Below are positions 1-64,000 of a stretch of DNA of 64,000 nucleotides, in pieces. Position numbers and translations under genes: made by a program. Every line of letters starts with the position of its first letter. Position 1 is the first letter of the stretch. The stretch covers positions 1 through 64,000 of the forward strand of contig JAEINU010000001.1 in NCBI GenBank assembly GCA_016342685.1, given 5' to 3'. The DNA comes from Bacteroidales bacterium (GTDB taxonomy: Bacteria > Bacteroidota > Bacteroidia > Bacteroidales > UBA12077). The notes below the pieces were generated by a model. That model had not been told where the DNA came from and did no database searches. It worked only from the letters and a program-made list of their open reading frames with translations.

Positions 1-76
1 TAGTCATAAATATTTGTGTAATTATAACTACAAATATCTATTTTTTATTTCTCTCCACAACTTTATAAAGTGATCC
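1..76 (-). mobile_element. 5' end (start codon plus terminal inverted repeat) of a second, diverged copy of the same IS family, truncated by window edge
   Basis: 1-76 tagtcata...tccacaactttataaagtgatcc aligns with 1450-1518 tagtcata...tccaccaacttttcaaagtgatcc, including the putative ATG (cat at 5-7). Confidence 0.7.
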
Positions 77-111
77 AGGGATCACTTGACATTTCCGGTG
101 GATTAATTTTT

Positions 112-1095
112 TTAAGCATAAATTTTTGCTACTCTATAGAGAAAAAATCTAATATCCTTCACACCTCTTAGTGTTGCTCTGAAAGCTTTAAGCTTAGCAT
201 TGAATGATTCAGCTGAAGCATTGGTACTTCTATTGTCGAAATAGTTTAATATACCTCGGTAGTGATCATGTATTGTATTCATTATTGTACGAAAAGAAGC
301 AAACCCAGCATCTTCAACTTTATTATACCAATGAGCAAGTTTTGTAAGAGCAATATTTTTATCTGTGTTGTGAGTAAATATCATTCGCAAGGAATGAGTT
401 AATGAGTAAGCTTTTTCTATATCCGGATATTGAGCAAATAATATTTTAGCCCTTTCTTTTTGTTTTTCAGTCCACTTATTTGCAGATTTAAATAGCAGGT
501 ATCTACTTCGTGCTAGTAATTGCTTTACAGTGTCGCCATTTGCAAGAACTACAGGTTCATAAGTTTTTTGATTGTATCTAGCTGTTCTTATAGCTTCTGA
601 TTCTTGATCAATCGCCTCCCACCTGTGTTTTATTCTTATCTCTTGCAAGGCATCGTAAGCTAGTTTCTGTACGTGAAATCTATCAATTACTTGTGTAGCT
701 TTAGGAAAACTTATTCTCACAATTTTATTCATTGAATTAGCCATATCCAAGGTAACTTCTTTGACTCTTCTTCTTTTTGATATGGGAATCTTTTTTAAAA
801 CTTCTATCACTTTGTCCGAACAGGTTCCATTTATCATGGCCACTAAAGACCCTTTTTTACCTTTACCCTTCTTATTAGTTATTATAGTATAAAGCTCTCC
901 ATTAGATAAGGCTGTTTCATCAATACTCAAGTATTCTCCAAGATTATGAGAAAATAAAATCCAATGCTCAGCATGTTCGAGTTGATGCCATGTGTAAAAA
1001 TCGCTGAGATATTCTTTGTATTGCTGACCTAATTGATCTCCATCAATATAATAATGCTTTTCAAGACTTCTACTGCTTATTGGGTAATTATCCAA
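112..1095 (-). CDS. ISL3/ISAon1-family transposase, catalytic part
   Basis: DDE-type ISL3-like sequence (YLSIDETALSNGELYTIITNKK..., VTLDMANSMNKIVRISFPKATQVIDRFHVQKLA, NRSTNASAESFNAKLKAFRATLRGV); TTG start. Confidence 0.9.
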   Translation of the reverse strand: MDNYPISSRSLEKHYYIDGDQLGQQYKEYLSDFYTWHQLEHAEHWILFSHNLGEYLSIDETALSNGELYTIITNKKGKGKKGSLVAMINGTCSDKVIEVLKKIPISKRRRVKEVTLDMANSMNKIVRISFPKATQVIDRFHVQKLAYDALQEIRIKHRWEAIDQESEAIRTARYNQKTYEPVVLANGDTVKQLLARSRYLLFKSANKWTEKQKERAKILFAQYPDIEKAYSLTHSLRMIFTHNTDKNIALTKLAHWYNKVEDAGFASFRTIMNTIHDHYRGILNYFDNRSTNASAESFNAKLKAFRATLRGVKDIRFFLYRVAKIYA

Positions 1096-1456
1096 ATAAT
1101 CCTTTTAAAAAAGTCGCGAAATCCTTTGTATAACGCGATCCTTTAGCTGATAAATCCCATTGCTTACTAACAACCTTACCAGTACTGTTTACTAGCCATT
1201 TTCGACGCCTTACATGTAAGTAAACAGCTTTATCTCGAATAGGGAAGTCTTGAAAAACAGATGGTTCGTGAAATCCTTTTGAAATAAGTTTTTCATCAGA
1301 ATATTCTTCCGGTGTGATATTTAGTTCATCTAAATGAACATTAATAACTTTAGTCTCGACTTCAACTTTTGTAATTCCAAAGTAATCAAAGACTTCTTCA
1401 GGCAATAAGGCTTGTATAAGAATACTATATTGTGGTTCTTGTGAATTCATAGTCAT
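1088..1456 (-). CDS. ISAon1-like transposase N-terminal region protein
   Basis: 122-aa ORF immediately upstream of and overlapping the transposase ORF by 8 bp. Confidence 0.8.
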   Translation of the reverse strand: MTMNSQEPQYSILIQALLPEEVFDYFGITKVEVETKVINVHLDELNITPEEYSDEKLISKGFHEPSVFQDFPIRDKAVYLHVRRRKWLVNSTGKVVSKQWDLSAKGSRYTKDFATFLKGLFG

Positions 1457-1938
1457 ATTGGTTTAATGACTACAAAGATTATATTTTTATTTAATCCACC
1501 AACTTTTCAAAGTGATCCATATCTTTCCATAAAAGTTAAGTACCTAACTTCATTGAAAACGATTTTACGTTTCATAATGATTATTTAAATCTCAGACTAA
1601 ATTAATGTTTGATAGCCATTGTAGTGCTAAAATTGTAAACAAAATCATTAAATGTTTGTATATAAAATGTTTTCTTAACAATATGATACTTTTTAAAATA
1701 AGTTAATTAGGGATTATTAATTGAATATTTTATATATTTAATGTTTAAAAGGCATTATGTATCAGCTTATTTCTGAAATTTATATATTATTAATCAATAG
1801 AAATAATGCATTTGTCAAAAAAAGGCTCTGATTTACAATGTTTTGAAACTTTTTGGCATTTTACACTGTACATATTATTTAGTATAAGCTATTGTAAATG
1901 TGATTAGTATAGATTAATAATTAATGGTCATGATTATT

Positions 1939-4900
1939 ATGAAAAAAAATAGATTGATTATTAGAATACTTATTTTTATAAGTATAATAGGAAATGCAAA
2001 TATTTCTTTGCTAAATGCTCAAACTGGTCCAGGAGGTGTTGGTAATTCAGATGGATCGAATGGACAGCCATTAAATATACTATGGTTTGATGCAAATTCA
2101 TTATTATTAAATAATAATGATCCAGTTTCAGAATGGACAGATCGATCAGGTAATAATAATCATGGGACTCAGGTTGATGCTCTAAGACAACCCAGTTTTT
2201 TAACAAATACCTTAAATGGTTATCCAGTAATTTCATTCGAAGACAATGCAGGGGGTGGAGGTGAAGAAGACTTTATGAACTTCGATGGTACTACACTTCT
2301 TAATACGGACTTAACCGTTATATATGTGGCTGCACGAAGAGATAATGGTGAAAATTTCGTGTTAGGCGGTACCACTGAATCATCGAATCAGAATTTACAC
2401 TTCGGATGGAGAAATGGGACCCAAAATACATGTAATCATTGGGGGAATGATATATATTCGAATTTAATCGGGGATGGTAGTACGTATGTTGGCGATGGAG
2501 ATCCTAGCGATGACTATGGAATATTTATAAATAGATTGGCCTCAGGAGAAACAGCACCGCAGCGAAGAGCTTTCCAAAATGGGACTCAAATTGGAATTGT
2601 CAATAATCCAAATCAACTTTCTGCATATGGTGGTTCAGCAATTGCACGATGGAGAGCAACTCCAAGATATTACGACGTTAATGTGGCTGAAGTTATATTT
2701 TTCACAAAAGCACTGAACGCTGCTCAAATGCAGATTATCAATCAATATTTAAATGTAAAATATGATATTAGTATAACGAATGATTTATTTGATCCTGTAT
2801 CAACATATATAACAGATGCCACTGGTATTGGAGAAACTAATAGTGAAGAGCATTCAAGTGCTTCCAGTGGAGGATTATATTTAACAGCATTAGGAGGCTT
2901 AAATAATGACGATTATATTTTTGTATCTCATAACGATTCATCAAACAATAGTACTAATTTTAGAATAGACTCAGAAGTTATAGCTGCAGGATCTATAGAA
3001 GCATATAACAGAATATGGTTTATTGATACAGTAGGAACTCCTGCTGCAGAAATAGCTTTTGATTTTAGTGAGTCTCTTTCTGATGGATTAAATCCAACCA
3101 ATATTTCTAATTACACTTTGCTATATCGAAGTAATACTACTGGAAATTTTACGAAAGTTAAAAATGCCGATGGCTTAAAAAATGGAGATCAGGTCTATTT
3201 TAACTTAACAGATCTTGATTTAAATACAGGTTATTATACATTGGGCACGGAAGATAATGTGAATAGCCCATTAGAAGGAGTTGCTGGAAGAACATGGTAC
3301 ACCTTGATTTCAGGGGATTGGGACGATTGGGAAGTATGGACATTGGACCCATCTGGAGCTTTACCAAATAATCCAGATCAATTAACACCATCAACATCAT
3401 CAACAAATACAGCCGATAATGTAGTTATTAAAACAGGAAGAACTGTAACTGTTGCAAGTGATAGTTTAAATCACACAAGCATTACAATCGAAGGTCGTTT
3501 AGATTTAACTACTACAACAGGTCATAGTTTTGGTGAAATACTGGGTAACGGTCGTATTCTGCTAGCAACAGATAATTTTCCTTTGGGTGATGCAAGTCAT
3601 TTCTATACAAAAGGACAAGGAGAGGGAACTGTTGAGTATTATGGAGGATCTTACAAGCTTAATACAGCAAGAGAATATTTTGATGTTGAAATAATACTAG
3701 ATAATGCCACAGATACAATTACTTTACTTAACGATTATGACATTAATGGAAATTTAACAATCTCCACAGGTATTTTAAAAATTAATGATGCTACCGATAA
3801 TCAAATAATAAACATTACTGTTGATGGTGATGTTCTGGTTGAAGCAAATGCAAAAATATTTGTTGGTACTGGTAATTCTTTTGCAACTGGAAATTATCAA
3901 ATTGGTACAGCTGTTATGCCTGAAGATGATGGGTTAAGTTATCATGATGTATTTCATCAATTTACAATTAATGGAAATTTTACGAATAGAGGTGTTGTTA
4001 GATTTACCAATTTAAATGCTCCAGATTATAATACTATGGCTACAAATGGAGCAGTTACAGTTCGTTTAACGGGAGCTTCTAATTCAGAAATTAATTTATA
4101 CAACACAACCGATTTTTATAATTTGATTATTGATAAAGGAACCGATAAAACATATAAAGCCAATTTGTATTCAGATAATGTAAATTATTTTAGAATATTT
4201 GGTGCAAATAGCGTTGGTAGAAGAACTGCAGCGCCATATTCTGCAGAAGATCCTCAAATAAGAAAAGCTTTGTTTATTTATCATGGTACTCTTCAATTAA
4301 GAGGAAATGTATATATACCTTCGTTGAGTGAGGGTAGTCAAGAGGGTGGAAATGGTGATTATGCGATAGGGAAAAATGCGCGATTCTGGATGGATGGATC
4401 AAATGTTACAGTTTATTCAACTGCAAGTGATGTGAGTCAGATAACTGGTTTTACAGCTGCAGATACATATACTGCAGATGGTGTTCAAATCAATAGTAGT
4501 AATCAGGCAATGTCGATATACGGAGAATATAGAATCACAAATGGTACTTTTGGAACACGAAATAGTGCAGGTTTTATATTTTGGGCAGCGGCGAACGCAC
4601 AAATAAAAATTGACGGAGGTACATGTAATGTTGCTCAAATGAGGAGTGCTGGTGGTACTGGTGGTATTGCATCTTATTCTCAAACATCGGGTCGAGTTGT
4701 TGTTCGCGGTAATAGAACTGAAGATGGAGAGGTGACAAGTACATATCCATTGTTTGGATTAGAAAGTACGGATGCTGTTTTTGCAATGTCGGGAGGTGAG
4801 ATCGTAGTTCGTGATATTTCAGGTGCTGCAATTGGAGATTTTTATATCCCTTCTTCTGATGGAAACTATAATGTGACTGGTGGTACAGTTACAATTGAAG

Positions 4901-7900
4901 TAAATGAAACCGATGAGTTTGATTTTTATTCAACAGCAAATATTTGGAACCTAACTGTTAAACGATATAATGATTTAATAACAAATACAGCTACATTTCA
5001 TCTATTGAATGATGTTGTAGTATCTAATGATTTAATAATAGAAACTCCTAATACAGTTACAAATACATCATTAGATGTTTTAGTGTTTATGCACGATAGC
5101 TCCGATGTGACCATTGGAAGAAATTTCACCATTGAAAGAGGAGCTCGTTATGAGTGGCCCGAAAGAGCAAATAATACTTGGGGAGCAGGTTGGTCAATTA
5201 ATACAACAACATTTAATGGATCTGAGAATGGAACATTGTATTTTACTTGGCACGATGATCCAACAGCAGGTGAGGAACAGAATTTTTGGAATTTTGTGGT
5301 TAATAAAACAAATGGTGCAAGTTTAACAATTGCCAGTGATGAAGTGAATAAAACCATGACTGGTATTAGCAATCGATTGATAAAACCCCATGGTGAACTT
5401 CGCGTAGAGAGTGGAACTCTTAATCAGGGAAACTTTTCTGTAAGAGCTTATGGTGATATAATAAATAAAGATGTGATGTTTGTTTATGATCATGGAGTAA
5501 CTCCCGATAATGCAAATTTACGTATAAGACCAGGTAATTATACCATCGAGTCAACAATAGATGCTGAATTTGGATTGGTAAAATTTAATCCTGGTGATGG
5601 TTCTGTTATTTCGTTAAGTAACGATACTTACATTAAAAGATTAAACTACCACAATGGTAGACTATACCTTGGTGCGTATAATTTAAAATTAGATCATCTT
5701 TATAACGGAAGAACAGATGCAACTTATAGGGCAAACAATGGGAGTGTTTCCAGAATGTTTATCACAGATGGAAATGCATCAGATGGAGGATTGTCTTTAT
5801 TAATTCATTCAAATAGAAGGTTTACTTTCCCATTAGGAGTTGGAACCGATGGAGTTGATGTAACAGTTGGTGGTGGTTCTAAATTTACGCCAGCGGAACT
5901 TAATATTACAAACTTCTCTGATACTGGTTATATTCAGGTTTCTGTTGCCGATAAAATATTAGCCACTACAGACCCAACAGGTGGAAATATCTTATCGTAT
6001 TATTGGAGAGTGCGTCATAATGGTTTTAACACAAGTGCTGAACCTACAGTAGTGTTGGATTTTTACTATAATGAAAGTGATGATGATGCATCAGATGAAA
6101 ATAGTTATCGTCCGGGATTTGTAACCGACGAATCTCCTTATACAAGAAATGTAGATGGTAATGCGTCAGGTGTTGATGATGCAAATAATATAATTAATTT
6201 TGATAATGGTGGCTCTGGATTTACATTGCAAAGAGCAAACTATACAGCTGGACGACAAGGTCGCTTTAATGGTCCTTTGCGCGTGTATTATTCTGTAACA
6301 GCCTCAGGGCAATATGATTGGAATGATGCTTCGCGTTGGTTTAGAGATACTCCTGACACAGGTCCAAATTTTGTTCCTACCGATGGAAGTATTGTAGTTA
6401 TTAGAGGTGGTGCAAGAATGAATATCTCTTCCGGTACAATTGCAGATCTTGCAGTTGTGGAATTTGATCATGATTATGTTACAAACCCAACACCTACACC
6501 AGAAAATGTTCCAAGAATGCAATTTCATGCAAATGGAACATATGATGTTGGAAACGTTAAAGGTACAGGTATGGTATCTTTTAATGCAACCAGAACAATA
6601 AATCTTACAGGTGATTTTGGTGATTTTGGTTCAAACTTAGAATCATATTACTTGTATTTTGGTGGCAATGCAACTTTAAATAGTATCCCTTTTCCTATAC
6701 CAAATTTAATGTTGGAAGGTGCAACATATGCTATTGATCAGAACATTACGATTAATGCTGATTTTATCATTCAGGGAAATTCTAATACAACTCCTATTCA
6801 AGATATATATGTTAAGCGGGATTTAGTATTAGGATATTGGCGAGGAGGTAGATTGCATTTTCCTCCTACAGGATCATCGCTTACTATGACAATCGATCGA
6901 AATATAGATTTTACACAATATTCTCCTCAGGGACAACAACGAGATATTATAATTGATAATCCGGGTGTTGTAAGTACTTTGGAACATAATCTTATTGTTA
7001 AGGGTGATATTATTCACGGGCCCGAAGATTATTATGATTTTGATTTATTTAATGCATCTGATAGACCAGCGGTTGTTTTAGAATTCCAAGGTGAGACTGC
7101 GCAAAGATATTATAGAACGTCTAATAGTATTCCTGATTTATATAGAGTTATAGTAAACAAAGGAACAAGTCAACTAAATACATTTACTTTCGAAGATGAT
7201 TTTAATTTATATGGACCCACAAATGGAACTACGAAAGCTCTTGAATTGCAAAATGGTATTTTAAAATTAGATGATATTGATATCGACATAGACCTTAGTT
7301 CAGGTGGAGTCGATTTTGAAATCCCTTCAACAGCACGATTGCAAGTAACTCAAGGAACTGTAAATGTTTATGGAGATAATACAGGTATTTGGCTCGATGG
7401 GAAATTATTAATTGATGGAGTCAATGGTATTGTTGATATGATAAATGGTGCAGGTAATGGGAATAATTATATTGAATATTCTTCATCTGGAAATGCAAAT
7501 ATAGAGATTACAGATGGGCAGCTTTTAATTGGTTCTCAAATAAGAAGAGGTTTAATAACCGAAGAAGGAGTCTTGTCTTTTGTACAATCTGGAGGTGAAG
7601 TTCAGTTGGGTGTTAGGCATGGGGGTGATAACGATAGAGCTATCTTTGAAATACTAAATGCAGGAAGTTCATTTGTTCATTCTAACGGAGATTTCATATT
7701 AGTTAATGATTATAGGGCTGGATCAAGTATCGCAACTACATATTTTAATCCAGAAACTGCAATTATATTATCGGGCGCAGAAATGCAGTTTGGTAATGCT
7801 TCCACACTAGCAGGAAGTGAAGATTTTACTTTGTTTGCTGGAAAGGAATTAATGAATGTAACCGTAAATACAAATGCATCTTCAACTTTAACATTAGATA

Positions 7901-10900
7901 TTGTGCCTTTAATTTTATCTGAGAATCTTACAATAAATACAAATTCAGAATTTGATGCAAATGGATTGGATTTAACAATAAAAGGTGATATGTTGGTTGA
8001 TGGAATTTTTACATCAAATCAAAATAGCACATATTTTACAGGAAGTGTTGCCCAACAAATTACAGGGAGTCCTGTTTTCTGGAATTTATATAAAACAAAT
8101 TCAAATTTATTAACATTAAATAATGATGTTGACGTAGATAATGAGCTCCATTTAGATGATGGTACTTTCAACGATGGAGATAATACCTTAAGCGTTCAGG
8201 GAAATACATGGATGGATATTACTCATACATGGGGAGGAACCAGTGATGGAATCTTATTGAATGGATCGAGTGAGCAGGTATTATTAGGTAATGGTATTTT
8301 TGGGAAACTATCGGTAAATAATAGTGCAGGAATATCTATCCCGCAAAACAATATATTTACAATTGATGGCGCCTTACAATTAGAAAATGGAGTTCTAGAT
8401 GTTGGGAAAAATCTTTTAATTATTGATGAGGATGCTATTGTAATTGAAAAAAATATTTTCTCTGAAAATAATATGATTCAGACAAACATTTCATTTACCG
8501 ATGCAGGTATTAAGAAATACTTCACGGCAATTATTCCTGCTGATAATTATAATTTTATATATCCACTTGGTTCAGAAGGAAAATACTCACCTATTGAATT
8601 GTCTATTGATAATGTGGATGCCGGAGGATCTATAAGAGTAAAAGCAGCAAACGAAATGCATCCTACTATTGTTAATGATGCAGAGCCCTGTAATGAAATT
8701 GTAGATACGCTAAATGTACTTAAATATCACTGGTTGATGGAAGCTGATAATATTAACGGTTTTACAGCCAACGCAAGTATGAAATATTACATTGAAGATT
8801 ATCAGGAGAATTCAGCATTATATGATGTGACAGATTATATTGCAGCCAGGTTGTTATGGGGGAGTACGCTCTGGAATAAATATGACCAGGCAAGTTTCGA
8901 TGAAGGAAACACCTTATTGAGATTTAGTTTTGCAGGTGATGATGATGATGGTATTAGCGGAGATTATACTGCAGGGGTAGAAGATCAAGGAGGTACTTGT
9001 GAAGGTGCTATTCCAGATGAGGTGCCTGCTTATATTAGTATTAGCGATGGAGATTGGACAGATGGTTCGATATGGGAAACATATCCTATTCCTGGTGGCT
9101 TTGTTCCATTAAACGGACCAAGAGGAGCTGTTGCAATTGTAGAGCACGAAGTTACCATTCCAAGTAATTATATTTTAAATTATAAAACAACTATAAATAG
9201 CACAGGTATAGTAAAAGTAGGCTCAACATTTGGACATCGTTTAGGAATTATAGAAGGAACAGGGACCTTACAATTAGAACGAGGAAATTTACCTGCTGGT
9301 ATTTATGATGACTTCTTTAGCAGAAGTGGTGGTACAATAGAGTTTACAGGAAATACAGATTATGATGTTCTTAGCGAAGTTGTTACTGTTCGTAATTTAA
9401 AGTTTACGGGAACTGGTGAACGTCGCTTACCAAATCTTGATTTTGAAGTGTTTGGTTTATTAACAATAGCTGGTGATGATGCTAATTTACATGTTATTAA
9501 TGAGCATGATAGAAACATGACTCTTGATAGTAATGTAGTGTTCACTCAAGGTAGTTTTGATGCAGGAATTGGCACATCAAAAGTAACAATGAATGGAACA
9601 TACAATCAGACTATAACAGGTAATTTTACAGATCCAAATGAGTTTTTAAATTTAGAAATAGACAATTCTGCAGGTGTTACCCTTGCTGGAAGTGTTGAAG
9701 TTGATGGAGTATTAGAATTTGTTGATGGTATAATCACAACAAGTGTAGCAAATATATTAATTGTTGATAACGCGGCAGAAACAACAGCTGTAGTTGGATA
9801 TAATTCATCGAATTATGTTGATGGACCAATGAGGAAGTTGATAAATAGTGGCGATGATTTTATTTTCCCTGTAGGAGATAATACCAGATATGGACAACTG
9901 GTTGTAACTAACGCAACAGCAAGTTCAGCTGGATATTGGGAATCTGAGTATTACAATGCAAATCCACACCCAACATATGATACTTCAAGTTATGCAGCTC
10001 CGTTAAATATGGTAAGTGGAAATGAATATTGGAGACTTAGTGGTCCTGAGTTAACAAGTAGCGCAGATGTTACTGTTCGATGGGATTCGCAAAGTGGATT
10101 GTCAGCAATGACAAGCGATAGGGTAAATAATTTACATATGGCTCAGTGGATAACAGGTACGCCAGATGAGTGGCAATCTGTTGGAACTGACGTTACTGAT
10201 GGAGGGGTTAATTCTGGAACTATAAAAAGTAATGCAGTAATTACATTAGAGAAGCATTATTTCACAATCGGCTCTAATGAATTAGCACCATTGCCAACCG
10301 CAACATTTATTAGCTCCGATATTTCTATTTGTGCAGGTCAGTCAACAAACTTGCAAATAGGATTAACAGGAGCCCCTAATTGGACAGTGACAATTGAAGA
10401 AGGTGGAGATAGTTATATTTTCCCTCCTCAGGCAACAAGTCCATTAACATTCTCAGTAGATAGTGCGGGTACATATACAATTACTGCCATTTCAGATATG
10501 AATGGTGCTGGAGTAGTATTTGGTAATGATGTTATTGTAACCGTAGCTCCTGTCCCAGCATTACAAGCAATAAATGGGGGAGGAACTTATTGTCAAGGTG
10601 CGAGCGGGCTTGCAATTGGATTGGATGGATCTGAGTTGGGTGTAAATTATCATCTTGTAGATCCACTAAGCGCAACTGTAAGTGTTGTTGCGGGAAGTGG
10701 AGGTGCAATAAGTTTTGGAACATACACCGATGCTGGCACATATACTATTGAAGCTTATAGCGCTATATATAGTGCATGTTCAACGCCATTAGGGACTGTT
10801 GATATAATAATGAATAATGCTCCAATTGTAAATATGTCTATCTTGAATGATACAATTTGTGATGGTGATGATCCTCAAATACAATTTGATTTTATTGCAG

Positions 10901-11172
10901 GGGCAGCTAATTTCAGTGTTACCATAACCGATGGAACAAATAGTGAAACAATAAATGGTATAGCTACAAACCCATATCAGTATTATTTACCAACGGTGAA
11001 ACCTCTGTGGAATGTAGCCGATGGGATTTCATCAACATATACATACACCATTACAAACATTACCGATTCCAATGGATGTTCAAATGTTGGTAGTAATACT
11101 GTCGATGTTGATGTATTTAAAGTGCCCTCTACTGGTCCAAATTACCATATTCCAAATGATTGGGGGAATTAA
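1939..11172 (+). CDS. Giant secreted/surface protein, ConA/LamG-like N-terminus, beta-helix-type repeats, Ig/PKD-like C-terminal region, ends TGPNYHIPNDWGN
   Basis: ~3077 aa; signal peptide MKKNRLIIRILIFISIIGNANISLLNAQ; LWFDANSL...DPVSEWTDRSGNNNHGTQ typical of Bacteroidota LamG-like domains. ORF track start 1924; internal ATG 1939 fits the signal peptide better. Confidence 0.9.
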   Translation: MKKNRLIIRILIFISIIGNANISLLNAQTGPGGVGNSDGSNGQPLNILWFDANSLLLNNNDPVSEWTDRSGNNNHGTQVDALRQPSFLTNTLNGYPVISFEDNAGGGGEEDFMNFDGTTLLNTDLTVIYVAARRDNGENFVLGGTTESSNQNLHFGWRNGTQNTCNHWGNDIYSNLIGDGSTYVGDGDPSDDYGIFINRLASGETAPQRRAFQNGTQIGIVNNPNQLSAYGGSAIARWRATPRYYDVNVAEVIFFTKALNAAQMQIINQYLNVKYDISITNDLFDPVSTYITDATGIGETNSEEHSSASSGGLYLTALGGLNNDDYIFVSHNDSSNNSTNFRIDSEVIAAGSIEAYNRIWFIDTVGTPAAEIAFDFSESLSDGLNPTNISNYTLLYRSNTTGNFTKVKNADGLKNGDQVYFNLTDLDLNTGYYTLGTEDNVNSPLEGVAGRTWYTLISGDWDDWEVWTLDPSGALPNNPDQLTPSTSSTNTADNVVIKTGRTVTVASDSLNHTSITIEGRLDLTTTTGHSFGEILGNGRILLATDNFPLGDASHFYTKGQGEGTVEYYGGSYKLNTAREYFDVEIILDNATDTITLLNDYDINGNLTISTGILKINDATDNQIINITVDGDVLVEANAKIFVGTGNSFATGNYQIGTAVMPEDDGLSYHDVFHQFTINGNFTNRGVVRFTNLNAPDYNTMATNGAVTVRLTGASNSEINLYNTTDFYNLIIDKGTDKTYKANLYSDNVNYFRIFGANSVGRRTAAPYSAEDPQIRKALFIYHGTLQLRGNVYIPSLSEGSQEGGNGDYAIGKNARFWMDGSNVTVYSTASDVSQITGFTAADTYTADGVQINSSNQAMSIYGEYRITNGTFGTRNSAGFIFWAAANAQIKIDGGTCNVAQMRSAGGTGGIASYSQTSGRVVVRGNRTEDGEVTSTYPLFGLESTDAVFAMSGGEIVVRDISGAAIGDFYIPSSDGNYNVTGGTVTIEVNETDEFDFYSTANIWNLTVKRYNDLITNTATFHLLNDVVVSNDLIIETPNTVTNTSLDVLVFMHDSSDVTIGRNFTIERGARYEWPERANNTWGAGWSINTTTFNGSENGTLYFTWHDDPTAGEEQNFWNFVVNKTNGASLTIASDEVNKTMTGISNRLIKPHGELRVESGTLNQGNFSVRAYGDIINKDVMFVYDHGVTPDNANLRIRPGNYTIESTIDAEFGLVKFNPGDGSVISLSNDTYIKRLNYHNGRLYLGAYNLKLDHLYNGRTDATYRANNGSVSRMFITDGNASDGGLSLLIHSNRRFTFPLGVGTDGVDVTVGGGSKFTPAELNITNFSDTGYIQVSVADKILATTDPTGGNILSYYWRVRHNGFNTSAEPTVVLDFYYNESDDDASDENSYRPGFVTDESPYTRNVDGNASGVDDANNIINFDNGGSGFTLQRANYTAGRQGRFNGPLRVYYSVTASGQYDWNDASRWFRDTPDTGPNFVPTDGSIVVIRGGARMNISSGTIADLAVVEFDHDYVTNPTPTPENVPRMQFHANGTYDVGNVKGTGMVSFNATRTINLTGDFGDFGSNLESYYLYFGGNATLNSIPFPIPNLMLEGATYAIDQNITINADFIIQGNSNTTPIQDIYVKRDLVLGYWRGGRLHFPPTGSSLTMTIDRNIDFTQYSPQGQQRDIIIDNPGVVSTLEHNLIVKGDIIHGPEDYYDFDLFNASDRPAVVLEFQGETAQRYYRTSNSIPDLYRVIVNKGTSQLNTFTFEDDFNLYGPTNGTTKALELQNGILKLDDIDIDIDLSSGGVDFEIPSTARLQVTQGTVNVYGDNTGIWLDGKLLIDGVNGIVDMINGAGNGNNYIEYSSSGNANIEITDGQLLIGSQIRRGLITEEGVLSFVQSGGEVQLGVRHGGDNDRAIFEILNAGSSFVHSNGDFILVNDYRAGSSIATTYFNPETAIILSGAEMQFGNASTLAGSEDFTLFAGKELMNVTVNTNASSTLTLDIVPLILSENLTINTNSEFDANGLDLTIKGDMLVDGIFTSNQNSTYFTGSVAQQITGSPVFWNLYKTNSNLLTLNNDVDVDNELHLDDGTFNDGDNTLSVQGNTWMDITHTWGGTSDGILLNGSSEQVLLGNGIFGKLSVNNSAGISIPQNNIFTIDGALQLENGVLDVGKNLLIIDEDAIVIEKNIFSENNMIQTNISFTDAGIKKYFTAIIPADNYNFIYPLGSEGKYSPIELSIDNVDAGGSIRVKAANEMHPTIVNDAEPCNEIVDTLNVLKYHWLMEADNINGFTANASMKYYIEDYQENSALYDVTDYIAARLLWGSTLWNKYDQASFDEGNTLLRFSFAGDDDDGISGDYTAGVEDQGGTCEGAIPDEVPAYISISDGDWTDGSIWETYPIPGGFVPLNGPRGAVAIVEHEVTIPSNYILNYKTTINSTGIVKVGSTFGHRLGIIEGTGTLQLERGNLPAGIYDDFFSRSGGTIEFTGNTDYDVLSEVVTVRNLKFTGTGERRLPNLDFEVFGLLTIAGDDANLHVINEHDRNMTLDSNVVFTQGSFDAGIGTSKVTMNGTYNQTITGNFTDPNEFLNLEIDNSAGVTLAGSVEVDGVLEFVDGIITTSVANILIVDNAAETTAVVGYNSSNYVDGPMRKLINSGDDFIFPVGDNTRYGQLVVTNATASSAGYWESEYYNANPHPTYDTSSYAAPLNMVSGNEYWRLSGPELTSSADVTVRWDSQSGLSAMTSDRVNNLHMAQWITGTPDEWQSVGTDVTDGGVNSGTIKSNAVITLEKHYFTIGSNELAPLPTATFISSDISICAGQSTNLQIGLTGAPNWTVTIEEGGDSYIFPPQATSPLTFSVDSAGTYTITAISDMNGAGVVFGNDVIVTVAPVPALQAINGGGTYCQGASGLAIGLDGSELGVNYHLVDPLSATVSVVAGSGGAISFGTYTDAGTYTIEAYSAIYSACSTPLGTVDIIMNNAPIVNMSILNDTICDGDDPQIQFDFIAGAANFSVTITDGTNSETINGIATNPYQYYLPTVKPLWNVADGISSTYTYTITNITDSNGCSNVGSNTVDVDVFKVPSTGPNYHIPNDWGN

Positions 11173-11193
11173 AAAGGATATATATTAGTTTTA

Positions 11194-11226
11194 AATAGGG
11201 TGGTAAACTGTTTTTATCACCCTATT
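11194..11226 (+). terminator. Hairpin terminator or attenuator after first giant gene
   Basis: aatagggtg...caccctatt perfect 9-bp stem; weak T-tract. Confidence 0.55.
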
Positions 11227-11421
11227 TATCTATTATTTAATGATGTTAATCAATTAAAATGGCATAGATATTTAAATGGATATTGAATAACCCACTGATT
11301 CTTTGTGAATTTAAATAATTTCTTTAATTTCACATGATTTTTCAAAAAGAACAAAACGTAAAAAGTTCCGTATAAATAATCATCAAAACGTATTTTTTTG
11401 TTATTACAATATTTAAATTCT

Positions 11422-14400
11422 ATGAATATTTTATATATAAATTGTAAAAAAGGCTATTTATTAATTATAACCTTGGTTTTATTATTAGTTCAATTTCCTA
11501 GCTTGAAAGCACAAGAACTATTATGGACGGAGGATTTTGAAGAGGCAGGTGCAGACACTTACACCTCAAATACAGCTAATCTTTCAGGTTTATCGAATGC
11601 ATGGAGTTACGAAAAAACAAATGCGGGAAGATTACGAATGTCAGCAGGGGCAGCTTATTCTAAAAGTGGAACCCATGCAGCTACATTAGATGTTAATGTA
11701 AATCGATCTCTTTCCGAAAATTATATTACAGTTGTTTTAGATATTAGTAACTATTCTGCGTTTACAAATATTGCACTGGGTTTTTCGTATATGGATCATG
11801 GTGATGAAGATAATACCAACGATAAAGTCTGGGTGCGAAGTGGTAACGATAATTCACAGCCTTGGGTTGAGGTTTATGATTTAGCACCTGAAGGTGTGAC
11901 TAATGGAAATTGGAATGATGTAACAGGAATTGATGTGACTACACCATTAGCAGGTCAGCCAGTAAGTAATTTTTTACAAATAAGATTTGGACAGCAAGAT
12001 AATTGGCCAACCACAAGCACAACTGGTAATGATGGTATCACCTTTGATGACATTACTTTGTCAGGTTATTCGGTTATTTGGGCAGAAGATTTTACTTATG
12101 GGAATGGAACGGTAACTGGGCAAGGAAGTCCAGCAATTGCAACTTGGACTGCAGATGGTGTTTCTGGTGGACTTGGAATAGCAGTTAATGGAGAGCAAAT
12201 GAGGGGACGTAATACAAGAAGTGCAAATCCGGATAATTCATTATGGTCGATTAATGCTGGTGATCCAATTGAAATAAGTGGTTTCAAAGATGTTAAAATT
12301 TCAGTAGATATTTCGGAGAATAGTAATCTGGAAGTTGCTGATTATATACAATTGCAATATAGTATTGATGGTGGTGCTTGGGTAAATTTTGATGTAAATG
12401 GATATCGAAATAATGAGTTCACGAGTGCAGTAGCTACACAGTCTGGGCTTTCAGGAAGTACACTTCGCATTCAAATTATTATGTATAATAATGCAGATAA
12501 AGAAAGATATTTCGCAGATAATATCAGGGTAACTGGGACTCCAGAAGTTGTTAATATGGGATCTGGAACAAGTTATTACTCCTATCAATCTGGTAATTGG
12601 GACGATGCAGGTACATGGACCCACGATCCGGGAGGAACTACTCAAACAGCGACAGATATCCCTAACTCTGGCGATTTTGTTGTTATTCTTGGAAGTAGAA
12701 CAGTAAGTTTAGATTCCGATGTTGATACAACTAATTTGGATATAGTAATTAACGAAGGTGCAATTCTTAATCTAACAACATTTCAATTCAATAATGATTT
12801 AGCTAGTCTTAGCGGACAAGGTACACTTAGGTTATCATCGGTTAACTTTCCAACGGTTGCAACAAATAATTTTGTAAACACAGGAGGTGGTACAACAGAA
12901 TACAACAATGCATCAAATTTTACTTTACCCGCAACTCAGTTAGTATATAATAATCTACGATTAAATGCATCTGGAGTTACAGCCACTCAGTTAAGTAATA
13001 TTGATTTAAACGGAGATTTACATATTAAGCAAGGTACTTACAGAATAAATGATAATAGCGTTGCTAGAAGACAATTAACAATAAATGGAAGTGTTCTTGT
13101 TGATAATGGTGCCTCAATAACAGTTGGATCTGGTAATACAATTGATGGTGATATTTCTGGCGGAACAGCACCATTCACAGATTATTATGATAAACAAACA
13201 CATAGAGTAGTTGTTAATGGAGATTTTACCAACAATGGTACGGTTAAATTTACAAATCAAAACTTTCCTGTTTTTAATGCTTTTCCAAACAATGGAGCAG
13301 CAACGGTCTATTTTATGGGGGCTACCGACAATACCTTAACTTGTAATAATACAACCGATTTTTATAATATTGTTCTTGATAAAGGAATAGATCAAACATT
13401 TAAATTAGTGGTCTATTCCAATGCATATGATCATTTTAGACTTTTCGGACGTAATTCCGAAGGTGGCGAAAACGGTGGAGCAAATCCTGATTTACGAAAG
13501 GCTCTTTGGATACGAACAGGGACACTTGAGTTACAGGGTTTAACCATAATACCATCTTTGACAGAAGGTGGAGGTGGAGGAACTCCAAATAGTGATTTTT
13601 ATATTCCTGTTAATGGAGCCTTGGTATTAAATGGTTCCGAAGTTGTAGTATTATCTACAGCAGATGACTATGAAGAGGTAAAAGCAGCTTATAATTTAAC
13701 ATTAGGAGGTACAGGAAGTGTTAACGGTGTTAATAAAGGAATATCGGCAAGTTCTTTTTCAATTTATGGGAAATTAGAAATTAATGATGGATATTTTTCT
13801 ACTCGAGAATGTGGTGGATTCGTTACTTGGGATTTAGCCTCTGGACAGTTTAATATAAATGGTGGTGTAGTTGATGCAAAGCAATTTAGAGCAGCTAGTG
13901 GTTCTTTAGGATTATCATCTTATAGTCAGTCGGGTGGTGAATTTATTTTACGTGGTCGTTTTCAAAGAATACCAACAAAATATGATAATGTTAGCGATTT
14001 AGTTAATGCTCCAATAAATACAACAAGAACTACCACCGGATTGGATGGTACAAAAGGCTCTTTTAATATAAATAATGTAGCAAATGTTTTTGCTATGTCT
14101 GGTGGTAAAATTACCATTTATGATGCTTCAGGTGCTGATGGTAAAGTGTTTGATGTTTTAGCTTCAACTGCAAATATTAACGTTACTGGAGGTACTTTAG
14201 AAATTATTCCTACAGATGGGTCAGGAGCTGAGCCGACAAACTTAATAATTACGTCGAATGCCGAATTAAATAATTTAACCATTAATAGACAAAGTGGGAC
14301 TTCAAACGTACAATTAAGTACATATCCATTAAATGTCTTAAGTAATCTAACATTAAGTTCTGGTACATTATTAGCAAATAATTTAAATGTAACTGTCGGT

Positions 14401-17400
14401 GGCGATTTTCTAATGGCTTCAGGAACTGCATACACTCCAGGAACAAACTGGACAACATTTAATGGCTTGGGAGATCAAAGTTTTGATATTAATATTGTAG
14501 GGGCATTAGCATTAAATAAGTTTAAGCTTGATAAACCTGCTGGGGCAACATTAATTTTCAAAGGAACACAATCAACTATTTCGATATCCGATTCATTAAC
14601 GATTCTAAAGGGTACTTTGGATGATGGTGGTAAAACATTAAATTTTGCTGGAACGAACTCTGAATCTTATTTATATAACTCAGGAATTCATTCAGGAACA
14701 GGAAAAATTGTTTTCAACGATAATGTTCCACAATTAATAACTGGTGATGGAACAGGTGTGTTCGGAAATATCGAATTAAATAATAATACAGGAACAGCAC
14801 CCGTTTACTTGGGAGTTTCTTGTACCATTAATGGTGAATTGACATTCTCGCAAGATAAATTATTCAATATTGGTGAATATAATTTAAAGTTAGGCTCATT
14901 AGCTTCAATAAACAATGCTGGCCAAAATAGATATATTCGATCAGATGGAAAAGCAGGAGATGGTGGAATTACTAAAGTTTATTCCGCATTAGCAAGTAGT
15001 TTTGATTTTCCGATTGGTGCACCTTCAACAAGTCATGCAAGTGCAAATTATACACCTGCATCATTATCTTTTGGAACTGCACCAACAAGTTACGGGAATA
15101 TTACGGTTGTGCCTGTGGGATATGAGCATCCTAATACAACTTCTAAAAATAGAAGTTTAACATATTTTTGGAGAGTAAAATCTGAGAGTTTCAATTTAGG
15201 CTCTGCAATAATCAATCATTCATACACATATTCCGAAAACGACGTTGTAGACAATGGTTCCGATCCAACTGAATCAGAATATATTGCGGCTATGTATAAC
15301 AATGTATCTTATACATGGACTAAAGAAACTGTTGCAGATGTTAATGCAACCACAAATGTTATAGGGGGAATTGGAACAAGTTATCAGGTATTAAATACAA
15401 TTGATGGTGAGTTTACAGCAGGAGATACTAATCCTAATGATCCCTTTGGAACACCAACTAAATTTTACAGTCGTGCAAATGCAAACTGGAATGTAAATTC
15501 TACATGGTCAAATACAGGTCATACAGGAGCAGCAGCTAGTTCAAGTCCGGGGGCTAATGATGTTGTAATAATTGGGAATAATAATACGGTTACATTAACA
15601 AAAAATGAGAATTGTGCAAGTCTTCAGATCGAAGCAGGTGCCACATTAGATATCTATACTTATACTGGAAGTGTTTTTAGTATTGTTCTTACACACCCAA
15701 ATGGTAATGGACTCTTTAGGGTTACAACTCCCGTTACACCTAACAATAGTATTCCTGGATTTTTCACATTTCCTTCGGGCGATTTTTCCGATTTTAATGT
15801 AAATTCTGGTACAACTGAATTTTACGATATTGATGGAACAGTTGGTGCTTTGTATATACTCCCAGCTAATATAAACCAATACGGAAACCTTATTGTAACT
15901 GCTAGAGGAGGGGATAATTTAGTAATGCCGAATAATGCTTATACCACGATATATGGAGATTTAACATGTACGGGAGATGCAACAACTGCATGGATTGCAA
16001 TGTCTTGGAATACAAACATAGCACCTTATTGGGATAACACTGCTTACAATCCCACCATTGAGAAAACTATAAATATAAAAGGTGATTTTAATATCAATGC
16101 AGGATCCTTTGAGTTTTTTAATGACAGAGCCCCACAGCATCTTATTGTTGAGGGTAATGTAAATGTTGCTGCAGGAGCAGTTTTAGAAATTTATCCTGCT
16201 TATCCTTTTGTAGCTCCAGTAGTTACGAATACAATGGAAATCGGAGGTTCATTGATTAATAATAATGATGTTACATTAAGTGCTTCAAGTGATGGTAATA
16301 TCTATAATATCCATACAACATTCTTTGGCGATAATTCAGCATCTATTACAAATAATACAGGTTCACCAACTACTATATTTAGTAATGTTACTATAAATAA
16401 AGGATCATCACAATCAGATACTTTAACTATTGATATTGGAGGAACACTTACTACTCCTACTGATAATTGGTTAACATTACAGAATGGAACATTAAAGTAT
16501 AGTCGAATAAATCCTTCGTCAGATTTTACAATTTCAAGAGCAACTCAATTTATAATCCCACCTACAGCAGGTTTGTACATCAATTACCCCAATAATGTTT
16601 CGAACAGAAATATCCTTATTGCTAATTCTAATTCCAACGATAATGATTTGTATTTAAACGGTAAATTATCGGTAATTGCAGGAAATGTTTATGTAGGTAA
16701 TACTGGGAATATAAGAAATAATGATATTGAATATTCTGGAGGGGGCGATGCAACAATTGATATACAAGGAGGTAATTTAATTGTAAATGGTCAGATTCGC
16801 AGAAATCCTGCAACCACTAGTGGAATTTTGAATTATACTCAAAGTGGAGGTCAAGTAATAATTAATGGTCAAAATGCTCTAGCAACTAACGCTAAACTTG
16901 AGGTTTGTAATGTAGGCAGTAATTTCGACATGTCTGGTGGTAGTTTAACAATTGTACGTGGTGGTGGAACAACATATGGCGATTTATATATTCGAGCCGA
17001 AAATAGCACGGTTACAGGTGGAGAGATTATCTTTACACAACTGCCAAACATAGGACCAATTGTTAATTCTGTACAAAATTATATTTTAGATGCAAATGTG
17101 CCTTTAAATCATCTAACTATTACAGGAAAAACTGCGGCAACAGCAAGAAATGCTACTGTTACCCTTTTAATAAGTCCATTAACTTTAAACGGTGACTTAA
17201 CAATAAGTAATAACAATAGTATTTTCGATGTGAATACAAATTATGATATTGATGTAACTGTTAAAGGAGGTTTTACAAATAATGGATTTTACAATCATTA
17301 TAATAATTTAACTACTTTTAGTGGGGGAGTTCAATCTATTCAGGGATCTACAGCAACTGATTTTTACGATCTGTTAGTTGATCCGGTTACTTCTCTGTCT

Positions 17401-20400
17401 TTAATTCGTGATATAACAATACATAATGATTTAGATCTTAATTCAGGACAATTATTAGGAAGTACATTTGATATAAATGTAGAGGGTAATCTAATTAATA
17501 ATGCCAATTACGATGGAGACTCTATTCAAGGAGGTGTAATTTTGAATGGTTCAAGTATTCAAAGTATTTCTGGTTCTGGAACATTTGGTCGTCTTGAAAT
17601 TGATAATGCATTTGGAGCAAGGATTCTTAATGATGTTACCTTGCAAAAAAACTTAAGACTAACAACAGGTATTTTAGATATAAATAGATATTTATTTACA
17701 CTTGGAGTAACTAGTATTATAGAGGGAAGTTCATTTGGTACCACTAAGATGATTTCTTCTGATGGAGTTTTTAGTGATGTTGGTTTAAGAAAATACTTCA
17801 ATAAGTATAATGATATTGCTGATACTTTAATATATCCAATAGGAACATCAGGTAAATATACGCCGGTTGATTTAAGATATACAAGCAATACAAATGTTGG
17901 TTATATCCGTATCAATAGCATTAATGATAATCACCCGGGTGTTCTTGATCCTGATAATGTGTTAGATTATTTCTGGGAGGTTGAGAGTAATGGGATAGCC
18001 GGATTTAATGGATCTTTTGATTTTAATTATTTAGAAGAAGATGTTCAACTTACAGGAGTTAATACGGAGGCTGATTATATTGCTGCTGCATTACACATAC
18101 CAGGGAGTTCTTGGTCTAAAATAGATAATGTCGATGAATCAAACAACATAATAACTTTTGATTATTCTGGTGTCGATAATTTAAGTGGAGAATATACGGC
18201 AGGTGTCGACCCTGCATTACCTCTTAATGTTCCTGAATACACAAGTATTAACGATGGAAAATGGTCCGTTGAAACAAATTGGGCGTGGACAGGTGGTGAT
18301 GCCTATGATTGTCCTGCTGGTGGTCCAAATGGATTTATTGTTACTATTGCTTCTGATGATACTATAACAACTGATGCAAATTATGCTTCAGCGTATAGGT
18401 TAAGTATTGAAGGGAAATTGAAAATTTCTTCTACAAGTTTTGGACATAATTTAGGTTCAGTTTCTGGTAACGGAATTTTATATCTCGAGAATGGAACTTT
18501 CCCTGCAGGACGATTTACTGACTTTCTGGATTGCTCAAATGGAGCAACATTGGAATACGGAGGAGTTTCAAATTATACAATAATATCTGATTTATACTCT
18601 TCTATTCCGAATCTGCATTTCACTGGAGGTGGAACAAGAACTCTTCCCAATAAGGATCTTACAATTTGTACTCAGTTATTAATAGATGGACCAGATCTTG
18701 ATAATAGTGTTAATAATCGTAAACTGACTATTCAAGGAACGATGGAGCGATACAATACAAGTACATTCATTAGTGGTTCTGGAGCTTCAGCGACAGTGAG
18801 TTTTGCAGGCTCTTCCGCTCAGACGATTGGAGGGGTATTAGGTAATTTTACTGGGGTAAATTCATTAAATAATCTGGAGATTAATAATTCTTCTGGATTA
18901 TCCATTAATAATGGAGGATCCGTTGAGGTAAAGAGAAATTTATTATTGACAAATGGTCTTATTTCAACAGCTGCATCGAATTCTCTGAAAATTACAAATA
19001 CAGATATTAATTCTGTTATTCCTGTAGGAGGGAATTCCGGTTCTTATGTAGATGGCCCTTTAATTAAAGATATTAATCAAGGAGATAGCTTTCTTTATCC
19101 AATTGGAAAAGGAACAGAAATTGGTAATAAAATAACTCTATCGTCGGTTCGTAATGGAACCATTTCATGGACAGCAGAGTATTTTACACCAAATACAACT
19201 TTCAATAATTATGCGAATCCATTAACCTATGTGAATTCAAAAGATTATTGGACTGTAAAAGCAGGTCCGGCCGATCAGGCAATAATTGGTTTAAAGTGGG
19301 ATGATGTTAGTGATTTAACTCCACTTATGACTGAAAATGGATTAAGTGATATGCGCGTAGCTGATTATAATACTGGAACCGAATGGACAGAAATAGGATC
19401 TTCAGCTTCAGGAGATAATAATAATGGAACGGTGACTACTTCCAGCGAAATATCATTGCCTGTGGGAGGATCTAGTGATTTTACAACCGCATGTATTAAT
19501 ATAACTAAACCTAGAGCAAGATTAAATCCGACTGGAGCAGTTTGTGGTGCTGATGGAATTCCAGTAACTTTTATATATTCAGCAGCCATACCGTTCAATT
19601 ATACATTGGATTATACCATTGATGGTGTTGCACAGCCACAGATAACAATTACTTCTGGCGAGGTTCCATATACATTAACAACACTAATTACTGGAACATA
19701 TAAGCTTAAAGCATTTACATATAACAATGGAGTTAATAATGGTGTAGTTGATCAAAGTGAGGTTATTGTTTACGACAATCCTACAGTAGCAAATGCAGGA
19801 ACGGATCAATCCATTTGCGGAGGCACAAGCGCTACATTGGATGGAAATGATCCAGCTCCATATGCAGGTCTCTGGACTATTATAAGTGGCGCTGGAGGCA
19901 CGGTTGTAACTCCAACATCTCCCACAAGTACTTTCAATGGAACAAATGGAACAACTTATACTTTGCGATGGACTATAACAAATGGTGGATGTGAATCTTC
20001 AAGGGATGTTGTGATTGATTTCCCAATTAATCCTCCAGTACCAGCGGTTTTTACAGCAAGTTCTGCAGAAGTATGTCAAGGACAATCAGGAGTGGTGTAT
20101 ACCGTTCCTAATGACCCAGGGGTTACATATAATTGGAGTTATAGTGGCTCAGGTCATACGATTAATGGAACAGGAAATTCTGTAACCTTAGATTTTGATA
20201 ATTCCGCTACAGGAGGAACATTAGGTGTTACATCTACAAATGGGTGTGGTATAAGTCTTCCTAGAGAGATTGCAATTAACGTGAATCCAATACCAACCAT
20301 AACTCTTGATGATCCTAATGTTCAAGTATGTCAAGGAGGAACTTCGGTTGATTTAGTTTATACAGCAAGTACGGGATTTCCCGATTTATATAGTATTAAT

Positions 20401-20892
20401 TTTGATGCAGTTGCTGAAGGTCAAGGTTTTGCTGATGTTTCTGATGTGGCTCTAATAGGAAGTCCTATATCTATAACTGTTCCAGGGGCTTCAAATTCAG
20501 GAACATATAATGGTATTCTAACTGTGGTAAATAGTGTTGCATCATGCATTAGTACAACATATCCAATAACCATTCAGATTGATGCAATTCCTGCCCCAAC
20601 AATTTCAGGTATAGATACAACCTGTGTTGGAAACAGTCTAATTTATACAACCGAAGGGAGTATGAATAATTATGTTTGGACAGTTGATGGTACATATGGG
20701 AATGTATCATTAGGAGCGGGTACAAATAGCATAACGGTTGATTGGACAAACTTTACGGGAATAGGTACACCAACAACAATAAATGTTACATATGATAATG
20801 CTGGATGTGTTCCTATATCTGATGGAGCCATAGATGTAATGGTTTTTAAAATCCCAGAAACAGGAAATACATATCACATACCGGAGAATTAA
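11422..20892 (+). CDS. Giant secreted/surface protein paralogous to the upstream one, ends TGNTYHIPEN
   Basis: ~3156 aa; signal peptide MNILYINCKKGYLLIITLVLLLVQFPSLKAQ; long co-linear similarity with first giant protein (e.g. NTTDFYNIVLDKGIDQTFK vs NTTDFYNLIIDKGTDKTYK). ORF track start 11398 is a TTG; ATG at 11422 preferred. Confidence 0.9.
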   Translation: MNILYINCKKGYLLIITLVLLLVQFPSLKAQELLWTEDFEEAGADTYTSNTANLSGLSNAWSYEKTNAGRLRMSAGAAYSKSGTHAATLDVNVNRSLSENYITVVLDISNYSAFTNIALGFSYMDHGDEDNTNDKVWVRSGNDNSQPWVEVYDLAPEGVTNGNWNDVTGIDVTTPLAGQPVSNFLQIRFGQQDNWPTTSTTGNDGITFDDITLSGYSVIWAEDFTYGNGTVTGQGSPAIATWTADGVSGGLGIAVNGEQMRGRNTRSANPDNSLWSINAGDPIEISGFKDVKISVDISENSNLEVADYIQLQYSIDGGAWVNFDVNGYRNNEFTSAVATQSGLSGSTLRIQIIMYNNADKERYFADNIRVTGTPEVVNMGSGTSYYSYQSGNWDDAGTWTHDPGGTTQTATDIPNSGDFVVILGSRTVSLDSDVDTTNLDIVINEGAILNLTTFQFNNDLASLSGQGTLRLSSVNFPTVATNNFVNTGGGTTEYNNASNFTLPATQLVYNNLRLNASGVTATQLSNIDLNGDLHIKQGTYRINDNSVARRQLTINGSVLVDNGASITVGSGNTIDGDISGGTAPFTDYYDKQTHRVVVNGDFTNNGTVKFTNQNFPVFNAFPNNGAATVYFMGATDNTLTCNNTTDFYNIVLDKGIDQTFKLVVYSNAYDHFRLFGRNSEGGENGGANPDLRKALWIRTGTLELQGLTIIPSLTEGGGGGTPNSDFYIPVNGALVLNGSEVVVLSTADDYEEVKAAYNLTLGGTGSVNGVNKGISASSFSIYGKLEINDGYFSTRECGGFVTWDLASGQFNINGGVVDAKQFRAASGSLGLSSYSQSGGEFILRGRFQRIPTKYDNVSDLVNAPINTTRTTTGLDGTKGSFNINNVANVFAMSGGKITIYDASGADGKVFDVLASTANINVTGGTLEIIPTDGSGAEPTNLIITSNAELNNLTINRQSGTSNVQLSTYPLNVLSNLTLSSGTLLANNLNVTVGGDFLMASGTAYTPGTNWTTFNGLGDQSFDINIVGALALNKFKLDKPAGATLIFKGTQSTISISDSLTILKGTLDDGGKTLNFAGTNSESYLYNSGIHSGTGKIVFNDNVPQLITGDGTGVFGNIELNNNTGTAPVYLGVSCTINGELTFSQDKLFNIGEYNLKLGSLASINNAGQNRYIRSDGKAGDGGITKVYSALASSFDFPIGAPSTSHASANYTPASLSFGTAPTSYGNITVVPVGYEHPNTTSKNRSLTYFWRVKSESFNLGSAIINHSYTYSENDVVDNGSDPTESEYIAAMYNNVSYTWTKETVADVNATTNVIGGIGTSYQVLNTIDGEFTAGDTNPNDPFGTPTKFYSRANANWNVNSTWSNTGHTGAAASSSPGANDVVIIGNNNTVTLTKNENCASLQIEAGATLDIYTYTGSVFSIVLTHPNGNGLFRVTTPVTPNNSIPGFFTFPSGDFSDFNVNSGTTEFYDIDGTVGALYILPANINQYGNLIVTARGGDNLVMPNNAYTTIYGDLTCTGDATTAWIAMSWNTNIAPYWDNTAYNPTIEKTINIKGDFNINAGSFEFFNDRAPQHLIVEGNVNVAAGAVLEIYPAYPFVAPVVTNTMEIGGSLINNNDVTLSASSDGNIYNIHTTFFGDNSASITNNTGSPTTIFSNVTINKGSSQSDTLTIDIGGTLTTPTDNWLTLQNGTLKYSRINPSSDFTISRATQFIIPPTAGLYINYPNNVSNRNILIANSNSNDNDLYLNGKLSVIAGNVYVGNTGNIRNNDIEYSGGGDATIDIQGGNLIVNGQIRRNPATTSGILNYTQSGGQVIINGQNALATNAKLEVCNVGSNFDMSGGSLTIVRGGGTTYGDLYIRAENSTVTGGEIIFTQLPNIGPIVNSVQNYILDANVPLNHLTITGKTAATARNATVTLLISPLTLNGDLTISNNNSIFDVNTNYDIDVTVKGGFTNNGFYNHYNNLTTFSGGVQSIQGSTATDFYDLLVDPVTSLSLIRDITIHNDLDLNSGQLLGSTFDINVEGNLINNANYDGDSIQGGVILNGSSIQSISGSGTFGRLEIDNAFGARILNDVTLQKNLRLTTGILDINRYLFTLGVTSIIEGSSFGTTKMISSDGVFSDVGLRKYFNKYNDIADTLIYPIGTSGKYTPVDLRYTSNTNVGYIRINSINDNHPGVLDPDNVLDYFWEVESNGIAGFNGSFDFNYLEEDVQLTGVNTEADYIAAALHIPGSSWSKIDNVDESNNIITFDYSGVDNLSGEYTAGVDPALPLNVPEYTSINDGKWSVETNWAWTGGDAYDCPAGGPNGFIVTIASDDTITTDANYASAYRLSIEGKLKISSTSFGHNLGSVSGNGILYLENGTFPAGRFTDFLDCSNGATLEYGGVSNYTIISDLYSSIPNLHFTGGGTRTLPNKDLTICTQLLIDGPDLDNSVNNRKLTIQGTMERYNTSTFISGSGASATVSFAGSSAQTIGGVLGNFTGVNSLNNLEINNSSGLSINNGGSVEVKRNLLLTNGLISTAASNSLKITNTDINSVIPVGGNSGSYVDGPLIKDINQGDSFLYPIGKGTEIGNKITLSSVRNGTISWTAEYFTPNTTFNNYANPLTYVNSKDYWTVKAGPADQAIIGLKWDDVSDLTPLMTENGLSDMRVADYNTGTEWTEIGSSASGDNNNGTVTTSSEISLPVGGSSDFTTACINITKPRARLNPTGAVCGADGIPVTFIYSAAIPFNYTLDYTIDGVAQPQITITSGEVPYTLTTLITGTYKLKAFTYNNGVNNGVVDQSEVIVYDNPTVANAGTDQSICGGTSATLDGNDPAPYAGLWTIISGAGGTVVTPTSPTSTFNGTNGTTYTLRWTITNGGCESSRDVVIDFPINPPVPAVFTASSAEVCQGQSGVVYTVPNDPGVTYNWSYSGSGHTINGTGNSVTLDFDNSATGGTLGVTSTNGCGISLPREIAINVNPIPTITLDDPNVQVCQGGTSVDLVYTASTGFPDLYSINFDAVAEGQGFADVSDVALIGSPISITVPGASNSGTYNGILTVVNSVASCISTTYPITIQIDAIPAPTISGIDTTCVGNSLIYTTEGSMNNYVWTVDGTYGNVSLGAGTNSITVDWTNFTGIGTPTTINVTYDNAGCVPISDGAIDVMVFKIPETGNTYHIPEN

Positions 20893-21162
20893 AATGAAAA
20901 GCTTACATAGGCACTTAAAAAAACTTATTAACAATTATCAAATTATTTAGATTGAATAATTTGAATATGTTAATAAAATAGGTATTAATACTTAAATTGA
21001 TTTAACTAAATGGTTGTAATTTAGTGATTAATAAAGAAACGCATTTTGAAATACATAGATTTACATCAATATTCTAACTTATAAGGATACTTTAGGATTA
21101 AGAATAATTATATCACCAATAAAAATGGGTTAATGGAACAAATTGATATATTAACAAAAAGC

Positions 21163-21222
21163 CTTTGGCATTAATCATTAAAAATGATACTTTTATGGGT
21201 CGAAAGAGCCGGTTAATCAAAG
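21163..21222 (+). ncRNA. Candidate structured 5' leader element upstream of the 321-aa protein gene
   Basis: CTTTG (21163-21167)/CAAAG (21218-21222) can enclose hairpins atcatt-aaa-aatgat (21174-21188) and gggtc-GAAA-gagcc (21197-21210). Confidence 0.35.
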
Positions 21223-21357
21223 CCAGATAGTTAAACTGAAACTAAACAATGCTTAAATCGTTAAATAAATAGAATAAAAACTGTATTACTAAAATAACAA
21301 ACTATAATATAATACAGAACATAAAGAAAAATAAATACTAATTTAAACTTTTAGATC

Positions 21358-22323
21358 ATGAAAAAAATGAACTTTTTAAAAATCGCTTTCACATTCGTTT
21401 TAGCTCTTGTTATGACTGCTGCTATTGCACAGAATGACCCTGCTGATTACGGATTAATTAGCACAGATGGTGATGTTTCATATGTTACTTTAGATGCAAC
21501 AATTCCATTTTATGTAACTCCAGATGCTAACTATCATCCAACTTGGGCTGCATTTTCTACTAATTTAACAGCTGGTTTCACTTGGAATTACTATACTGAC
21601 CTTAGCTGGACTATTGGAACTGAATTAGCATTAGCTATAACTGATAACTACGTAGAAATTACAGCAAATACAGTTGGGTCTTATCCAATTAATGTAAAAG
21701 AAGAAGCTCCAGCTGCTTTTGGTGGTTGTGAAGATGCTACTGGTGTAGATTTTACTGTTAATGTTATTGCTAAGCCAACTGCTGATATTACTGGTGCTGC
21801 TGCAAATAATGTATGGAACACAACAACTGCAGGTCACGAATATTATATTTGTGGTGATGCCCTTGCTGAAAACATTACTATTGGTATAACAGAAACAGGT
21901 GTACCTGCTGCTTTAGCTAGTTATGCTTACTCGGTGCAGAAAAGAGTTGTTAATATTAATAATTTAGGTGTTGAAACTGGAGCTGCTACAACAACTACTC
22001 CTGTTGATCGTACTATTGCTACTAAAAATGCAACTGCAACTATTAATGGTGGTACTGAAGTATTTACTACTGCTGCTATGCCTGTTGTAGGTGGTTTAAG
22101 AACAAAATATGAATTTACTATGCAAAAAGCAACTGATGCTGCTGCTGCTGTTGCAGAAGGTATCGTTTCGGCTGTTTCTCATAAATCAGATTATTTAACT
22201 GTTGCTGGCGCTGGTAATATTACAGGATATCCATTTACAGGAACTGTTACTGTAGTTTATATTGTTAACCCTGCTCCAACAACTGGTCCTATTTATCATA
22301 TTCCAACTACAGATTTCTTATAG
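21358..22323 (+). CDS. Secreted protein of unknown function, Ala/Thr-rich, ends TTGPIYHIPTTDFL
   Basis: Signal peptide MKKMNFLKIAFTFVLALVMTAAIAQ; shares C-terminal TGPxYHIP motif with the two giant proteins. Confidence 0.85.
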   Translation: MKKMNFLKIAFTFVLALVMTAAIAQNDPADYGLISTDGDVSYVTLDATIPFYVTPDANYHPTWAAFSTNLTAGFTWNYYTDLSWTIGTELALAITDNYVEITANTVGSYPINVKEEAPAAFGGCEDATGVDFTVNVIAKPTADITGAAANNVWNTTTAGHEYYICGDALAENITIGITETGVPAALASYAYSVQKRVVNINNLGVETGAATTTTPVDRTIATKNATATINGGTEVFTTAAMPVVGGLRTKYEFTMQKATDAAAAVAEGIVSAVSHKSDYLTVAGAGNITGYPFTGTVTVVYIVNPAPTTGPIYHIPTTDFL

Positions 22324-22348
22324 TCTTAAAAAGAATTTAATTATATTT

Positions 22349-22380
22349 ATAACTGGATTAGGTTTTCCTAATCCAGTTAT
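22349..22380 (+). terminator. Strong intercistronic hairpin (terminator/attenuator or mRNA stabiliser)
   Basis: ataactggattagg-tttt-cctaatccagttat: perfect 14-bp stem with 4-nt loop. Confidence 0.75.
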
Positions 22381-22414
22381 TCTAAAAATAGAGATATAAC
22401 TAATAAAGAAAAAA

Positions 22415-23416
22415 TTGAAAAAATATATTTACATATTGTTTTTAATTGTTTCGCTAATAAGCTTTAGCTTCAATAGTTATGCTCAGGATTTACCAATAGC
22501 ATGTGGAGGTAGTGTTGAAAGATATCGTGTTGCAGGAGATAATGGTAATTCAGATTTTTATTGGGAAGTTACCGGAGGTGAAATCCTAAGATTTTTTAAC
22601 GATTCTGTTGATATTAAGTGGAGTATTGTAGCTGGAGTTAGAACGATTACAGTTACAGAAAAGAATTTGTATGGTTGCGAAGGTGACCCTTATTCTCAAA
22701 CATTAATGGTAAGTGCTCCTTTTGTAGATATTGGATTAGATGAGGATATTTGTGCTGGAGAAACTTATGAATTTATTACATCAAGCTCTGATGTAACCTC
22801 TTATTTATGGCAAGATAATGAAACAAGCAGTGAGACTTTTATTGCTTCAGTATCTGGTGATTATTGGGTAAGAGTAACAGATGAGTATGGTTGTGCAAAT
22901 ACCGATACCGCAACATTAATAGTTCATGATTTACCTTTGGTCGATTTAGGAGCAGATACAACTCTCTGTGCTGGAGAACCAGGTATCACATTTGACGTTG
23001 CCGACTTCGGAGAAAATTATGAATGGTTTAATGATGAAATCAACTCTATTTATACTGCTGAGTATAATGGAGAAAAACAAGAAATATGGGTAAAAGTGAC
23101 TGATCAATATGGATGTGTTGGTATAGATACTGTATTGGTTGGCTTATGCGAAATTTTTATTCCGAATACGATTACTCCTAATGGTGATAATTATAATGAT
23201 GATTGGGAAATTGAAGCCCTTCAGGCATTTGATGATGTAACTGTTGATGTGTATAATCGTTGGGGAGAAAGAGTTTATCATTCTAAAAAGTATGATGAAC
23301 CTTGGAATGGAACAAATTTAAAAGGTAAAAAATTACCAATGGACTCTTATTATTATGTAATAGATCTACATAATGGAGATGAGCCTATTGTTGGAACAGT
23401 GACAATAATTCGCTAG
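22415..23416 (+). CDS. Gliding-motility-associated (CHU_C) C-terminal domain protein, T9SS type B sorting domain
   Basis: C-terminus IFIPNTITPNGDNYNDDWEI...VDVYNRWGERVYHSKKYDEPWNGT...GTVTIIR is the CHU_C signature; PKD/Ig-like repeats; TTG start. Confidence 0.93.
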   Translation: MKKYIYILFLIVSLISFSFNSYAQDLPIACGGSVERYRVAGDNGNSDFYWEVTGGEILRFFNDSVDIKWSIVAGVRTITVTEKNLYGCEGDPYSQTLMVSAPFVDIGLDEDICAGETYEFITSSSDVTSYLWQDNETSSETFIASVSGDYWVRVTDEYGCANTDTATLIVHDLPLVDLGADTTLCAGEPGITFDVADFGENYEWFNDEINSIYTAEYNGEKQEIWVKVTDQYGCVGIDTVLVGLCEIFIPNTITPNGDNYNDDWEIEALQAFDDVTVDVYNRWGERVYHSKKYDEPWNGTNLKGKKLPMDSYYYVIDLHNGDEPIVGTVTIIR

Positions 23417-23460
23417 TTTCTTGGAATTTATAAGGAGATTGACTTGTTTTGTGGAGGAAA

Positions 23461-24438
23461 ATGAAAAAAATATTAACAATATTATCTATCTTATTATTGA
23501 CCGTATGTATTGCAAAGAGTCAGCAAGAGCCTGTCTTTAGTCAATATACTATGAATCAATTTCTCATTAACCCTGCCTTTGCTGGTAGTGAGGGATATAC
23601 TTCATTTAATCTTACAGCTCGACAACAATGGTTAGGTTTTGAGGGGGCGCCAATGACCCAGGCAATTAGTGGTCAGACCCGAATCAGTAAAACAAGTTAC
23701 GTTTCTAAATCTAGATCCGTTAAAAAAAGAATTAAGAAAAGAAGACCAAGCGGTAAAATTGGTATAGGAGGATACCTTTATAACGATCAGAATGGACCAA
23801 TTGGTAGAACAGGACTTGAAATAAGTTATGCCTATCATTTATTTGTTAATGATGGGCAATTATCTTTAGGATTATCCCTATCGGCATACCAGTTTAGAGT
23901 AAATACAGCAGATTTAGTTGGAGTTGACGAGGCAGATCCACTTTTAGGAAGTGCTCGTGAAAGCATGTTTATCCCAGACGGTTCTGTTGGAGTTTATTAT
24001 ACATTCTTACCATTTTATATTGGTTTATCAGCAAAAAATTTGTTTCAAGCAAGCGTTAAGTTCGGCTCTGATAATAGTTTCGGCGATTATCAGCAATTAA
24101 GACATTACTATCTTACGACTGGTTATAAATATGATATGGGTAATGATTTCGAGATTGAACCCTCGATTTTATTAAAAACAACAGAATTGTTTAATTTACA
24201 AGCTGATGTTACATTAAAGGGGTATTACAAAAGAGATTATTGGTTAGGGTTTTCATATAGAACAGGAAACGCTTTTATAACAATGGTCGGGGTTAAAGTG
24301 GATCGTTTGTACTTCGGATACGCTTTTGACTATTCATTAAATGATATTCAGAGAATTAGTTATGGATCTCATGAAATTATGATTGGACTTAAATTCGGTG
24401 ATAATTCTAGAAGATATAGATGGTTAAATAGATTCTAA
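23461..24438 (+). CDS. PorP/SprF family type IX secretion-associated outer membrane protein
   Basis: QQEPVFSQYTMNQFLINPAFAGSEGYTSFNLTARQQWLGFEGAPMTQ...; ORF track start 23449 is TTG, ATG at 23461 precedes signal peptide. Confidence 0.95.
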   Translation: MKKILTILSILLLTVCIAKSQQEPVFSQYTMNQFLINPAFAGSEGYTSFNLTARQQWLGFEGAPMTQAISGQTRISKTSYVSKSRSVKKRIKKRRPSGKIGIGGYLYNDQNGPIGRTGLEISYAYHLFVNDGQLSLGLSLSAYQFRVNTADLVGVDEADPLLGSARESMFIPDGSVGVYYTFLPFYIGLSAKNLFQASVKFGSDNSFGDYQQLRHYYLTTGYKYDMGNDFEIEPSILLKTTELFNLQADVTLKGYYKRDYWLGFSYRTGNAFITMVGVKVDRLYFGYAFDYSLNDIQRISYGSHEIMIGLKFGDNSRRYRWLNRF

Positions 24439-24461
24439 ATTAAATTTACCTTCTGTGCCAT

Positions 24462-24490
24462 ATGCTTTGTAATCTTCAAAGCATTTTTTT
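24462..24490 (+). terminator. Rho-independent terminator after porP/sprF-like gene
   Basis: atgctttg-taatctt-caaagcat followed by T-tract. Confidence 0.85.
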
Positions 24491-24582
24491 TGTTTTGAAT
24501 TCCAGAATTAAATACTTATTAGTATTATTGTAGGTGTAAGTTTAACTATTCTATCTAGTATTAAATCTTAATAAATTACTGT

Positions 24583-25923
24583 ATGAAAAAAATAATTGTA
24601 TTAATAATAATTATAGTATTGTTGGCAATTGCATTCTTCATTGTTAAACCAAGGATTTCTAATAATTATTATATTAAAGGTCAGCAGAGTGTGGATTCTT
24701 TAAAATATGAAATGGCAGTAGACTTACTTTCAAAATCTATTAAATTTAATAAGAAGAATAGTCAAGCCTTGTTGGCAAGAGGAAATTCATATTATCAATT
24801 GAATGAATTTGAAAATGCTTTGAATGATTTTAATTTATTATTGGTGCTCGAAGAAAATAGTTTTGAAGGATTATTTGGTAAAGGTTTGGTTCTTATAAAA
24901 ATGAAGGATTATCTTAAAGCAACAGAAAGTCTAAAAAAAGCAAATAGCCTGAATAATAACAACTCAGATCTTTATTATTTCTTAGGATATTCTAAATTGG
25001 TATTAACCGAATATGAGGAGGCTCTTGAATATTTAAATAAAGCAATTAAATTAGAATCTAACTATGCCGATGCATATCATCAGAGAGGTATCGTAAAAGC
25101 CAATTTAGGTGATCTTGAAGGATCAATTGAGGATTTTAATGATGCTTTAAAGTTAGATAAAGATAATTTAGACGCATATCAGCGACGAGTTAAATATCGT
25201 ATAAATAAAGCGGATTATAATGGAGCAATTGAAGATTACAATTCGATAATTGAATTAGATTCAGAAAATCAAGATGCATATTATCAGCGTGGGTACTTTA
25301 AGTTACAAATCAAAGATTTTAATGGAGCTATTAAAGATTTTGATAAATCTATACAGATAAATTCAAAAGATGCTAAATCGTATAAAAAGCGAGGGAATGC
25401 TAAGTTTGCATTAAAAGAATACGACGAGGCAATAAAAGATTACGATAAATCTTCACAATTGGATATTAACGATGAAGAACCTCATTATCGAAAAGGAACA
25501 GCATTAATTTATAAGTCGGAATTAACCGCAGCGGTAAAATGCTTTAATAAAGCTATTTCCTTAAAAAAAGATTATTATGAGGTCTACTATATTCGTGGAG
25601 TTGCGCAAGCAATGCAAAGTAAATACGAATTATCATTAAAAGATTTTGATCTTGCAATAAAATACAATAAAAGTTTTTATGACGCATATCTGGGGCGTGC
25701 AACTTCTTTAGGTATGCTTGAAAAGCATAATTTAGCTATTGATGATTACAATTTCTATATTAAGCATATTACAAACAATGGCAATGCATATATAAATAGA
25801 GGTGTTTCTAGAATAAACATTGAGGATTTCGATGGTGGGTGCGCTGACTTTAAAAAGGCATTAGATCTTGGAGTAGAAAAAGCTCAGGATATGTTGAACA
25901 TCTATTGCACCTCATCTAATTAA
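24583..25923 (+). CDS. Tetratricopeptide repeat protein, membrane-anchored N-terminus
   Basis: Repeated ANLGDLEGSIEDFNDALKLDKDN-type TPR units; N-terminal TM segment. Confidence 0.93.
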   Translation: MKKIIVLIIIIVLLAIAFFIVKPRISNNYYIKGQQSVDSLKYEMAVDLLSKSIKFNKKNSQALLARGNSYYQLNEFENALNDFNLLLVLEENSFEGLFGKGLVLIKMKDYLKATESLKKANSLNNNNSDLYYFLGYSKLVLTEYEEALEYLNKAIKLESNYADAYHQRGIVKANLGDLEGSIEDFNDALKLDKDNLDAYQRRVKYRINKADYNGAIEDYNSIIELDSENQDAYYQRGYFKLQIKDFNGAIKDFDKSIQINSKDAKSYKKRGNAKFALKEYDEAIKDYDKSSQLDINDEEPHYRKGTALIYKSELTAAVKCFNKAISLKKDYYEVYYIRGVAQAMQSKYELSLKDFDLAIKYNKSFYDAYLGRATSLGMLEKHNLAIDDYNFYIKHITNNGNAYINRGVSRINIEDFDGGCADFKKALDLGVEKAQDMLNIYCTSSN

Positions 25924-25933
25924 TAAAATTATT

Positions 25934-26998
25934 ATGAAAAAAATATATCTTTTAATTGGCTTTATTTTAGCTGTTTCCCTTGTAAGATCTCAAAATAATA
26001 ATCAGAGCAATCAAAATATTGAAAATAAGATTGACGAATACCTGCGAGCTTTTTCTGGAAATAATTTAGGTGGAGTTGTTTCAGTGTTTCAAAAAGGTGA
26101 AATAAAATTCGAAAAGGCCTATGGATTATCTGATATTTCTGATTTAACTAAAATGAAGTTGGATAACCGGTTTAATATGATTGGATTATCAAAATCATTT
26201 ACGGCTGTGGCAATTATGAAATTAGTTGAAAAGGGAAAGATCAGTTTAGAAGATAACTTATTAGCACTATTTAGCGATTTTCCAGATTATGGGAGTCAGG
26301 TAAAAGTAAAGCATTTACTTTCTCATACTTCTGGTTTGCAAGCATATTCTGAGAATGATGTTCAATCGCAAAGCGAGGTTCTTGAATTTCTGAAGAACGA
26401 AAAGGATTTAAAATTTAAACCTGAAACTACAATGGAACATAGCAATTCTGATTATGCACTGTTGGCAATAATTATTGAAAAAGTATCAGGGATGAGTTAT
26501 TCCGATTTTTTAAATGCAAATATTTTCAAAAAGCTAAAAATGGAGAGTACTGTTGTTGCTTCTAGCATAAGTGGAATGGATAATATTGCTTTTCCATATT
26601 CTTTGGCAAATAAGAGATATAACAAAAACGAAACTAAAAATCCTATTTATGGAGAGCAGGGTATATATTCGAATGTTTATGATATAGCTAAATGGGATAA
26701 GGCTTTGTATACTAATAAATTATTAAAATGTGAGTATTTATCGGAAATATTCCAGGAGAATAAACTGAACGAGGGTAAAACACCAACCTACTATGGTTAT
26801 GGTTGGGTTTTAATGGAAAGAAATAACACTCCTTATTATTGGCATGGTGGAACCGATAATGGTTACACAAACTTAATTTTTCATTTGCCTAATAGTCAAT
26901 TAACAGTTGTAATTTTGGTAAATAGGGAAGATGCTAAGGATCTTTTTAAAAACGCACTTGCAATTGCTAAATTATTTGATAATAATATTAATCTATAA
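25934..26998 (+). CDS. Serine hydrolase, class C beta-lactamase-like
   Basis: SKSFTAVAIMKLVEKGKISLEDNL, LLSHTSGL, YGYGWVLMERN, WHGGTDNGYTN. Confidence 0.9.
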   Translation: MKKIYLLIGFILAVSLVRSQNNNQSNQNIENKIDEYLRAFSGNNLGGVVSVFQKGEIKFEKAYGLSDISDLTKMKLDNRFNMIGLSKSFTAVAIMKLVEKGKISLEDNLLALFSDFPDYGSQVKVKHLLSHTSGLQAYSENDVQSQSEVLEFLKNEKDLKFKPETTMEHSNSDYALLAIIIEKVSGMSYSDFLNANIFKKLKMESTVVASSISGMDNIAFPYSLANKRYNKNETKNPIYGEQGIYSNVYDIAKWDKALYTNKLLKCEYLSEIFQENKLNEGKTPTYYGYGWVLMERNNTPYYWHGGTDNGYTNLIFHLPNSQLTVVILVNREDAKDLFKNALAIAKLFDNNINL

Positions 26999-26999
26999 G

Positions 27000-28343
27000 C
27001 TAGAAAGTTAAAGTAAAAGTAGTTCCTTTTTCAACTACTGATGTTGCGGTAATAGAACCTCCATGCAATCGCATGATTTGTTTCGATAAGCTTAAACCTA
27101 TTCCAGATCCTTTTGGTTTGGTAGTGAAAAAAGGGATAAAAATTTTATCAATCACATCTGGAAGAATTCCTTGTCCATTGTCTGAGACCTGAATAGTTAC
27201 CCTTCCGCGCTTATTGTTGTATGCCTTTAAGATAACATGTGGATTTTCATTATTGTCAAGTGCGTGAATCGCATTTTTTATTAAATTAATTAAAACTTGC
27301 TCAATTAATTTAGTATCTGCATAAAATTCCAGCGATTCTGGCTCAAGTGAAACTTGGTAATCGACATTATTTGATTTTATCTCTTGTTTTATTAATAATG
27401 AAATGTCATCAAGCATTTCTTTTATCTTGGCAACCTTAAAGTTAGGTTGAGGAATTTTTGTTAAGTTTCTATAAGTATTCACAAAATGCAACAAACCATC
27501 GCTTCTTTTATTAATGGTTTTTATTGCCATATGAACCTCTTCAATTGATTCTTTATCTGGAATGGCATCAAGCTTGCGCGCATCCTTAAACATTAAATCT
27601 AAAGTAGATGTTATAGAGGAAATAGGAGTTATGGAGTTCATAATCTCGTGTGTTAAAACACGGATTAATTTCTGCCAACTTTCAGTTTCCTGATCTTCAA
27701 GAACACTCTGGATGTTTTTAATTGTAACTAGAATTATGCTTTTGTCAAGTATTTTAAATTCAGTTCCGGAGATTGCCAGTTGCAAAATGTCATCTTCTTC
27801 TTGGATTTTAATTAAGCAACTCTTTCCAGGCTCAAGTTTTATAAGGGTTTCAACTAATTCTGGACTTACTTCTTTTAGATCATGTATATTCTTCAAAGAA
27901 TTTATTTGAAAAAGTTTCTTAAAAGAATTATTTACCATATCAACTGTTCCATCTCGTTGATAAGTAATTAAGCTCACATCAATATTCCTCACCAAACTTT
28001 GTAAATACTGATATTGCTCTTCTTTTTCGGATCTAACTTTTTGAAAGTCTTGAATTACATCGTTGAAAGCTTTGTTTAATTCATCGAAAGATGAACCCAT
28101 TCCTTCAATTTTAAATGATCTTGTAAACTCGGAAAAGCGTATTGATTCCAAAAAACTTGCTAAATCCCTATTTGTTTTATCAAGATATTTAAAAATTAAA
28201 TATATCTGAAAGATAATTATTAACCCAATTAAAAAAGGAGTAATTAAATACTCTAAGGTTAAAGTATAAAAAAAAAGAAATATTGTTACTGCTAATAACA
28301 ATATTCTAAAAATAACAACAAATCTAAAGTTTTTAAAGACCAT
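27000..28343 (-). CDS. Sensor histidine kinase (TM region, PAS-like, HisKA/HATPase)
   Basis: LIRVLTHEIMNSITPISSITSTL H-box; NLIKNAIHALDNN; KPKGSGIGLSLSKQIMRLHGG. Confidence 0.95.
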   Translation of the reverse strand: MVFKNFRFVVIFRILLLAVTIFLFFYTLTLEYLITPFLIGLIIIFQIYLIFKYLDKTNRDLASFLESIRFSEFTRSFKIEGMGSSFDELNKAFNDVIQDFQKVRSEKEEQYQYLQSLVRNIDVSLITYQRDGTVDMVNNSFKKLFQINSLKNIHDLKEVSPELVETLIKLEPGKSCLIKIQEEDDILQLAISGTEFKILDKSIILVTIKNIQSVLEDQETESWQKLIRVLTHEIMNSITPISSITSTLDLMFKDARKLDAIPDKESIEEVHMAIKTINKRSDGLLHFVNTYRNLTKIPQPNFKVAKIKEMLDDISLLIKQEIKSNNVDYQVSLEPESLEFYADTKLIEQVLINLIKNAIHALDNNENPHVILKAYNNKRGRVTIQVSDNGQGILPDVIDKIFIPFFTTKPKGSGIGLSLSKQIMRLHGGSITATSVVEKGTTFTLTF

Positions 28344-29709
28344 ATTTTTCCATTCTACGGTATAATGATGTTCTTGTTAGTCCTAAAACACTGGCTGCTT
28401 GAGTTACATTTCCTTGGTTGTGTTTTAAAACTTTAACAATAATGTTTTTCTCAACTTCTTCCAAATTGTACGTGTCAATTTCAATTTCCGCACTTTTTTC
28501 ACTTCTGTTTGAAAGTAAGAAATCTTCAGTTTGAATTGTATCAGAATCGCTCATAATTACAGCTCTTTCTAATGAATGTTGTAGCTCTCTTACATTTCCA
28601 GGCCATTGGTATTGAGAAAGTTTCTTCATTGCTTCAGCACTAATTCCTTTGATCGACTTTCGATACTTTTTAGCATAGATCACTAAAAAATGTTCGGCAA
28701 GCAGAGGAATGTCACTGATTCTTTCTCGAAGCGGTGGAAGATGAATTTCTACAGTATTTATTCTATAAAGTAAATCTTGTCGGAACAATTCATCTTGAAT
28801 CATATTATGAATGTCGTTATTTGTTGCGCAAATTAAACGAACATCAATTTTACTTGGTTTGTTTGCTCCAACTCTTGTAATTTCCCTTCTTTCAAGAACC
28901 GTAAGCAACTTAGCTTGCATAGGTAATGACAAGTTTCCTATTTCATCTAGGAATAATGTTCCTCCCGAAGCAATTTCAAATCTACCTTGTTTGTCTTTTT
29001 TAGCATCGGTAAATGCACCTTTCATGTGACCAAATAGTTCACTTTCGAAAAGTGTTTCAGCAATAGAACCTAAATCAACACTAATAAAAACTTCGTCTTT
29101 TCTTAATGAGTTTCTATGAAGCGCACGTGCAACCAATTCTTTTCCTGTTCCATTTTCTCCTAAAATTAGGATATTAGCATCAGTTTGCGCCACCTTTTTA
29201 ATAGTAGAAAAAACCTGATGCATTTCCGGACTATTACCGATAAATTCATGAAATGGTTGATCTTGTATAGCACTTATTTCTTTTTGCTTCTTTTTTAAGT
29301 TGCTTGCTTCGCTTTTTGATCTGCGAAGTTTAATCGATGATGATATTGTTGCTAAGATCTTTTCATTTTGCCAAGGTTTTAAAACAAAATCTGTTGCACC
29401 TGATTTTATTGCTTTTACAGCTTTTTCGGCATCTCCATATGCAGTTATAAATACAACAACTGCATCGGGGTCTATTTCTATAATTTTATTTAACCAATCG
29501 AAACCCTCTTGTCCGCTTATGGCATCTTTTGTAAAATTCATATCCAAAAGAATAACATCAAATGTATCGTTATTTAATATCTCGGGAATTCTTTCTGGAT
29601 TTGTCTCTGTTTGAATTAATTCAACATGATTTTTTAATAGTAGCTTTAATGCAAAAAGGATATCTTCATTATCATCAATAGCAAGTATTCTTCCTGTTTT
29701 TTCGCTCAT
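28333..29709 (-). CDS. Sigma-54-dependent NtrC-family response regulator
   Basis: Receiver domain; GENGTGKELVARALH, GAFTDAKKDKQGRFE, C-terminal Fis-type HTH ASVLGLTRTSLYRRMEKYGL. Confidence 0.96.
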   Translation of the reverse strand: MSEKTGRILAIDDNEDILFALKLLLKNHVELIQTETNPERIPEILNNDTFDVILLDMNFTKDAISGQEGFDWLNKIIEIDPDAVVVFITAYGDAEKAVKAIKSGATDFVLKPWQNEKILATISSSIKLRRSKSEASNLKKKQKEISAIQDQPFHEFIGNSPEMHQVFSTIKKVAQTDANILILGENGTGKELVARALHRNSLRKDEVFISVDLGSIAETLFESELFGHMKGAFTDAKKDKQGRFEIASGGTLFLDEIGNLSLPMQAKLLTVLERREITRVGANKPSKIDVRLICATNNDIHNMIQDELFRQDLLYRINTVEIHLPPLRERISDIPLLAEHFLVIYAKKYRKSIKGISAEAMKKLSQYQWPGNVRELQHSLERAVIMSDSDTIQTEDFLLSNRSEKSAEIEIDTYNLEEVEKNIIVKVLKHNQGNVTQAASVLGLTRTSLYRRMEKYGL

Positions 29710-29784
29710 AGTCGGTAAAATATAAAAATTAGGTTTAGTCGATTTTATTAAATGTAAATATACAATTAAATTTTAATTCCGACA

Positions 29785-29800
29785 TGTACGATATCGAACT
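29785..29800. promoter_or_regulatory. Candidate NtrC-family activator site A1 (TGTACGATATCGAACT)
   Basis: 16-bp dyad TGTnCG-N4-CGnACt. Confidence 0.5.
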
Positions 29801-29806
29801 CGACAT

Positions 29807-29822
29807 GTTTCGTAATCGTACA
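29807..29822. promoter_or_regulatory. Candidate NtrC-family activator site A2 (GTTTCGTAATCGTACA)
   Basis: 22 bp downstream of A1, same motif family. Confidence 0.45.
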
Positions 29823-29887
29823 GTTTTGGAGATTGGTAAATTTGCAAAATCTACGTAAGTGTCAATATATCAATATTAAAAGTGTTT

Positions 29888-29903
29888 TGGCATAATTAAT
29901 GAA
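29888..29903 (+). promoter_or_regulatory. Sigma-54-like promoter (TGGCATAATTAATGAA), weak -12
   Basis: TGGCA at -24 with correct spacing but non-canonical ATGAA at -12; 45 bp upstream of HlyD-like gene. Confidence 0.4.
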
Positions 29904-29947
29904 TAGTTTGAGCAGAGTCTAAATAAATCTTACAAAATTTTTAAATA

Positions 29948-31201
29948 ATGGATAGAGTAATAGAAAAAAAGCATAAATGGCTAAACAAAAAAACAATTTG
30001 GTTTACTGTTGGAGGTATTCTTATTATTCTTGTCGCGTACAATATATTTTTTGGCGATAAAAGTTCAAAATTGAACGTTGAAAAAGAAAAAATAACAATA
30101 GAATCAATTGTTGAAAATGAATTTAAAGATTACATACCTGTAATTGGTACAGTAGAACCAATCAGAACTGTTTATCTTGATGCAATTGAGGGTGGACGTG
30201 TTGAAGAAATATTGATTGATGAAGGTAATATGGTAAAAAAGGGCGATGTTATACTTAAATTAAGTAATACAGGTCTTATACTTGAAATTTCTAATAATGA
30301 ATCGAATGTTTCACGTTCTATAAATGAATTTGAGAACACCAAAATTAATCTAGAGATTCAAAACATTACTAGAAAGCAAACGCTTATAAATACTGAGATG
30401 AACCTGAAAAGGCAAAAAAGGCAGTACGAATACAATAAACAGATGTTTGAAGGTGATCATATTTCAAAAGAAGAATATAATCAGTCGCAAGAAGAATATT
30501 CTGCATCTTTAGAGCAGTATGACCTACTTATTGCTGCATTAAAAAGCGATTCTTTATACAGAATTAACACCTTGTCTTCAATGGAAGCAAATGTTAATAG
30601 AATGAAGGAAAACCTTAAAATTATTCAAAGTAAAATGGATAATTTAAATGTTAAGGCCCCAGTTGATGGAGAATTGGCAAATTTAAATCAAGAGATTGGA
30701 GAAGTAATTATTTACGGAACTCGCATTGGAACTGTTAACATTCTTGATAATTATAAGTTGAGAGTTGAAATCGACGAACATTATATTGCACGAGTTCGAA
30801 GAGGACTAACAGGTAACTTTGATTTCTCAGGCTCGACTTATAAATTGAAAATAGAAAAAGTTTATCCAGAGGTTAATAACGGAAGATTTGCTGTAGATAT
30901 GGTATTTATTTCGGGACGGCCAGATCAAATTCGTATTGGACAAACATTTAGAATTAAGCTGGAATTAGGTGAATCGAAACAAGCAGTATTGATACCTCGT
31001 GGCGGATTTTACCAAAGTACAGGTGGACAATGGGTTTATGTTGTTGATGAAACGGGTGATTTCGCTATAAAACGAAATATCTCAATTGGAAGACAAAATC
31101 CTAAGTATTACGAAGTACTTGAAGGATTAAATCCGGGAGAAGAAGTTGTTGTATCAAGCTACGATAACTTTAATGATGTAGATCAATTAATTTTAAAATA
31201 A
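29948..31201 (+). CDS. HlyD-type membrane fusion / efflux RND-ABC periplasmic adaptor protein
   Basis: N-terminal TM; YIPVIGTVEPIRTVYLDAIEGGRVEEILIDEGNMVKKGDVILKL lipoyl-like; coiled coil. Confidence 0.94.
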   Translation: MDRVIEKKHKWLNKKTIWFTVGGILIILVAYNIFFGDKSSKLNVEKEKITIESIVENEFKDYIPVIGTVEPIRTVYLDAIEGGRVEEILIDEGNMVKKGDVILKLSNTGLILEISNNESNVSRSINEFENTKINLEIQNITRKQTLINTEMNLKRQKRQYEYNKQMFEGDHISKEEYNQSQEEYSASLEQYDLLIAALKSDSLYRINTLSSMEANVNRMKENLKIIQSKMDNLNVKAPVDGELANLNQEIGEVIIYGTRIGTVNILDNYKLRVEIDEHYIARVRRGLTGNFDFSGSTYKLKIEKVYPEVNNGRFAVDMVFISGRPDQIRIGQTFRIKLELGESKQAVLIPRGGFYQSTGGQWVYVVDETGDFAIKRNISIGRQNPKYYEVLEGLNPGEEVVVSSYDNFNDVDQLILK

Positions 31202-31243
31202 CAGATAGTCTATAATATAATTAGTAATTTAAAACTTACAATC

Positions 31244-31927
31244 ATGATTAAAACTAATGAACTGGTAAAAGTTTTTAGAACAGATGAAGTTGAAACAACT
31301 GCTCTAAACAAAGTAAATCTAAACATTGGTAAAGGAGAGTTCGTTGCAATTATGGGACCTTCAGGTTGCGGGAAATCAACTTTACTTAATATCCTTGGAT
31401 TACTTGATAATCCTTCTTCTGGAGAAATGCACTTTGTAGAAGAGGAAGTTGCAAAATACTCCGAAAGACAAAGAACAAATTTAAGAAAAGCAAATATTGG
31501 ATTCGTTTTCCAAAGCTTTAACTTAATCGATGAACTTACTGTTTATGAAAATGTAGAATTACCATTACTATATTTAAACATGCCATCTTCAGAAAGAAAG
31601 AAAAGAGTTGAAGAAGTTCTTGATAGAATGAAAATGTCGCATCGTAAGAAGCACTTTCCTCAGCAATTATCTGGTGGTCAGCAACAGCGCGTTGCAATTG
31701 CAAGAGCAGTAGTTACAAATCCAAAACTAATATTAGCCGATGAGCCTACTGGTAACTTAGATTCTGCTAATGGTGAAGAAGTAATGAATTTATTATCTGA
31801 ATTGAATAATGAAGGTACTACTATTGTAATGGTAACACACTCACCTTCTGACGCTGAAAAAGCTCATAGAATAATTCAGTTGTTTGATGGTCACATTGTA
31901 ACTGAGAACATTAAAAAGGTTTTATAA
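31244..31927 (+). CDS. ABC transporter ATP-binding protein (LolD/MacB-type)
   Basis: Walker A GPSGCGKSTLLN, LSGGQQQRVAIARAV, LADEPTGNLDS. Confidence 0.97.
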   Translation: MIKTNELVKVFRTDEVETTALNKVNLNIGKGEFVAIMGPSGCGKSTLLNILGLLDNPSSGEMHFVEEEVAKYSERQRTNLRKANIGFVFQSFNLIDELTVYENVELPLLYLNMPSSERKKRVEEVLDRMKMSHRKKHFPQQLSGGQQQRVAIARAVVTNPKLILADEPTGNLDSANGEEVMNLLSELNNEGTTIVMVTHSPSDAEKAHRIIQLFDGHIVTENIKKVL

Positions 31928-32027
31928 AATACTTAAGATTAGAAATGCAGGAGTGGAATTCCCCTATACTTTCCCGATTTTTGAGTATATAAGATCCCCA
32001 ATTTTTTCACTTCTGTATTTTCTTTAT

Positions 32028-32060
32028 AAAAAAAGAAGCTCTAAATGAGCTTCTTTTTTT
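32028..32060 (+). terminator. Rho-independent terminator downstream of ABC operon
   Basis: aaaaaaagaagct-ctaaatg-agcttcttttttt. Confidence 0.9.
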
Positions 32061-32075
32061 GTTCGTATTCGCACA
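32060..32075. promoter_or_regulatory. Candidate NtrC-family activator site C1 (TGTTCGTATTCGCACA)
   Basis: TGTnCG-N4-CGnACA dyad, same consensus as 29.8-kb sites. Confidence 0.55.
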
Positions 32076-32080
32076 ACATT

Positions 32081-32096
32081 TGAACGTAGTCGCACA
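32081..32096. promoter_or_regulatory. Candidate NtrC-family activator site C2 (TGAACGTAGTCGCACA)
   Basis: 21 bp from C1; one mismatch to the dyad consensus. Confidence 0.5.
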
Positions 32097-32151
32097 AAAA
32101 TATATCACTAAAAATCATGTAATATACAGTTTTACAAACACTTATATCTCG

Positions 32152-32167
32152 TGGCATACATATTGTA
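32152..32167 (+). promoter_or_regulatory. Sigma-54-like promoter TGGCATACATATTGTA
   Basis: TGGCA-N6-TTGTA with correct -24/-12 spacing, ~115 bp upstream of CDS at 32283. Confidence 0.6.
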
Positions 32168-32282
32168 TTTAATGATTTAATAATAAGAGTATTAAGCTAA
32201 AAATGATATTCCCATATCACACAGAACTATTCTACACTTAACCGAATGTTAGAATAATAATAATTAAAGAAAGGAAAAAATT

Positions 32283-32579
32283 ATGTTAAAAGATTTGTGT
32301 ATCCCTATTCCAGGTTTTGGCGAAAATGAAATTGCTGAATTACATCTTAAAGTTGGTGATAAAAAGATTAGTTACGACTTTCGTGTTGAATCATTTCCTT
32401 GGGATATTGAAGATGAACTTAATGGCGAGAGTGATGAGTTAACAAGTTCTCTTGCTAGAATAAGCCGATTAAAGGCATCTATTGAGAACTACGACAAAAG
32501 CTGGGAATTAATTCAAATTTTCACTCCTGCTGACCACTCTAAGTTTATTCAAGTTTTATATCGTAAAAAAACCAGTTAA
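32283..32579 (+). CDS. Conserved-looking 98-aa protein of unknown function
   Basis: Intact ORF downstream of putative sigma-54 promoter; no family recognised. Confidence 0.75.
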   Translation: MLKDLCIPIPGFGENEIAELHLKVGDKKISYDFRVESFPWDIEDELNGESDELTSSLARISRLKASIENYDKSWELIQIFTPADHSKFIQVLYRKKTS

Positions 32580-32589
32580 ATGTTTTATT

Positions 32590-33039
32590 ATGAAAAGAAT
32601 TATAAGTTTAACAATTGTTATTATTCTAGCAGTGGGGTCCCTTTCTGCTCAAGAAACAAACAAAGAGGAAATTGCAATTAAAGAAGTAATACAAAGTGCA
32701 TATGTCGATGGTTTACAGAATAAAGGAAATACAAGTGATATTGAAAATGGATTTCATTCAGGATTTAATTTGCTAGGTGTAAATCATAATATGCTAACAA
32801 AATTTCCTATTTATAGTTGGATTCAATCTTTTGAAAGTAGAAAAGCTAAAGACCCAACACCTCCAACAGAAGAACAATTAATTTCATGCAAATATTTGCT
32901 TATAGATGTAACAGGAAATGCCGCAATGGCAAAAATAGAATTGAATAGAAACAACGAATTATTATTTACGGATTATCTGCAATTATATAAATTTGAAGAA
33001 GGCTGGAAGATTGTAAGTAAAATTTACTATAGACATTAA
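32590..33039 (+). CDS. Secreted nuclear-transport-factor-2-like / putative lumazine-binding-like protein
   Basis: Signal peptide; EEIAIKEVIQSAYVDGLQNKGN...GFHSGFNLLGV...LYKFEEGWKIVSKIYYRH. Confidence 0.8.
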   Translation: MKRIISLTIVIILAVGSLSAQETNKEEIAIKEVIQSAYVDGLQNKGNTSDIENGFHSGFNLLGVNHNMLTKFPIYSWIQSFESRKAKDPTPPTEEQLISCKYLLIDVTGNAAMAKIELNRNNELLFTDYLQLYKFEEGWKIVSKIYYRH

Positions 33040-33058
33040 ATATTACTAAGCCTTTTAT

Positions 33059-33096
33059 TAAGAGTGTTTGCACCGAATGTGCAGATACTCTTTTTA
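33059..33096 (+). terminator. Hairpin terminator
   Basis: aagagtgtttgcac-cgaat-gtgcagatactcttttt. Confidence 0.75.
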
Positions 33097-33162
33097 GTTT
33101 TACATAAGCAATGCAACATATTATTTTGTAGAACGTCATTAATAAAATTAAATATCTAAACT

Positions 33163-34062
33163 ATGAAAAAAGTATTAATAAGTTTTTTAATAGCAGTTAT
33201 TCCTTTTGCAGGATATATGCAAACAACAGTAAGTGCTCGTGATGTAATAGCAAAGCTCAATAATGGAGAATCTGTTTCGTACGATAATGTAATTGTAACA
33301 GGCGATCTTGATTTTAGATTAATTCTTGAGAAAGAAAAAGTGAAAGATGGTCCTAATGTTATTTTTAAAGATAATGTTACTTATAAGTACCATGTAAGAG
33401 AATCAATTCAATTTACAAATTCTACTTTTAACGGCGAAGTTATTGGTTATTTTCACAACGATCCTAAGGAGGAATTGCACATTGTAATGTTTCATAACGA
33501 TGTTGTTTTTAACAATTGTACATTTAAAGAGGATTTTTTGGTAAAGTATACTAAGTTTTATAAGAATTCTTCGTTTAAAGGGAATGTGTTTGAAGGAAAT
33601 GCATTATTTAAATATTCAGAATTTAGCAGTTCGGTTGATTTTTCCAATTCGAATTTTGAAGAAATAGCTAATTTTAAATATGCAGAGTTTCCAATGCTTG
33701 CAGATTTTAGCACGTCTAAATTTGGAGGCGAAGCCATTTTTAAATACACTGTTTTTGAAGATAAAGCAAATTTTGCAAAATCTGAGTTTTATAAAATAGT
33801 AAGTTTTAAATACACTAAACTTGATGAGTTTATTGATTTTAGTAATGTGAAATTTAATTCAGATGCAATTTTTAAGTATACTAAATTTCCAGAAGGTGTT
33901 AGCTTCGAGAACGCATATTTTGACGATTATGCTGACTTTAAATATGCAAAAATGTACGAACCTGTTAATTTAAAAAATGTTGAATTTGATGGCGAAACAT
34001 CTTTCAAGTACACCGAAATTAATGGTAAAGAGTTTGTAACTTATATAATGAGAAACAAGTAA
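33163..34062 (+). CDS. Secreted pentapeptide-repeat-like protein
   Basis: Signal peptide; periodic xxFKYxxFxxxxxFSxxxF units. Confidence 0.88.
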   Translation: MKKVLISFLIAVIPFAGYMQTTVSARDVIAKLNNGESVSYDNVIVTGDLDFRLILEKEKVKDGPNVIFKDNVTYKYHVRESIQFTNSTFNGEVIGYFHNDPKEELHIVMFHNDVVFNNCTFKEDFLVKYTKFYKNSSFKGNVFEGNALFKYSEFSSSVDFSNSNFEEIANFKYAEFPMLADFSTSKFGGEAIFKYTVFEDKANFAKSEFYKIVSFKYTKLDEFIDFSNVKFNSDAIFKYTKFPEGVSFENAYFDDYADFKYAKMYEPVNLKNVEFDGETSFKYTEINGKEFVTYIMRNK

Positions 34063-34093
34063 GAATATTTACGAATAATATTATAGCATATTT

Positions 34094-34146
34094 CGACAAG
34101 CTTTGGATGACAGATTCTACAAACATATGTCATCCAAAGCTTGTCG
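34094..34146. terminator. Bidirectional terminator between convergent genes
   Basis: cgacaagctttggatgac...gtcatccaaagcttgtcg, perfect 18-bp stem followed by tttttt. Confidence 0.9.
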
Positions 34147-34150
34147 TTTT

Positions 34151-37100
34151 TTATAATGGGATGTATATTTCTACTTTAGTTCCAGAGGCTAAGCCAAACT
34201 CATCGTACAAATCAGTAGTTTCGATTTTGTAACCCTTTTTTTGTTGTGTTTGATTTAATAGGGCTAATCTTTCGTTGGTAATAAAAGTTCCTCTGGATTT
34301 ATGAGTTTTGTTATTCTTATTTAATTCTTTCGATTTGGTTCTGCCAATTCCGTTATCTTCAATTGTGCATTTTAAAAAGTTCTCATTAGCTATTTCAAAA
34401 GTTAACTTTATGGTTGCATTTTGTATCTTTTTTATAAAACCATGTTTTATAGAATTCTCTACATATGGTTGAATTATCATTGGAGGAATCGTTATTTTTT
34501 GATAGCTTAATTCGTCGGGCACAGAAATTTGAACATCAAACTTTTTATCAAATCTCATTTTCTCCAGACTTAAATAATACTTCAAATAATCCAACTCATC
34601 TTCAATCGAGATGCTCTTCTTAGAAACATTATCGAGAGTAAGTCTAATAAGCTTTGCAAAATCAGAAAGGTAATTTAACGCTTCGTCAATATCGTTGTCG
34701 AGCATAAAATTCTGAATAGAGTTTATAGCATTAAAAATGAAATGAGGATTCATTTGGGATCGAAGTGCTTTCATTTCAAATTCGGTAATTCTTTCAGAAA
34801 TTTCTGCACGAAGCCTTTCTTTACGCTTTATTGATCTTGTTCTTAAAAAAATTATTAGCCAGACTAATAATATCAGTGTTAACGTAGCTAAAACTATAGA
34901 ATACCATCTGCCCCAAATAGGAGGATTTATTGTAAAGTTTAAGAATAATTCCTGATTTGCAGTTTGTTCGTTATTATTAAAAGCTTTAATTCTTAGCCTG
35001 TAATTTCCAGGTCTTAAATTCTGAAATATAATTTTCTTTTCAGTACTTATCGGAGACCATTCTTTTTTAGTGCCATCAAGAATGTAACTAAACGAAATTT
35101 TATCAGGAGTTAAGTAATGAATTACATCAAAATAAAAAGTGATGGAGTTTTTATAATAGGGCAATTTAATACTCGATTTAGGAATGTTAGTCCAAATGTC
35201 GCGATCTTCGATTCTATCTAAATCATATTTTTCATCGTTTACATAAATTGATTTAATTAAAAAATTGATCGATTGATTATTCTTAAACTTCAATTGTTTT
35301 AAATCAATCTTTACTAGATTTTTATTGGATCCTATCCATAAATTATCTGTTGAATCTACAATTGATATATTTCCTGCATAATCCGTAAAACCCAACGATT
35401 TATCTAGGGTTTTAATATTAATAAAACCAGTTGTATATAGTTTTTTCAGATCAATAATATTTATACCGGAGTTTGTACCGGCAAATAAAATATCATCTTT
35501 AGTACATTTAACCCATCTTACACTTGATCCTAAGAGCCCATTTTTATTGCTAATTTGATATTGTGAAATTAACTTCTGATTCGAGTTGTTTACGATATAA
35601 ATTACACCATTTACACCAGCTAAAAGGGTATTGCCATATTGGTCGAAACATAGATCATTAAATGAAACATTTTCAAACCCCTTTAAATTAAACGTATTGT
35701 TAAAAGTATTTCCTGTTTTTCTAAATGCACCATGATCAGTACTTAAAAACCATGTTTTTTTATAGTGTTTTTTTATTTTATTGATATTAATAGGAGAGTT
35801 ATTTTCAAAATGATTAAACTTCGAAAAAACGTTGCTATTTTCTATATCTGGATATATATACAATTCATCCCAATCAGAAGCAAGCAATTCATTTTTGTCG
35901 TTAAAAATAAATCTCGAAAACTGATCGTTTTCCAAATCGTAATATTTAATCGTGTTTTCCACAATTTTAAATATTCCGACATTGCTTCCTACCCAAATAT
36001 TGTTTCGATTATCTTTATATACTCCTTTTATCTCGCGTAGTTTTTTATTTGTTAAAATATCGTATTTTAAAGGCTTGTAAAGGCTTTTCGCAGGAAGTAT
36101 ATTCTGATAATCATCTACTATATTTATGTATGGGTTTGAGAAAGCATACTTTTTACTTTGAATAAGTATTTGATATTTCTCGTAAGATCCATTTTTATCA
36201 ATTAAGTATTGATATTTATTTTTGATTTTTGTTTTTACAAATTCTTGAAATTTGGATTGAAATGTATCAAAAGAGATAGTAGTGATCTTTTCTCCCTTTT
36301 TAATTATTAATTCTTTTTTTGTGGCAATATATAATTTCTCGTCATCTATTAATAAATCCTGAATGTTTATCTCTTTTAATCCAAAATAATCAGAATTATA
36401 ATACGAAAAATTTGTAAGCGGATATAAATACAATCCGTCATCTTTTGTTCCAAGCCAAAGAATATTCTCCGTTTTATCGTATGCTATTGATAAAATATTT
36501 TCGGTATTAATATCTAAGTAATCAGTAAAACTTGCGATTCCTTTATTGTTGTATCTATAAATTCCGCCATTATTCCAATAGTCTTTTTGATAAGTGGTAA
36601 ACCAAATATTGCCTTCAGAATCTTCGATAAAATTCGAAATGGGACCAAATCTTTCTTTTAGCTGACTTCTATTATTATCGACTATTTCAAGATTAATTCT
36701 GTTAAAGCTAATAAGAGTATCTAAATTTTGATTGCTTATAAATACCTTGTTAATTGAGTTGTATGTGTGTTTTCCAAAGCTGCTTTGAAAAAGACTGTTT
36801 GTTTCTGGAATATATTTAAATACACCATTCCCATTGGTGAAAATTAAGGTTGATTCGTTGCTCTCAATAAAATCTGTAATTTGCAAACGGTGGTTTGTAT
36901 TATTTTCCTTTTCATGAAATGATTTAAATCCTATTTTTTCGTTGTAAATCGTCAGTCCATCCTCAGTTCCAATAAATAATGTTTTTGTTCTTTTTGAGTA
37001 ATGTAATTTAACTATGGAATTGCTAATAATTCCAGAATTTGAATTGTACGAAAATAGTTTATCGCCATTAATTTTTGTTAATCCTGCATTATAACAAGCT

Positions 37101-37381
37101 ACCCATATATCTCCATTTTCTCCTTCGCATATAGAATTAACTTTATCGCCAATTAATCCATCTTGCGAAGTGTAGTTTTTAAAGTTACTCCCATTGAATC
37201 GAGATAAACCGGCATTGGTTCCAATCCATAAGAATCCCCGATTATCTTTGAATATATCGTTGATGCAATTGCACGGAAGCCCACTATTTATATTATAGTT
37301 ACGTGTATAGTATTTTTGCGCCCAAGAAAAATTCAAGCTAAAGAATAAAATTAAAAAGAATGTGAGATGTATTTTTTTCAT
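34151..37381 (-). CDS. Two-component-regulator-propeller / Y_Y_Y sensor with LytS-type histidine kinase domain
   Basis: Propeller repeats (GNIWFTTYQKDY, ENILWLGTKDDGLYLY), FSYILDGTKKEWSPISTEKKIIFQNLRPGNYRLRIKA, ALRSQMNPHFIFNAINSIQNFML. Confidence 0.95.
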   Translation of the reverse strand: MKKIHLTFFLILFFSLNFSWAQKYYTRNYNINSGLPCNCINDIFKDNRGFLWIGTNAGLSRFNGSNFKNYTSQDGLIGDKVNSICEGENGDIWVACYNAGLTKINGDKLFSYNSNSGIISNSIVKLHYSKRTKTLFIGTEDGLTIYNEKIGFKSFHEKENNTNHRLQITDFIESNESTLIFTNGNGVFKYIPETNSLFQSSFGKHTYNSINKVFISNQNLDTLISFNRINLEIVDNNRSQLKERFGPISNFIEDSEGNIWFTTYQKDYWNNGGIYRYNNKGIASFTDYLDINTENILSIAYDKTENILWLGTKDDGLYLYPLTNFSYYNSDYFGLKEINIQDLLIDDEKLYIATKKELIIKKGEKITTISFDTFQSKFQEFVKTKIKNKYQYLIDKNGSYEKYQILIQSKKYAFSNPYINIVDDYQNILPAKSLYKPLKYDILTNKKLREIKGVYKDNRNNIWVGSNVGIFKIVENTIKYYDLENDQFSRFIFNDKNELLASDWDELYIYPDIENSNVFSKFNHFENNSPININKIKKHYKKTWFLSTDHGAFRKTGNTFNNTFNLKGFENVSFNDLCFDQYGNTLLAGVNGVIYIVNNSNQKLISQYQISNKNGLLGSSVRWVKCTKDDILFAGTNSGINIIDLKKLYTTGFINIKTLDKSLGFTDYAGNISIVDSTDNLWIGSNKNLVKIDLKQLKFKNNQSINFLIKSIYVNDEKYDLDRIEDRDIWTNIPKSSIKLPYYKNSITFYFDVIHYLTPDKISFSYILDGTKKEWSPISTEKKIIFQNLRPGNYRLRIKAFNNNEQTANQELFLNFTINPPIWGRWYSIVLATLTLILLVWLIIFLRTRSIKRKERLRAEISERITEFEMKALRSQMNPHFIFNAINSIQNFMLDNDIDEALNYLSDFAKLIRLTLDNVSKKSISIEDELDYLKYYLSLEKMRFDKKFDVQISVPDELSYQKITIPPMIIQPYVENSIKHGFIKKIQNATIKLTFEIANENFLKCTIEDNGIGRTKSKELNKNNKTHKSRGTFITNERLALLNQTQQKKGYKIETTDLYDEFGLASGTKVEIYIPL

Positions 37382-37395
37382 CTTTAGATGTAGAA

Positions 37396-38148
37396 CTATC
37401 TTCTCGTTAGTGCTTTAATAAAATCATCGTTTCTTCGAGTTGCAACATCAAGTTCAGTTCCATTTTCAAGAATAACTTTATATCCGTCCGATTTACTATA
37501 TGATTTTATATAATTCATATTAACCAAATACGATTTATGTATTCTAAAGAAAATTTCTTCGGGTAAAAGTTCTTCGATATTTTTAAGTGTTCTGGCAACA
37601 AGAATCACCTCATTTCGGTTGGTAAAAATCTTACAATAGTTTTCTTCTGCCTGACAAAAAACAATATTATTAACTTTCTCTAGCTGAAATCCATCTAGAG
37701 TGGGTAAGGCAATCTTATTAAAATTTCCGGGATCAGGATTTAAATTATTTAAAAAAGCTTCTATTTGAACCGCATTAGAGGAGTTACTTTCTTTTTTATC
37801 CAACCTTGTTAATACATCACGTAAATCAATGTAATTAATTGGTTTTAATAAATAATCTAATGCAGCAAACTTAATAGCATCAATTGCATATTGTTTATAT
37901 GCAGTTGTAAATATTACCTCGAAATTGTAAATATCAAAATACTCAAAAAGTTTAAACCCGTTTTCTTCGGGCATTTCAATATCTAAAAATACAATATCCG
38001 GATTGTATTTGTTTATGGCAAAAACAGCTTCTTTTATTGAATCGGCGGCATAAAGTATTTTAAGTTTAGTGTCAAAGTATCTTTCTATAATCTTAGATAA
38101 GGCCTCTCTTGCATTTTTCTCATCGTCGATAATTATACATGTCTTCAT
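37396..38148 (-). CDS. LytTR-family response regulator
   Basis: Receiver domain plus LytTR HTH (IVFCQAEENYCKIFTNRNEVILVARTLKNIEELLP...FFRIHKSYLVNMNYIKSYSKSDGYKVILENG). Confidence 0.96.
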   Translation of the reverse strand: MKTCIIIDDEKNAREALSKIIERYFDTKLKILYAADSIKEAVFAINKYNPDIVFLDIEMPEENGFKLFEYFDIYNFEVIFTTAYKQYAIDAIKFAALDYLLKPINYIDLRDVLTRLDKKESNSSNAVQIEAFLNNLNPDPGNFNKIALPTLDGFQLEKVNNIVFCQAEENYCKIFTNRNEVILVARTLKNIEELLPEEIFFRIHKSYLVNMNYIKSYSKSDGYKVILENGTELDVATRRNDDFIKALTRR

Positions 38149-38211
38149 TCTACTTTCTTTTTAAGGTTAATTTAAAGATACTCGATTAAATAATTTTATC
38201 AAAGAAAAAAT

Positions 38212-39057
38212 CTAAGTGTTGTTAATATGGTATTGAGTTAAACCTTTTATGGGTTCTTTTTCTATTAAATCAATTTGAGCAGAATACGATTTTGCCACTG
38301 AGTTGAGTTGTTTGCTAAAAAAATGGGAAATAGATCCAGTACATCTTATATTCAGGCTTTTATAATTTTCGTATTTACAGATGTGTTTCGAGAATAAATC
38401 GGAAAATGTTGTATTTATGATTTTTGAAATAGCCTCGTTTTCTGCATGGTTTAAAATAAACTTGGAAAATGTTGATAGAAACCTATTTGGATACTCTTCT
38501 TTATACACAGCATGCAAAATTTGATTCGATGTTAAATTGTATTCGCTAAAAAAAGCATGCATGATTTCATCAGGAAGCTCTTTGTTTAAGTAACTTTGTA
38601 TAAAAAGTTTCCCCATATAATCGCCACCACCTTCATCTCCAAGAATAAATCCTAGCGAAGTAATATTTTTAACGATCGATTTTCCATCGTAATAACAAGT
38701 ATTTGATCCGGTTCCAAGTATTACAGCAATTCCAGATTCGTTCTGAAACAAAGCTCTTGCAGCAGCTAAAAGATCATGTTCTATTTCTATTTTCGAGTTT
38801 TTGAAAAAAGGACTTAGTCCATTATGTATAATTAAATTCATTTCTTTCGAAGAGCATCCAGAACCGTAAAAATAAATTGTTTCGATTGCGTTCAGATCAA
38901 TATGTTTAGGGTATCTTGACTTTAATTCGCTAGTAATTCCCTCACTTTTAGTAAAGTACGGATTAAACCCCTTTGTTTTAAAAGTATCTAGAACCTGTTT
39001 TTTTTCAATAATTACCCAATCGGTGCAAGTGGAGCCGCTATCAGCTACTATTATCAT
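38212..39057 (-). CDS. BadF/BadG-type ATPase, N-acetylglucosamine kinase-like
   Basis: IVADSGSTCTDWVIIE; AVILGTGSNTCYYDGKSIV; GFILGDEGGGDYMGKLFI. Confidence 0.88.
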   Translation of the reverse strand: MIIVADSGSTCTDWVIIEKKQVLDTFKTKGFNPYFTKSEGITSELKSRYPKHIDLNAIETIYFYGSGCSSKEMNLIIHNGLSPFFKNSKIEIEHDLLAAARALFQNESGIAVILGTGSNTCYYDGKSIVKNITSLGFILGDEGGGDYMGKLFIQSYLNKELPDEIMHAFFSEYNLTSNQILHAVYKEEYPNRFLSTFSKFILNHAENEAISKIINTTFSDLFSKHICKYENYKSLNIRCTGSISHFFSKQLNSVAKSYSAQIDLIEKEPIKGLTQYHINNT

Positions 39058-40679
39058 AATAGATTTTTTTTAACTTTTTTCAGATTTAATAAATTCATTG
39101 GATTACTTTCAAATCCTTCAATATTTTTATTCACAAAACGGATTACCTCGTCGTAATACAAAGGAACAATCGCCGCATCATCAGTTATCATTTGATTCAT
39201 TTCGCGATATAAACAGAAACGGATACTATCATTTGATACTATCATCGCTTTTTCGTAAAGTTTATCATAATTCAAATTATTATATTGAGTATAATTTGGT
39301 CCATTTGGACTATGATTTTTACTGTAAAAAAGAGCTAAGTAATTTTCGGCATCCGGGTAATCGGCAATCCAAGATCCTCTAAAGAATTCCAATTTAGAAT
39401 TTGCAACCATATCTCGAAATGTTGCTCCGGTATTAATATCAATCAAAATTTCGATCCCAAAAACAGAAAGTTGTTGTTGAATGTATTCGCATAAATCTAA
39501 ATAATCGCTGGTTGTTGTAATCGTTATTGGATCTAAGCCTTCTCCTCCAGGGTGACCCGCTTCGATTAGTAACTCTCTTGTTTTATCAGGATTGTAATTA
39601 TAAGCTAAGATATTTTCAGTATAAGACGGAAGACCTTTAGGGATAAACCCATAATTAGCAGGATAACCTATATTATGTCTTAAATACTTCATCATTTTTT
39701 TACGATCAAAACCATAATTTATGGCTTGTCGTACTTTCTTATTTAAAACAGGAGAATTTTTATTCTCTATTTTTGATGTATCAAGCAAAAAACCTAAGTA
39801 TTCGGTATTTAAATAGGGTTGATTTAACATATTGATTTTACCCACATATTTAGGCGATAAATTTCCATTTTTGGTAATTAACTCGTCCTTATTAGCAGCA
39901 TTAAGTCCTGAAATAAAATCGGATTTGCCTTTCAAAAACTCCAGAAACTCAGATTGCTTATCGTTAATAAATGTTATAGCTACTGCATCCAAATAGGGTA
40001 GTCGTGAACCCGCTTTGTCAAACTCAAAGTAATTGGGATTTTTTACAAGAACAAGTTTCTCACCTTCTTTCCAATATTTAAATTGAAAGGGGCCAGTACC
40101 TATTGGATTTCTCCGGAAATCAGTACCATATTTTTCAACTGCTTCCTTTGGAATAACAGAACAATATTGCATTGTTAGCAAGCCTAAAAAAGCTGGAAAT
40201 GGATTGCGAAGATTTATTTGCAAGGTGCTATCGTTAATGGCTTTAATTCCATTATCTGCTACATTATTAAATATCCATGCTCCAGGAGATGCTGTTTTTG
40301 GGTTAATAACACGATTTAAACTAAATTCAAAATCAGATGCATTCACCTTACGACCTTTACCCTTGTCGAAAATGCTGCTGTTATGAAAATATACATCCTT
40401 ACGTAAGGTAAATATGTAGGTAAGTCCAGTGTTTTTTATCTCCCAGTTTTTGGCTATACACGGGTTTATATTTAATTCAGAATCCATTTGAACCAATCCA
40501 TTATAGATCTGATTTGTTGGCCAAATTAATACCTGACTCTTTGCAAAAGCTGGATCTAATGTAGATATTCCCTTAGATTCATTATATCTAAAAACATTTG
40601 GTATTAGATTTTGATCATCATTTGAACATGAGATGCAAAATAATAAAATGAAAAAAAAGAAAATGAAATTTTTATACAT
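39054..40679 (-). CDS. ABC transporter substrate-binding lipoprotein, peptide/oligopeptide type (SBP_bac_5)
   Basis: Lipobox-like FCISCSN; TLDPAFAKSQ; NPIGTGPFQFKYWKEGEKLVLVKNPNYF; RQAINYGFDRKKMM. Confidence 0.93.
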   Translation of the reverse strand: MYKNFIFFFFILLFCISCSNDDQNLIPNVFRYNESKGISTLDPAFAKSQVLIWPTNQIYNGLVQMDSELNINPCIAKNWEIKNTGLTYIFTLRKDVYFHNSSIFDKGKGRKVNASDFEFSLNRVINPKTASPGAWIFNNVADNGIKAINDSTLQINLRNPFPAFLGLLTMQYCSVIPKEAVEKYGTDFRRNPIGTGPFQFKYWKEGEKLVLVKNPNYFEFDKAGSRLPYLDAVAITFINDKQSEFLEFLKGKSDFISGLNAANKDELITKNGNLSPKYVGKINMLNQPYLNTEYLGFLLDTSKIENKNSPVLNKKVRQAINYGFDRKKMMKYLRHNIGYPANYGFIPKGLPSYTENILAYNYNPDKTRELLIEAGHPGGEGLDPITITTTSDYLDLCEYIQQQLSVFGIEILIDINTGATFRDMVANSKLEFFRGSWIADYPDAENYLALFYSKNHSPNGPNYTQYNNLNYDKLYEKAMIVSNDSIRFCLYREMNQMITDDAAIVPLYYDEVIRFVNKNIEGFESNPMNLLNLKKVKKNLL

Positions 40680-40958
40680 TTTTAATTGCTTTGTACAAAA
40701 ATAGATAAAAAAGACAAGGAAAGTATATCGAAATGCGCACAGTTTTTACCAATTAAAAAAGCCAGAAACCAATTTGTTCCTGACTTTTCTAATACCCTAA
40801 AAATTAAACCTAAAATTTAAATGAAAAAACTGTAAAAGTTCTCTACTTATTAAAACGTTTTTCTTGTTTATTTGTTTCGAAAAAGCTTGTTTTTTTTGAT
40901 ATTTATTTTAGGATATTTCTGTACCTATTGTTCTGTGTATCTTACAGAAAAAGAAAAA

Positions 40959-40988
40959 GTAAACAACAAGAAAGAACCTGTCGTTTAC
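40959..40988 (-). terminator. Terminator downstream of TonB-dependent receptor
   Basis: On minus strand gtaaacgac...gttgtttac stem followed by tttttctttttc. Confidence 0.65.
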
Positions 40989-41000
40989 CTTTCTTATTTT

Positions 41001-43445
41001 TTAGAATTTAAGGCTAATTCCGCCTAAAATATTAATTCCTGCTTGTGGGAAATACCCATCCATTTTGTATTCTTGTTCATCTAAAGTATACCTATAAACC
41101 CAAGCATTTGATTCATATTCATAATTAAATATATTATTAATTAATAAATTGAATCCAATTTCCTTAATCGCTTTTGTTTTTATAGTGTACGATAATTTAA
41201 CATCACTAATAAAATATGGATCTATCGATCGATCTTTATTAGAAGTATTATCAATATACTGTCTACTTACAAATTTCGAAATAAAATCAGCTTTCAGATG
41301 TTTAATAATTTCCCATGAGATATTACCATTGATAATAACATTTGGAGAGAACGATAAATCTGTTTTACCTAAGTTTTTAGATTCTTGTTCCCAAGTGTCC
41401 CAGTTGTCAACATATTCGGTAAAATCTTCAATTTTATTTTCGCTAAAAGTAGCATTGGCATTAAGTTCTAGCTTCTTAAATAGTTTTACGCCGGCGGCAA
41501 TTTCAATACCCATTCTATAACTCTTATCTACATTTGTCATAATTGGATTACCAACATCGTTTATTTCGCCAGTTAAAACAAGTTGATCGTTGTAATACAT
41601 ATAATATAAATTAGCGCTAACAAATCCATTTGTGGCATTTAAGTTATAACCTAACTCCGCATTGAATAAAGTCTCAAAAGTTGGTTCTTCTTTGCTTGTG
41701 TCGGCATCTGTATAATTGCTTCTCGTTGGTTCTCTGTTTGCAACACCAAAAGTTAAGTAAGCACTGTGGATATCGTTCATTTTATATGATAAACCCAGTT
41801 TAGGATTAAAAAAGTCAAAATTATGTGTTTGAGTAATATCTCTTAAGTCATCATCAATACCATCAATTTCATAATTTATTTTTCGGTATTGTAAATCTAC
41901 ATACGATGTTAATTTATTAAAGAAAGTATAGTTAATTTTAGAATAAACATTTAAATCTTCCTTTAATCCATTGCTTTCGTACCATCTGTGATTTATATCA
42001 CCATTACTCGCATATTTTGCCCAAATTACTTCTCCGTAATGATCTCCATCGTATTTATTCCAACCTCCGCCAAAAGTGAGATTTAGGTTTTTATTTTGAT
42101 AATCTAAAGAAAATACACCACCATAGAAATGATTGTCTAACCATTTTTGTTGAACTAAGTCTGTTCTTGAAATAGTGTCGGTACTTATTATAACATCTTC
42201 AAGTTGATAATCTTCGAATTTGCGATTTTTTTTATATTGCTCGTAATATCCTTTTCCACGTGTGTAATGAGCTGCTGTATTTAAATGCAAGTTTGGATTA
42301 AACTCAAAAGAGTAAAATAATTGATAATGATCCTGTTGGTAGTTATCAGTTTCGTTATCGTATGTGTAAATATTATAGGTTCTGCTATTTGATGCAACCA
42401 TTTCATCGTATTCTTCTTCAGAAATTAATCCATGATCACGATATAATTCCATTCCTTGAGCATCGTTGTTTAAGCGCACAGATGGCACCCCGTTCCACGA
42501 TTGATATGTTTTTTCTTTTCCCGATATTATATTTGCTTTTAATAGACTTCTGCTTGTATAATATGTTCCCGATAAATAAAAAGATTCAAGATCAGATTCT
42601 GCTCTGTCAATAAAACCATCGGAACTAATTTTTGATATTCGTCCATCAAACGTGAATTTGTTGTTTAAAAGTCCTGTACCAAAACTAGCCGAATTTCTAA
42701 GCGTGTTGAATGAGCCTGCAAAAGAGTTTATTTCGGCATACGCATCTTTATTAAATGTTTTTGTTTGCAGATTTAGCGATGCACCAAATGCAGCTGCTCC
42801 ATTAGAAGATGTTCCAACACCTCGCTGAATTTGAATGTTATTTAACGATGACATAAAGTCTGGCATATTTACAAACCAAACACCATGCGATTCGGAATCA
42901 TTTAATGGAATTCCATTTACCGTAATATTTATTCGATTTAGATCTGTACCACGAATCCTAAAGTTTGTGTACCCAACTCCAGCTCCTGCATCCGATGTAG
43001 AAACAATTGAAGGTGTTGAGCTTAGAAGATATGGAATATCTTGCCCAAAATTATTTTCTTTGATCTTTGCATTACTGATGTTTGTTACAGATACCGGATC
43101 ATTTTTTTTAGCTCTGGTCGCTGTTATAATAACCTCGTCAGATAAAATACTGGCGTTTTCTAAAATAAATACCAGTTTTTCTTTACTTGGTATTAATACT
43201 TCTTTTTCAAGAGATTTATAACCTAAATAAGATATCGAAAATGTATAAGTTCCCGATCTTATTCTGGAAAACTTAAACATACCATCCGAATTTGTGGCTG
43301 TACCTTTATAGGTTTCTTTAATTAGAACATTTGCTCCAATTAAAATCTCGCCTTCATTGTTTGTTACTTTACCTGTGATGGTTTGTTGGGCGAACAAGCC
43401 CATTGTCATAAATAATAAAATACTTAAAATACCTATCCGTTTCAT
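41001..43445 (-). CDS. TonB-dependent outer membrane receptor, predicted thiamin/TPP-related uptake
   Basis: CarboxypepD_reg-like N-terminus (QQTITGKVTNNEGEILIGANVLIKET), plug domain, beta-barrel; preceded by TPP riboswitch. Confidence 0.95.
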   Translation of the reverse strand: MKRIGILSILLFMTMGLFAQQTITGKVTNNEGEILIGANVLIKETYKGTATNSDGMFKFSRIRSGTYTFSISYLGYKSLEKEVLIPSKEKLVFILENASILSDEVIITATRAKKNDPVSVTNISNAKIKENNFGQDIPYLLSSTPSIVSTSDAGAGVGYTNFRIRGTDLNRINITVNGIPLNDSESHGVWFVNMPDFMSSLNNIQIQRGVGTSSNGAAAFGASLNLQTKTFNKDAYAEINSFAGSFNTLRNSASFGTGLLNNKFTFDGRISKISSDGFIDRAESDLESFYLSGTYYTSRSLLKANIISGKEKTYQSWNGVPSVRLNNDAQGMELYRDHGLISEEEYDEMVASNSRTYNIYTYDNETDNYQQDHYQLFYSFEFNPNLHLNTAAHYTRGKGYYEQYKKNRKFEDYQLEDVIISTDTISRTDLVQQKWLDNHFYGGVFSLDYQNKNLNLTFGGGWNKYDGDHYGEVIWAKYASNGDINHRWYESNGLKEDLNVYSKINYTFFNKLTSYVDLQYRKINYEIDGIDDDLRDITQTHNFDFFNPKLGLSYKMNDIHSAYLTFGVANREPTRSNYTDADTSKEEPTFETLFNAELGYNLNATNGFVSANLYYMYYNDQLVLTGEINDVGNPIMTNVDKSYRMGIEIAAGVKLFKKLELNANATFSENKIEDFTEYVDNWDTWEQESKNLGKTDLSFSPNVIINGNISWEIIKHLKADFISKFVSRQYIDNTSNKDRSIDPYFISDVKLSYTIKTKAIKEIGFNLLINNIFNYEYESNAWVYRYTLDEQEYKMDGYFPQAGINILGGISLKF

Positions 43446-43614
43446 TTCGTTTAAAATTATTGTTTAACATTTGGATAGTTGAAAGCGGTAAGCTGTCACA
43501 AGTAATTGTGAGGCCTCTTAAAATCATTGTTTTTATTAAATAATGATTAACATCTACTTTTCTAAGCAAACTACTTATCAACTTTAATGAAAAACAATGG
43601 GAATTTTTTGATTT

Positions 43615-43693
43615 ACTCTGTTCCCTATACAGCATTACCTGTACTAGGTTCGGAGGGTATGATCTCAGCCTGTAATTTTTGGCACCCCATTGA
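43615..43693 (-). ncRNA. TPP (thiamin pyrophosphate) riboswitch, THI element
   Basis: Minus strand: aatggggtgccaaaaattacaggCTGAGATcataCCCtccGAACCTagtacagGTAATGCtgtataGGGAAcagag, matching the canonical THI-box core. Confidence 0.96.
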
Positions 43694-43723
43694 TTGTGCA
43701 AATGTATATAAAAATATCTAATA

Positions 43724-43757
43724 CAAAAAGAGCTGGGTGAAATACCAGCTCTTTTTG
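43724..43757 (-). terminator. Terminator downstream of thioredoxin gene
   Basis: caaaaagagctgg-gtgaaata-ccagctctttttg. Confidence 0.9.
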
Positions 43758-43778
43758 AATATATTTTCTAAATAAGAT

Positions 43779-44138
43779 CTACATCTCAACCTTTAGTACA
43801 TCTTTTATTGCTTTCTGAAATGAATCTTTTGGAAGTGCTCCTTGAGCCATTTGAGGTTGCTCATTCATAGGAACAAATAGTAACGAAGGAATACTTTTTA
43901 CACCAAACATTGCAGCTAATTCTTGCTGATCTTCAGTATCTACTTTATAAATATCAAGCTTTCCATCATATTCTGTTGATAGTTCTTCTAAAATAGGAGC
44001 TACCATTTTACAAGGCTGACACCAGTCTGCGTAAAAATCAATTAAACATGGTTTGTCACCTTCAAATTTCCAATCTTTGTTTTCTTCAAAATTAAAAATC
44101 TTTTCCTTAAACGTTTCTTTAGTTAAATGTTCTAACAT
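43779..44138 (-). CDS. trxA: Thioredoxin (WCQPC active site)
   Basis: PCLIDFYADWCQPCKMVAPILEELSTEYDGKLDIYKVDTEDQQELAAMFGVKSIPSLLF. Confidence 0.95.
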   Translation of the reverse strand: MLEHLTKETFKEKIFNFEENKDWKFEGDKPCLIDFYADWCQPCKMVAPILEELSTEYDGKLDIYKVDTEDQQELAAMFGVKSIPSLLFVPMNEQPQMAQGALPKDSFQKAIKDVLKVEM

Positions 44139-44313
44139 TGCTTTTGATTTATATGTTATTAATAAATATTTATAAGTCTAAAAATATAAATATATGAATT
44201 TATCATTGTTTGATCAAACAGTGTTCCAAACAGGAAATTATGGTGATTAGTTCGAAAAGCAAGCAAATAATTGTAATTTTGTCATGAAAACTAATAAATT
44301 GTCATATATACAT

Positions 44314-45723
44314 ATGAAGAAATGTCTTAATGATCGGATTTTTAAAATAATATCTCAGGTTGCAGATGAAGAAAAAGTGCAGGTATATGTAATTGGAGGT
44401 TTTGTGCGGGATATTATTCTTAACAGACCATCAAAGGATATTGATGTGGTTGCAATTGGCAGTGGTATTGCTGTAGCAAAAAAAGTTGCAGCTAAGCTGG
44501 GGCCAAAAGTAAAGGTTAATGTTTTTAAGAATTTCGGAACAGCAATGATTCACACTGGTGATTATGAGGTCGAATTTGTTGGTGCCAGAAAGGAATCCTA
44601 TAGAAGAGAATCGCGAAATCCAATAGTAGAAGATGGAACTCTTGAAGATGATCAGAATAGACGTGATTTTACCATAAACGCATTGGCATTATCATTAAAT
44701 AAGGAAACCTATGGCGATTTACTTGATTCTTTTGGAGGAGTAAATGATATAGAGAATAAAATATTGAGAACGCCTTTAGATCCAGATACAACATTCTCAG
44801 ATGATCCATTGAGAATGTTTAGAGCAGTTCGATTTGCTTCGCAATTAAAATTTAAGATCGAAGAAGAAACGTATAAATCAATCCAAAGAAATAAAGAACG
44901 GATTCATATTCTTTCTCGTGAAAGAATAATTGATGAGGTGAATAAGATCTTATTGTCTGAGAGGCCTTCAGTTGGATTAAAAATTCTTGAAAATACAGGT
45001 TTATTTAATGAGTTTTTTCCTGAAATAGCTATGCTTAAAGGCGTAGATTCAGTAAAAGGGAAAGTGCACAAAGATAATTTTTATCACACTTTGGAGGTTG
45101 TCGACAATGTGCGAAAAAACTCCGATAATTTATGGTTGTTGTGGGCTGCTTTATTGCACGATATAGCTAAGCCAAAAACAAAAAGGTTTGTAAAAGTGAT
45201 TGGATGGACATTTCATGGGCATGAATTTTATGGTGCCAAGATGATTCCCGGAATTTTCACAAGATTAAAAATGCCTTTGAACGATAAAATGAAATACGTT
45301 CAGAAACTTGTTCAATTGCATTTGCGTCCAATTGTTTTATCACAAGAAATTGTAACCGATTCTGCAGTTCGAAGATTGTTATTTGATGCGGGCGATGAAA
45401 TTGACGATCTTATGATATTATGCGAAGCTGATATTACTTCGAAGAATGAGAAAACAGTTAAAAAACATTTAAACAATTTTAAAATTGTACGTGAGAAGTT
45501 AGTAGAAATTGAAGAAAAGGATGCTTTACGTAATTTTCAACCGCCAATTTCTGGCGAATTAATTATGGAGACCTTTAATTTAAGTCCATGTAGAATAATT
45601 GGAGACATCAAGAATGCTATTAAAGATGCTATTCTAGAAGGTGAAATAAGAAATGAATACAATGAAGCCTACGCATACATGTTAGTAAAAGGAAAAGAGT
45701 TAGGACTCGAACTAAAAAAATAA
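44314..45723 (+). CDS. cca: CCA tRNA nucleotidyltransferase / poly(A) polymerase family with HD domain
   Basis: [56 protein letters not shown] track start 44284; ATG at 44314 ([11 protein letters not shown]) preferred because a TAATTTTG -7-like box sits at 44274-44281. Confidence 0.93.
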
Positions 45724-46752
45724 TTATTTATTAAAGTTTAAGATCAAATAAGTCGGCAAGTGATCGCTATATCCACCGTTGTATTTATATCCAATATAGG
45801 TTCGATTGGGCTTAAATCCAAAATTACCATCGTCGGATTCTAAAAGGAAATCTTTATTAAAAATATAGACATCCTCGGTTGAAGTGTAAACCTTATTTTC
45901 TTGTTGCAATAAATTACCTGAAACAATAAATTGATCTAATACACCCCATTCGCCTTGATATTTATGCGTTCCAATATTCTTAGTTTTAAATAAATTAGCC
46001 GATAAATTATAAAGTTGATTATTAGATATAGTATCGAAATTTTGATGTGCAGATAAAATAGTGTTAATGCTTTTATTATCGGGATAATCATTAAAGTCAC
46101 CTGTGATAATAATATTTGAGTGTGCATTTTTATTAAATATCGAATCAACTTTTGATTTTAATACAGAAGCTACAAAGACTCTTCTTCCTTCAGATTCTAA
46201 TTGTCCTCCCCAACGGGAAGGCCAGTGATTTATAAAAACATGTAAAGTGTCAGATTTATTTGTTACCCCTTTTACATATAAAATATCACGAGTTTTACTT
46301 GTTGGATTATTTGGAAAATTTATTGGAAGAAATTCGCTTACTAAAGGTGTAAATAATTCTTCTCTATAAAGAAGACCCACATCAATCCCTCTTCTGTCGG
46401 GAGATTCTTTATGAACTATTTTATATTGAAATTTAGTTAGGGGAGTTTTGTTTGTTAAATCATCAATCACTCTTCGATTTTCTATTTCGCTAAGACCAAT
46501 TATTGCTGGAGGATTCCATTCCCCAACAGCCATAATTACCTTATATATCTGATTTAATTTTGTATAATATTTGTGATTATTCCAGAAATGATTGCCTTCA
46601 GGTAAAAAATCTTCATCGTTTTTCAGACTATCATCAAAAGTGTCAAATAGATTTTCGACATTGTAAAACATTACTTTATAGCTTTCATTTGTTTGAGAAA
46701 AGCTATGAAAGTAGATGATTGCTAAAATTGCAAGGCCAAATATTTTTTTCAT
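45724..46752 (-). CDS. Secreted endonuclease/exonuclease/phosphatase family protein
   Basis: YKVMFYNVENLFDTFDD; AIIGLSEIENRRV; IIITGDFNDYPDNKS; YSDHLPTYLIL. ORF track start 46782; signal peptide MKKIFGLAILAIIYFHSFSQ begins at 46752. Confidence 0.93.
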   Translation of the reverse strand: MKKIFGLAILAIIYFHSFSQTNESYKVMFYNVENLFDTFDDSLKNDEDFLPEGNHFWNNHKYYTKLNQIYKVIMAVGEWNPPAIIGLSEIENRRVIDDLTNKTPLTKFQYKIVHKESPDRRGIDVGLLYREELFTPLVSEFLPINFPNNPTSKTRDILYVKGVTNKSDTLHVFINHWPSRWGGQLESEGRRVFVASVLKSKVDSIFNKNAHSNIIITGDFNDYPDNKSINTILSAHQNFDTISNNQLYNLSANLFKTKNIGTHKYQGEWGVLDQFIVSGNLLQQENKVYTSTEDVYIFNKDFLLESDDGNFGFKPNRTYIGYKYNGGYSDHLPTYLILNFNK

Positions 46753-46753
46753 T

Positions 46754-48163
46754 TTAATTGTTTTCGATTCGTTCAAAGGCACCTAAATCTGGTCCATTAT
46801 CTAATGTACGATTGTTTAATTGAATATCGAACTGAAACATTAATCCAATTTCTTTATCGCCATAATCTTTTGCTACAGATAATGTATCCAATTCATAATC
46901 ATTGCTGTTATAATCTTTAAATTTTGGATTTTCGTTTAAGATATTTTGGGTAAAAGACGATGGAAAATCATCGACTTGCTCTTGATTGACTTTAATTAAA
47001 GAATGATCAAAACTAAAATTAAGTACGGTGTTATCATCTTTATCAATAATTAACTCGGATTCTTTGCTACCATAAATAATGCAGTTGCTAAAAATCGCTT
47101 TTTCGATTGGTCTTACTTGCACATTATTATTAACATCAAGATAGTAATTATTCAGCAAAACCGATGGGGTTGTTCGTGTTGAATATTCCCAATAATTTGC
47201 TATTGTGGTGTGGTAAAATTCGTACGAACCACCAATTGTTAAAGCCACAGCAATTTGCCCACAGTTTGCAATTACATTGTTGTACGCATAAATAGTCGAT
47301 CCTTGGGCATAAATTCCAACCGATGTCATATTTAAGATTTTACTATTCGTTAGTTGAAGGGTTGGTTTTGATAAATTTGCAAGCGTATCGACCTGAATTC
47401 CTATAATGGCGTTTTTAATCTCAGTAAAGTTGAAAATGTTATCCTTACTTCCACGAATCAACCAAATACCGTCCCATTGTCCTGGAATATCATCATAATC
47501 ATGTTCTAACCTATCGCCCTGAAATATTATGGGAGATGCAAAAGTTCCGTTCGCTTTAATTGTTCCTTTTACTAGAAGTCGCGAATTTTTATGAAAATGC
47601 AAAATAGCTCCTGGATCAATTGTTAAGGTGCTTAAAGTATCTACAAGCATTGAGTTATATACAAGATAGGGCTTATCGGCAGTCCAATGTTCATTTCCAA
47701 TTATTTCTCCATCTATTTTATGTACATCTTGCCCAAAAGCTAATAAATTAATGTCTTGTTGCGTTCCATTAAATGAAAAAACAATAGAATCATTTACAAC
47801 CATTGGTAAGTTCGAACCATTTGGATCAACAGTAATTTCAACAAAAATATAGATACTATCTTTTTTCCTAAGTTCAATATTATTCAATGTATTGCCCGAG
47901 TAACCATCAATATTAAGTCGATAGGGAGATGTAGAGCCTCCTGCTAATTTAATTGATGAGATTTTAATACTTCTATTATAAGGATTTCGAACTGTAAATT
48001 GTTTTGTAGCAGAACCTATTGTAGTAAAAATTGTATCAAAAAGAATGGTGTCTTTTGAAAATTCAAGTTTTATATTAGGAGAAGAATTAAACTCATCTTT
48101 TTCGCATGATAAAAATGCAAAAACTATCAGTAAAGTTATTATTATAAGAGTGTTTTTGTTCAT
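46754..48163 (-). CDS. Lipoprotein with right-handed beta-helix-like region
   Basis: Lipobox FAFLSCEKDE; GTIKANGTFASPIIFQGDRLEHDYDDIPGQWDGIWLIRGSKDNIFNFTEIKNAIIGIQV. Confidence 0.85.
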   Translation of the reverse strand: MNKNTLIIITLLIVFAFLSCEKDEFNSSPNIKLEFSKDTILFDTIFTTIGSATKQFTVRNPYNRSIKISSIKLAGGSTSPYRLNIDGYSGNTLNNIELRKKDSIYIFVEITVDPNGSNLPMVVNDSIVFSFNGTQQDINLLAFGQDVHKIDGEIIGNEHWTADKPYLVYNSMLVDTLSTLTIDPGAILHFHKNSRLLVKGTIKANGTFASPIIFQGDRLEHDYDDIPGQWDGIWLIRGSKDNIFNFTEIKNAIIGIQVDTLANLSKPTLQLTNSKILNMTSVGIYAQGSTIYAYNNVIANCGQIAVALTIGGSYEFYHTTIANYWEYSTRTTPSVLLNNYYLDVNNNVQVRPIEKAIFSNCIIYGSKESELIIDKDDNTVLNFSFDHSLIKVNQEQVDDFPSSFTQNILNENPKFKDYNSNDYELDTLSVAKDYGDKEIGLMFQFDIQLNNRTLDNGPDLGAFERIENN

Positions 48164-48342
48164 CGTTAAGTCTATATATTTTGCTAAATAACATAAAATA
48201 AACGATATTATTTTGCTTTAATTTTAAATAAAATCAAAAATTGTTGACATTGATTGTGTTTTTTATAAAAACATATACAGGTGTAAAATAAATATTTGAT
48301 TACATTTGTTCTAATATTATTATAAATTATTTGTGGAATCAT

Positions 48343-48843
48343 ATGCAAGTACAAAAAGCAACAACCGGAAATATTTTAGAAGTAATGTATTTGCTACAAC
48401 ATTGCATCGAAGATTTTAATAAGAATAGCGTTTATCAGTGGAATGCTTCTTATCCCGATTATTATAAATTATTGAGTGAAGTTGAACAAGACGCTTTATA
48501 CATTATTAAAAGTTCGGGTGTTTGTATTGGAACAATAACAATTGATAAGCAGCAAGAGTCTGTTTTTGATAAGGTTGATTGGAAAAATAAAACGGATAAT
48601 TTCTTGGTTATACATCGAATTGCAGTATTTCCGACATGGCAAAAAAAGGGTATCGGGCGAAAATTAATTGAGTTTGCCGAAGATTATGCAAAAACGAATA
48701 ATTTAAAATCGATTCGTTTAGATGTTGCAAGTTCTAGCGAACATTTGATTAAATTGTATGAAAGTATAGGGTATGATTATGCTGGTGATATTCTTTATCC
48801 AAAGCAAGAGGAGCCTTTTAAATGTTTAGAAAAGATTATTTAG
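48343..48843 (+). CDS. GNAT family N-acetyltransferase
   Basis: LVIHRIAVFPTWQKKGIGRKLIEFAEDYAKTNNLKSIRLDV; ORF track start 48331 TTG, ATG 48343. Confidence 0.93.
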   Translation: MQVQKATTGNILEVMYLLQHCIEDFNKNSVYQWNASYPDYYKLLSEVEQDALYIIKSSGVCIGTITIDKQQESVFDKVDWKNKTDNFLVIHRIAVFPTWQKKGIGRKLIEFAEDYAKTNNLKSIRLDVASSSEHLIKLYESIGYDYAGDILYPKQEEPFKCLEKII

Positions 48844-48857
48844 ATAATTAAATATAG

Positions 48858-48898
48858 AAAATAAGAAACGGGAGCAAATTGCTCCCGTTTCTTATTTT
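48858..48898. terminator. Bidirectional terminator between convergent genes
   Basis: aaaataagaaacgggagc-aaatt-gctcccgtttcttatttt. Confidence 0.93.
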
Positions 48899-48938
48899 AG
48901 ATTTTTTTTGGACATTCTTTATATAATAAATTTACATT

Positions 48939-51284
48939 TTACTCATATCTTAAACTATTGGCAGGATTTTTAATTGCCGCTCTATATGCTTGTGTTAGTA
49001 CGGTTAGTATTGCAATTATCAAAGTTAGTATTGATGCAATAATAAATATAGATATGGAAATATCTACTTTGTATGTAAATGATTCCAACCATTTTTGGGC
49101 AAAATAATATGATATTGGCCAAGCGATTAAATTGCTTATCAGAATCCATTTTAAAAAATCTTTTTCTAAAGTAATTATTATTGCAAATATTGATTCACCT
49201 AAGGCTTTGCGTATTCCAATTTCTTTGGTTCGTTGTTCTGCAGTATACGCCGATAATCCAAATAATCCCAAACAGGATAAAAATATGGCAAGAATAGCAA
49301 AATAGTCGAAGATTTTACCAATGCGTTTTTCGTTATCGTATAAACTTATGTAGCTTTCGTTTAGGTGTTTGTAAGAGAGGGAATAATCGGGAAATGATTC
49401 AGCAAAAATTGTGCTGATATCTTCAATGGTCGATTTAATATTTGTATCGTCGATATTAATTAGTATGGATTCGGAACTTTCTACTCTTGAAATTATTAGT
49501 GGAGTTATAGCATTATGAATTGATTTAAAATGGAAATCTTTTAATATTCCAATTATAAGACCATTGTTTCCATTTACTCTAATTTTTGTTCCTATCGGAT
49601 TTTTTAACTCCATTAATTTTACCGTAGATTCATTCACAATAAAAGAGGCTGTATCTTTATTAATGATTTCACTAAAGTTTCGACCTTCTATTAATTCTAG
49701 TCCAAGGCATGGAATAAATTCATGATCTGTTTTACAAGTATTTATTAAATGTTGAGCGTGAGGATCTTTATTGGGCCAATAAGTACTATATGTACCTTCA
49801 TCTATACTAATGGGTAAACTCGATACTGATGTTGTTTTGTTTATTCCATCGATCTCCAGTAGTTTGCTTTTTATATTGTTGTAATCATTTTTGAAATCAC
49901 CACCAAGTTCAAGGCTTATCAGATTATCGAGTTTGTAACCTAGATTCTTATTTTGAATATAGCTCATTTGAGATCTTACAATAAACGAAAAGATAATGAG
50001 CGATATTGAGATTGTAAATTGCATAATAACCAAAACTTGTCGGAATAATTTTCCTTTTTTACCCCGAATGATTTCTTTTGAAAGGATTTGACTGCTTTTT
50101 ACTTTCGATAAATAAAATGCTGTATAACTTCCCGATATTAAGCCGGTAATTATTGTTATTATTATTAGCCACATTATTTCTTTATAAGAAAAAACACTCA
50201 TCGAAATATCTTTTTGGCTAATTGTATTAAAAGTAGGCAACATGAAATCGACAAATAACAATGCAAAAAGTAACGCAATAAAAGCAATAAATAAAGATTC
50301 GCTTAAGTATTGTGTTATTAGTTGTTTTCTTTTTGCTCCCACCACTTTTCTAATACCAACATCTGTAAATCGCTTAATTGCTTTTGCAGTTGAAAGATTC
50401 ATGAAATTTATACAGGCAATAAAAAGTATAAATATTGAGACAATAGAAAAAATTAGAACATATTTTATATCTCCAATTTTTGCATATAATTCATTTAAGT
50501 GACTAGATTTTAAATGAATATCTTTCAATCTCTGAATCTTAATTTCACCGATCCGTTCTTCTTCACCATGAATTTTATCATAGTAATATTTTATCTTATT
50601 ATTTAAAGAATCGGGATTGACATTTGGATTCAATTTTATATAAGGATGACCCATTAATACTCCCCAAGGATCGGGCAGATTCTGAAAATCTTCTAGTGAT
50701 TTATAATTAATAAAAAAATCATATTCAAGATGAGAATTTGATGGTGTATTTTGAATAATTCCTGATACGATATATTCTTTGGTTAAATTAACATTTACTG
50801 TTTTACCCATTGGATCTTCTTTGCCAAATAGTTTCTCTGCAACTTGCTCAGATAATACAATCTCATTAAGATCAGTTAAAAGACTGTCTTTGCTTTTATT
50901 AATTATTTTGAATGAAAATATGTTGAAGAAGTTATTGGTTGTTAAAAATCCGTTGTCGCACTTAAAGGAGTTATTATTCATTTTTAAAACAGATTCAAAG
51001 CCCAATAAATTACACGATTCTATAACCTCAGGGTAATCAGTTTTTAAAGCTTCGGCTAAAGGCAATGGACCCACAGGTACATCTAATTGTGGAAGTTTGG
51101 TTATTATTCGATAAATATTCTCAGAATCATTATGGAATTGATCATAACTAAGTTCGTCATAAACCCACAGCATAATAAGAATTGAGCAACTCATTCCAAT
51201 CGCTAAACCTAGAATATTTAAACTTGAATAAAATAAGTCGCGTTTGATATTTCGTAAAGCAGTTATAATATAGTTTTTAAGCAT
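48939..51284 (-). CDS. ABC transporter permease (MacB_PCD/FtsX family)
   Basis: IKRDLFYSSLNILGLAIGMSCSILIMLWVYDELSYDQFH; INFMNLSTAKAIKRFTDVGIRKVVGAKRKQLI; AEQRTKEIGIRKALGESIFAII. Confidence 0.96.
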   Translation of the reverse strand: MLKNYIITALRNIKRDLFYSSLNILGLAIGMSCSILIMLWVYDELSYDQFHNDSENIYRIITKLPQLDVPVGPLPLAEALKTDYPEVIESCNLLGFESVLKMNNNSFKCDNGFLTTNNFFNIFSFKIINKSKDSLLTDLNEIVLSEQVAEKLFGKEDPMGKTVNVNLTKEYIVSGIIQNTPSNSHLEYDFFINYKSLEDFQNLPDPWGVLMGHPYIKLNPNVNPDSLNNKIKYYYDKIHGEEERIGEIKIQRLKDIHLKSSHLNELYAKIGDIKYVLIFSIVSIFILFIACINFMNLSTAKAIKRFTDVGIRKVVGAKRKQLITQYLSESLFIAFIALLFALLFVDFMLPTFNTISQKDISMSVFSYKEIMWLIIITIITGLISGSYTAFYLSKVKSSQILSKEIIRGKKGKLFRQVLVIMQFTISISLIIFSFIVRSQMSYIQNKNLGYKLDNLISLELGGDFKNDYNNIKSKLLEIDGINKTTSVSSLPISIDEGTYSTYWPNKDPHAQHLINTCKTDHEFIPCLGLELIEGRNFSEIINKDTASFIVNESTVKLMELKNPIGTKIRVNGNNGLIIGILKDFHFKSIHNAITPLIISRVESSESILINIDDTNIKSTIEDISTIFAESFPDYSLSYKHLNESYISLYDNEKRIGKIFDYFAILAIFLSCLGLFGLSAYTAEQRTKEIGIRKALGESIFAIIITLEKDFLKWILISNLIAWPISYYFAQKWLESFTYKVDISISIFIIASILTLIIAILTVLTQAYRAAIKNPANSLRYE

Positions 51285-51318
51285 GGCATCATTTTATATA
51301 TATAATATGCATGTCTAT

Positions 51319-51334
51319 TCCAAAATAAATGCCA
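51319..51334 (-). promoter_or_regulatory. Sigma-54-like promoter TGGCATTTATTTTGGA for permease gene
   Basis: TGGCA-N6-TTGGA on minus strand, 35 bp upstream of permease start. Confidence 0.5.
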
Positions 51335-51399
51335 TGATTAATAAGAAACAGATTAATAGTGTGTTGAGTGAGTTAGGCATATTTTTTTTATTCGTAAAG

Positions 51400-51415
51400 T
51401 GTCCACGGATAAACA
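51400..51415. promoter_or_regulatory. Candidate NtrC-family activator site B1 (TGTCCACGGATAAACA)
   Basis: TGTnnA-N4-TnnACA dyad. Confidence 0.45.
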
Positions 51416-51421
51416 GTACAG

Positions 51422-51437
51422 TGTCCACCAATGGACA
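51422..51437. promoter_or_regulatory. Candidate NtrC-family activator site B2 (TGTCCACCAATGGACA)
   Basis: TGTCCA-ccaa-TGGACA, perfect 6-bp inverted repeat, 22 bp from B1. Confidence 0.55.
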
Positions 51438-51487
51438 TAATTAAAATTTTAGTTAACTTTGATTTAAATACAAAATATAATTATTCA

Positions 51488-52861
51488 ATGGATATTCAAA
51501 ATAACAGAATTCTTGTAGTTGATGATGATGAGCATATCTTACTAAGTTTGAAGGTTTTATTGGAATCTGAATTTGGAGAAATTGTTTGTGTAAATAACCC
51601 CAAACAAATTCCTGAAAAATTGCATGAATATAAAATTGATACAGTGCTTTTGGATATGAATTATTCAATTGGAGAAACTAGCGGGGAGGAAGGGATTTAC
51701 TGGTTAAAAAATATTTTAGATATAGATTCTGATATAAATGTGATATTGATAACTGCTTATGGCGATTTGAATATTGCAATTGAAGCATTGAAACAAGGAG
51801 CTTTAGATTTTATAGTAAAACCCTGGAATAATGAAAAGTTAGTTGCAACAATTAATTCAGTATTAAAATTTAGTAGTAATAAGCGCGAGATTAAAACTTT
51901 AAAATCGAAGCAAAAGGCTTTGATTAATGCATTTGAATCTGATTTGCCAGAAATTATAGGACACTCTAAAGTTATGAGAGAGCTTTATCAATTAATTGAT
52001 AGAGTAGCCCAATCCGATGCTAATATCTTAATTTCAGGAGAGAATGGAACAGGAAAGGAGCTCGTAGCAAGAGCTTTGCATAAAAGATCGACAAGGTCGG
52101 GAAATGCATTTATTAATGTTGATCTTGGAGCTATAACAGAGAGCTTGTTTGAGAGTGAAATGTTTGGGCATAAAAAAGGATCTTTTACCGATGCCAAAGA
52201 AGATAGGGCGGGTCGACTTGAAGCTGGAAGTGGAGGAACAATTTTCTTAGATGAGATTGCAAATCTCCCATTGCCTCAGCAGTCTAAGTTATTATCTGTA
52301 ATTCAGAATAGAGAAGTGTTTCCGATTGGTAGCAATTTGTCCACAAAAATTGATGTGCGCTTGGTTTGCGCAACAAATGTCTCTTTGCATACTCTGGTGG
52401 AAAATAATTTATTTAGGCAAGATCTATTGTATAGAATTAATACAGTTGAAATAAATGTTCCCCCATTAAGAGATCGTAGCGATGATATTCCTCAATTGGC
52501 AAATCATTTTATTGACACTTTTTGTAAAAAATACAGGCGACAAAGAATAAAACTGCCCGATTATGTTGAACGAAAATTGCAAAAATATAAATGGCCGGGA
52601 AATGTTCGTGAATTGCAACATACAATTGAACGAGCTGTTATTTTATGCAACGAAAGTATTTTTAAATCATCAGATTTTGATTTCTTGGAAGGTAGGGCCC
52701 ATAAAGAGAATCAGTTTGAAACGTTTAACTTAGAAGAAATTGAAAAGTGGGCTGTTGAAAATTGCATAAAAAAATACGCTGGAAATATTTCAAGAGCATC
52801 AATAGAGCTTGGTTTAACCCGTGGTGCATTATACAGGAGAATAGAAAAGTATGGAATTTAG
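51488..52861 (+). CDS. Sigma-54-dependent NtrC-family response regulator (paralogue of 28333-29709)
   Basis: MDIQNNRILVVDDDEHILLSLKVLL; SGENGTGKELVARALHKRS; GSFTDAKEDRAGRLE. ORF track start 51431 overlaps dyad B2; ATG 51488 preferred. Confidence 0.95.
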   Translation: MDIQNNRILVVDDDEHILLSLKVLLESEFGEIVCVNNPKQIPEKLHEYKIDTVLLDMNYSIGETSGEEGIYWLKNILDIDSDINVILITAYGDLNIAIEALKQGALDFIVKPWNNEKLVATINSVLKFSSNKREIKTLKSKQKALINAFESDLPEIIGHSKVMRELYQLIDRVAQSDANILISGENGTGKELVARALHKRSTRSGNAFINVDLGAITESLFESEMFGHKKGSFTDAKEDRAGRLEAGSGGTIFLDEIANLPLPQQSKLLSVIQNREVFPIGSNLSTKIDVRLVCATNVSLHTLVENNLFRQDLLYRINTVEINVPPLRDRSDDIPQLANHFIDTFCKKYRRQRIKLPDYVERKLQKYKWPGNVRELQHTIERAVILCNESIFKSSDFDFLEGRAHKENQFETFNLEEIEKWAVENCIKKYAGNISRASIELGLTRGALYRRIEKYGI

Positions 52862-54179
52862 AACTTACAAGCTACCATTTATAATCAGATTATCGGTTTT
52901 AGTTTTAGGACTTATAGCTTCTGTTTATTCAATATTTATCTTACAAAATAGTATTAGAAGCATATTCTCTGTAGCAATCTGTGTAATTAGCATTGCTGAA
53001 TTGTTTAATTTCTTAAATCGAATGAATAATGAATTCAAGACATTCTTGCAAGCTTTAATTTATGAGGATTTCTCGAATTATTATAGTAGTAAAAGAAAAG
53101 ATAAAGCGGGTATTTATAATTTGTTTAACCAATTGAATTCTAAATACAAAAAGATTGCGCTAGAAAAGGAAATTCAATTCACCTTAATTAAGAATATAAT
53201 TGAGCATATCTCAATTGGGATTATTGTATTAGATCAGGATGATAAATTGGTTTTGAATAATACAAAACTCCTTACCCTGTTTAAATGTAATAAAATATCT
53301 GCCTTAGATAAGTTGTTTGAAAAATATCCTTCGCTAGAAGAGCAAATCGAAAAACAGATACTTGGAAAGCCTGAACTTGTAGAATTAAATATTGATGGGG
53401 AACTTTTAAAAATCTCTTTAAATATCTCGCGATTTAAGTTAGAAGGGGTGTTATATAAATTGATATCCTTTCAAGATATCAATGTTGAACTCGATGAACA
53501 AGAGTTATTATCGTGGCAAAAATTGATTAGAGTGTTAACCCATGAGATAATGAATTCGGTTACTCCAATAAGCTCTCTAAGTTCAAGCCTAAATGCTTTG
53601 TTGTCGAAATCAGTAAAAGATAATCGAATAGAACAAAAGCAGTTAGATTATTTAAAAACAGGATTGGATGCGGTACAGGAGAGGAGTGAGGGGCTTCTTA
53701 AATTTTCTGAATCCTATAAAAAATTAACTCAACTAAAACACCCTGATTATATTTATCTTAACGTAGGGGCATTATTTGAAAATGTACTTGTTCTTTATAA
53801 ATCTAAAATAGACAAATGTGGAATTAAAACAGAAATTTTAATTGATAGCAAACAGGAATTACTTGCCGATAAATTTATGATCGAACAAGTTTTAATCAAT
53901 TTGGTTAAGAATTCCATAGAAGCAATTTCGAACCTTACTAATCCATCTTTAACTTTAAGATATTTTAAAGAAAATGAAAGATTAACAATAAAAATTATTG
54001 ATAATGGAATGGGAATAACGAGTGATAAATTAGATAAGATTTTTATCCCATTTTTTACTACTAAAGAAAAAGGATCTGGAATTGGACTGAGTTTTGTTCG
54101 TCAGGTAATGCGCTTGCATAGGGGGAATGTTTTAGTAAAATCACAAGCAGGAGAAACTATTTTTACTCTAAAATTTTAA
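52851..54179 (+). CDS. Sensor histidine kinase (paralogue of 27000-28343)
   Basis: LIRVLTHEIMNSVTPISSLSSSL; NLVKNSIEAISNL; KEKGSGIGLSFVRQVMRLHRG. Confidence 0.95.
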   Translation: MEFRTYKLPFIIRLSVLVLGLIASVYSIFILQNSIRSIFSVAICVISIAELFNFLNRMNNEFKTFLQALIYEDFSNYYSSKRKDKAGIYNLFNQLNSKYKKIALEKEIQFTLIKNIIEHISIGIIVLDQDDKLVLNNTKLLTLFKCNKISALDKLFEKYPSLEEQIEKQILGKPELVELNIDGELLKISLNISRFKLEGVLYKLISFQDINVELDEQELLSWQKLIRVLTHEIMNSVTPISSLSSSLNALLSKSVKDNRIEQKQLDYLKTGLDAVQERSEGLLKFSESYKKLTQLKHPDYIYLNVGALFENVLVLYKSKIDKCGIKTEILIDSKQELLADKFMIEQVLINLVKNSIEAISNLTNPSLTLRYFKENERLTIKIIDNGMGITSDKLDKIFIPFFTTKEKGSGIGLSFVRQVMRLHRGNVLVKSQAGETIFTLKF

Positions 54180-54189
54180 ATCAAGAGAT

Positions 54190-54552
54190 ATGATACAGTT
54201 AATTAATAAACCATCTATTGTTAAGGCTGCAGGAACAAAAGAGAAAATTATTGAAGAATATTTCGGGGCAGTTAATAGCAATACAACAGATTTGAGTATT
54301 GCTGGAATGCGAAGTCCTGAAGGTTGGGAAGAACCGGGACAAACACCAGAATTTGATGAGTATACCCTTGTTCTTAAAGGTACTTTAAAAGTAAAAACGA
54401 AAGAACAGGAATATAATGTTATAGCCGGTCAGGGTATTTTAATTGGGAAAAGTGAGTGGGTTCAATACAGTACTCCTTTCGAAGGTGGCGCAGAATATGT
54501 AGCGGTTTGTTTGCCTGCATTTTCAATCGATACTGTTAATCGCGATTTTTAA
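54190..54552 (+). CDS. Cupin-domain protein
   Basis: GQTPEFDEYTLVLKGTLKVKTKEQEYNVIAGQGILIGKSEWVQYSTP. Confidence 0.88.
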   Translation: MIQLINKPSIVKAAGTKEKIIEEYFGAVNSNTTDLSIAGMRSPEGWEEPGQTPEFDEYTLVLKGTLKVKTKEQEYNVIAGQGILIGKSEWVQYSTPFEGGAEYVAVCLPAFSIDTVNRDF

Positions 54553-54657
54553 TTTTTAAATAGTAGTTTCGAGCTGATTATTTTTTTGGATCTAGAATAA
54601 TCAGATCGAAATTGCATTGATAGTTCTTGTTGATTCACTATCAATAATGTTTCAATT

Positions 54658-57600
54658 TTAAAATCGGATTCCTATGATAATAATATCATCTAACTGTTCT
54701 AAATCTCCCTTCCATTTATAGAATCGTTCTTCTAAAATTTCTTGTTGTTTAGACATTGGTTCGGCTGAAATTTCTACAAATAGTTTTTTCATATTTCCGG
54801 TCTTAAATTTTGTTTGTCCGGGCCCTCCAAACTGATCGGCATATCCATCAGAAAATATATAAATTACATCGCCTTTTTTAACTGGAATTTCATGATTTGT
54901 AAAACTTTCTTTTTCAACATGATAAATTCCGATAGGCATTCTATCAGCTTTATGGTCAATAAGTTTCCCATCTCTAATTAGATAAAGAGGATTGTAAGCT
55001 CCTGCATATTCAATCAAGTTTTCATTTTTATGATATACACAAAGTGCCATATCCATTCCGTCTTTATTCTCGCCATCTTTGCCTGTTTGATGCAATGAAT
55101 ATTTAATTTTCTCACGAAGTAGATTTAAAATTTTACTTGCAGTTAAATGATTGCTATCACTTCCAAATATTTCATTTAAAGATGAAACGCCGAGCATACT
55201 CATAAACGCACCAGGTACACCATGACCCGTACAATCAGCCGCTGTAAAATAAATCTTTTCATCATCTTCGGCAATCCAATAAAAATCTCCACTAACAATA
55301 TCCCGAGGTTTAAATAAAATAAAGTGATCGTTAAAAGCTTTGTAGAAATGTTCTCTAATAGGTAGAATTGCATTTTGTATTCTACTTGCGTAGTTTATGC
55401 TATCAGTAATTTCTTCTTTTTGTTGTAAAATTTTATCTCTCTGATCTGTAATTTCGTCTCTTTGGGCTTCAATTTCTTCGGCTTTTTCTTCTATTTCGAC
55501 TGTACGCTCATAAACCTTGTGCTCGAGCAATTTTTTATCGCGTTGTAATTTTCTTTCTCGTGCACTTGAAATAAAAATAAAACTAACAATAATAAGAATT
55601 CCAATAAGTGCATAAAACCAAACGGATTCAGTAAAAGGAGGTTTAATATGAAATTTTAATGATTTAATCTCGCTTGTATTGCCCCATATGTCTTTAGCTC
55701 GAACATGCAAAGTATAATTTCCCGACTCAACAATTAAGTTAATATTTTGATCAGTACTCCATTTCGACCAATCGCTCATTAAACCTTCAACAAAATATTG
55801 ATATTGAGTAGAGTTTTGTTTTATATAATAAGGGGCAATAATTTTAACATAGATCGCCTTGTTATCTGGATCGAACGTTAGATTCGAAATGTCAAAGTTT
55901 AGACCTTCATCATTACTAATTCGATTAAAAAATATATTGAAATTTGGATCGAGTGAAGCAAATTTAGAATGGTTAATTTTATAGATTTGATCACTATTGT
56001 TAATAACCCAAAGGTTATCTTTATTATCCGAGATAATTGAAGAAACATCATCGAATAATTTTAAATAGGCTTCTTCTTGTTCCGACCATGGCTTGTTGGA
56101 ATTAATGCACGACCATTTATTGTTGTTTCGTATCCATGTAATTCCCTGTTGGCTGAGTATGTATCGAGAATTGGATTCTGTTTGAGCGTAATATGGATTG
56201 TAAATCTGAAATGTGTCTTGTTTATTGTTGTATTGATACAATCCATTTTCTAGAAATACAACAAGTGTATCATTAACAATATCTAGTTTGTATTGTTCTG
56301 GAAAGTCTGTCTCAATTTTGTATTCTTTTATTTCTAAAGGGGCACTTGCCGAATCGATTAAAAATAGATAGATTTTATCTTCACAGCCAAGCCATAATTC
56401 AAGATTTTTATTAAGATTGGCTGAGTGTACAGGCTCAACAAAATCGATGTAATTATACTCTGGTTCCCATATTTTATTTTCTTCATTAAATATTAAAGAG
56501 AATATGCCACTATTGGCAGCAATTAAATAACTATTCATGAAGGTTTTTGCACCAATTTGATTTATATATCTGTTGTCAACAATTTTAGTTGATTTCAAAT
56601 TATATATATGATGTAAGCCTGTATTCGAAGCAACCAAAACGCCATGTTCAGTAGAAACAAGTTGTGTGCATTTCTCATTAAGATTGTCAACTTGTTTAAA
56701 TATATAGTTGATAGATTTTAATTTGCTTTCTTTTCGTTTTACATATTTAATTTTTGTTTTTGGAGCCTGCTTTTTAGGAACCTCAGTTCTAACTTCCTTT
56801 TTCTGCTCAGGTTCGGGAGTTTCTTCTTTGCTAAACAATCTTGAAAAGAGTTTTTTTACAGATTTTTTTTCTTCAGGCTCAATCTCTTCTGTTTTACTTG
56901 AAGTTTTTGATTGGGTTCTTCGTGGCTTTATTTTTACTCTGGTTTTCACCCAAACTTCGACCTCACTATAATCTTTTACTTCCGATAAATAATATACCCC
57001 ATTATTTGTTGCAACAAATAAGGTGTCGTTATGTACAACGCTAGAAATTAGATTTCCTTTTAATCCAGGATAAGTGCTGTAGTTCCGAATAGGCATATTA
57101 AAATCTACGCGGCTTATTCCAAATTCATGACTTACCCATAATCCATTGTTGTTATCTAATCCTAAAGAGTATATTTCGTCGTCGGGAAGTCCATTCTGAT
57201 AATTTATTGTATAGACAATTTTTCCGGTTTTCTTATTAACAATTTCAACACCACCATATAAGGTGCCAAAAGCATAAAGCGAATCGGAAATTATTTGTCC
57301 ATCGGCAAGGATACTTTCTTTTAGATATCCATCATCATTAATATTATAATTGTAATATTTAATTCCATCGAACGTATATAATTTGCTGTCATCAGTTCCA
57401 ACTAAAACTCTAGTTTTACTATATGGTAAACTAAATAATATTTCGTTATTTTCGGTATAATAGCCCGTTACAATAGGGAAAAGCGTGTCTTTTTCTAGTC
57501 TGAATAAACCCTTTCCAAACACATTAAAAAAAGTATTTTTATTTGTAGTAAACATTCCAGTAAATGGGCTGTAATCTTTAGAGTGCCAACGTTTAAATTT

Positions 57601-58056
57601 GTCGGTTTGGTTTAAAGAGAAGCGTGTAATAGTTCTTTCTCCATAAAAGAATATGGTTGAATCTTTAAAAATTATTTTTGAAATAACACCTAGCTTGCTA
57701 GTATCTGATGATAATGAAATATATTTTAGAAAACCCTTAGCATCTTCTTCTAAATAACCATAATTGTTATTTGCGCCAACATAAACTTTATTGTCAATCG
57801 GGTTTCTTTTTATTGCAAAAGGGATATAAGGCATTTTAATTAAATTCCAAGTTTTACCATCATATGAAATTATTCCCTTTCTGTTGGCGAATAGCATTAT
57901 GTTTTTTTGATTTTGGCTAATTGACCAATTTTGGGTTTCAATTTCCTTACTCTCTTTATAATTGGTGATATATGGAGTTCCTTGCTGAGCAAAAGATCCT
58001 AAAAAAGGAAAAAGGATAATGAATAAAAGAATTATTCTTACAAATAAAGCTTTCAT
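54658..58056 (-). CDS. Propeller/Y_Y_Y sensor with C-terminal SpoIIE-type (PP2C) phosphatase
   Basis: YQYFVEGLMSDWSKWSTDQNINLIVESGNYTLHVRAKDIWG; coiled coil; FILFKPRDIVSGDFYWIAEDDEKIYFTAADCTGHGVPGAFMSMLG. Confidence 0.95.
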   Translation of the reverse strand: MKALFVRIILLFIILFPFLGSFAQQGTPYITNYKESKEIETQNWSISQNQKNIMLFANRKGIISYDGKTWNLIKMPYIPFAIKRNPIDNKVYVGANNNYGYLEEDAKGFLKYISLSSDTSKLGVISKIIFKDSTIFFYGERTITRFSLNQTDKFKRWHSKDYSPFTGMFTTNKNTFFNVFGKGLFRLEKDTLFPIVTGYYTENNEILFSLPYSKTRVLVGTDDSKLYTFDGIKYYNYNINDDGYLKESILADGQIISDSLYAFGTLYGGVEIVNKKTGKIVYTINYQNGLPDDEIYSLGLDNNNGLWVSHEFGISRVDFNMPIRNYSTYPGLKGNLISSVVHNDTLFVATNNGVYYLSEVKDYSEVEVWVKTRVKIKPRRTQSKTSSKTEEIEPEEKKSVKKLFSRLFSKEETPEPEQKKEVRTEVPKKQAPKTKIKYVKRKESKLKSINYIFKQVDNLNEKCTQLVSTEHGVLVASNTGLHHIYNLKSTKIVDNRYINQIGAKTFMNSYLIAANSGIFSLIFNEENKIWEPEYNYIDFVEPVHSANLNKNLELWLGCEDKIYLFLIDSASAPLEIKEYKIETDFPEQYKLDIVNDTLVVFLENGLYQYNNKQDTFQIYNPYYAQTESNSRYILSQQGITWIRNNNKWSCINSNKPWSEQEEAYLKLFDDVSSIISDNKDNLWVINNSDQIYKINHSKFASLDPNFNIFFNRISNDEGLNFDISNLTFDPDNKAIYVKIIAPYYIKQNSTQYQYFVEGLMSDWSKWSTDQNINLIVESGNYTLHVRAKDIWGNTSEIKSLKFHIKPPFTESVWFYALIGILIIVSFIFISSARERKLQRDKKLLEHKVYERTVEIEEKAEEIEAQRDEITDQRDKILQQKEEITDSINYASRIQNAILPIREHFYKAFNDHFILFKPRDIVSGDFYWIAEDDEKIYFTAADCTGHGVPGAFMSMLGVSSLNEIFGSDSNHLTASKILNLLREKIKYSLHQTGKDGENKDGMDMALCVYHKNENLIEYAGAYNPLYLIRDGKLIDHKADRMPIGIYHVEKESFTNHEIPVKKGDVIYIFSDGYADQFGGPGQTKFKTGNMKKLFVEISAEPMSKQQEILEERFYKWKGDLEQLDDIIIIGIRF

Positions 58057-58140
58057 ACTTAATAGAGTTTAGAATTTAGGCATAAGTTAATAAAAAATAC
58101 AATGCATCGAGATGCCAAAATGTTAAATATTCGCAAGTAG

Positions 58141-58171
58141 AAAAAAGGCTGTTTAAAGAAGACAGCCTTTT
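58141..58171 (-). terminator. Terminator downstream of acyl-CoA synthetase gene
   Basis: aaaaggctgt-ttaaagaag-acagcctttt. Confidence 0.8.
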
Positions 58172-58174
58172 GAT

Positions 58175-60073
58175 TTAAAATTTTGTAAGAGATTCGATGT
58201 TCTTGGGATTATCAATTTCTTTAGATTCGGGCGTAAATAAATAATCAAGCCAATCCTTATAATATTCAACTATTTTCCCACGTACCATTTTTAAAGTTGA
58301 GTTAATCATTTTATTATCCTCGGTAAATGATTCATTTAAAACAGCAATCGAAGCCGGGAGCCAGCGTTCAGGGAATTGGCCTTCAAATTTTCCTCCTTTT
58401 TTGAAATCATCAATTTCGGATTGAATCATTTTTAGAGCAAGTTTCTTTCCTTCGTCCGATTCTACATCCAAATTATTCTCTTTAACGTAACGCTTTAAAG
58501 CTTCTTTTCTTGGAACAATTAAACCTACGGTATAAGAGCTTTGTTCGTTAAATAGCATAACTTGATCAATATATTTTGTTTGTTCTACCAAAGCTTCTTC
58601 AATAGATTCCGGACTATATTTTTCACCATCATTTCCAATTAATAAACATTTAAATCGGCCTAAAACATAAAGAAATCCATCTTTGTCCATATAACCCATA
58701 TCGCCAGTATGTAACCATCCATCTTTTAATGCCTCTTTCGTTGCGTTCTCATTTTTCCAATAACCAACCATAATATTTTCTCCGCGGCAAATAATTTCGC
58801 CTTTTTCTCCAATAGGTAATTCATTCCCATCATCATCACAAATTTTAAGGTCAAGGTTTGAAACTAAATAACCAGATGAACCTAGTTTATGATTTTTTAG
58901 AGAGTTAGAAGAAATTATTGGGGCAGATTCTGAAAGTCCATAACCTTGAAACATTGGCATGCCAATGGCATAATAAAATTTTTGCAACTCAATATCGAGT
59001 AAAGCACCTCCACCAATAAAGAATTCAAGTTGTCCGCCAAATCCATCACGAATCTTGCTAAATAGTATTTTATCAAATAAATTAAGCAATGGTTTTTTCC
59101 AAAAATGTAAAAATCCCCCCTTATTAAAACCTTCCTTATTGTATCCGTAGGAAAGATTTAATGCAAAATTGAATAGTTTTTCTGCTGTGCCACCTTTATC
59201 TGAAATGCCTTTTTCAATATTCTTTTTAAAGTTCTTTGCCAAAGCAGGAACACTTAAAAGAAGATTTGGTTTTATTTCTTTAATGTTTATAGGAATATTC
59301 TTTAATGTTTCCATTCCAGTTTTTCCGGTTTGCACAAAGGCCAGACTTGCACCATACGCCATAAAACTATAGATCCCTGCAGTATGAGCAAAAGAATGGT
59401 CTAGAGGTAATATAGTTAGTGTTTTATAATGTTCTGGAATATCCATTAGGCTACATGCTTGTTCAACATTTGCTGTGTAGTTTCTGTGCGTAAGCATGAT
59501 CCCTTTTGGATCGGCAGTAGTGCCCGAAGTATAGCTAATATTTGCTATATCCTGAGGTTCGATTCCATTTTTAACCTTTTCAAAAGCTTCAAGGTTTTCA
59601 TTTAGGTATTCTTCTCCTTTTTTTAAAATATCTTCAATAAAAACTTCATCCTGTTCATATTTCTCTTGAGGATCTAGATAAATTACTTTTACAAGTTCTG
59701 GAAGATCTTTTTTGATATTTCTAACTTTATTTGCTTGGTTATTAGAAACAATAATTACCTTACTGCCAGAATGTTCAAGTCTAAATTTTAAATCTGTTTC
59801 TTCTAGTTTAATTGATAAAGGAACATTTATAGCGCCTGTATACAATATACCTAACTCGCCCGTAACCCAAAGATTTCTTCCTTCAGAGAGAAGAGCGATA
59901 CGATCTCCTTTTTTAATATCTAAACTCATTAGGCCGGCAGTAAGAATTTTCACCTGTCCTTGTGTTTGCTTATATGTTGTTGATTCAAATTTGTCCTTTT
60001 TCTTTTCCCATAGAAAAGCATTGTCAGCATATTTTTCTACACTGTTTTCGAAGAGGTTAATAAGTGTCGTCAT
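58175..60073 (-). CDS. AMP-binding long-chain fatty-acid-CoA ligase-like protein
   Basis: ISYTSGTTADPKGIMLTHRNY; FQGYGLSESAPIIS; GWLHTGDMGYMDKDGFLYVLGR. Confidence 0.95.
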   Translation of the reverse strand: MTTLINLFENSVEKYADNAFLWEKKKDKFESTTYKQTQGQVKILTAGLMSLDIKKGDRIALLSEGRNLWVTGELGILYTGAINVPLSIKLEETDLKFRLEHSGSKVIIVSNNQANKVRNIKKDLPELVKVIYLDPQEKYEQDEVFIEDILKKGEEYLNENLEAFEKVKNGIEPQDIANISYTSGTTADPKGIMLTHRNYTANVEQACSLMDIPEHYKTLTILPLDHSFAHTAGIYSFMAYGASLAFVQTGKTGMETLKNIPINIKEIKPNLLLSVPALAKNFKKNIEKGISDKGGTAEKLFNFALNLSYGYNKEGFNKGGFLHFWKKPLLNLFDKILFSKIRDGFGGQLEFFIGGGALLDIELQKFYYAIGMPMFQGYGLSESAPIISSNSLKNHKLGSSGYLVSNLDLKICDDDGNELPIGEKGEIICRGENIMVGYWKNENATKEALKDGWLHTGDMGYMDKDGFLYVLGRFKCLLIGNDGEKYSPESIEEALVEQTKYIDQVMLFNEQSSYTVGLIVPRKEALKRYVKENNLDVESDEGKKLALKMIQSEIDDFKKGGKFEGQFPERWLPASIAVLNESFTEDNKMINSTLKMVRGKIVEYYKDWLDYLFTPESKEIDNPKNIESLTKF

Positions 60074-60262
60074 GTTTTAAAGTTTGTTTTCAGCAACGCA
60101 AGTTAAAAAAAATCCTTAAATTACTGTAATATATGAATGTCCATAAAAAACAGTCCGGTTTTATTACCCACATAAAGAGGGGGTTAGATGGCTTTGTATT
60201 GATGTGTATTTAGCTTGTTATATATAATTATTTTAATTTCAGATTTTTATCGGGTATTTTTT

Positions 60263-60294
60263 TTGATTAACAAGTTATTTTTTATATATCTTTG
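60263..60294 (+). promoter_or_regulatory. Bacteroidota-type primary sigma promoter (TTG-N21-TATCTTTG)
   Basis: TAnnTTTG -7 box at 60287-60294 and TTG at 60263-60265 upstream of SPOR gene. Confidence 0.5.
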
Positions 60295-60335
60295 TATTAG
60301 TAAAACTCAAAAAACCAACGTTTAATTCTAATTGT

Positions 60336-60788
60336 ATGAGAAGTTTATTAGTAGTATTAAGTTTAATAGTTGTACTTAGTTCTGGTTGTGAAATGTTCGG
60401 TAAGAAAAAAAGAGCAGAACAAGCAGCAATTGAATTGAAAGCAAAAAACGATAGTATTGCAAAAGAAAAAAAAGCAGCTAAAAATCGTAAGATTAAGAAA
60501 CAAAAAGAGGAGCAAGCAAGAAAAGATTCTATTAAGAAAGCAGAAGAGGCTAGAAAGAAATTATATAAATTTCATGTAATAGTTGGAAGCTTTAAAACTC
60601 CTAAATATGCCACAGCTTATAACGATTTTATAGGTAAAAAGGGATATCAATCTGAGTTAATAATGAATAGATATAATTTCCAGATGGTAAGTGTTGGAGC
60701 ATACAAATCATGGGGAGATGCAGTTCGTGAATTGGTTAAAGCACGAGAAGCAATAGAACCAACTTCCTGGATTTATATTCGAGAGTAG
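60336..60788 (+). CDS. SPOR-domain lipoprotein
   Basis: Lipobox LSSGCEMFG; charged coiled coil; YKFHVIVGSFKTPKYATAYNDFIGKKGYQSELI. Confidence 0.9.
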   Translation: MRSLLVVLSLIVVLSSGCEMFGKKKRAEQAAIELKAKNDSIAKEKKAAKNRKIKKQKEEQARKDSIKKAEEARKKLYKFHVIVGSFKTPKYATAYNDFIGKKGYQSELIMNRYNFQMVSVGAYKSWGDAVRELVKAREAIEPTSWIYIRE

Positions 60789-60985
60789 AAAGTTTTTTAA
60801 CATATATTAAGTAGCTAATTCTGATCAACGGAATTAGCTATTTTTGTTATGTTGAACTTATTAACATTTTATTGAAAACAAATTGAGTTTTTAACTCTAT
60901 ATTTAGAATAAATCATTTTTTAAAACAATGAAATATTTTATATTCGCAATCATATAAGAAAAATCATTAACTAATTAATATAACT

Positions 60986-62707
60986 ATGACTGAAAAAATA
61001 AGACAAACTCTTAGAGATTCAAAGGTAGCCAGATGGACCGCTTTAGGTATTGTCGCTTTTACAATGCTTACAGGGTATTACCTTACAGATGCTATGGCTC
61101 CTTTAAAAGGTCTACTTGAAGGACAATTACAATGGAATAGTTCTGATTTTGGATTTTTTACTAGTGCCTATGGATGGTTCAATGTATTCCTTTTAATGTT
61201 AATTGTAGGAGGTATTATTCTTGATAAGATGGGAGTTCGTTTTACTGGATTAATGGCAGCAATTATTATGATATGTGGTACTGCAATAAAGTATTGGGCT
61301 GTTTCAACTCATTCTCTAGATGGTACAATGTGGCATATATTATTTTGGGATGTAAAAGCTCAAGTTTTTATGGCAGGATTAGGTTTTGCTATTTTTGGCG
61401 TTGGTGTTGAAGTGGCAGGTATAACAGTATCGAAAATTATTGTAAAATGGTTTAAAGGTAAAGAACTGGCATTAGCAATGGGTCTGGAAATGGCGACTGC
61501 ACGTTTAGGAACAGCACTTGCTATAGGTACATCAGTGCCTGTTGCAAAAGCATTTAATAATGTTTCTACACCAATTTTATTTGCCTTGGTATTGCTTTGT
61601 ATTGGTTTAATTTCTTTCATTATTTATATGTTTATGGATAAGAAATTAGATGCTTCTCAAGCTGCTTATGATCTAGATAATGACGTTGATGAAGAAGAAG
61701 AAGCTTTTAGAATATCAGATATTTGGAAAATTGTTACAAATAAAGGTTGGTGGTTTATTGCCATTTTATGTGTATTATTTTATTCATCTGTATTTCCTTT
61801 CTTGAAATATGCAACAGATTTAATGGTACAGAAATTTAACATTAATGAAGATTGGGCAGGTATCATTCCAGCTATGCTTCCTTTTGGTACAATTCTACTT
61901 ACACCTCTGTTTGGTAGTTTGTATGATCGAAAAGGTAAAGGTGCTACAATTATGATGATAGGTGCTGTTTTATTAATCGTTGTGCACTTATTATTCACAT
62001 TACCTTTCTTGAATCATTGGATGATTGCTATCATTCTTGTAATAATATTAGGAGTTGGATTTTCTTTGGTTCCATCTGCGATGTGGCCATCAGTTCCAAA
62101 AATTATTCCTGAAAAACAACTTGGTACTGCATATGCACTTATTTTCTGGGTTCAGAACTGGGGACTAATGGGTGTTCCTTATCTTATTGGTTGGGTACTT
62201 AATAAATATTGTTTTATTGGATACTTTGCGATTCTAGGAACAGGGTTTACTACAAATCAAGGTGGTAATATTGTAAAATTAGCAACTGTTGATCAACAAG
62301 TTTATGAGATTTCAGCAGTAGGTTCTATTGCTCGTAAGGATACTATAGTTCAGGTTTCTGATTTTGTTCTAGATCCAAATGGAATGGTTTCTGAAATAGT
62401 TGTTGCTACTGGAGATACAATCCAAAGAACAAGTATATCAGATAAAGCATTTAAAAAATTAGAAGAGACTAAAGAGGTTAAAGTACCATTATACTCATTT
62501 GAAGATAAAGGACGAGTTGATCATTTTATCACTGATAAGGGCGAAAGTGTGACAAAGTATAAAAATGTAGCTTCATTTTATAATTACACTATTCCGATGG
62601 GAATTTTTACTTTGCTTGGTGTTATAGCTCTATTGTTTGCATTTTTACTTAAAGCAGAAGATCGTAAAAAAGGTTATGGTCTAGAATTACCAAACATTCA
62701 GAATTAA
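60986..62707 (+). CDS. MFS transporter with large soluble insertion before the last TM helix
   Basis: Multi-TM MFS pattern (GGIILDKMGVRFTGLMAAIIM, GSLYDRKGKGATIMMIGAVLL). Confidence 0.92.
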   Translation: MTEKIRQTLRDSKVARWTALGIVAFTMLTGYYLTDAMAPLKGLLEGQLQWNSSDFGFFTSAYGWFNVFLLMLIVGGIILDKMGVRFTGLMAAIIMICGTAIKYWAVSTHSLDGTMWHILFWDVKAQVFMAGLGFAIFGVGVEVAGITVSKIIVKWFKGKELALAMGLEMATARLGTALAIGTSVPVAKAFNNVSTPILFALVLLCIGLISFIIYMFMDKKLDASQAAYDLDNDVDEEEEAFRISDIWKIVTNKGWWFIAILCVLFYSSVFPFLKYATDLMVQKFNINEDWAGIIPAMLPFGTILLTPLFGSLYDRKGKGATIMMIGAVLLIVVHLLFTLPFLNHWMIAIILVIILGVGFSLVPSAMWPSVPKIIPEKQLGTAYALIFWVQNWGLMGVPYLIGWVLNKYCFIGYFAILGTGFTTNQGGNIVKLATVDQQVYEISAVGSIARKDTIVQVSDFVLDPNGMVSEIVVATGDTIQRTSISDKAFKKLEETKEVKVPLYSFEDKGRVDHFITDKGESVTKYKNVASFYNYTIPMGIFTLLGVIALLFAFLLKAEDRKKGYGLELPNIQN

Positions 62708-62733
62708 CTGATAATTATAATATAATTAATAAT

Positions 62734-62767
62734 AAAAAAGGCTGCTATACTACTAGGCAGCCTTTTT
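62734..62767 (+). terminator. Rho-independent terminator
   Basis: aaaaaggctgc-tatactactag-gcagccttttt. Confidence 0.92.
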
Positions 62768-62943
62768 GTAATTAAAGGAAGTATGAATTAATTTCTTGTT
62801 TAAGATATGATTTTATCTGTTATTAATTACCTATAAAAATAAGTTTCAAATGAAAGTCATTTTTATAAGAATGTAATAAGTTTATATTTGCGAGACAATA
62901 ATGGAAGAATTATAAAAATCAATATTATATAAAAAATTAAATT

Positions 62944-64000
62944 ATGACAGAAACAATTAAAAAAACTATGAAAGATTCTGCTGCAATGCGGTGGTTAGTT
63001 TTAATACTAATTAGTAGTTTATTATTTAGTACTTACTGGTTTCAAGATTTTTATGGAGGCTTAAAAGGCTTAATGGAAATTGAATATGGTTTTAATAGCG
63101 AGCAATTTGGTCGTATGATTGGTTTAACAACCATTGCTAATATGTTCGGTATGATTATAGTTGGTGGTATTATTCTTGATAAGTGGGGGGTTAGAGTTGC
63201 AGGTCTTTTATTTGGGGGCATGGCAGTTTTAGGTGGTGTAATATCTGCTTTAGCTTCTTCTGGATTTTTTGGAACTGAATCATCAACAATGTTAAATTGG
63301 ATGATTGTTGGTAGAATATTTTTTGGATCAGGACTTGAAGTAGTCTGTGTTGTAGTAAATCGAACCGTTGTTAAGTGGTTTAAAGGATATGAACTTGCAC
63401 TTGCAATGGCAATCAGTATGGGTTTTGGTCGTTTAGGTAGTGCAATGGGTATTGCTTTATCCGGAGACATTGCAGTTCCACATGTTTCTGCTGCAGTAGT
63501 TTTAGCAGCAACAATTATTGGAATAACAGTATTATTTTTTGTTATTTATTTATTCTTAGATATTAAATTAGATAGGCAATTAAAATCAGATGATGATGTT
63601 GCTGCTGATGATTTTAAATTCTCAGATCTTATTAAGCTAATATCAAATAAGTCTTTTCTTTATATAGCCTTATTATGCGTATCTTTTTATGCAGCAGTTT
63701 TTCCATTTATTGCTTATGCACCTGATTTATTAATTAATAAATTCCAGTTTACTCGTGAATTAATTGGAGAAGGAAACATAATGTTGTTTGGTAGCACAAC
63801 TTTAGGTAATGCAAGTGTTTATGTTATGTTCTTTGTTTTTGCTATTTTATTTGCCGTTGTTCCAGGAAAGATTGCAAATAAATTGCAAAGGAAAGCATTT
63901 CTTGCAATCGTATTTGTTGTATTTATAGCATATATCTATGGAATACATACTCAATTACAATTGTGGTTTCAGAATGGTGCAAAAACAGCAAGTTTGATTC
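62944..64000 (+). CDS. MFS transporter (partial, runs off window), tandem paralogue of preceding gene
   Basis: MTETIKKTMKDSAAMRWLVLILISSLLFSTYWFQDFYGGLKGLMEIEYG...; no stop before window end. Confidence 0.9.
   Translation, partial: MTETIKKTMKDSAAMRWLVLILISSLLFSTYWFQDFYGGLKGLMEIEYGFNSEQFGRMIGLTTIANMFGMIIVGGIILDKWGVRVAGLLFGGMAVLGGVISALASSGFFGTESSTMLNWMIVGRIFFGSGLEVVCVVVNRTVVKWFKGYELALAMAISMGFGRLGSAMGIALSGDIAVPHVSAAVVLAATIIGITVLFFVIYLFLDIKLDRQLKSDDDVAADDFKFSDLIKLISNKSFLYIALLCVSFYAAVFPFIAYAPDLLINKFQFTRELIGEGNIMLFGSTTLGNASVYVMFFVFAILFAVVPGKIANKLQRKAFLAIVFVVFIAYIYGIHTQLQLWFQNGAKTASLI

Follow-up and report, generated by a model that had tools for sequence, protein, structure and literature searches.

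A short C-terminal tail shared by giant and small surface proteins of a Bacteroidales genome points to a candidate hub-and-clients display locus

Introduction

Cargo of the type IX secretion system (T9SS) is currently recognised by C-terminal domains (CTDs) of about 100–235 residues, and proteins without a CTD are not counted as cargo. Proteins with a type B CTD need a cognate PorP/SprF protein as shuttle and anchor, which is usually encoded directly downstream (PMC12618676, PMC9143113). The locus described here is located in a 64,000-nucleotide stretch of a Bacteroidales genome (contig JAEINU010000001.1, positions 1 to 64,000; hereafter the window). It raises the question of how two proteins of about 3000 aa without a known T9SS signal could reach the cell surface and be kept there, when the type B domain (CHU_C) is encoded by a separate small gene.

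Organization of the locus

The locus (1939–24438, forward strand) contains five co-oriented genes, and all five ORFs were confirmed using the ORF list and translations. The first gene (1939–11172; the ORF opens at 1924) encodes giant tail protein 1 (3077 aa) with a long beta-rich body and C-terminal Ig-like domains. The second gene (11422–20892) encodes giant tail protein 2, which is 3156 aa long from the in-frame ATG at 11422 (the ORF opens at 11398) and contains a beta-rich body with PKD_6/Ig domains according to Pfam/NCBIfam. Giants 1 and 2 are paralogous (32% over a stretch of 1252 aa). Next to them, the locus contains genes encoding a small tail protein with two Ig-like domains (21358–22323; 321 aa), a CHU_C protein that is called the hub below (22415–23416; 333 aa) and an outer-membrane protein of the PorP/SprF family (23461–24438; ATG at 23461, ORF opening at 23449). 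The preliminary description had listed five co-oriented genes with signal peptides and a terminator at the end, and these points agree with our data: the orientation is the same for all ORFs, the N-termini, including those of both giants, were read as signal peptides by eye, and a terminator-like hairpin (24462–24484) followed by a T-run is present downstream of the PorP/SprF gene.

It is unlikely that the five genes form one plain transcription unit, since giant 1 is followed by a strong terminator-like 16-bp hairpin (11192–11228; MFE of −23 kcal/mol for 11173–11260), the small gene is preceded by a 465-bp gap and a perfect 13-bp hairpin (22350–22379; MFE of −22 kcal/mol for 22324–22420) is located between the small and CHU_C genes. 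The latter hairpin is possibly an attenuator or an mRNA stabiliser; a strong hairpin was found in the same place, 3' of the small gene, in many relatives. An ISL3-family transposase gene (PF01610; 112–1095, reverse strand) is located just upstream of the giants. Genes for a TPR protein, a PF00144 serine hydrolase and a kinase/NtrC-type pair lie directly downstream of the PorP gene (24583–29709), and they are kept in this position throughout the genus. The TPR gene was considered as a PorE candidate and rejected because no OmpA-type domain was found in its product in Pfam.

The search against Pfam and NCBIfam did not reveal a type A or type B T9SS signal on either giant or on the small protein. 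Namely, TIGR04131 and PF13585 had no match in giants 1 and 2, and the type A models TIGR04183 and PF18962 had none in the giants or the small protein. There was also no type C match in these tail-bearing proteins, although the Pfam/NCBIfam libraries may not include a type C model. The hub passed TIGR04131 with 63.5 bits (cut-off of 35) and PF13585 with 85.7 bits (cut-off of 27), its type B CTD being located at 23150–23413, and the PorP/SprF protein passed TIGR03519 and PF11751. The earlier claim that the giants lack CHU_C and that this domain sits on a separate 333-aa protein was therefore borne out. The genome also encodes the T9SS translocon protein SprA (TIGR04189, 2688 bits). Five other CHU_C loci were found in the genome, and all of them encode ordinary adhesins in a single chain, immediately followed by PorP; thus, the contrast of the locus under study with SprB/SprF systems is real.

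Shared C-terminal tail

The feature of the locus that matters most is a C-terminal tail common to both giants and the small protein, with the consensus P-x-T-G-P-x-Y-H-I-P-N-x-[WF]-x-x-stop. The preliminary description had used the term "YHIP proteins" in a check that it proposed, but the shared tail was absent from its stated reasons. Giant 1 ends with PSTGPNYHIPNDWGN (11125–11169; tail HMM E = 1.1e-13), giant 2 carries the shorter variant PETGNTYHIPEN (20854–20889; E = 1.1e-9), and the tail of the small protein is PTTGPIYHIPTTDFL (22276–22320). The latter is the best-conserved part of the small-protein family: in the similarity-selected alignment A1, majority conservation was 0.83 in the tail vs. 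0.42 in the body. The DNA pattern for TGxxYHIP had exactly three matches in the 4.77-Mb genome, all of them corresponding to the three tails, while no matches were found for the reverse/control patterns. The same three C-termini were found by a 29-position tail HMM (E from 1e-13 to 1e-9; the next match had E = 2.3). Comparison of the small protein with the giants revealed 54% over 22 aa of the tail and no significant similarity outside it; since these proteins have little in common except the tail, it can be considered portable. Exactly six residues were found between YHI and the stop codon in 75 of 89 distinct tail proteins, using a regular expression that permitted 0–12 residues after YHI. 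The tail had no match in Pfam or NCBIfam, and nothing relevant was found in the literature on YHIP or on T9SS cargo without a CTD. TGxxYHIP matches in three other families (G030, G047 and G054) were not C-terminal beside CHU_C/PorP and were attributed to chance.

LPXTG substrates carry a short C-terminal sorting motif, and type V pili use a C-terminal strand for assembly. The P-x-T-G part of the tail superficially resembles the former, as in KLPETGPQYHI of the locus L045, so the tail might be read as an LPXTG-like site of sortase-type cleavage and covalent anchoring. This reading was rejected as extremely improbable: PF04203 sortases gave no matches in the genome with positive results in control Gram-positives, neither a membrane helix nor a charged tail follows the motif, the protein ending about six residues past YHI, and the conservation extends through YHI-P-N. 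The proteins under study differ from LPXTG substrates and type V pili in that no PF04203 sortase, no membrane anchor and no pilin family match were found here.

Conservation of the gene neighbourhood

In the first set of relatives, homologues of the small protein were found in most genomes of the same genus, in two of the five genomes of the sister genus and in one other family. The order in the readable stretches was as follows: giant(s), small protein, CHU_C protein, PorP. When 84,980 species genomes were scanned for the PxTGPIYHI pattern, 49 stretches were obtained, and 36 of them encode relatives of the small protein. These 36 loci belong to the isolate Perlabentimonas gracilis M08_MB (Tenuifilaceae; L084), which has the small, hub and PorP genes, and otherwise almost exclusively to Bacteroidales MAGs. 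The CHU_C gene follows the small gene in 35 of the 36 loci, and the contig stops in the remaining one; PorP follows the CHU_C gene in the fetched loci wherever the contig is long enough. As the loci were selected by the PxTGPIYHI pattern, the invariance of the tail in them (L058–L093) is partly circular; the similarity-selected alignment A1 gave the same picture. Thus, the gene order, which had been proposed as a check, proved to be conserved. The split architecture suggested earlier is real and conserved as well, but its core unit comprises the genes of the small protein, CHU_C protein and PorP and not all five genes.

Several genomes contain small genes in tandem. In the genome G018 (L029, 12506–13812), a second N-terminal CHU_C fragment and small ORFs were found between the small gene and the hub gene, and this arrangement is apparently a disrupted duplicate. 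One hub locus (L079) is located on a contig labelled Acidobacteriota, which is probably a binning error in the MAG.

Distribution of the tail and unlinked giants

A survey of 392 Bacteroidales genomes revealed the small protein in 39 of them (E ≤ 2e-9). Tail matches were found in 38 of these 39 genomes; the exception, G315, was small-positive with E = 1.9e-9. Giants with the tail (ORFs of at least 1000 aa) were encoded in 24 of the 39 small-positive genomes, some of the positive genomes being without one, and in 0 of the 353 small-negative genomes; the Fisher p of about 2e-28 is only indicative and overstates independence, since the genomes are related and the tail HMM and the sampling share ancestry. 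Overall, about 10% of the near-complete Bacteroidales genomes in the sample carried the tail, and 0 of 392 other genomes did so in the phylum-wide control. Four genomes with marginal tail-only matches (G026, G107, G288 and G369; E from 1e-4 to 6e-4) were treated as chance findings.

Many tail giants, often arranged in tandem, are located on other contigs or 30–160 kb from the hub. No CHU_C or PorP genes were seen beside these unlinked giants in the stretches fetched around them, and TIGR04131 had no match in three unlinked giants. The tail always occurs in genomes that encode the CHU_C protein and its partner, and this suggests a display system of the "one anchor, many clients" type.

The same distribution bears on the simplest explanation, according to which the locus is an ordinary SprB/SprF-like adhesin locus and the tail just closes the last Ig domain as a structural element and has no role in targeting. 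CHU_C and PorP are indeed the classical pair, and the giants contain PKD/Ig domains like other adhesins of Bacteroidota. However, this explanation appears very improbable, as the giants have no type B CTD and the tail is common to unrelated proteins, keeps a fixed spacing to the stop codon and is found only in genomes that contain the hub.

Small tail protein

Judging by its sequence, the small protein is the founder of a family outside Pfam and NCBIfam; the family had no match in either library and no pilin family match. The codon adaptation index (CAI) of the small gene was 0.824, which is higher than that of every reference gene (0.62–0.77; 28 genes of the ribosomal region) and, with the same reference, than that of the hub (0.722), giants (0.693) and PorP (0.646). 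In the control, 1000 synonymous recodings of the small gene at the window background peaked at 0.750. Among 14 loci of relatives, the small gene had the highest CAI of all locus genes in 13, a borrowed reference being used for distant genomes. These values suggest that the small protein is probably not an accessory but the major subunit, expressed at a high level.

The hub gene probably starts with TTG, and 32 of 35 hub genes of the family lack an in-frame ATG around their start; most of them start with TTG and a few with GTG, some of these start positions being guesses. This conserved TTG start is unusual and possibly has a regulatory role. A large excess of the small protein over the hub would fit the codon bias, the hairpin after the small gene and the start codons of the hub genes.

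Modeling using AlphaFold2 led to two Ig-like domains in the small protein, and its tail was modelled with low confidence (pLDDT of 62, then 45) and is predicted to be flexible. A search with the small family against solved structures did not find a relative, and the fold search gave weak matches to generic Ig folds alone (TM of about 0.2).

These characteristics could also be explained if the tail were a polymerisation strand, with which the small protein assembles with its neighbours into a fibre or coat. The hub would then be the base of this structure, and the giants would be adhesins at its tip or sides. A CAI above the ribosomal range, which is top or near-top in the loci of relatives, would agree with such a role, the hairpin and the TTG start of the hub fit the stoichiometry of a major subunit and its anchor, and the modelled Ig-like folds are compatible with it. 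However, the small protein has no obvious truncated acceptor domain, its fold matches are weak and generic, and the tandem small genes are not accompanied by any direct sign of polymers; we consider polymerisation quite improbable.

Hub, PorP/SprF protein and the proposed model

The AlphaFold2 model of the hub contains three Ig-like domains and the CTD (mean pLDDT of 90). The first domain, D1 (residues 25–100; 22487–22714), starts straight after the signal peptide (QDLPIAC) and begins 5–6 residues before its first Cys (alignment A3). In D2 (APFVDIGLDEDIC) and D3 (DLPLVDLGADTTLC), the segment ahead of the equivalent Cys is longer. Across the family, the mature N-terminus of the hub lies only about 5–15 residues ahead of the first Cys of D1, and the conservation of D1 is only slightly above that of D3. 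The tail of the clients starts at the matching point, namely after the last strand and proline of an Ig domain. Three hub loci (L065, L071 and L078) contain two consecutive PorP genes and encode a D1 without the conserved Cys.

Taken from the sequences, these data lead us to lean, without great assurance, towards a hub-and-clients surface display, in which the clients would be recognised by the shared tail. The small CHU_C protein would be secreted via the T9SS as the hub, and the adjacent PorP/SprF protein, its putative cognate shuttle and anchor, would hold it in the outer membrane, as is known for type B substrates elsewhere. The abundant small Ig-like protein and the giants of about 3000 aa, all without a known T9SS signal, would be the clients. 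Their tails would dock them on the hub for export and/or surface retention, either in cis or in trans. That the CHU_C protein physically carries the other proteins of the system through the T9SS is what we infer, and the binding of the tail to the hub, the secretion route and the structural or adhesive roles of the locus are likewise putative.

In a more specific, weaker proposal, the A-strand segment missing from D1 would come from the tail; this proposal is based on the short N-terminal segment of D1 compared with D2 and D3 and on the matching start point of the tail. This strand-donation version is tentative and should be regarded as doubtful. The same degree of doubt applies to the broader suggestion of an undescribed class of short sorting tails, with which CTD-less proteins, including the giants of about 3000 aa, would piggyback on the hub by strand donation to D1 and the surface layer would consist mostly of the small subunit. 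If true, surface proteins overlooked by present annotation would form an additional class marked by a 15-residue tail, one type B/PorP pair would serve several cargoes in trans via an adaptor, and T9SS recognition would become testable through a short transplantable tag.

Alternatively, the tail could be a new T9SS signal that is read directly by the translocon or PorP, the hub then being only a cap or a further substrate. Proteins of the PorP type are known to read secretion signals (PMC12618676), and the tail keeps a constant distance to the C-terminus, takes the place of a known CTD and is restricted to genomes with the trio of the small, CHU_C and PorP genes. However, the tail, with about 15 residues, is much shorter than the known CTDs of type A (about 100 aa), type B (150–235 aa) and type C, the latter being a third class of T9SS signal represented by a domain of about 100 aa in ChiA. 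In addition, direct reading would not account for the constant small CHU_C companion with its conserved D1, and we find it rather unlikely.

Comparison with known systems

Like the SprB/SprF system of Flavobacterium johnsoniae, the locus combines a giant surface protein, a PorP/SprF outer-membrane partner and the T9SS, and the gene of the protein with the type B CTD is directly followed by PorP, an arrangement kept in relatives. Unlike SprB, the giants have no CTD, which is found on the separate 333-aa protein, and the clients share a new tail and are sometimes encoded elsewhere. The twin-cysteine motif in the C-tail of SprF couples it to the gliding track (PMC12635249). The PorP protein under study ends with GDNSRRYRWLNRF without this motif, and its sole Cys is located within the signal peptide; static display is therefore more likely than SprB-type gliding.

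The PG1035-PorP-PorE system of Porphyromonas gingivalis also includes a small protein with a type B CTD that PorP keeps on the surface, but no tail-bearing clients are known there and no PorE-like gene is located beside the hub here. The best relative of the hub among solved structures was the grappling hook protein GhpA of Aureispira. Positions 110–334 of the hub profile matched the C-terminal end of GhpA (5898 aa); the E-value of 4.6e-139 refers to the entire chain and sums 21 repeated domains. In GhpA, the giant body and the CHU_C-like end belong to one chain, whereas they are split in the locus under study.

In L154 (G000:C25, 2992–7965), an orphan CHU_C protein of 1658 aa is encoded with no PorP gene beside it. 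The CTDs of this protein and the hub share 53% identity, so the orphan may use the hub's PorP.

Follow-up and report, generated by a model that had tools for sequence, protein, structure and literature searches.

Two giant exported proteins (P1 and P2) and a 321-residue exported protein (P3) end in a common tail. With a probability of about 0.6, this tail is a short C-terminal sorting or docking tag that directs its carriers to a surface assembly that depends on the T9SS and is anchored by a CHU_C protein on its own PorP. The basis of this reading is the C-terminal position of the tail, its co-occurrence with P3, the matching of tails within lineages, and the absence of other sorting domains. 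The 2,000-5,000-residue proteins of these Bacteroidales have no recognized route across the outer membrane, and their sorting would be explained by a short C-terminal tag linked to a single locus. If the reading is true, such cargo could be annotated from sequence (P-x-T-G-P-x-Y-H-[ILV]-x-N close to the stop codon), and the known range of T9SS-linked C-terminal signals would be extended.

Results

The shared tail

The window (the whole 64,000-nt stretch of DNA that was analyzed) encodes the three tail proteins as follows.

1924..11172, + strand: P1, exported giant, 3,082 aa, with a signal-peptide-like N-terminus, repeats, and C-terminal Ig-like domains; tail PSTGPNYHIPNDWGN
11107..11169, + strand: C-terminal tail of P1 (tail profile, E=3.5e-10)
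11398..20892, + strand: P2, exported giant, 3,164-aa ORF, with PKD_6/Ig-like C-terminal domains; tail PETGNTYHIPEN
20836..20889, + strand: C-terminal tail of P2 (tail profile, E=9.8e-5)
21358..22323, + strand: P3, exported protein, 321 aa, two Ig-like domains, member of a conserved family; tail PTTGPIYHIPTTDFL
22258..22314, + strand: C-terminal tail of P3 (tail profile, E=5.1e-9)

The P2 ORF starts with TTG; a possible alternative ATG start is located at 11422. Hydrophobic, signal-peptide-like N-terminal segments were read from the sequences of all three proteins.

The original prediction of a common terminal motif on the two giants and the 321-aa protein was borne out: all three C-termini conform to P-x-T-G-x-x-Y-H-I-P, and a stop codon immediately follows each tail (...VDVFKVPSTGPNYHIPNDWGN in P1, gene 1924-11172; ...IDVMVFKIPETGNTYHIPEN in P2, gene 11398-20892; ...VYIVNPAPTTGPIYHIPTTDFL in P3, gene 21358-22323). 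The motif had been given as TG-x-x-YHIP. Its TG and YH parts were retained among relatives, the P following YHI was variable and lay outside the conserved core, and the core extended to P-x-T-G-P-x-Y-H-[ILV]-x-N. A degenerate DNA pattern for TGxxYHIP found exactly three sites in the 4.77-Mb genome, all of them the P1-P3 tails; the reversed control pattern found none. A chance origin of the tail was rejected on these counts and on the strict C-terminal placement of 83 of 85 copies described below.

A tail profile search among relatives had been proposed along with the prediction. The first profile (A3, 34 columns) also matched internal Ig-domain strands and was replaced by A8 (21 columns). Among the 85 distinct copies in the fetched loci, the motif was located no more than 12 residues from the stop codon in 83, and the two internal copies were in unrelated proteins; random positions were not seen. 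Tail proteins terminated 3-8 residues past H-[ILV] (exactly six residues past it in 63 of the 85 copies), and they had signal-peptide-like N-termini. A shorter tail prompted by divergent relatives, P-x-T-x-x-I-[YWF]-H-[DN]-stop, was sought phylum-wide; because it was as rare as its control (2 matches v. 2 in 148 genomes), it was not regarded as a general signal.

The probable P3 transcription unit

As predicted, the genes next in line after P3 encode a CHU_C protein and a PorP/SprF-family protein. The remaining features of this unit are listed here.

21162..21195 (approximate bounds), + strand: promoter/operator-like element TTTGGCATTAATCATTAAAAATGATACTTTTA, 5' of P3, with the dyad ATCATT/AATGAT
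22415..23416, + strand: P4, CHU_C (T9SS type B) protein of 333 aa, proposed anchor; type B CTD (TIGR04131, E=1.5e-17) preceded by PKD-like domains at the N-terminus
23449..24438, + strand: PorP/SprF-family outer-membrane carrier (TIGR03519, E=5.5e-80), C-terminus RRYRWLNRF
24462..24484, + strand: terminator-like hairpin at the end of the P3-CHU_C-PorP unit

The core of the TTTGGCATTAATCATTAAAAATGATACTTTTA element was kept in seven aligned genus members, and the element occurred once in the window (chance expectation 0.00). No Rfam family was matched in the window. P3, the CHU_C protein, and the PorP are apparently transcribed together as a separate unit.

P3 belongs to a conserved two-Ig-domain family whose genes lie directly 5' of a type B (CHU_C) gene, usually with a PorP gene as well. 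At every locus not cut by a contig end, P3 was upstream of the CHU_C gene, either directly or with an extra small tail protein or an insertion in between; in some lineages, these extra small proteins bear the variant tail PTPxTxPIxHIxN. The PorP gene followed P3-CHU_C in all but a few uncut loci (exceptions include L083 and L200). The CHU_C protein of the locus has no YHI tail. The locus PorP clustered separately from the other PorPs of its genome, and the PorPs of P3 loci formed their own group; a phmmer search of PDB chains with the locus PorP yielded no specific relative.

Known T9SS signals

No T9SS sorting domain was found in P1-P3 with Pfam or NCBIfam at E<=1, consistent with the earlier observation that these proteins lack a recognizable type A or type B CTD. 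For type A (TIGR04183/PF18962), there was no match in P1-P3 at this threshold, and only one of 14 giant C-termini was matched, at E=0.029. None of 22 P3 homologues matched an NCBIfam sorting domain, type A included, at E<=0.1. The type B CTD (TIGR04131/PF13585) was absent from P1-P3, and only the neighboring P4 matched; a cognate PorP/SprF gene, which is expected beside type B genes, followed P3-CHU_C at almost all loci not cut by a contig end. No model named for type C (cl41395, ChiA) was among the Pfam/NCBIfam matches of P1-P3, although the presence of a type C model in these libraries is uncertain. The SprA/Sov translocon (PF14349) was detected in six of six tail-positive genomes (E=2.1e-173 in the genome containing the window). 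Literature searches with the tail peptide strings returned no T9SS-related paper, and YHIP combined with type IX secretion likewise returned none. Judged against Pfam and NCBIfam, the tail belongs to no described CTD family, and the T9SS sorting domains they contain do not account for it.

Genome distribution

P3 was present in 26 of 295 genomes of the order. Tail proteins other than P3 were found in 19 of these 26 and in none of the 269 P3-negative genomes (Fisher p about 2e-24; two non-C-terminal chance matches were set aside in the latter count). Because the tail profile was derived partly from the same genomes, those with very divergent tails may be missed; seven P3-positive genomes had no further tail protein at the sensitivity used. 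No convincing tail match occurred in 395 other genomes sampled from the phylum. The carriers are found in many uncultured Bacteroidales, among giant and small exported proteins alike. Among cultured bacteria, Perlabentimonas gracilis M08_MB carries the P3-CHU_C-PorP locus together with two more tail proteins (open frames of 3,272 and 524 codons). The tail is confined to genomes with the three-gene operon of the putative anchor and so resembles an address label, as yet undescribed, for a surface structure.

The predicted vicinity of tail proteins to PorP and CHU_C genes was upheld at the level of the genome, in that a P3-CHU_C-(PorP) locus is present in the same genome, but not always at the level of the gene: giants were encoded on contigs other than that of P3 in G104, G062, G161, G207, and P. 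gracilis. The endings of giant and P3 tails matched within a genome, also in unlinked cases (e.g. ...NNVAK/...NSVAK in G218, TGE in G297, and YHLPNL/YHLPNLP in L093). Such matching was attained in none of 5,000 shuffles; these were made between families and, because the genomes are related, leave some phylogenetic signal. Giant and P3 tails change together, lineage by lineage.

Relationship of P3 to the giants

P3 had been described as otherwise unrelated to the giants, which was only partly upheld. With the tails removed, the Ig-like domains of P3 showed weak profile similarity to those of the giants, so remote common descent is possible; nevertheless, tail residues 307-315 of P3 are 94% conserved, v. 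39% for the body. The last domains preceding the tail differ widely among giants (20-45% identity to P1). In AlphaFold2 models of P3 and P1, the tail follows the last Ig strand almost without secondary structure and with falling confidence, a placement that would be compatible with a free peptide. Foldseek yielded no specific relative of P3 in the PDB, only generic multi-Ig matches (TM (query) 0.16-0.32), and hmmsearch of PDB chains with the P3 family found no relative.

Discussion

The earlier idea that the tail docks to the T9SS/PorP machinery or to the CHU_C protein, forming a surface fiber or coat, is partly supported, in outline, with the PorP, the CHU_C protein, and P3 as candidate receptors and the fiber or coat as a conjecture. 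Cognate PorP/SprF proteins serve as carriers and anchors of type B CTDs (PMC9143113, PMC12618676). By analogy with this known behavior, the CHU_C protein would be exported through its type B domain, and its own PorP would hold it in the outer membrane. The tail carriers (one to several giant adhesin-like proteins and the small P3) would be expected to reach the periplasm via Sec because of their signal-peptide-like N-termini. Binding of the tail to a component of the locus would then route them to the surface assembly, which would depend on the T9SS and have the CHU_C protein as its foundation. P3 is probably an adaptor or stalk subunit, and the giants would be the variable parts exposed at the surface. 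We tentatively propose, as something that may well not hold, that the YHI tail represents a novel type of C-terminal T9SS signal, in which a short peptide takes the place of a folded CTD and is recognized by a PorP or CHU_C receptor dedicated to it; one small locus could thereby export and display several giants encoded anywhere in the genome.

A rather doubtful alternative is that the locus PorP itself directly recognizes the tail as an autonomous, fourth kind of T9SS export signal. On leaving SprA, the tail proteins, which would need no other CTD, would be carried by this PorP, as would the CHU_C protein. P1-P3 and the P3 relatives do look exported though they lack any catalogued CTD, whether of type A, type B, or another kind, and the PorPs of P3 loci are a separate group. 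Type A CTDs are C-terminal beta-sandwiches, and the tail is comparably fixed relative to the C-terminus, behind an Ig-like domain. Several substrates can share one PorP (PMC12618676), but the PorP site is presumably occupied by the CHU_C domain. Moreover, known T9SS signals are folded domains of about 50-235 residues with a large recognition surface (PMC10994853, PMC12618676, PMC11969387), as opposed to a 15-residue peptide.

It is also unlikely that the tail is the joint of a fiber in which the giant (tip), P3 (stalk), and CHU_C protein (base) are arranged in series and each tail is lodged in the adjoining subunit, similar to donor-strand or pilus-like assembly. The tail is present on all proposed distal subunits and absent from the proposed base, additional small tail proteins with the variant tail lie between P3 and CHU_C in some lineages, and a conserved promoter-like element of its own precedes P3. 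However, the Pro/Gly-rich motif, predicted to be unstructured, is unlike a beta donor strand; an incomplete Ig fold was not recognized in P3; and pilin homology of P3 was not found (generic multi-Ig Foldseek matches, no PDB sequence relative). A fiber joint of this kind is a special case of a sorting or docking tag.

Ordinary paralogy, in which the giants and P3 have a duplicated C-terminal Ig-like domain with the tail as its last strand and end, is improbable: the weak Ig-Ig similarity allows an inherited Ig-domain end as a possible origin, yet leaves the excess conservation of the tail unexplained; the last domains preceding the tail are quite different among the giants; and endings that co-vary by genome are not expected from neutral divergence. 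The original statement that simple paralogy was unlikely nonetheless went too far, given that P3 and the giants may have had a remote Ig-Ig-tail ancestor.

The sorting or docking tag can be compared to several known systems. It resembles the T9SS type A (TIGR04183) and type C (ChiA, cl41395) signals in its proposed C-terminal sorting role and in ending an Ig-like region, and differs from type A, and apparently from type C, in sequence motif. LPXTG/sortase and type V pilus systems also feature a short C-terminal element common to the subunits of one surface structure; unlike in LPXTG proteins, nothing hydrophobic and no basic end lies beyond the tail motif, and the last 60 residues of P1-P3 contain no transmembrane-like segment. 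With the type B CTD and its PorP/SprF (SprB-SprF; PG1035-PorP), the system shares a C-terminal signal (here a proposed one) on exported surface proteins and an adjoining PorP/SprF gene, and the CHU_C protein of the P3 locus is a true type B member (PF13585/TIGR04131). In contrast to type B, no CTD model matches the tail, which is about 15-20 residues long and is borne by proteins lacking CHU_C, and several tail proteins per genome go with a single P3 locus. The Flavobacterium johnsoniae sprC-sprD-sprB-sprF gliding operon likewise places exported proteins, including a giant surface adhesin, beside a PorP/SprF carrier. The giant SprB itself ends in CHU_C, whereas the giants described here end in the tail and CHU_C is on a separate 333-aa protein; SprF has a Cys-X-Cys tail (PMC12635249), whereas the locus PorP, without Cys-X-Cys, ends in RRYRWLNRF.

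Terminal motif and locus

1924-11172, + strand: P1, predicted exported giant protein of 3,082 aa, with VPSTGPNYHIPNDWGN immediately before the stop codon
11398-20892, + strand: P2, predicted exported giant protein (3,164-aa ORF), with IPETGNTYHIPEN immediately before the stop codon
21162-21195: promoter/operator-like element TTTGGCATTAATCATTAAAAATGATACTTTTA (dyad ATCATT/AATGAT), about 34 bases, about 165 bases upstream of P3
21358-22323, + strand: P3, 321 aa, with APTTGPIYHIPTTDFL immediately before the stop codon
22415-23416: CHU_C (T9SS type B) protein (TIGR04131, E=1.5e-17)
23449-24438: PorP/SprF protein (TIGR03519, E=5.5e-80)
24462-24484: terminator-like hairpin, 3' of PorP

The window spans bases 1-64000 of contig 9 of a 4.77-Mb Bacteroidota genome. 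The common terminal TGxxYHIP of P1, P2 and P3 was confirmed genome-wide: a degenerate DNA pattern matched just these three sites in the source genome, and a reversed control pattern had no matches there. The original prediction was also correct that the three proteins carry no recognised T9SS sorting domain (no Pfam or NCBIfam match at E<=1) and that a CHU_C and a PorP/SprF gene follow. An ISL3-family transposase gene (112-1095; PF01610, E=1.2e-54) adjoins the giant genes. Genes for a TPR-repeat protein and a beta-lactamase-family protein lie directly 3' of PorP (24583-26998); some members of the genus have comparable genes after PorP.

P3, CHU_C and PorP appear from the sequence to form their own transcription unit, because a conserved element lies 5' of P3 and a terminator-like hairpin follows PorP. 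The element is kept in seven genus members and occurs once in the window.

Position and conservation of the tail

Distinct copies of P-x-T-G-x-x-[YH]-H-[ILV] were scored within the open frames of the collected loci. As predicted, the motif is C-terminal and fixed in position, and not one found at random positions: 83 of 85 matches were no more than 12 residues from the stop, and 63 of these stood at a distance of exactly six; the remaining two were internal, in unrelated proteins. When giants and P3 proteins from many families were aligned, P, T, G and H did not vary, and Y and N hardly did. Mean conservation of P3 was 94% for residues 307-315 vs 39% for residues 26-300, and no nine-residue stretch of the body exceeded 65%.

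The AlphaFold2 model of P3 featured two Ig-like regions (mean pLDDT 81), with the tail placed after the last strand (298-304), without secondary structure and with confidence dropping to 65 and below. The predicted structure of the C-terminal 300 residues of P1 behaved in the same way. Foldseek searches with P3 returned generic multi-Ig matches only, at low TM-score.

The P3 family

By sequence comparison, P3 is a member of a protein family. A P3 profile found relatives in 13 of 20 genus genomes, and with a profile of 22 diverse members (A6), 26 of 295 sampled genomes of the order proved to have clear relatives (best E<=1e-13). Among 396 genomes sampled across the phylum, A6 matched at full length in the source genome only, the weak matches being internal Ig-like domains within large proteins. 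A scan of named genomes yielded at least 23 P3 loci, among Bacteroidales, Marinilabiliales and Bacteroidetes MAGs and one cultured strain, Perlabentimonas gracilis M08_MB, the sole cultured carrier among the matches listed.

The CHU_C gene was 3' of P3 at every locus read out without a contig cut, sometimes with additional small tail proteins, or else an insertion, in between, and PorP was then present in nearly all loci read out. At L077, L078, L080, L083, L198 and L200, loci from several families, a second small tail protein with the variant tail PTPxTxPIxHIxN lies between P3 and CHU_C. By inspection, two small genes in genome G016 (locus L017, 2136-2812), between truncated and intact CHU_C copies, resemble a HEPN/MNT toxin-antitoxin pair. 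A probable DNA cytosine methyltransferase gene, likewise assigned by inspection, lies just 5' of a giant gene in genome G011 (locus L014, 5094-7066), and its neighbour may be the restriction enzyme.

Distant P3-like proteins of the order have other endings, similar to those of their upstream neighbours (for example ...LIEHD/...LQIQHD in G080, ...MIEHE/...LQILHD in G059, ...IWIED/...IWHD in G044). Short endings of the I-x-H-D/N type and similar, in common with the upstream neighbour, occur on distant P3-like or CHU_C-linked proteins at L187 (842-4106), L194 (971-4395), L190 (8218-10705), L188 (4047-6229) and L195 (9036-11754). A short pattern for endings of this kind had little reach across the phylum, matching 2 of 148 genomes. 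Such endings may be diverged forms of the tail system.

Co-occurrence and co-variation

The 295 genomes were searched with a 21-column tail profile, which was built partly from the tested genomes and may miss those with divergent tails; 28 genomes of the order matched, 26 of them precisely the P3-positive set. The other two matches (G111 and G199) were not at protein C-termini and were rejected as chance. Tail proteins other than P3 were found in 19 of 26 P3-positive vs 0 of 269 P3-negative genomes (Fisher p about 2e-24, or 3e-22 with both chance matches counted); G218 has five in addition to P3. In the phylum-wide draw, 6 of 396 genomes matched, strongly in the source genome alone and weakly and partially in the other five. 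The expectation that tail proteins neighbour PorP/CHU_C genes held for P3 but not for giants on other contigs (G104, G062, G161, G207 and P. gracilis).

Cognate PorP/SprF proteins carry type B CTD proteins away from SprA and keep them at the surface (PMC9143113, PMC12618676). PorPs of P3 loci, with a duplicate from within one family and a long branch that is uncertain, clustered in a tree apart from other sampled PorPs, including three of the source genome; most PorPs of P3 loci terminate in GDxxRRYRWLNR[FY]. SprA is encoded in all six tail-positive genomes tested.

Giants and P3 of the same genome have common endings, for example ...NNVAK/...NSVAK in family f94, TGE in f83, short ...PNN/PNQ in f38, f65 and f44, YHLPNL(P) at L093 and L107, and N-x-W-x-N in the source genus. 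Similarity after P-x-T averaged 42.2 for same-genome pairs vs 27.6 (sd 2.4) when P3 tails were redistributed among families, and none of 5,000 shuffles reached 42.2. For residues after YHI, the values were 13.5 and 4.0. Such co-variation is predicted by a common receptor or by gene conversion.

Interpretation

The best-supported reading is that the tail, which is fixed in position, conserved, co-occurrent with the P3 locus and matched within lineages, serves as a short C-terminal tag that sorts or docks proteins to a CHU_C/PorP-anchored surface assembly. For its receptor, export route and structure, we infer an arrangement in which CHU_C and PorP would anchor the assembly, tail proteins would be sorted or docked there, P3 would be the adaptor or stalk, and the exposed parts would be the giants.

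Simple paralogy, thought unlikely in the original prediction, may be the origin of the tail, given the weak Ig-domain similarity of P3 and giants even with the tail left out, but leaves tail conservation and co-variation unaccounted for. Neither chance nor separate plain inheritance of two domains predicts the co-variation.

Two forms of the sorting/docking reading were kept apart. The tail may be a docking joint used during or after export, although the giants' own export is then left without explanation. Alternatively, PorP may read it as an export signal in its own right; against this, known CTDs are folded domains with a large bound surface (PMC10994853, PMC12618676).
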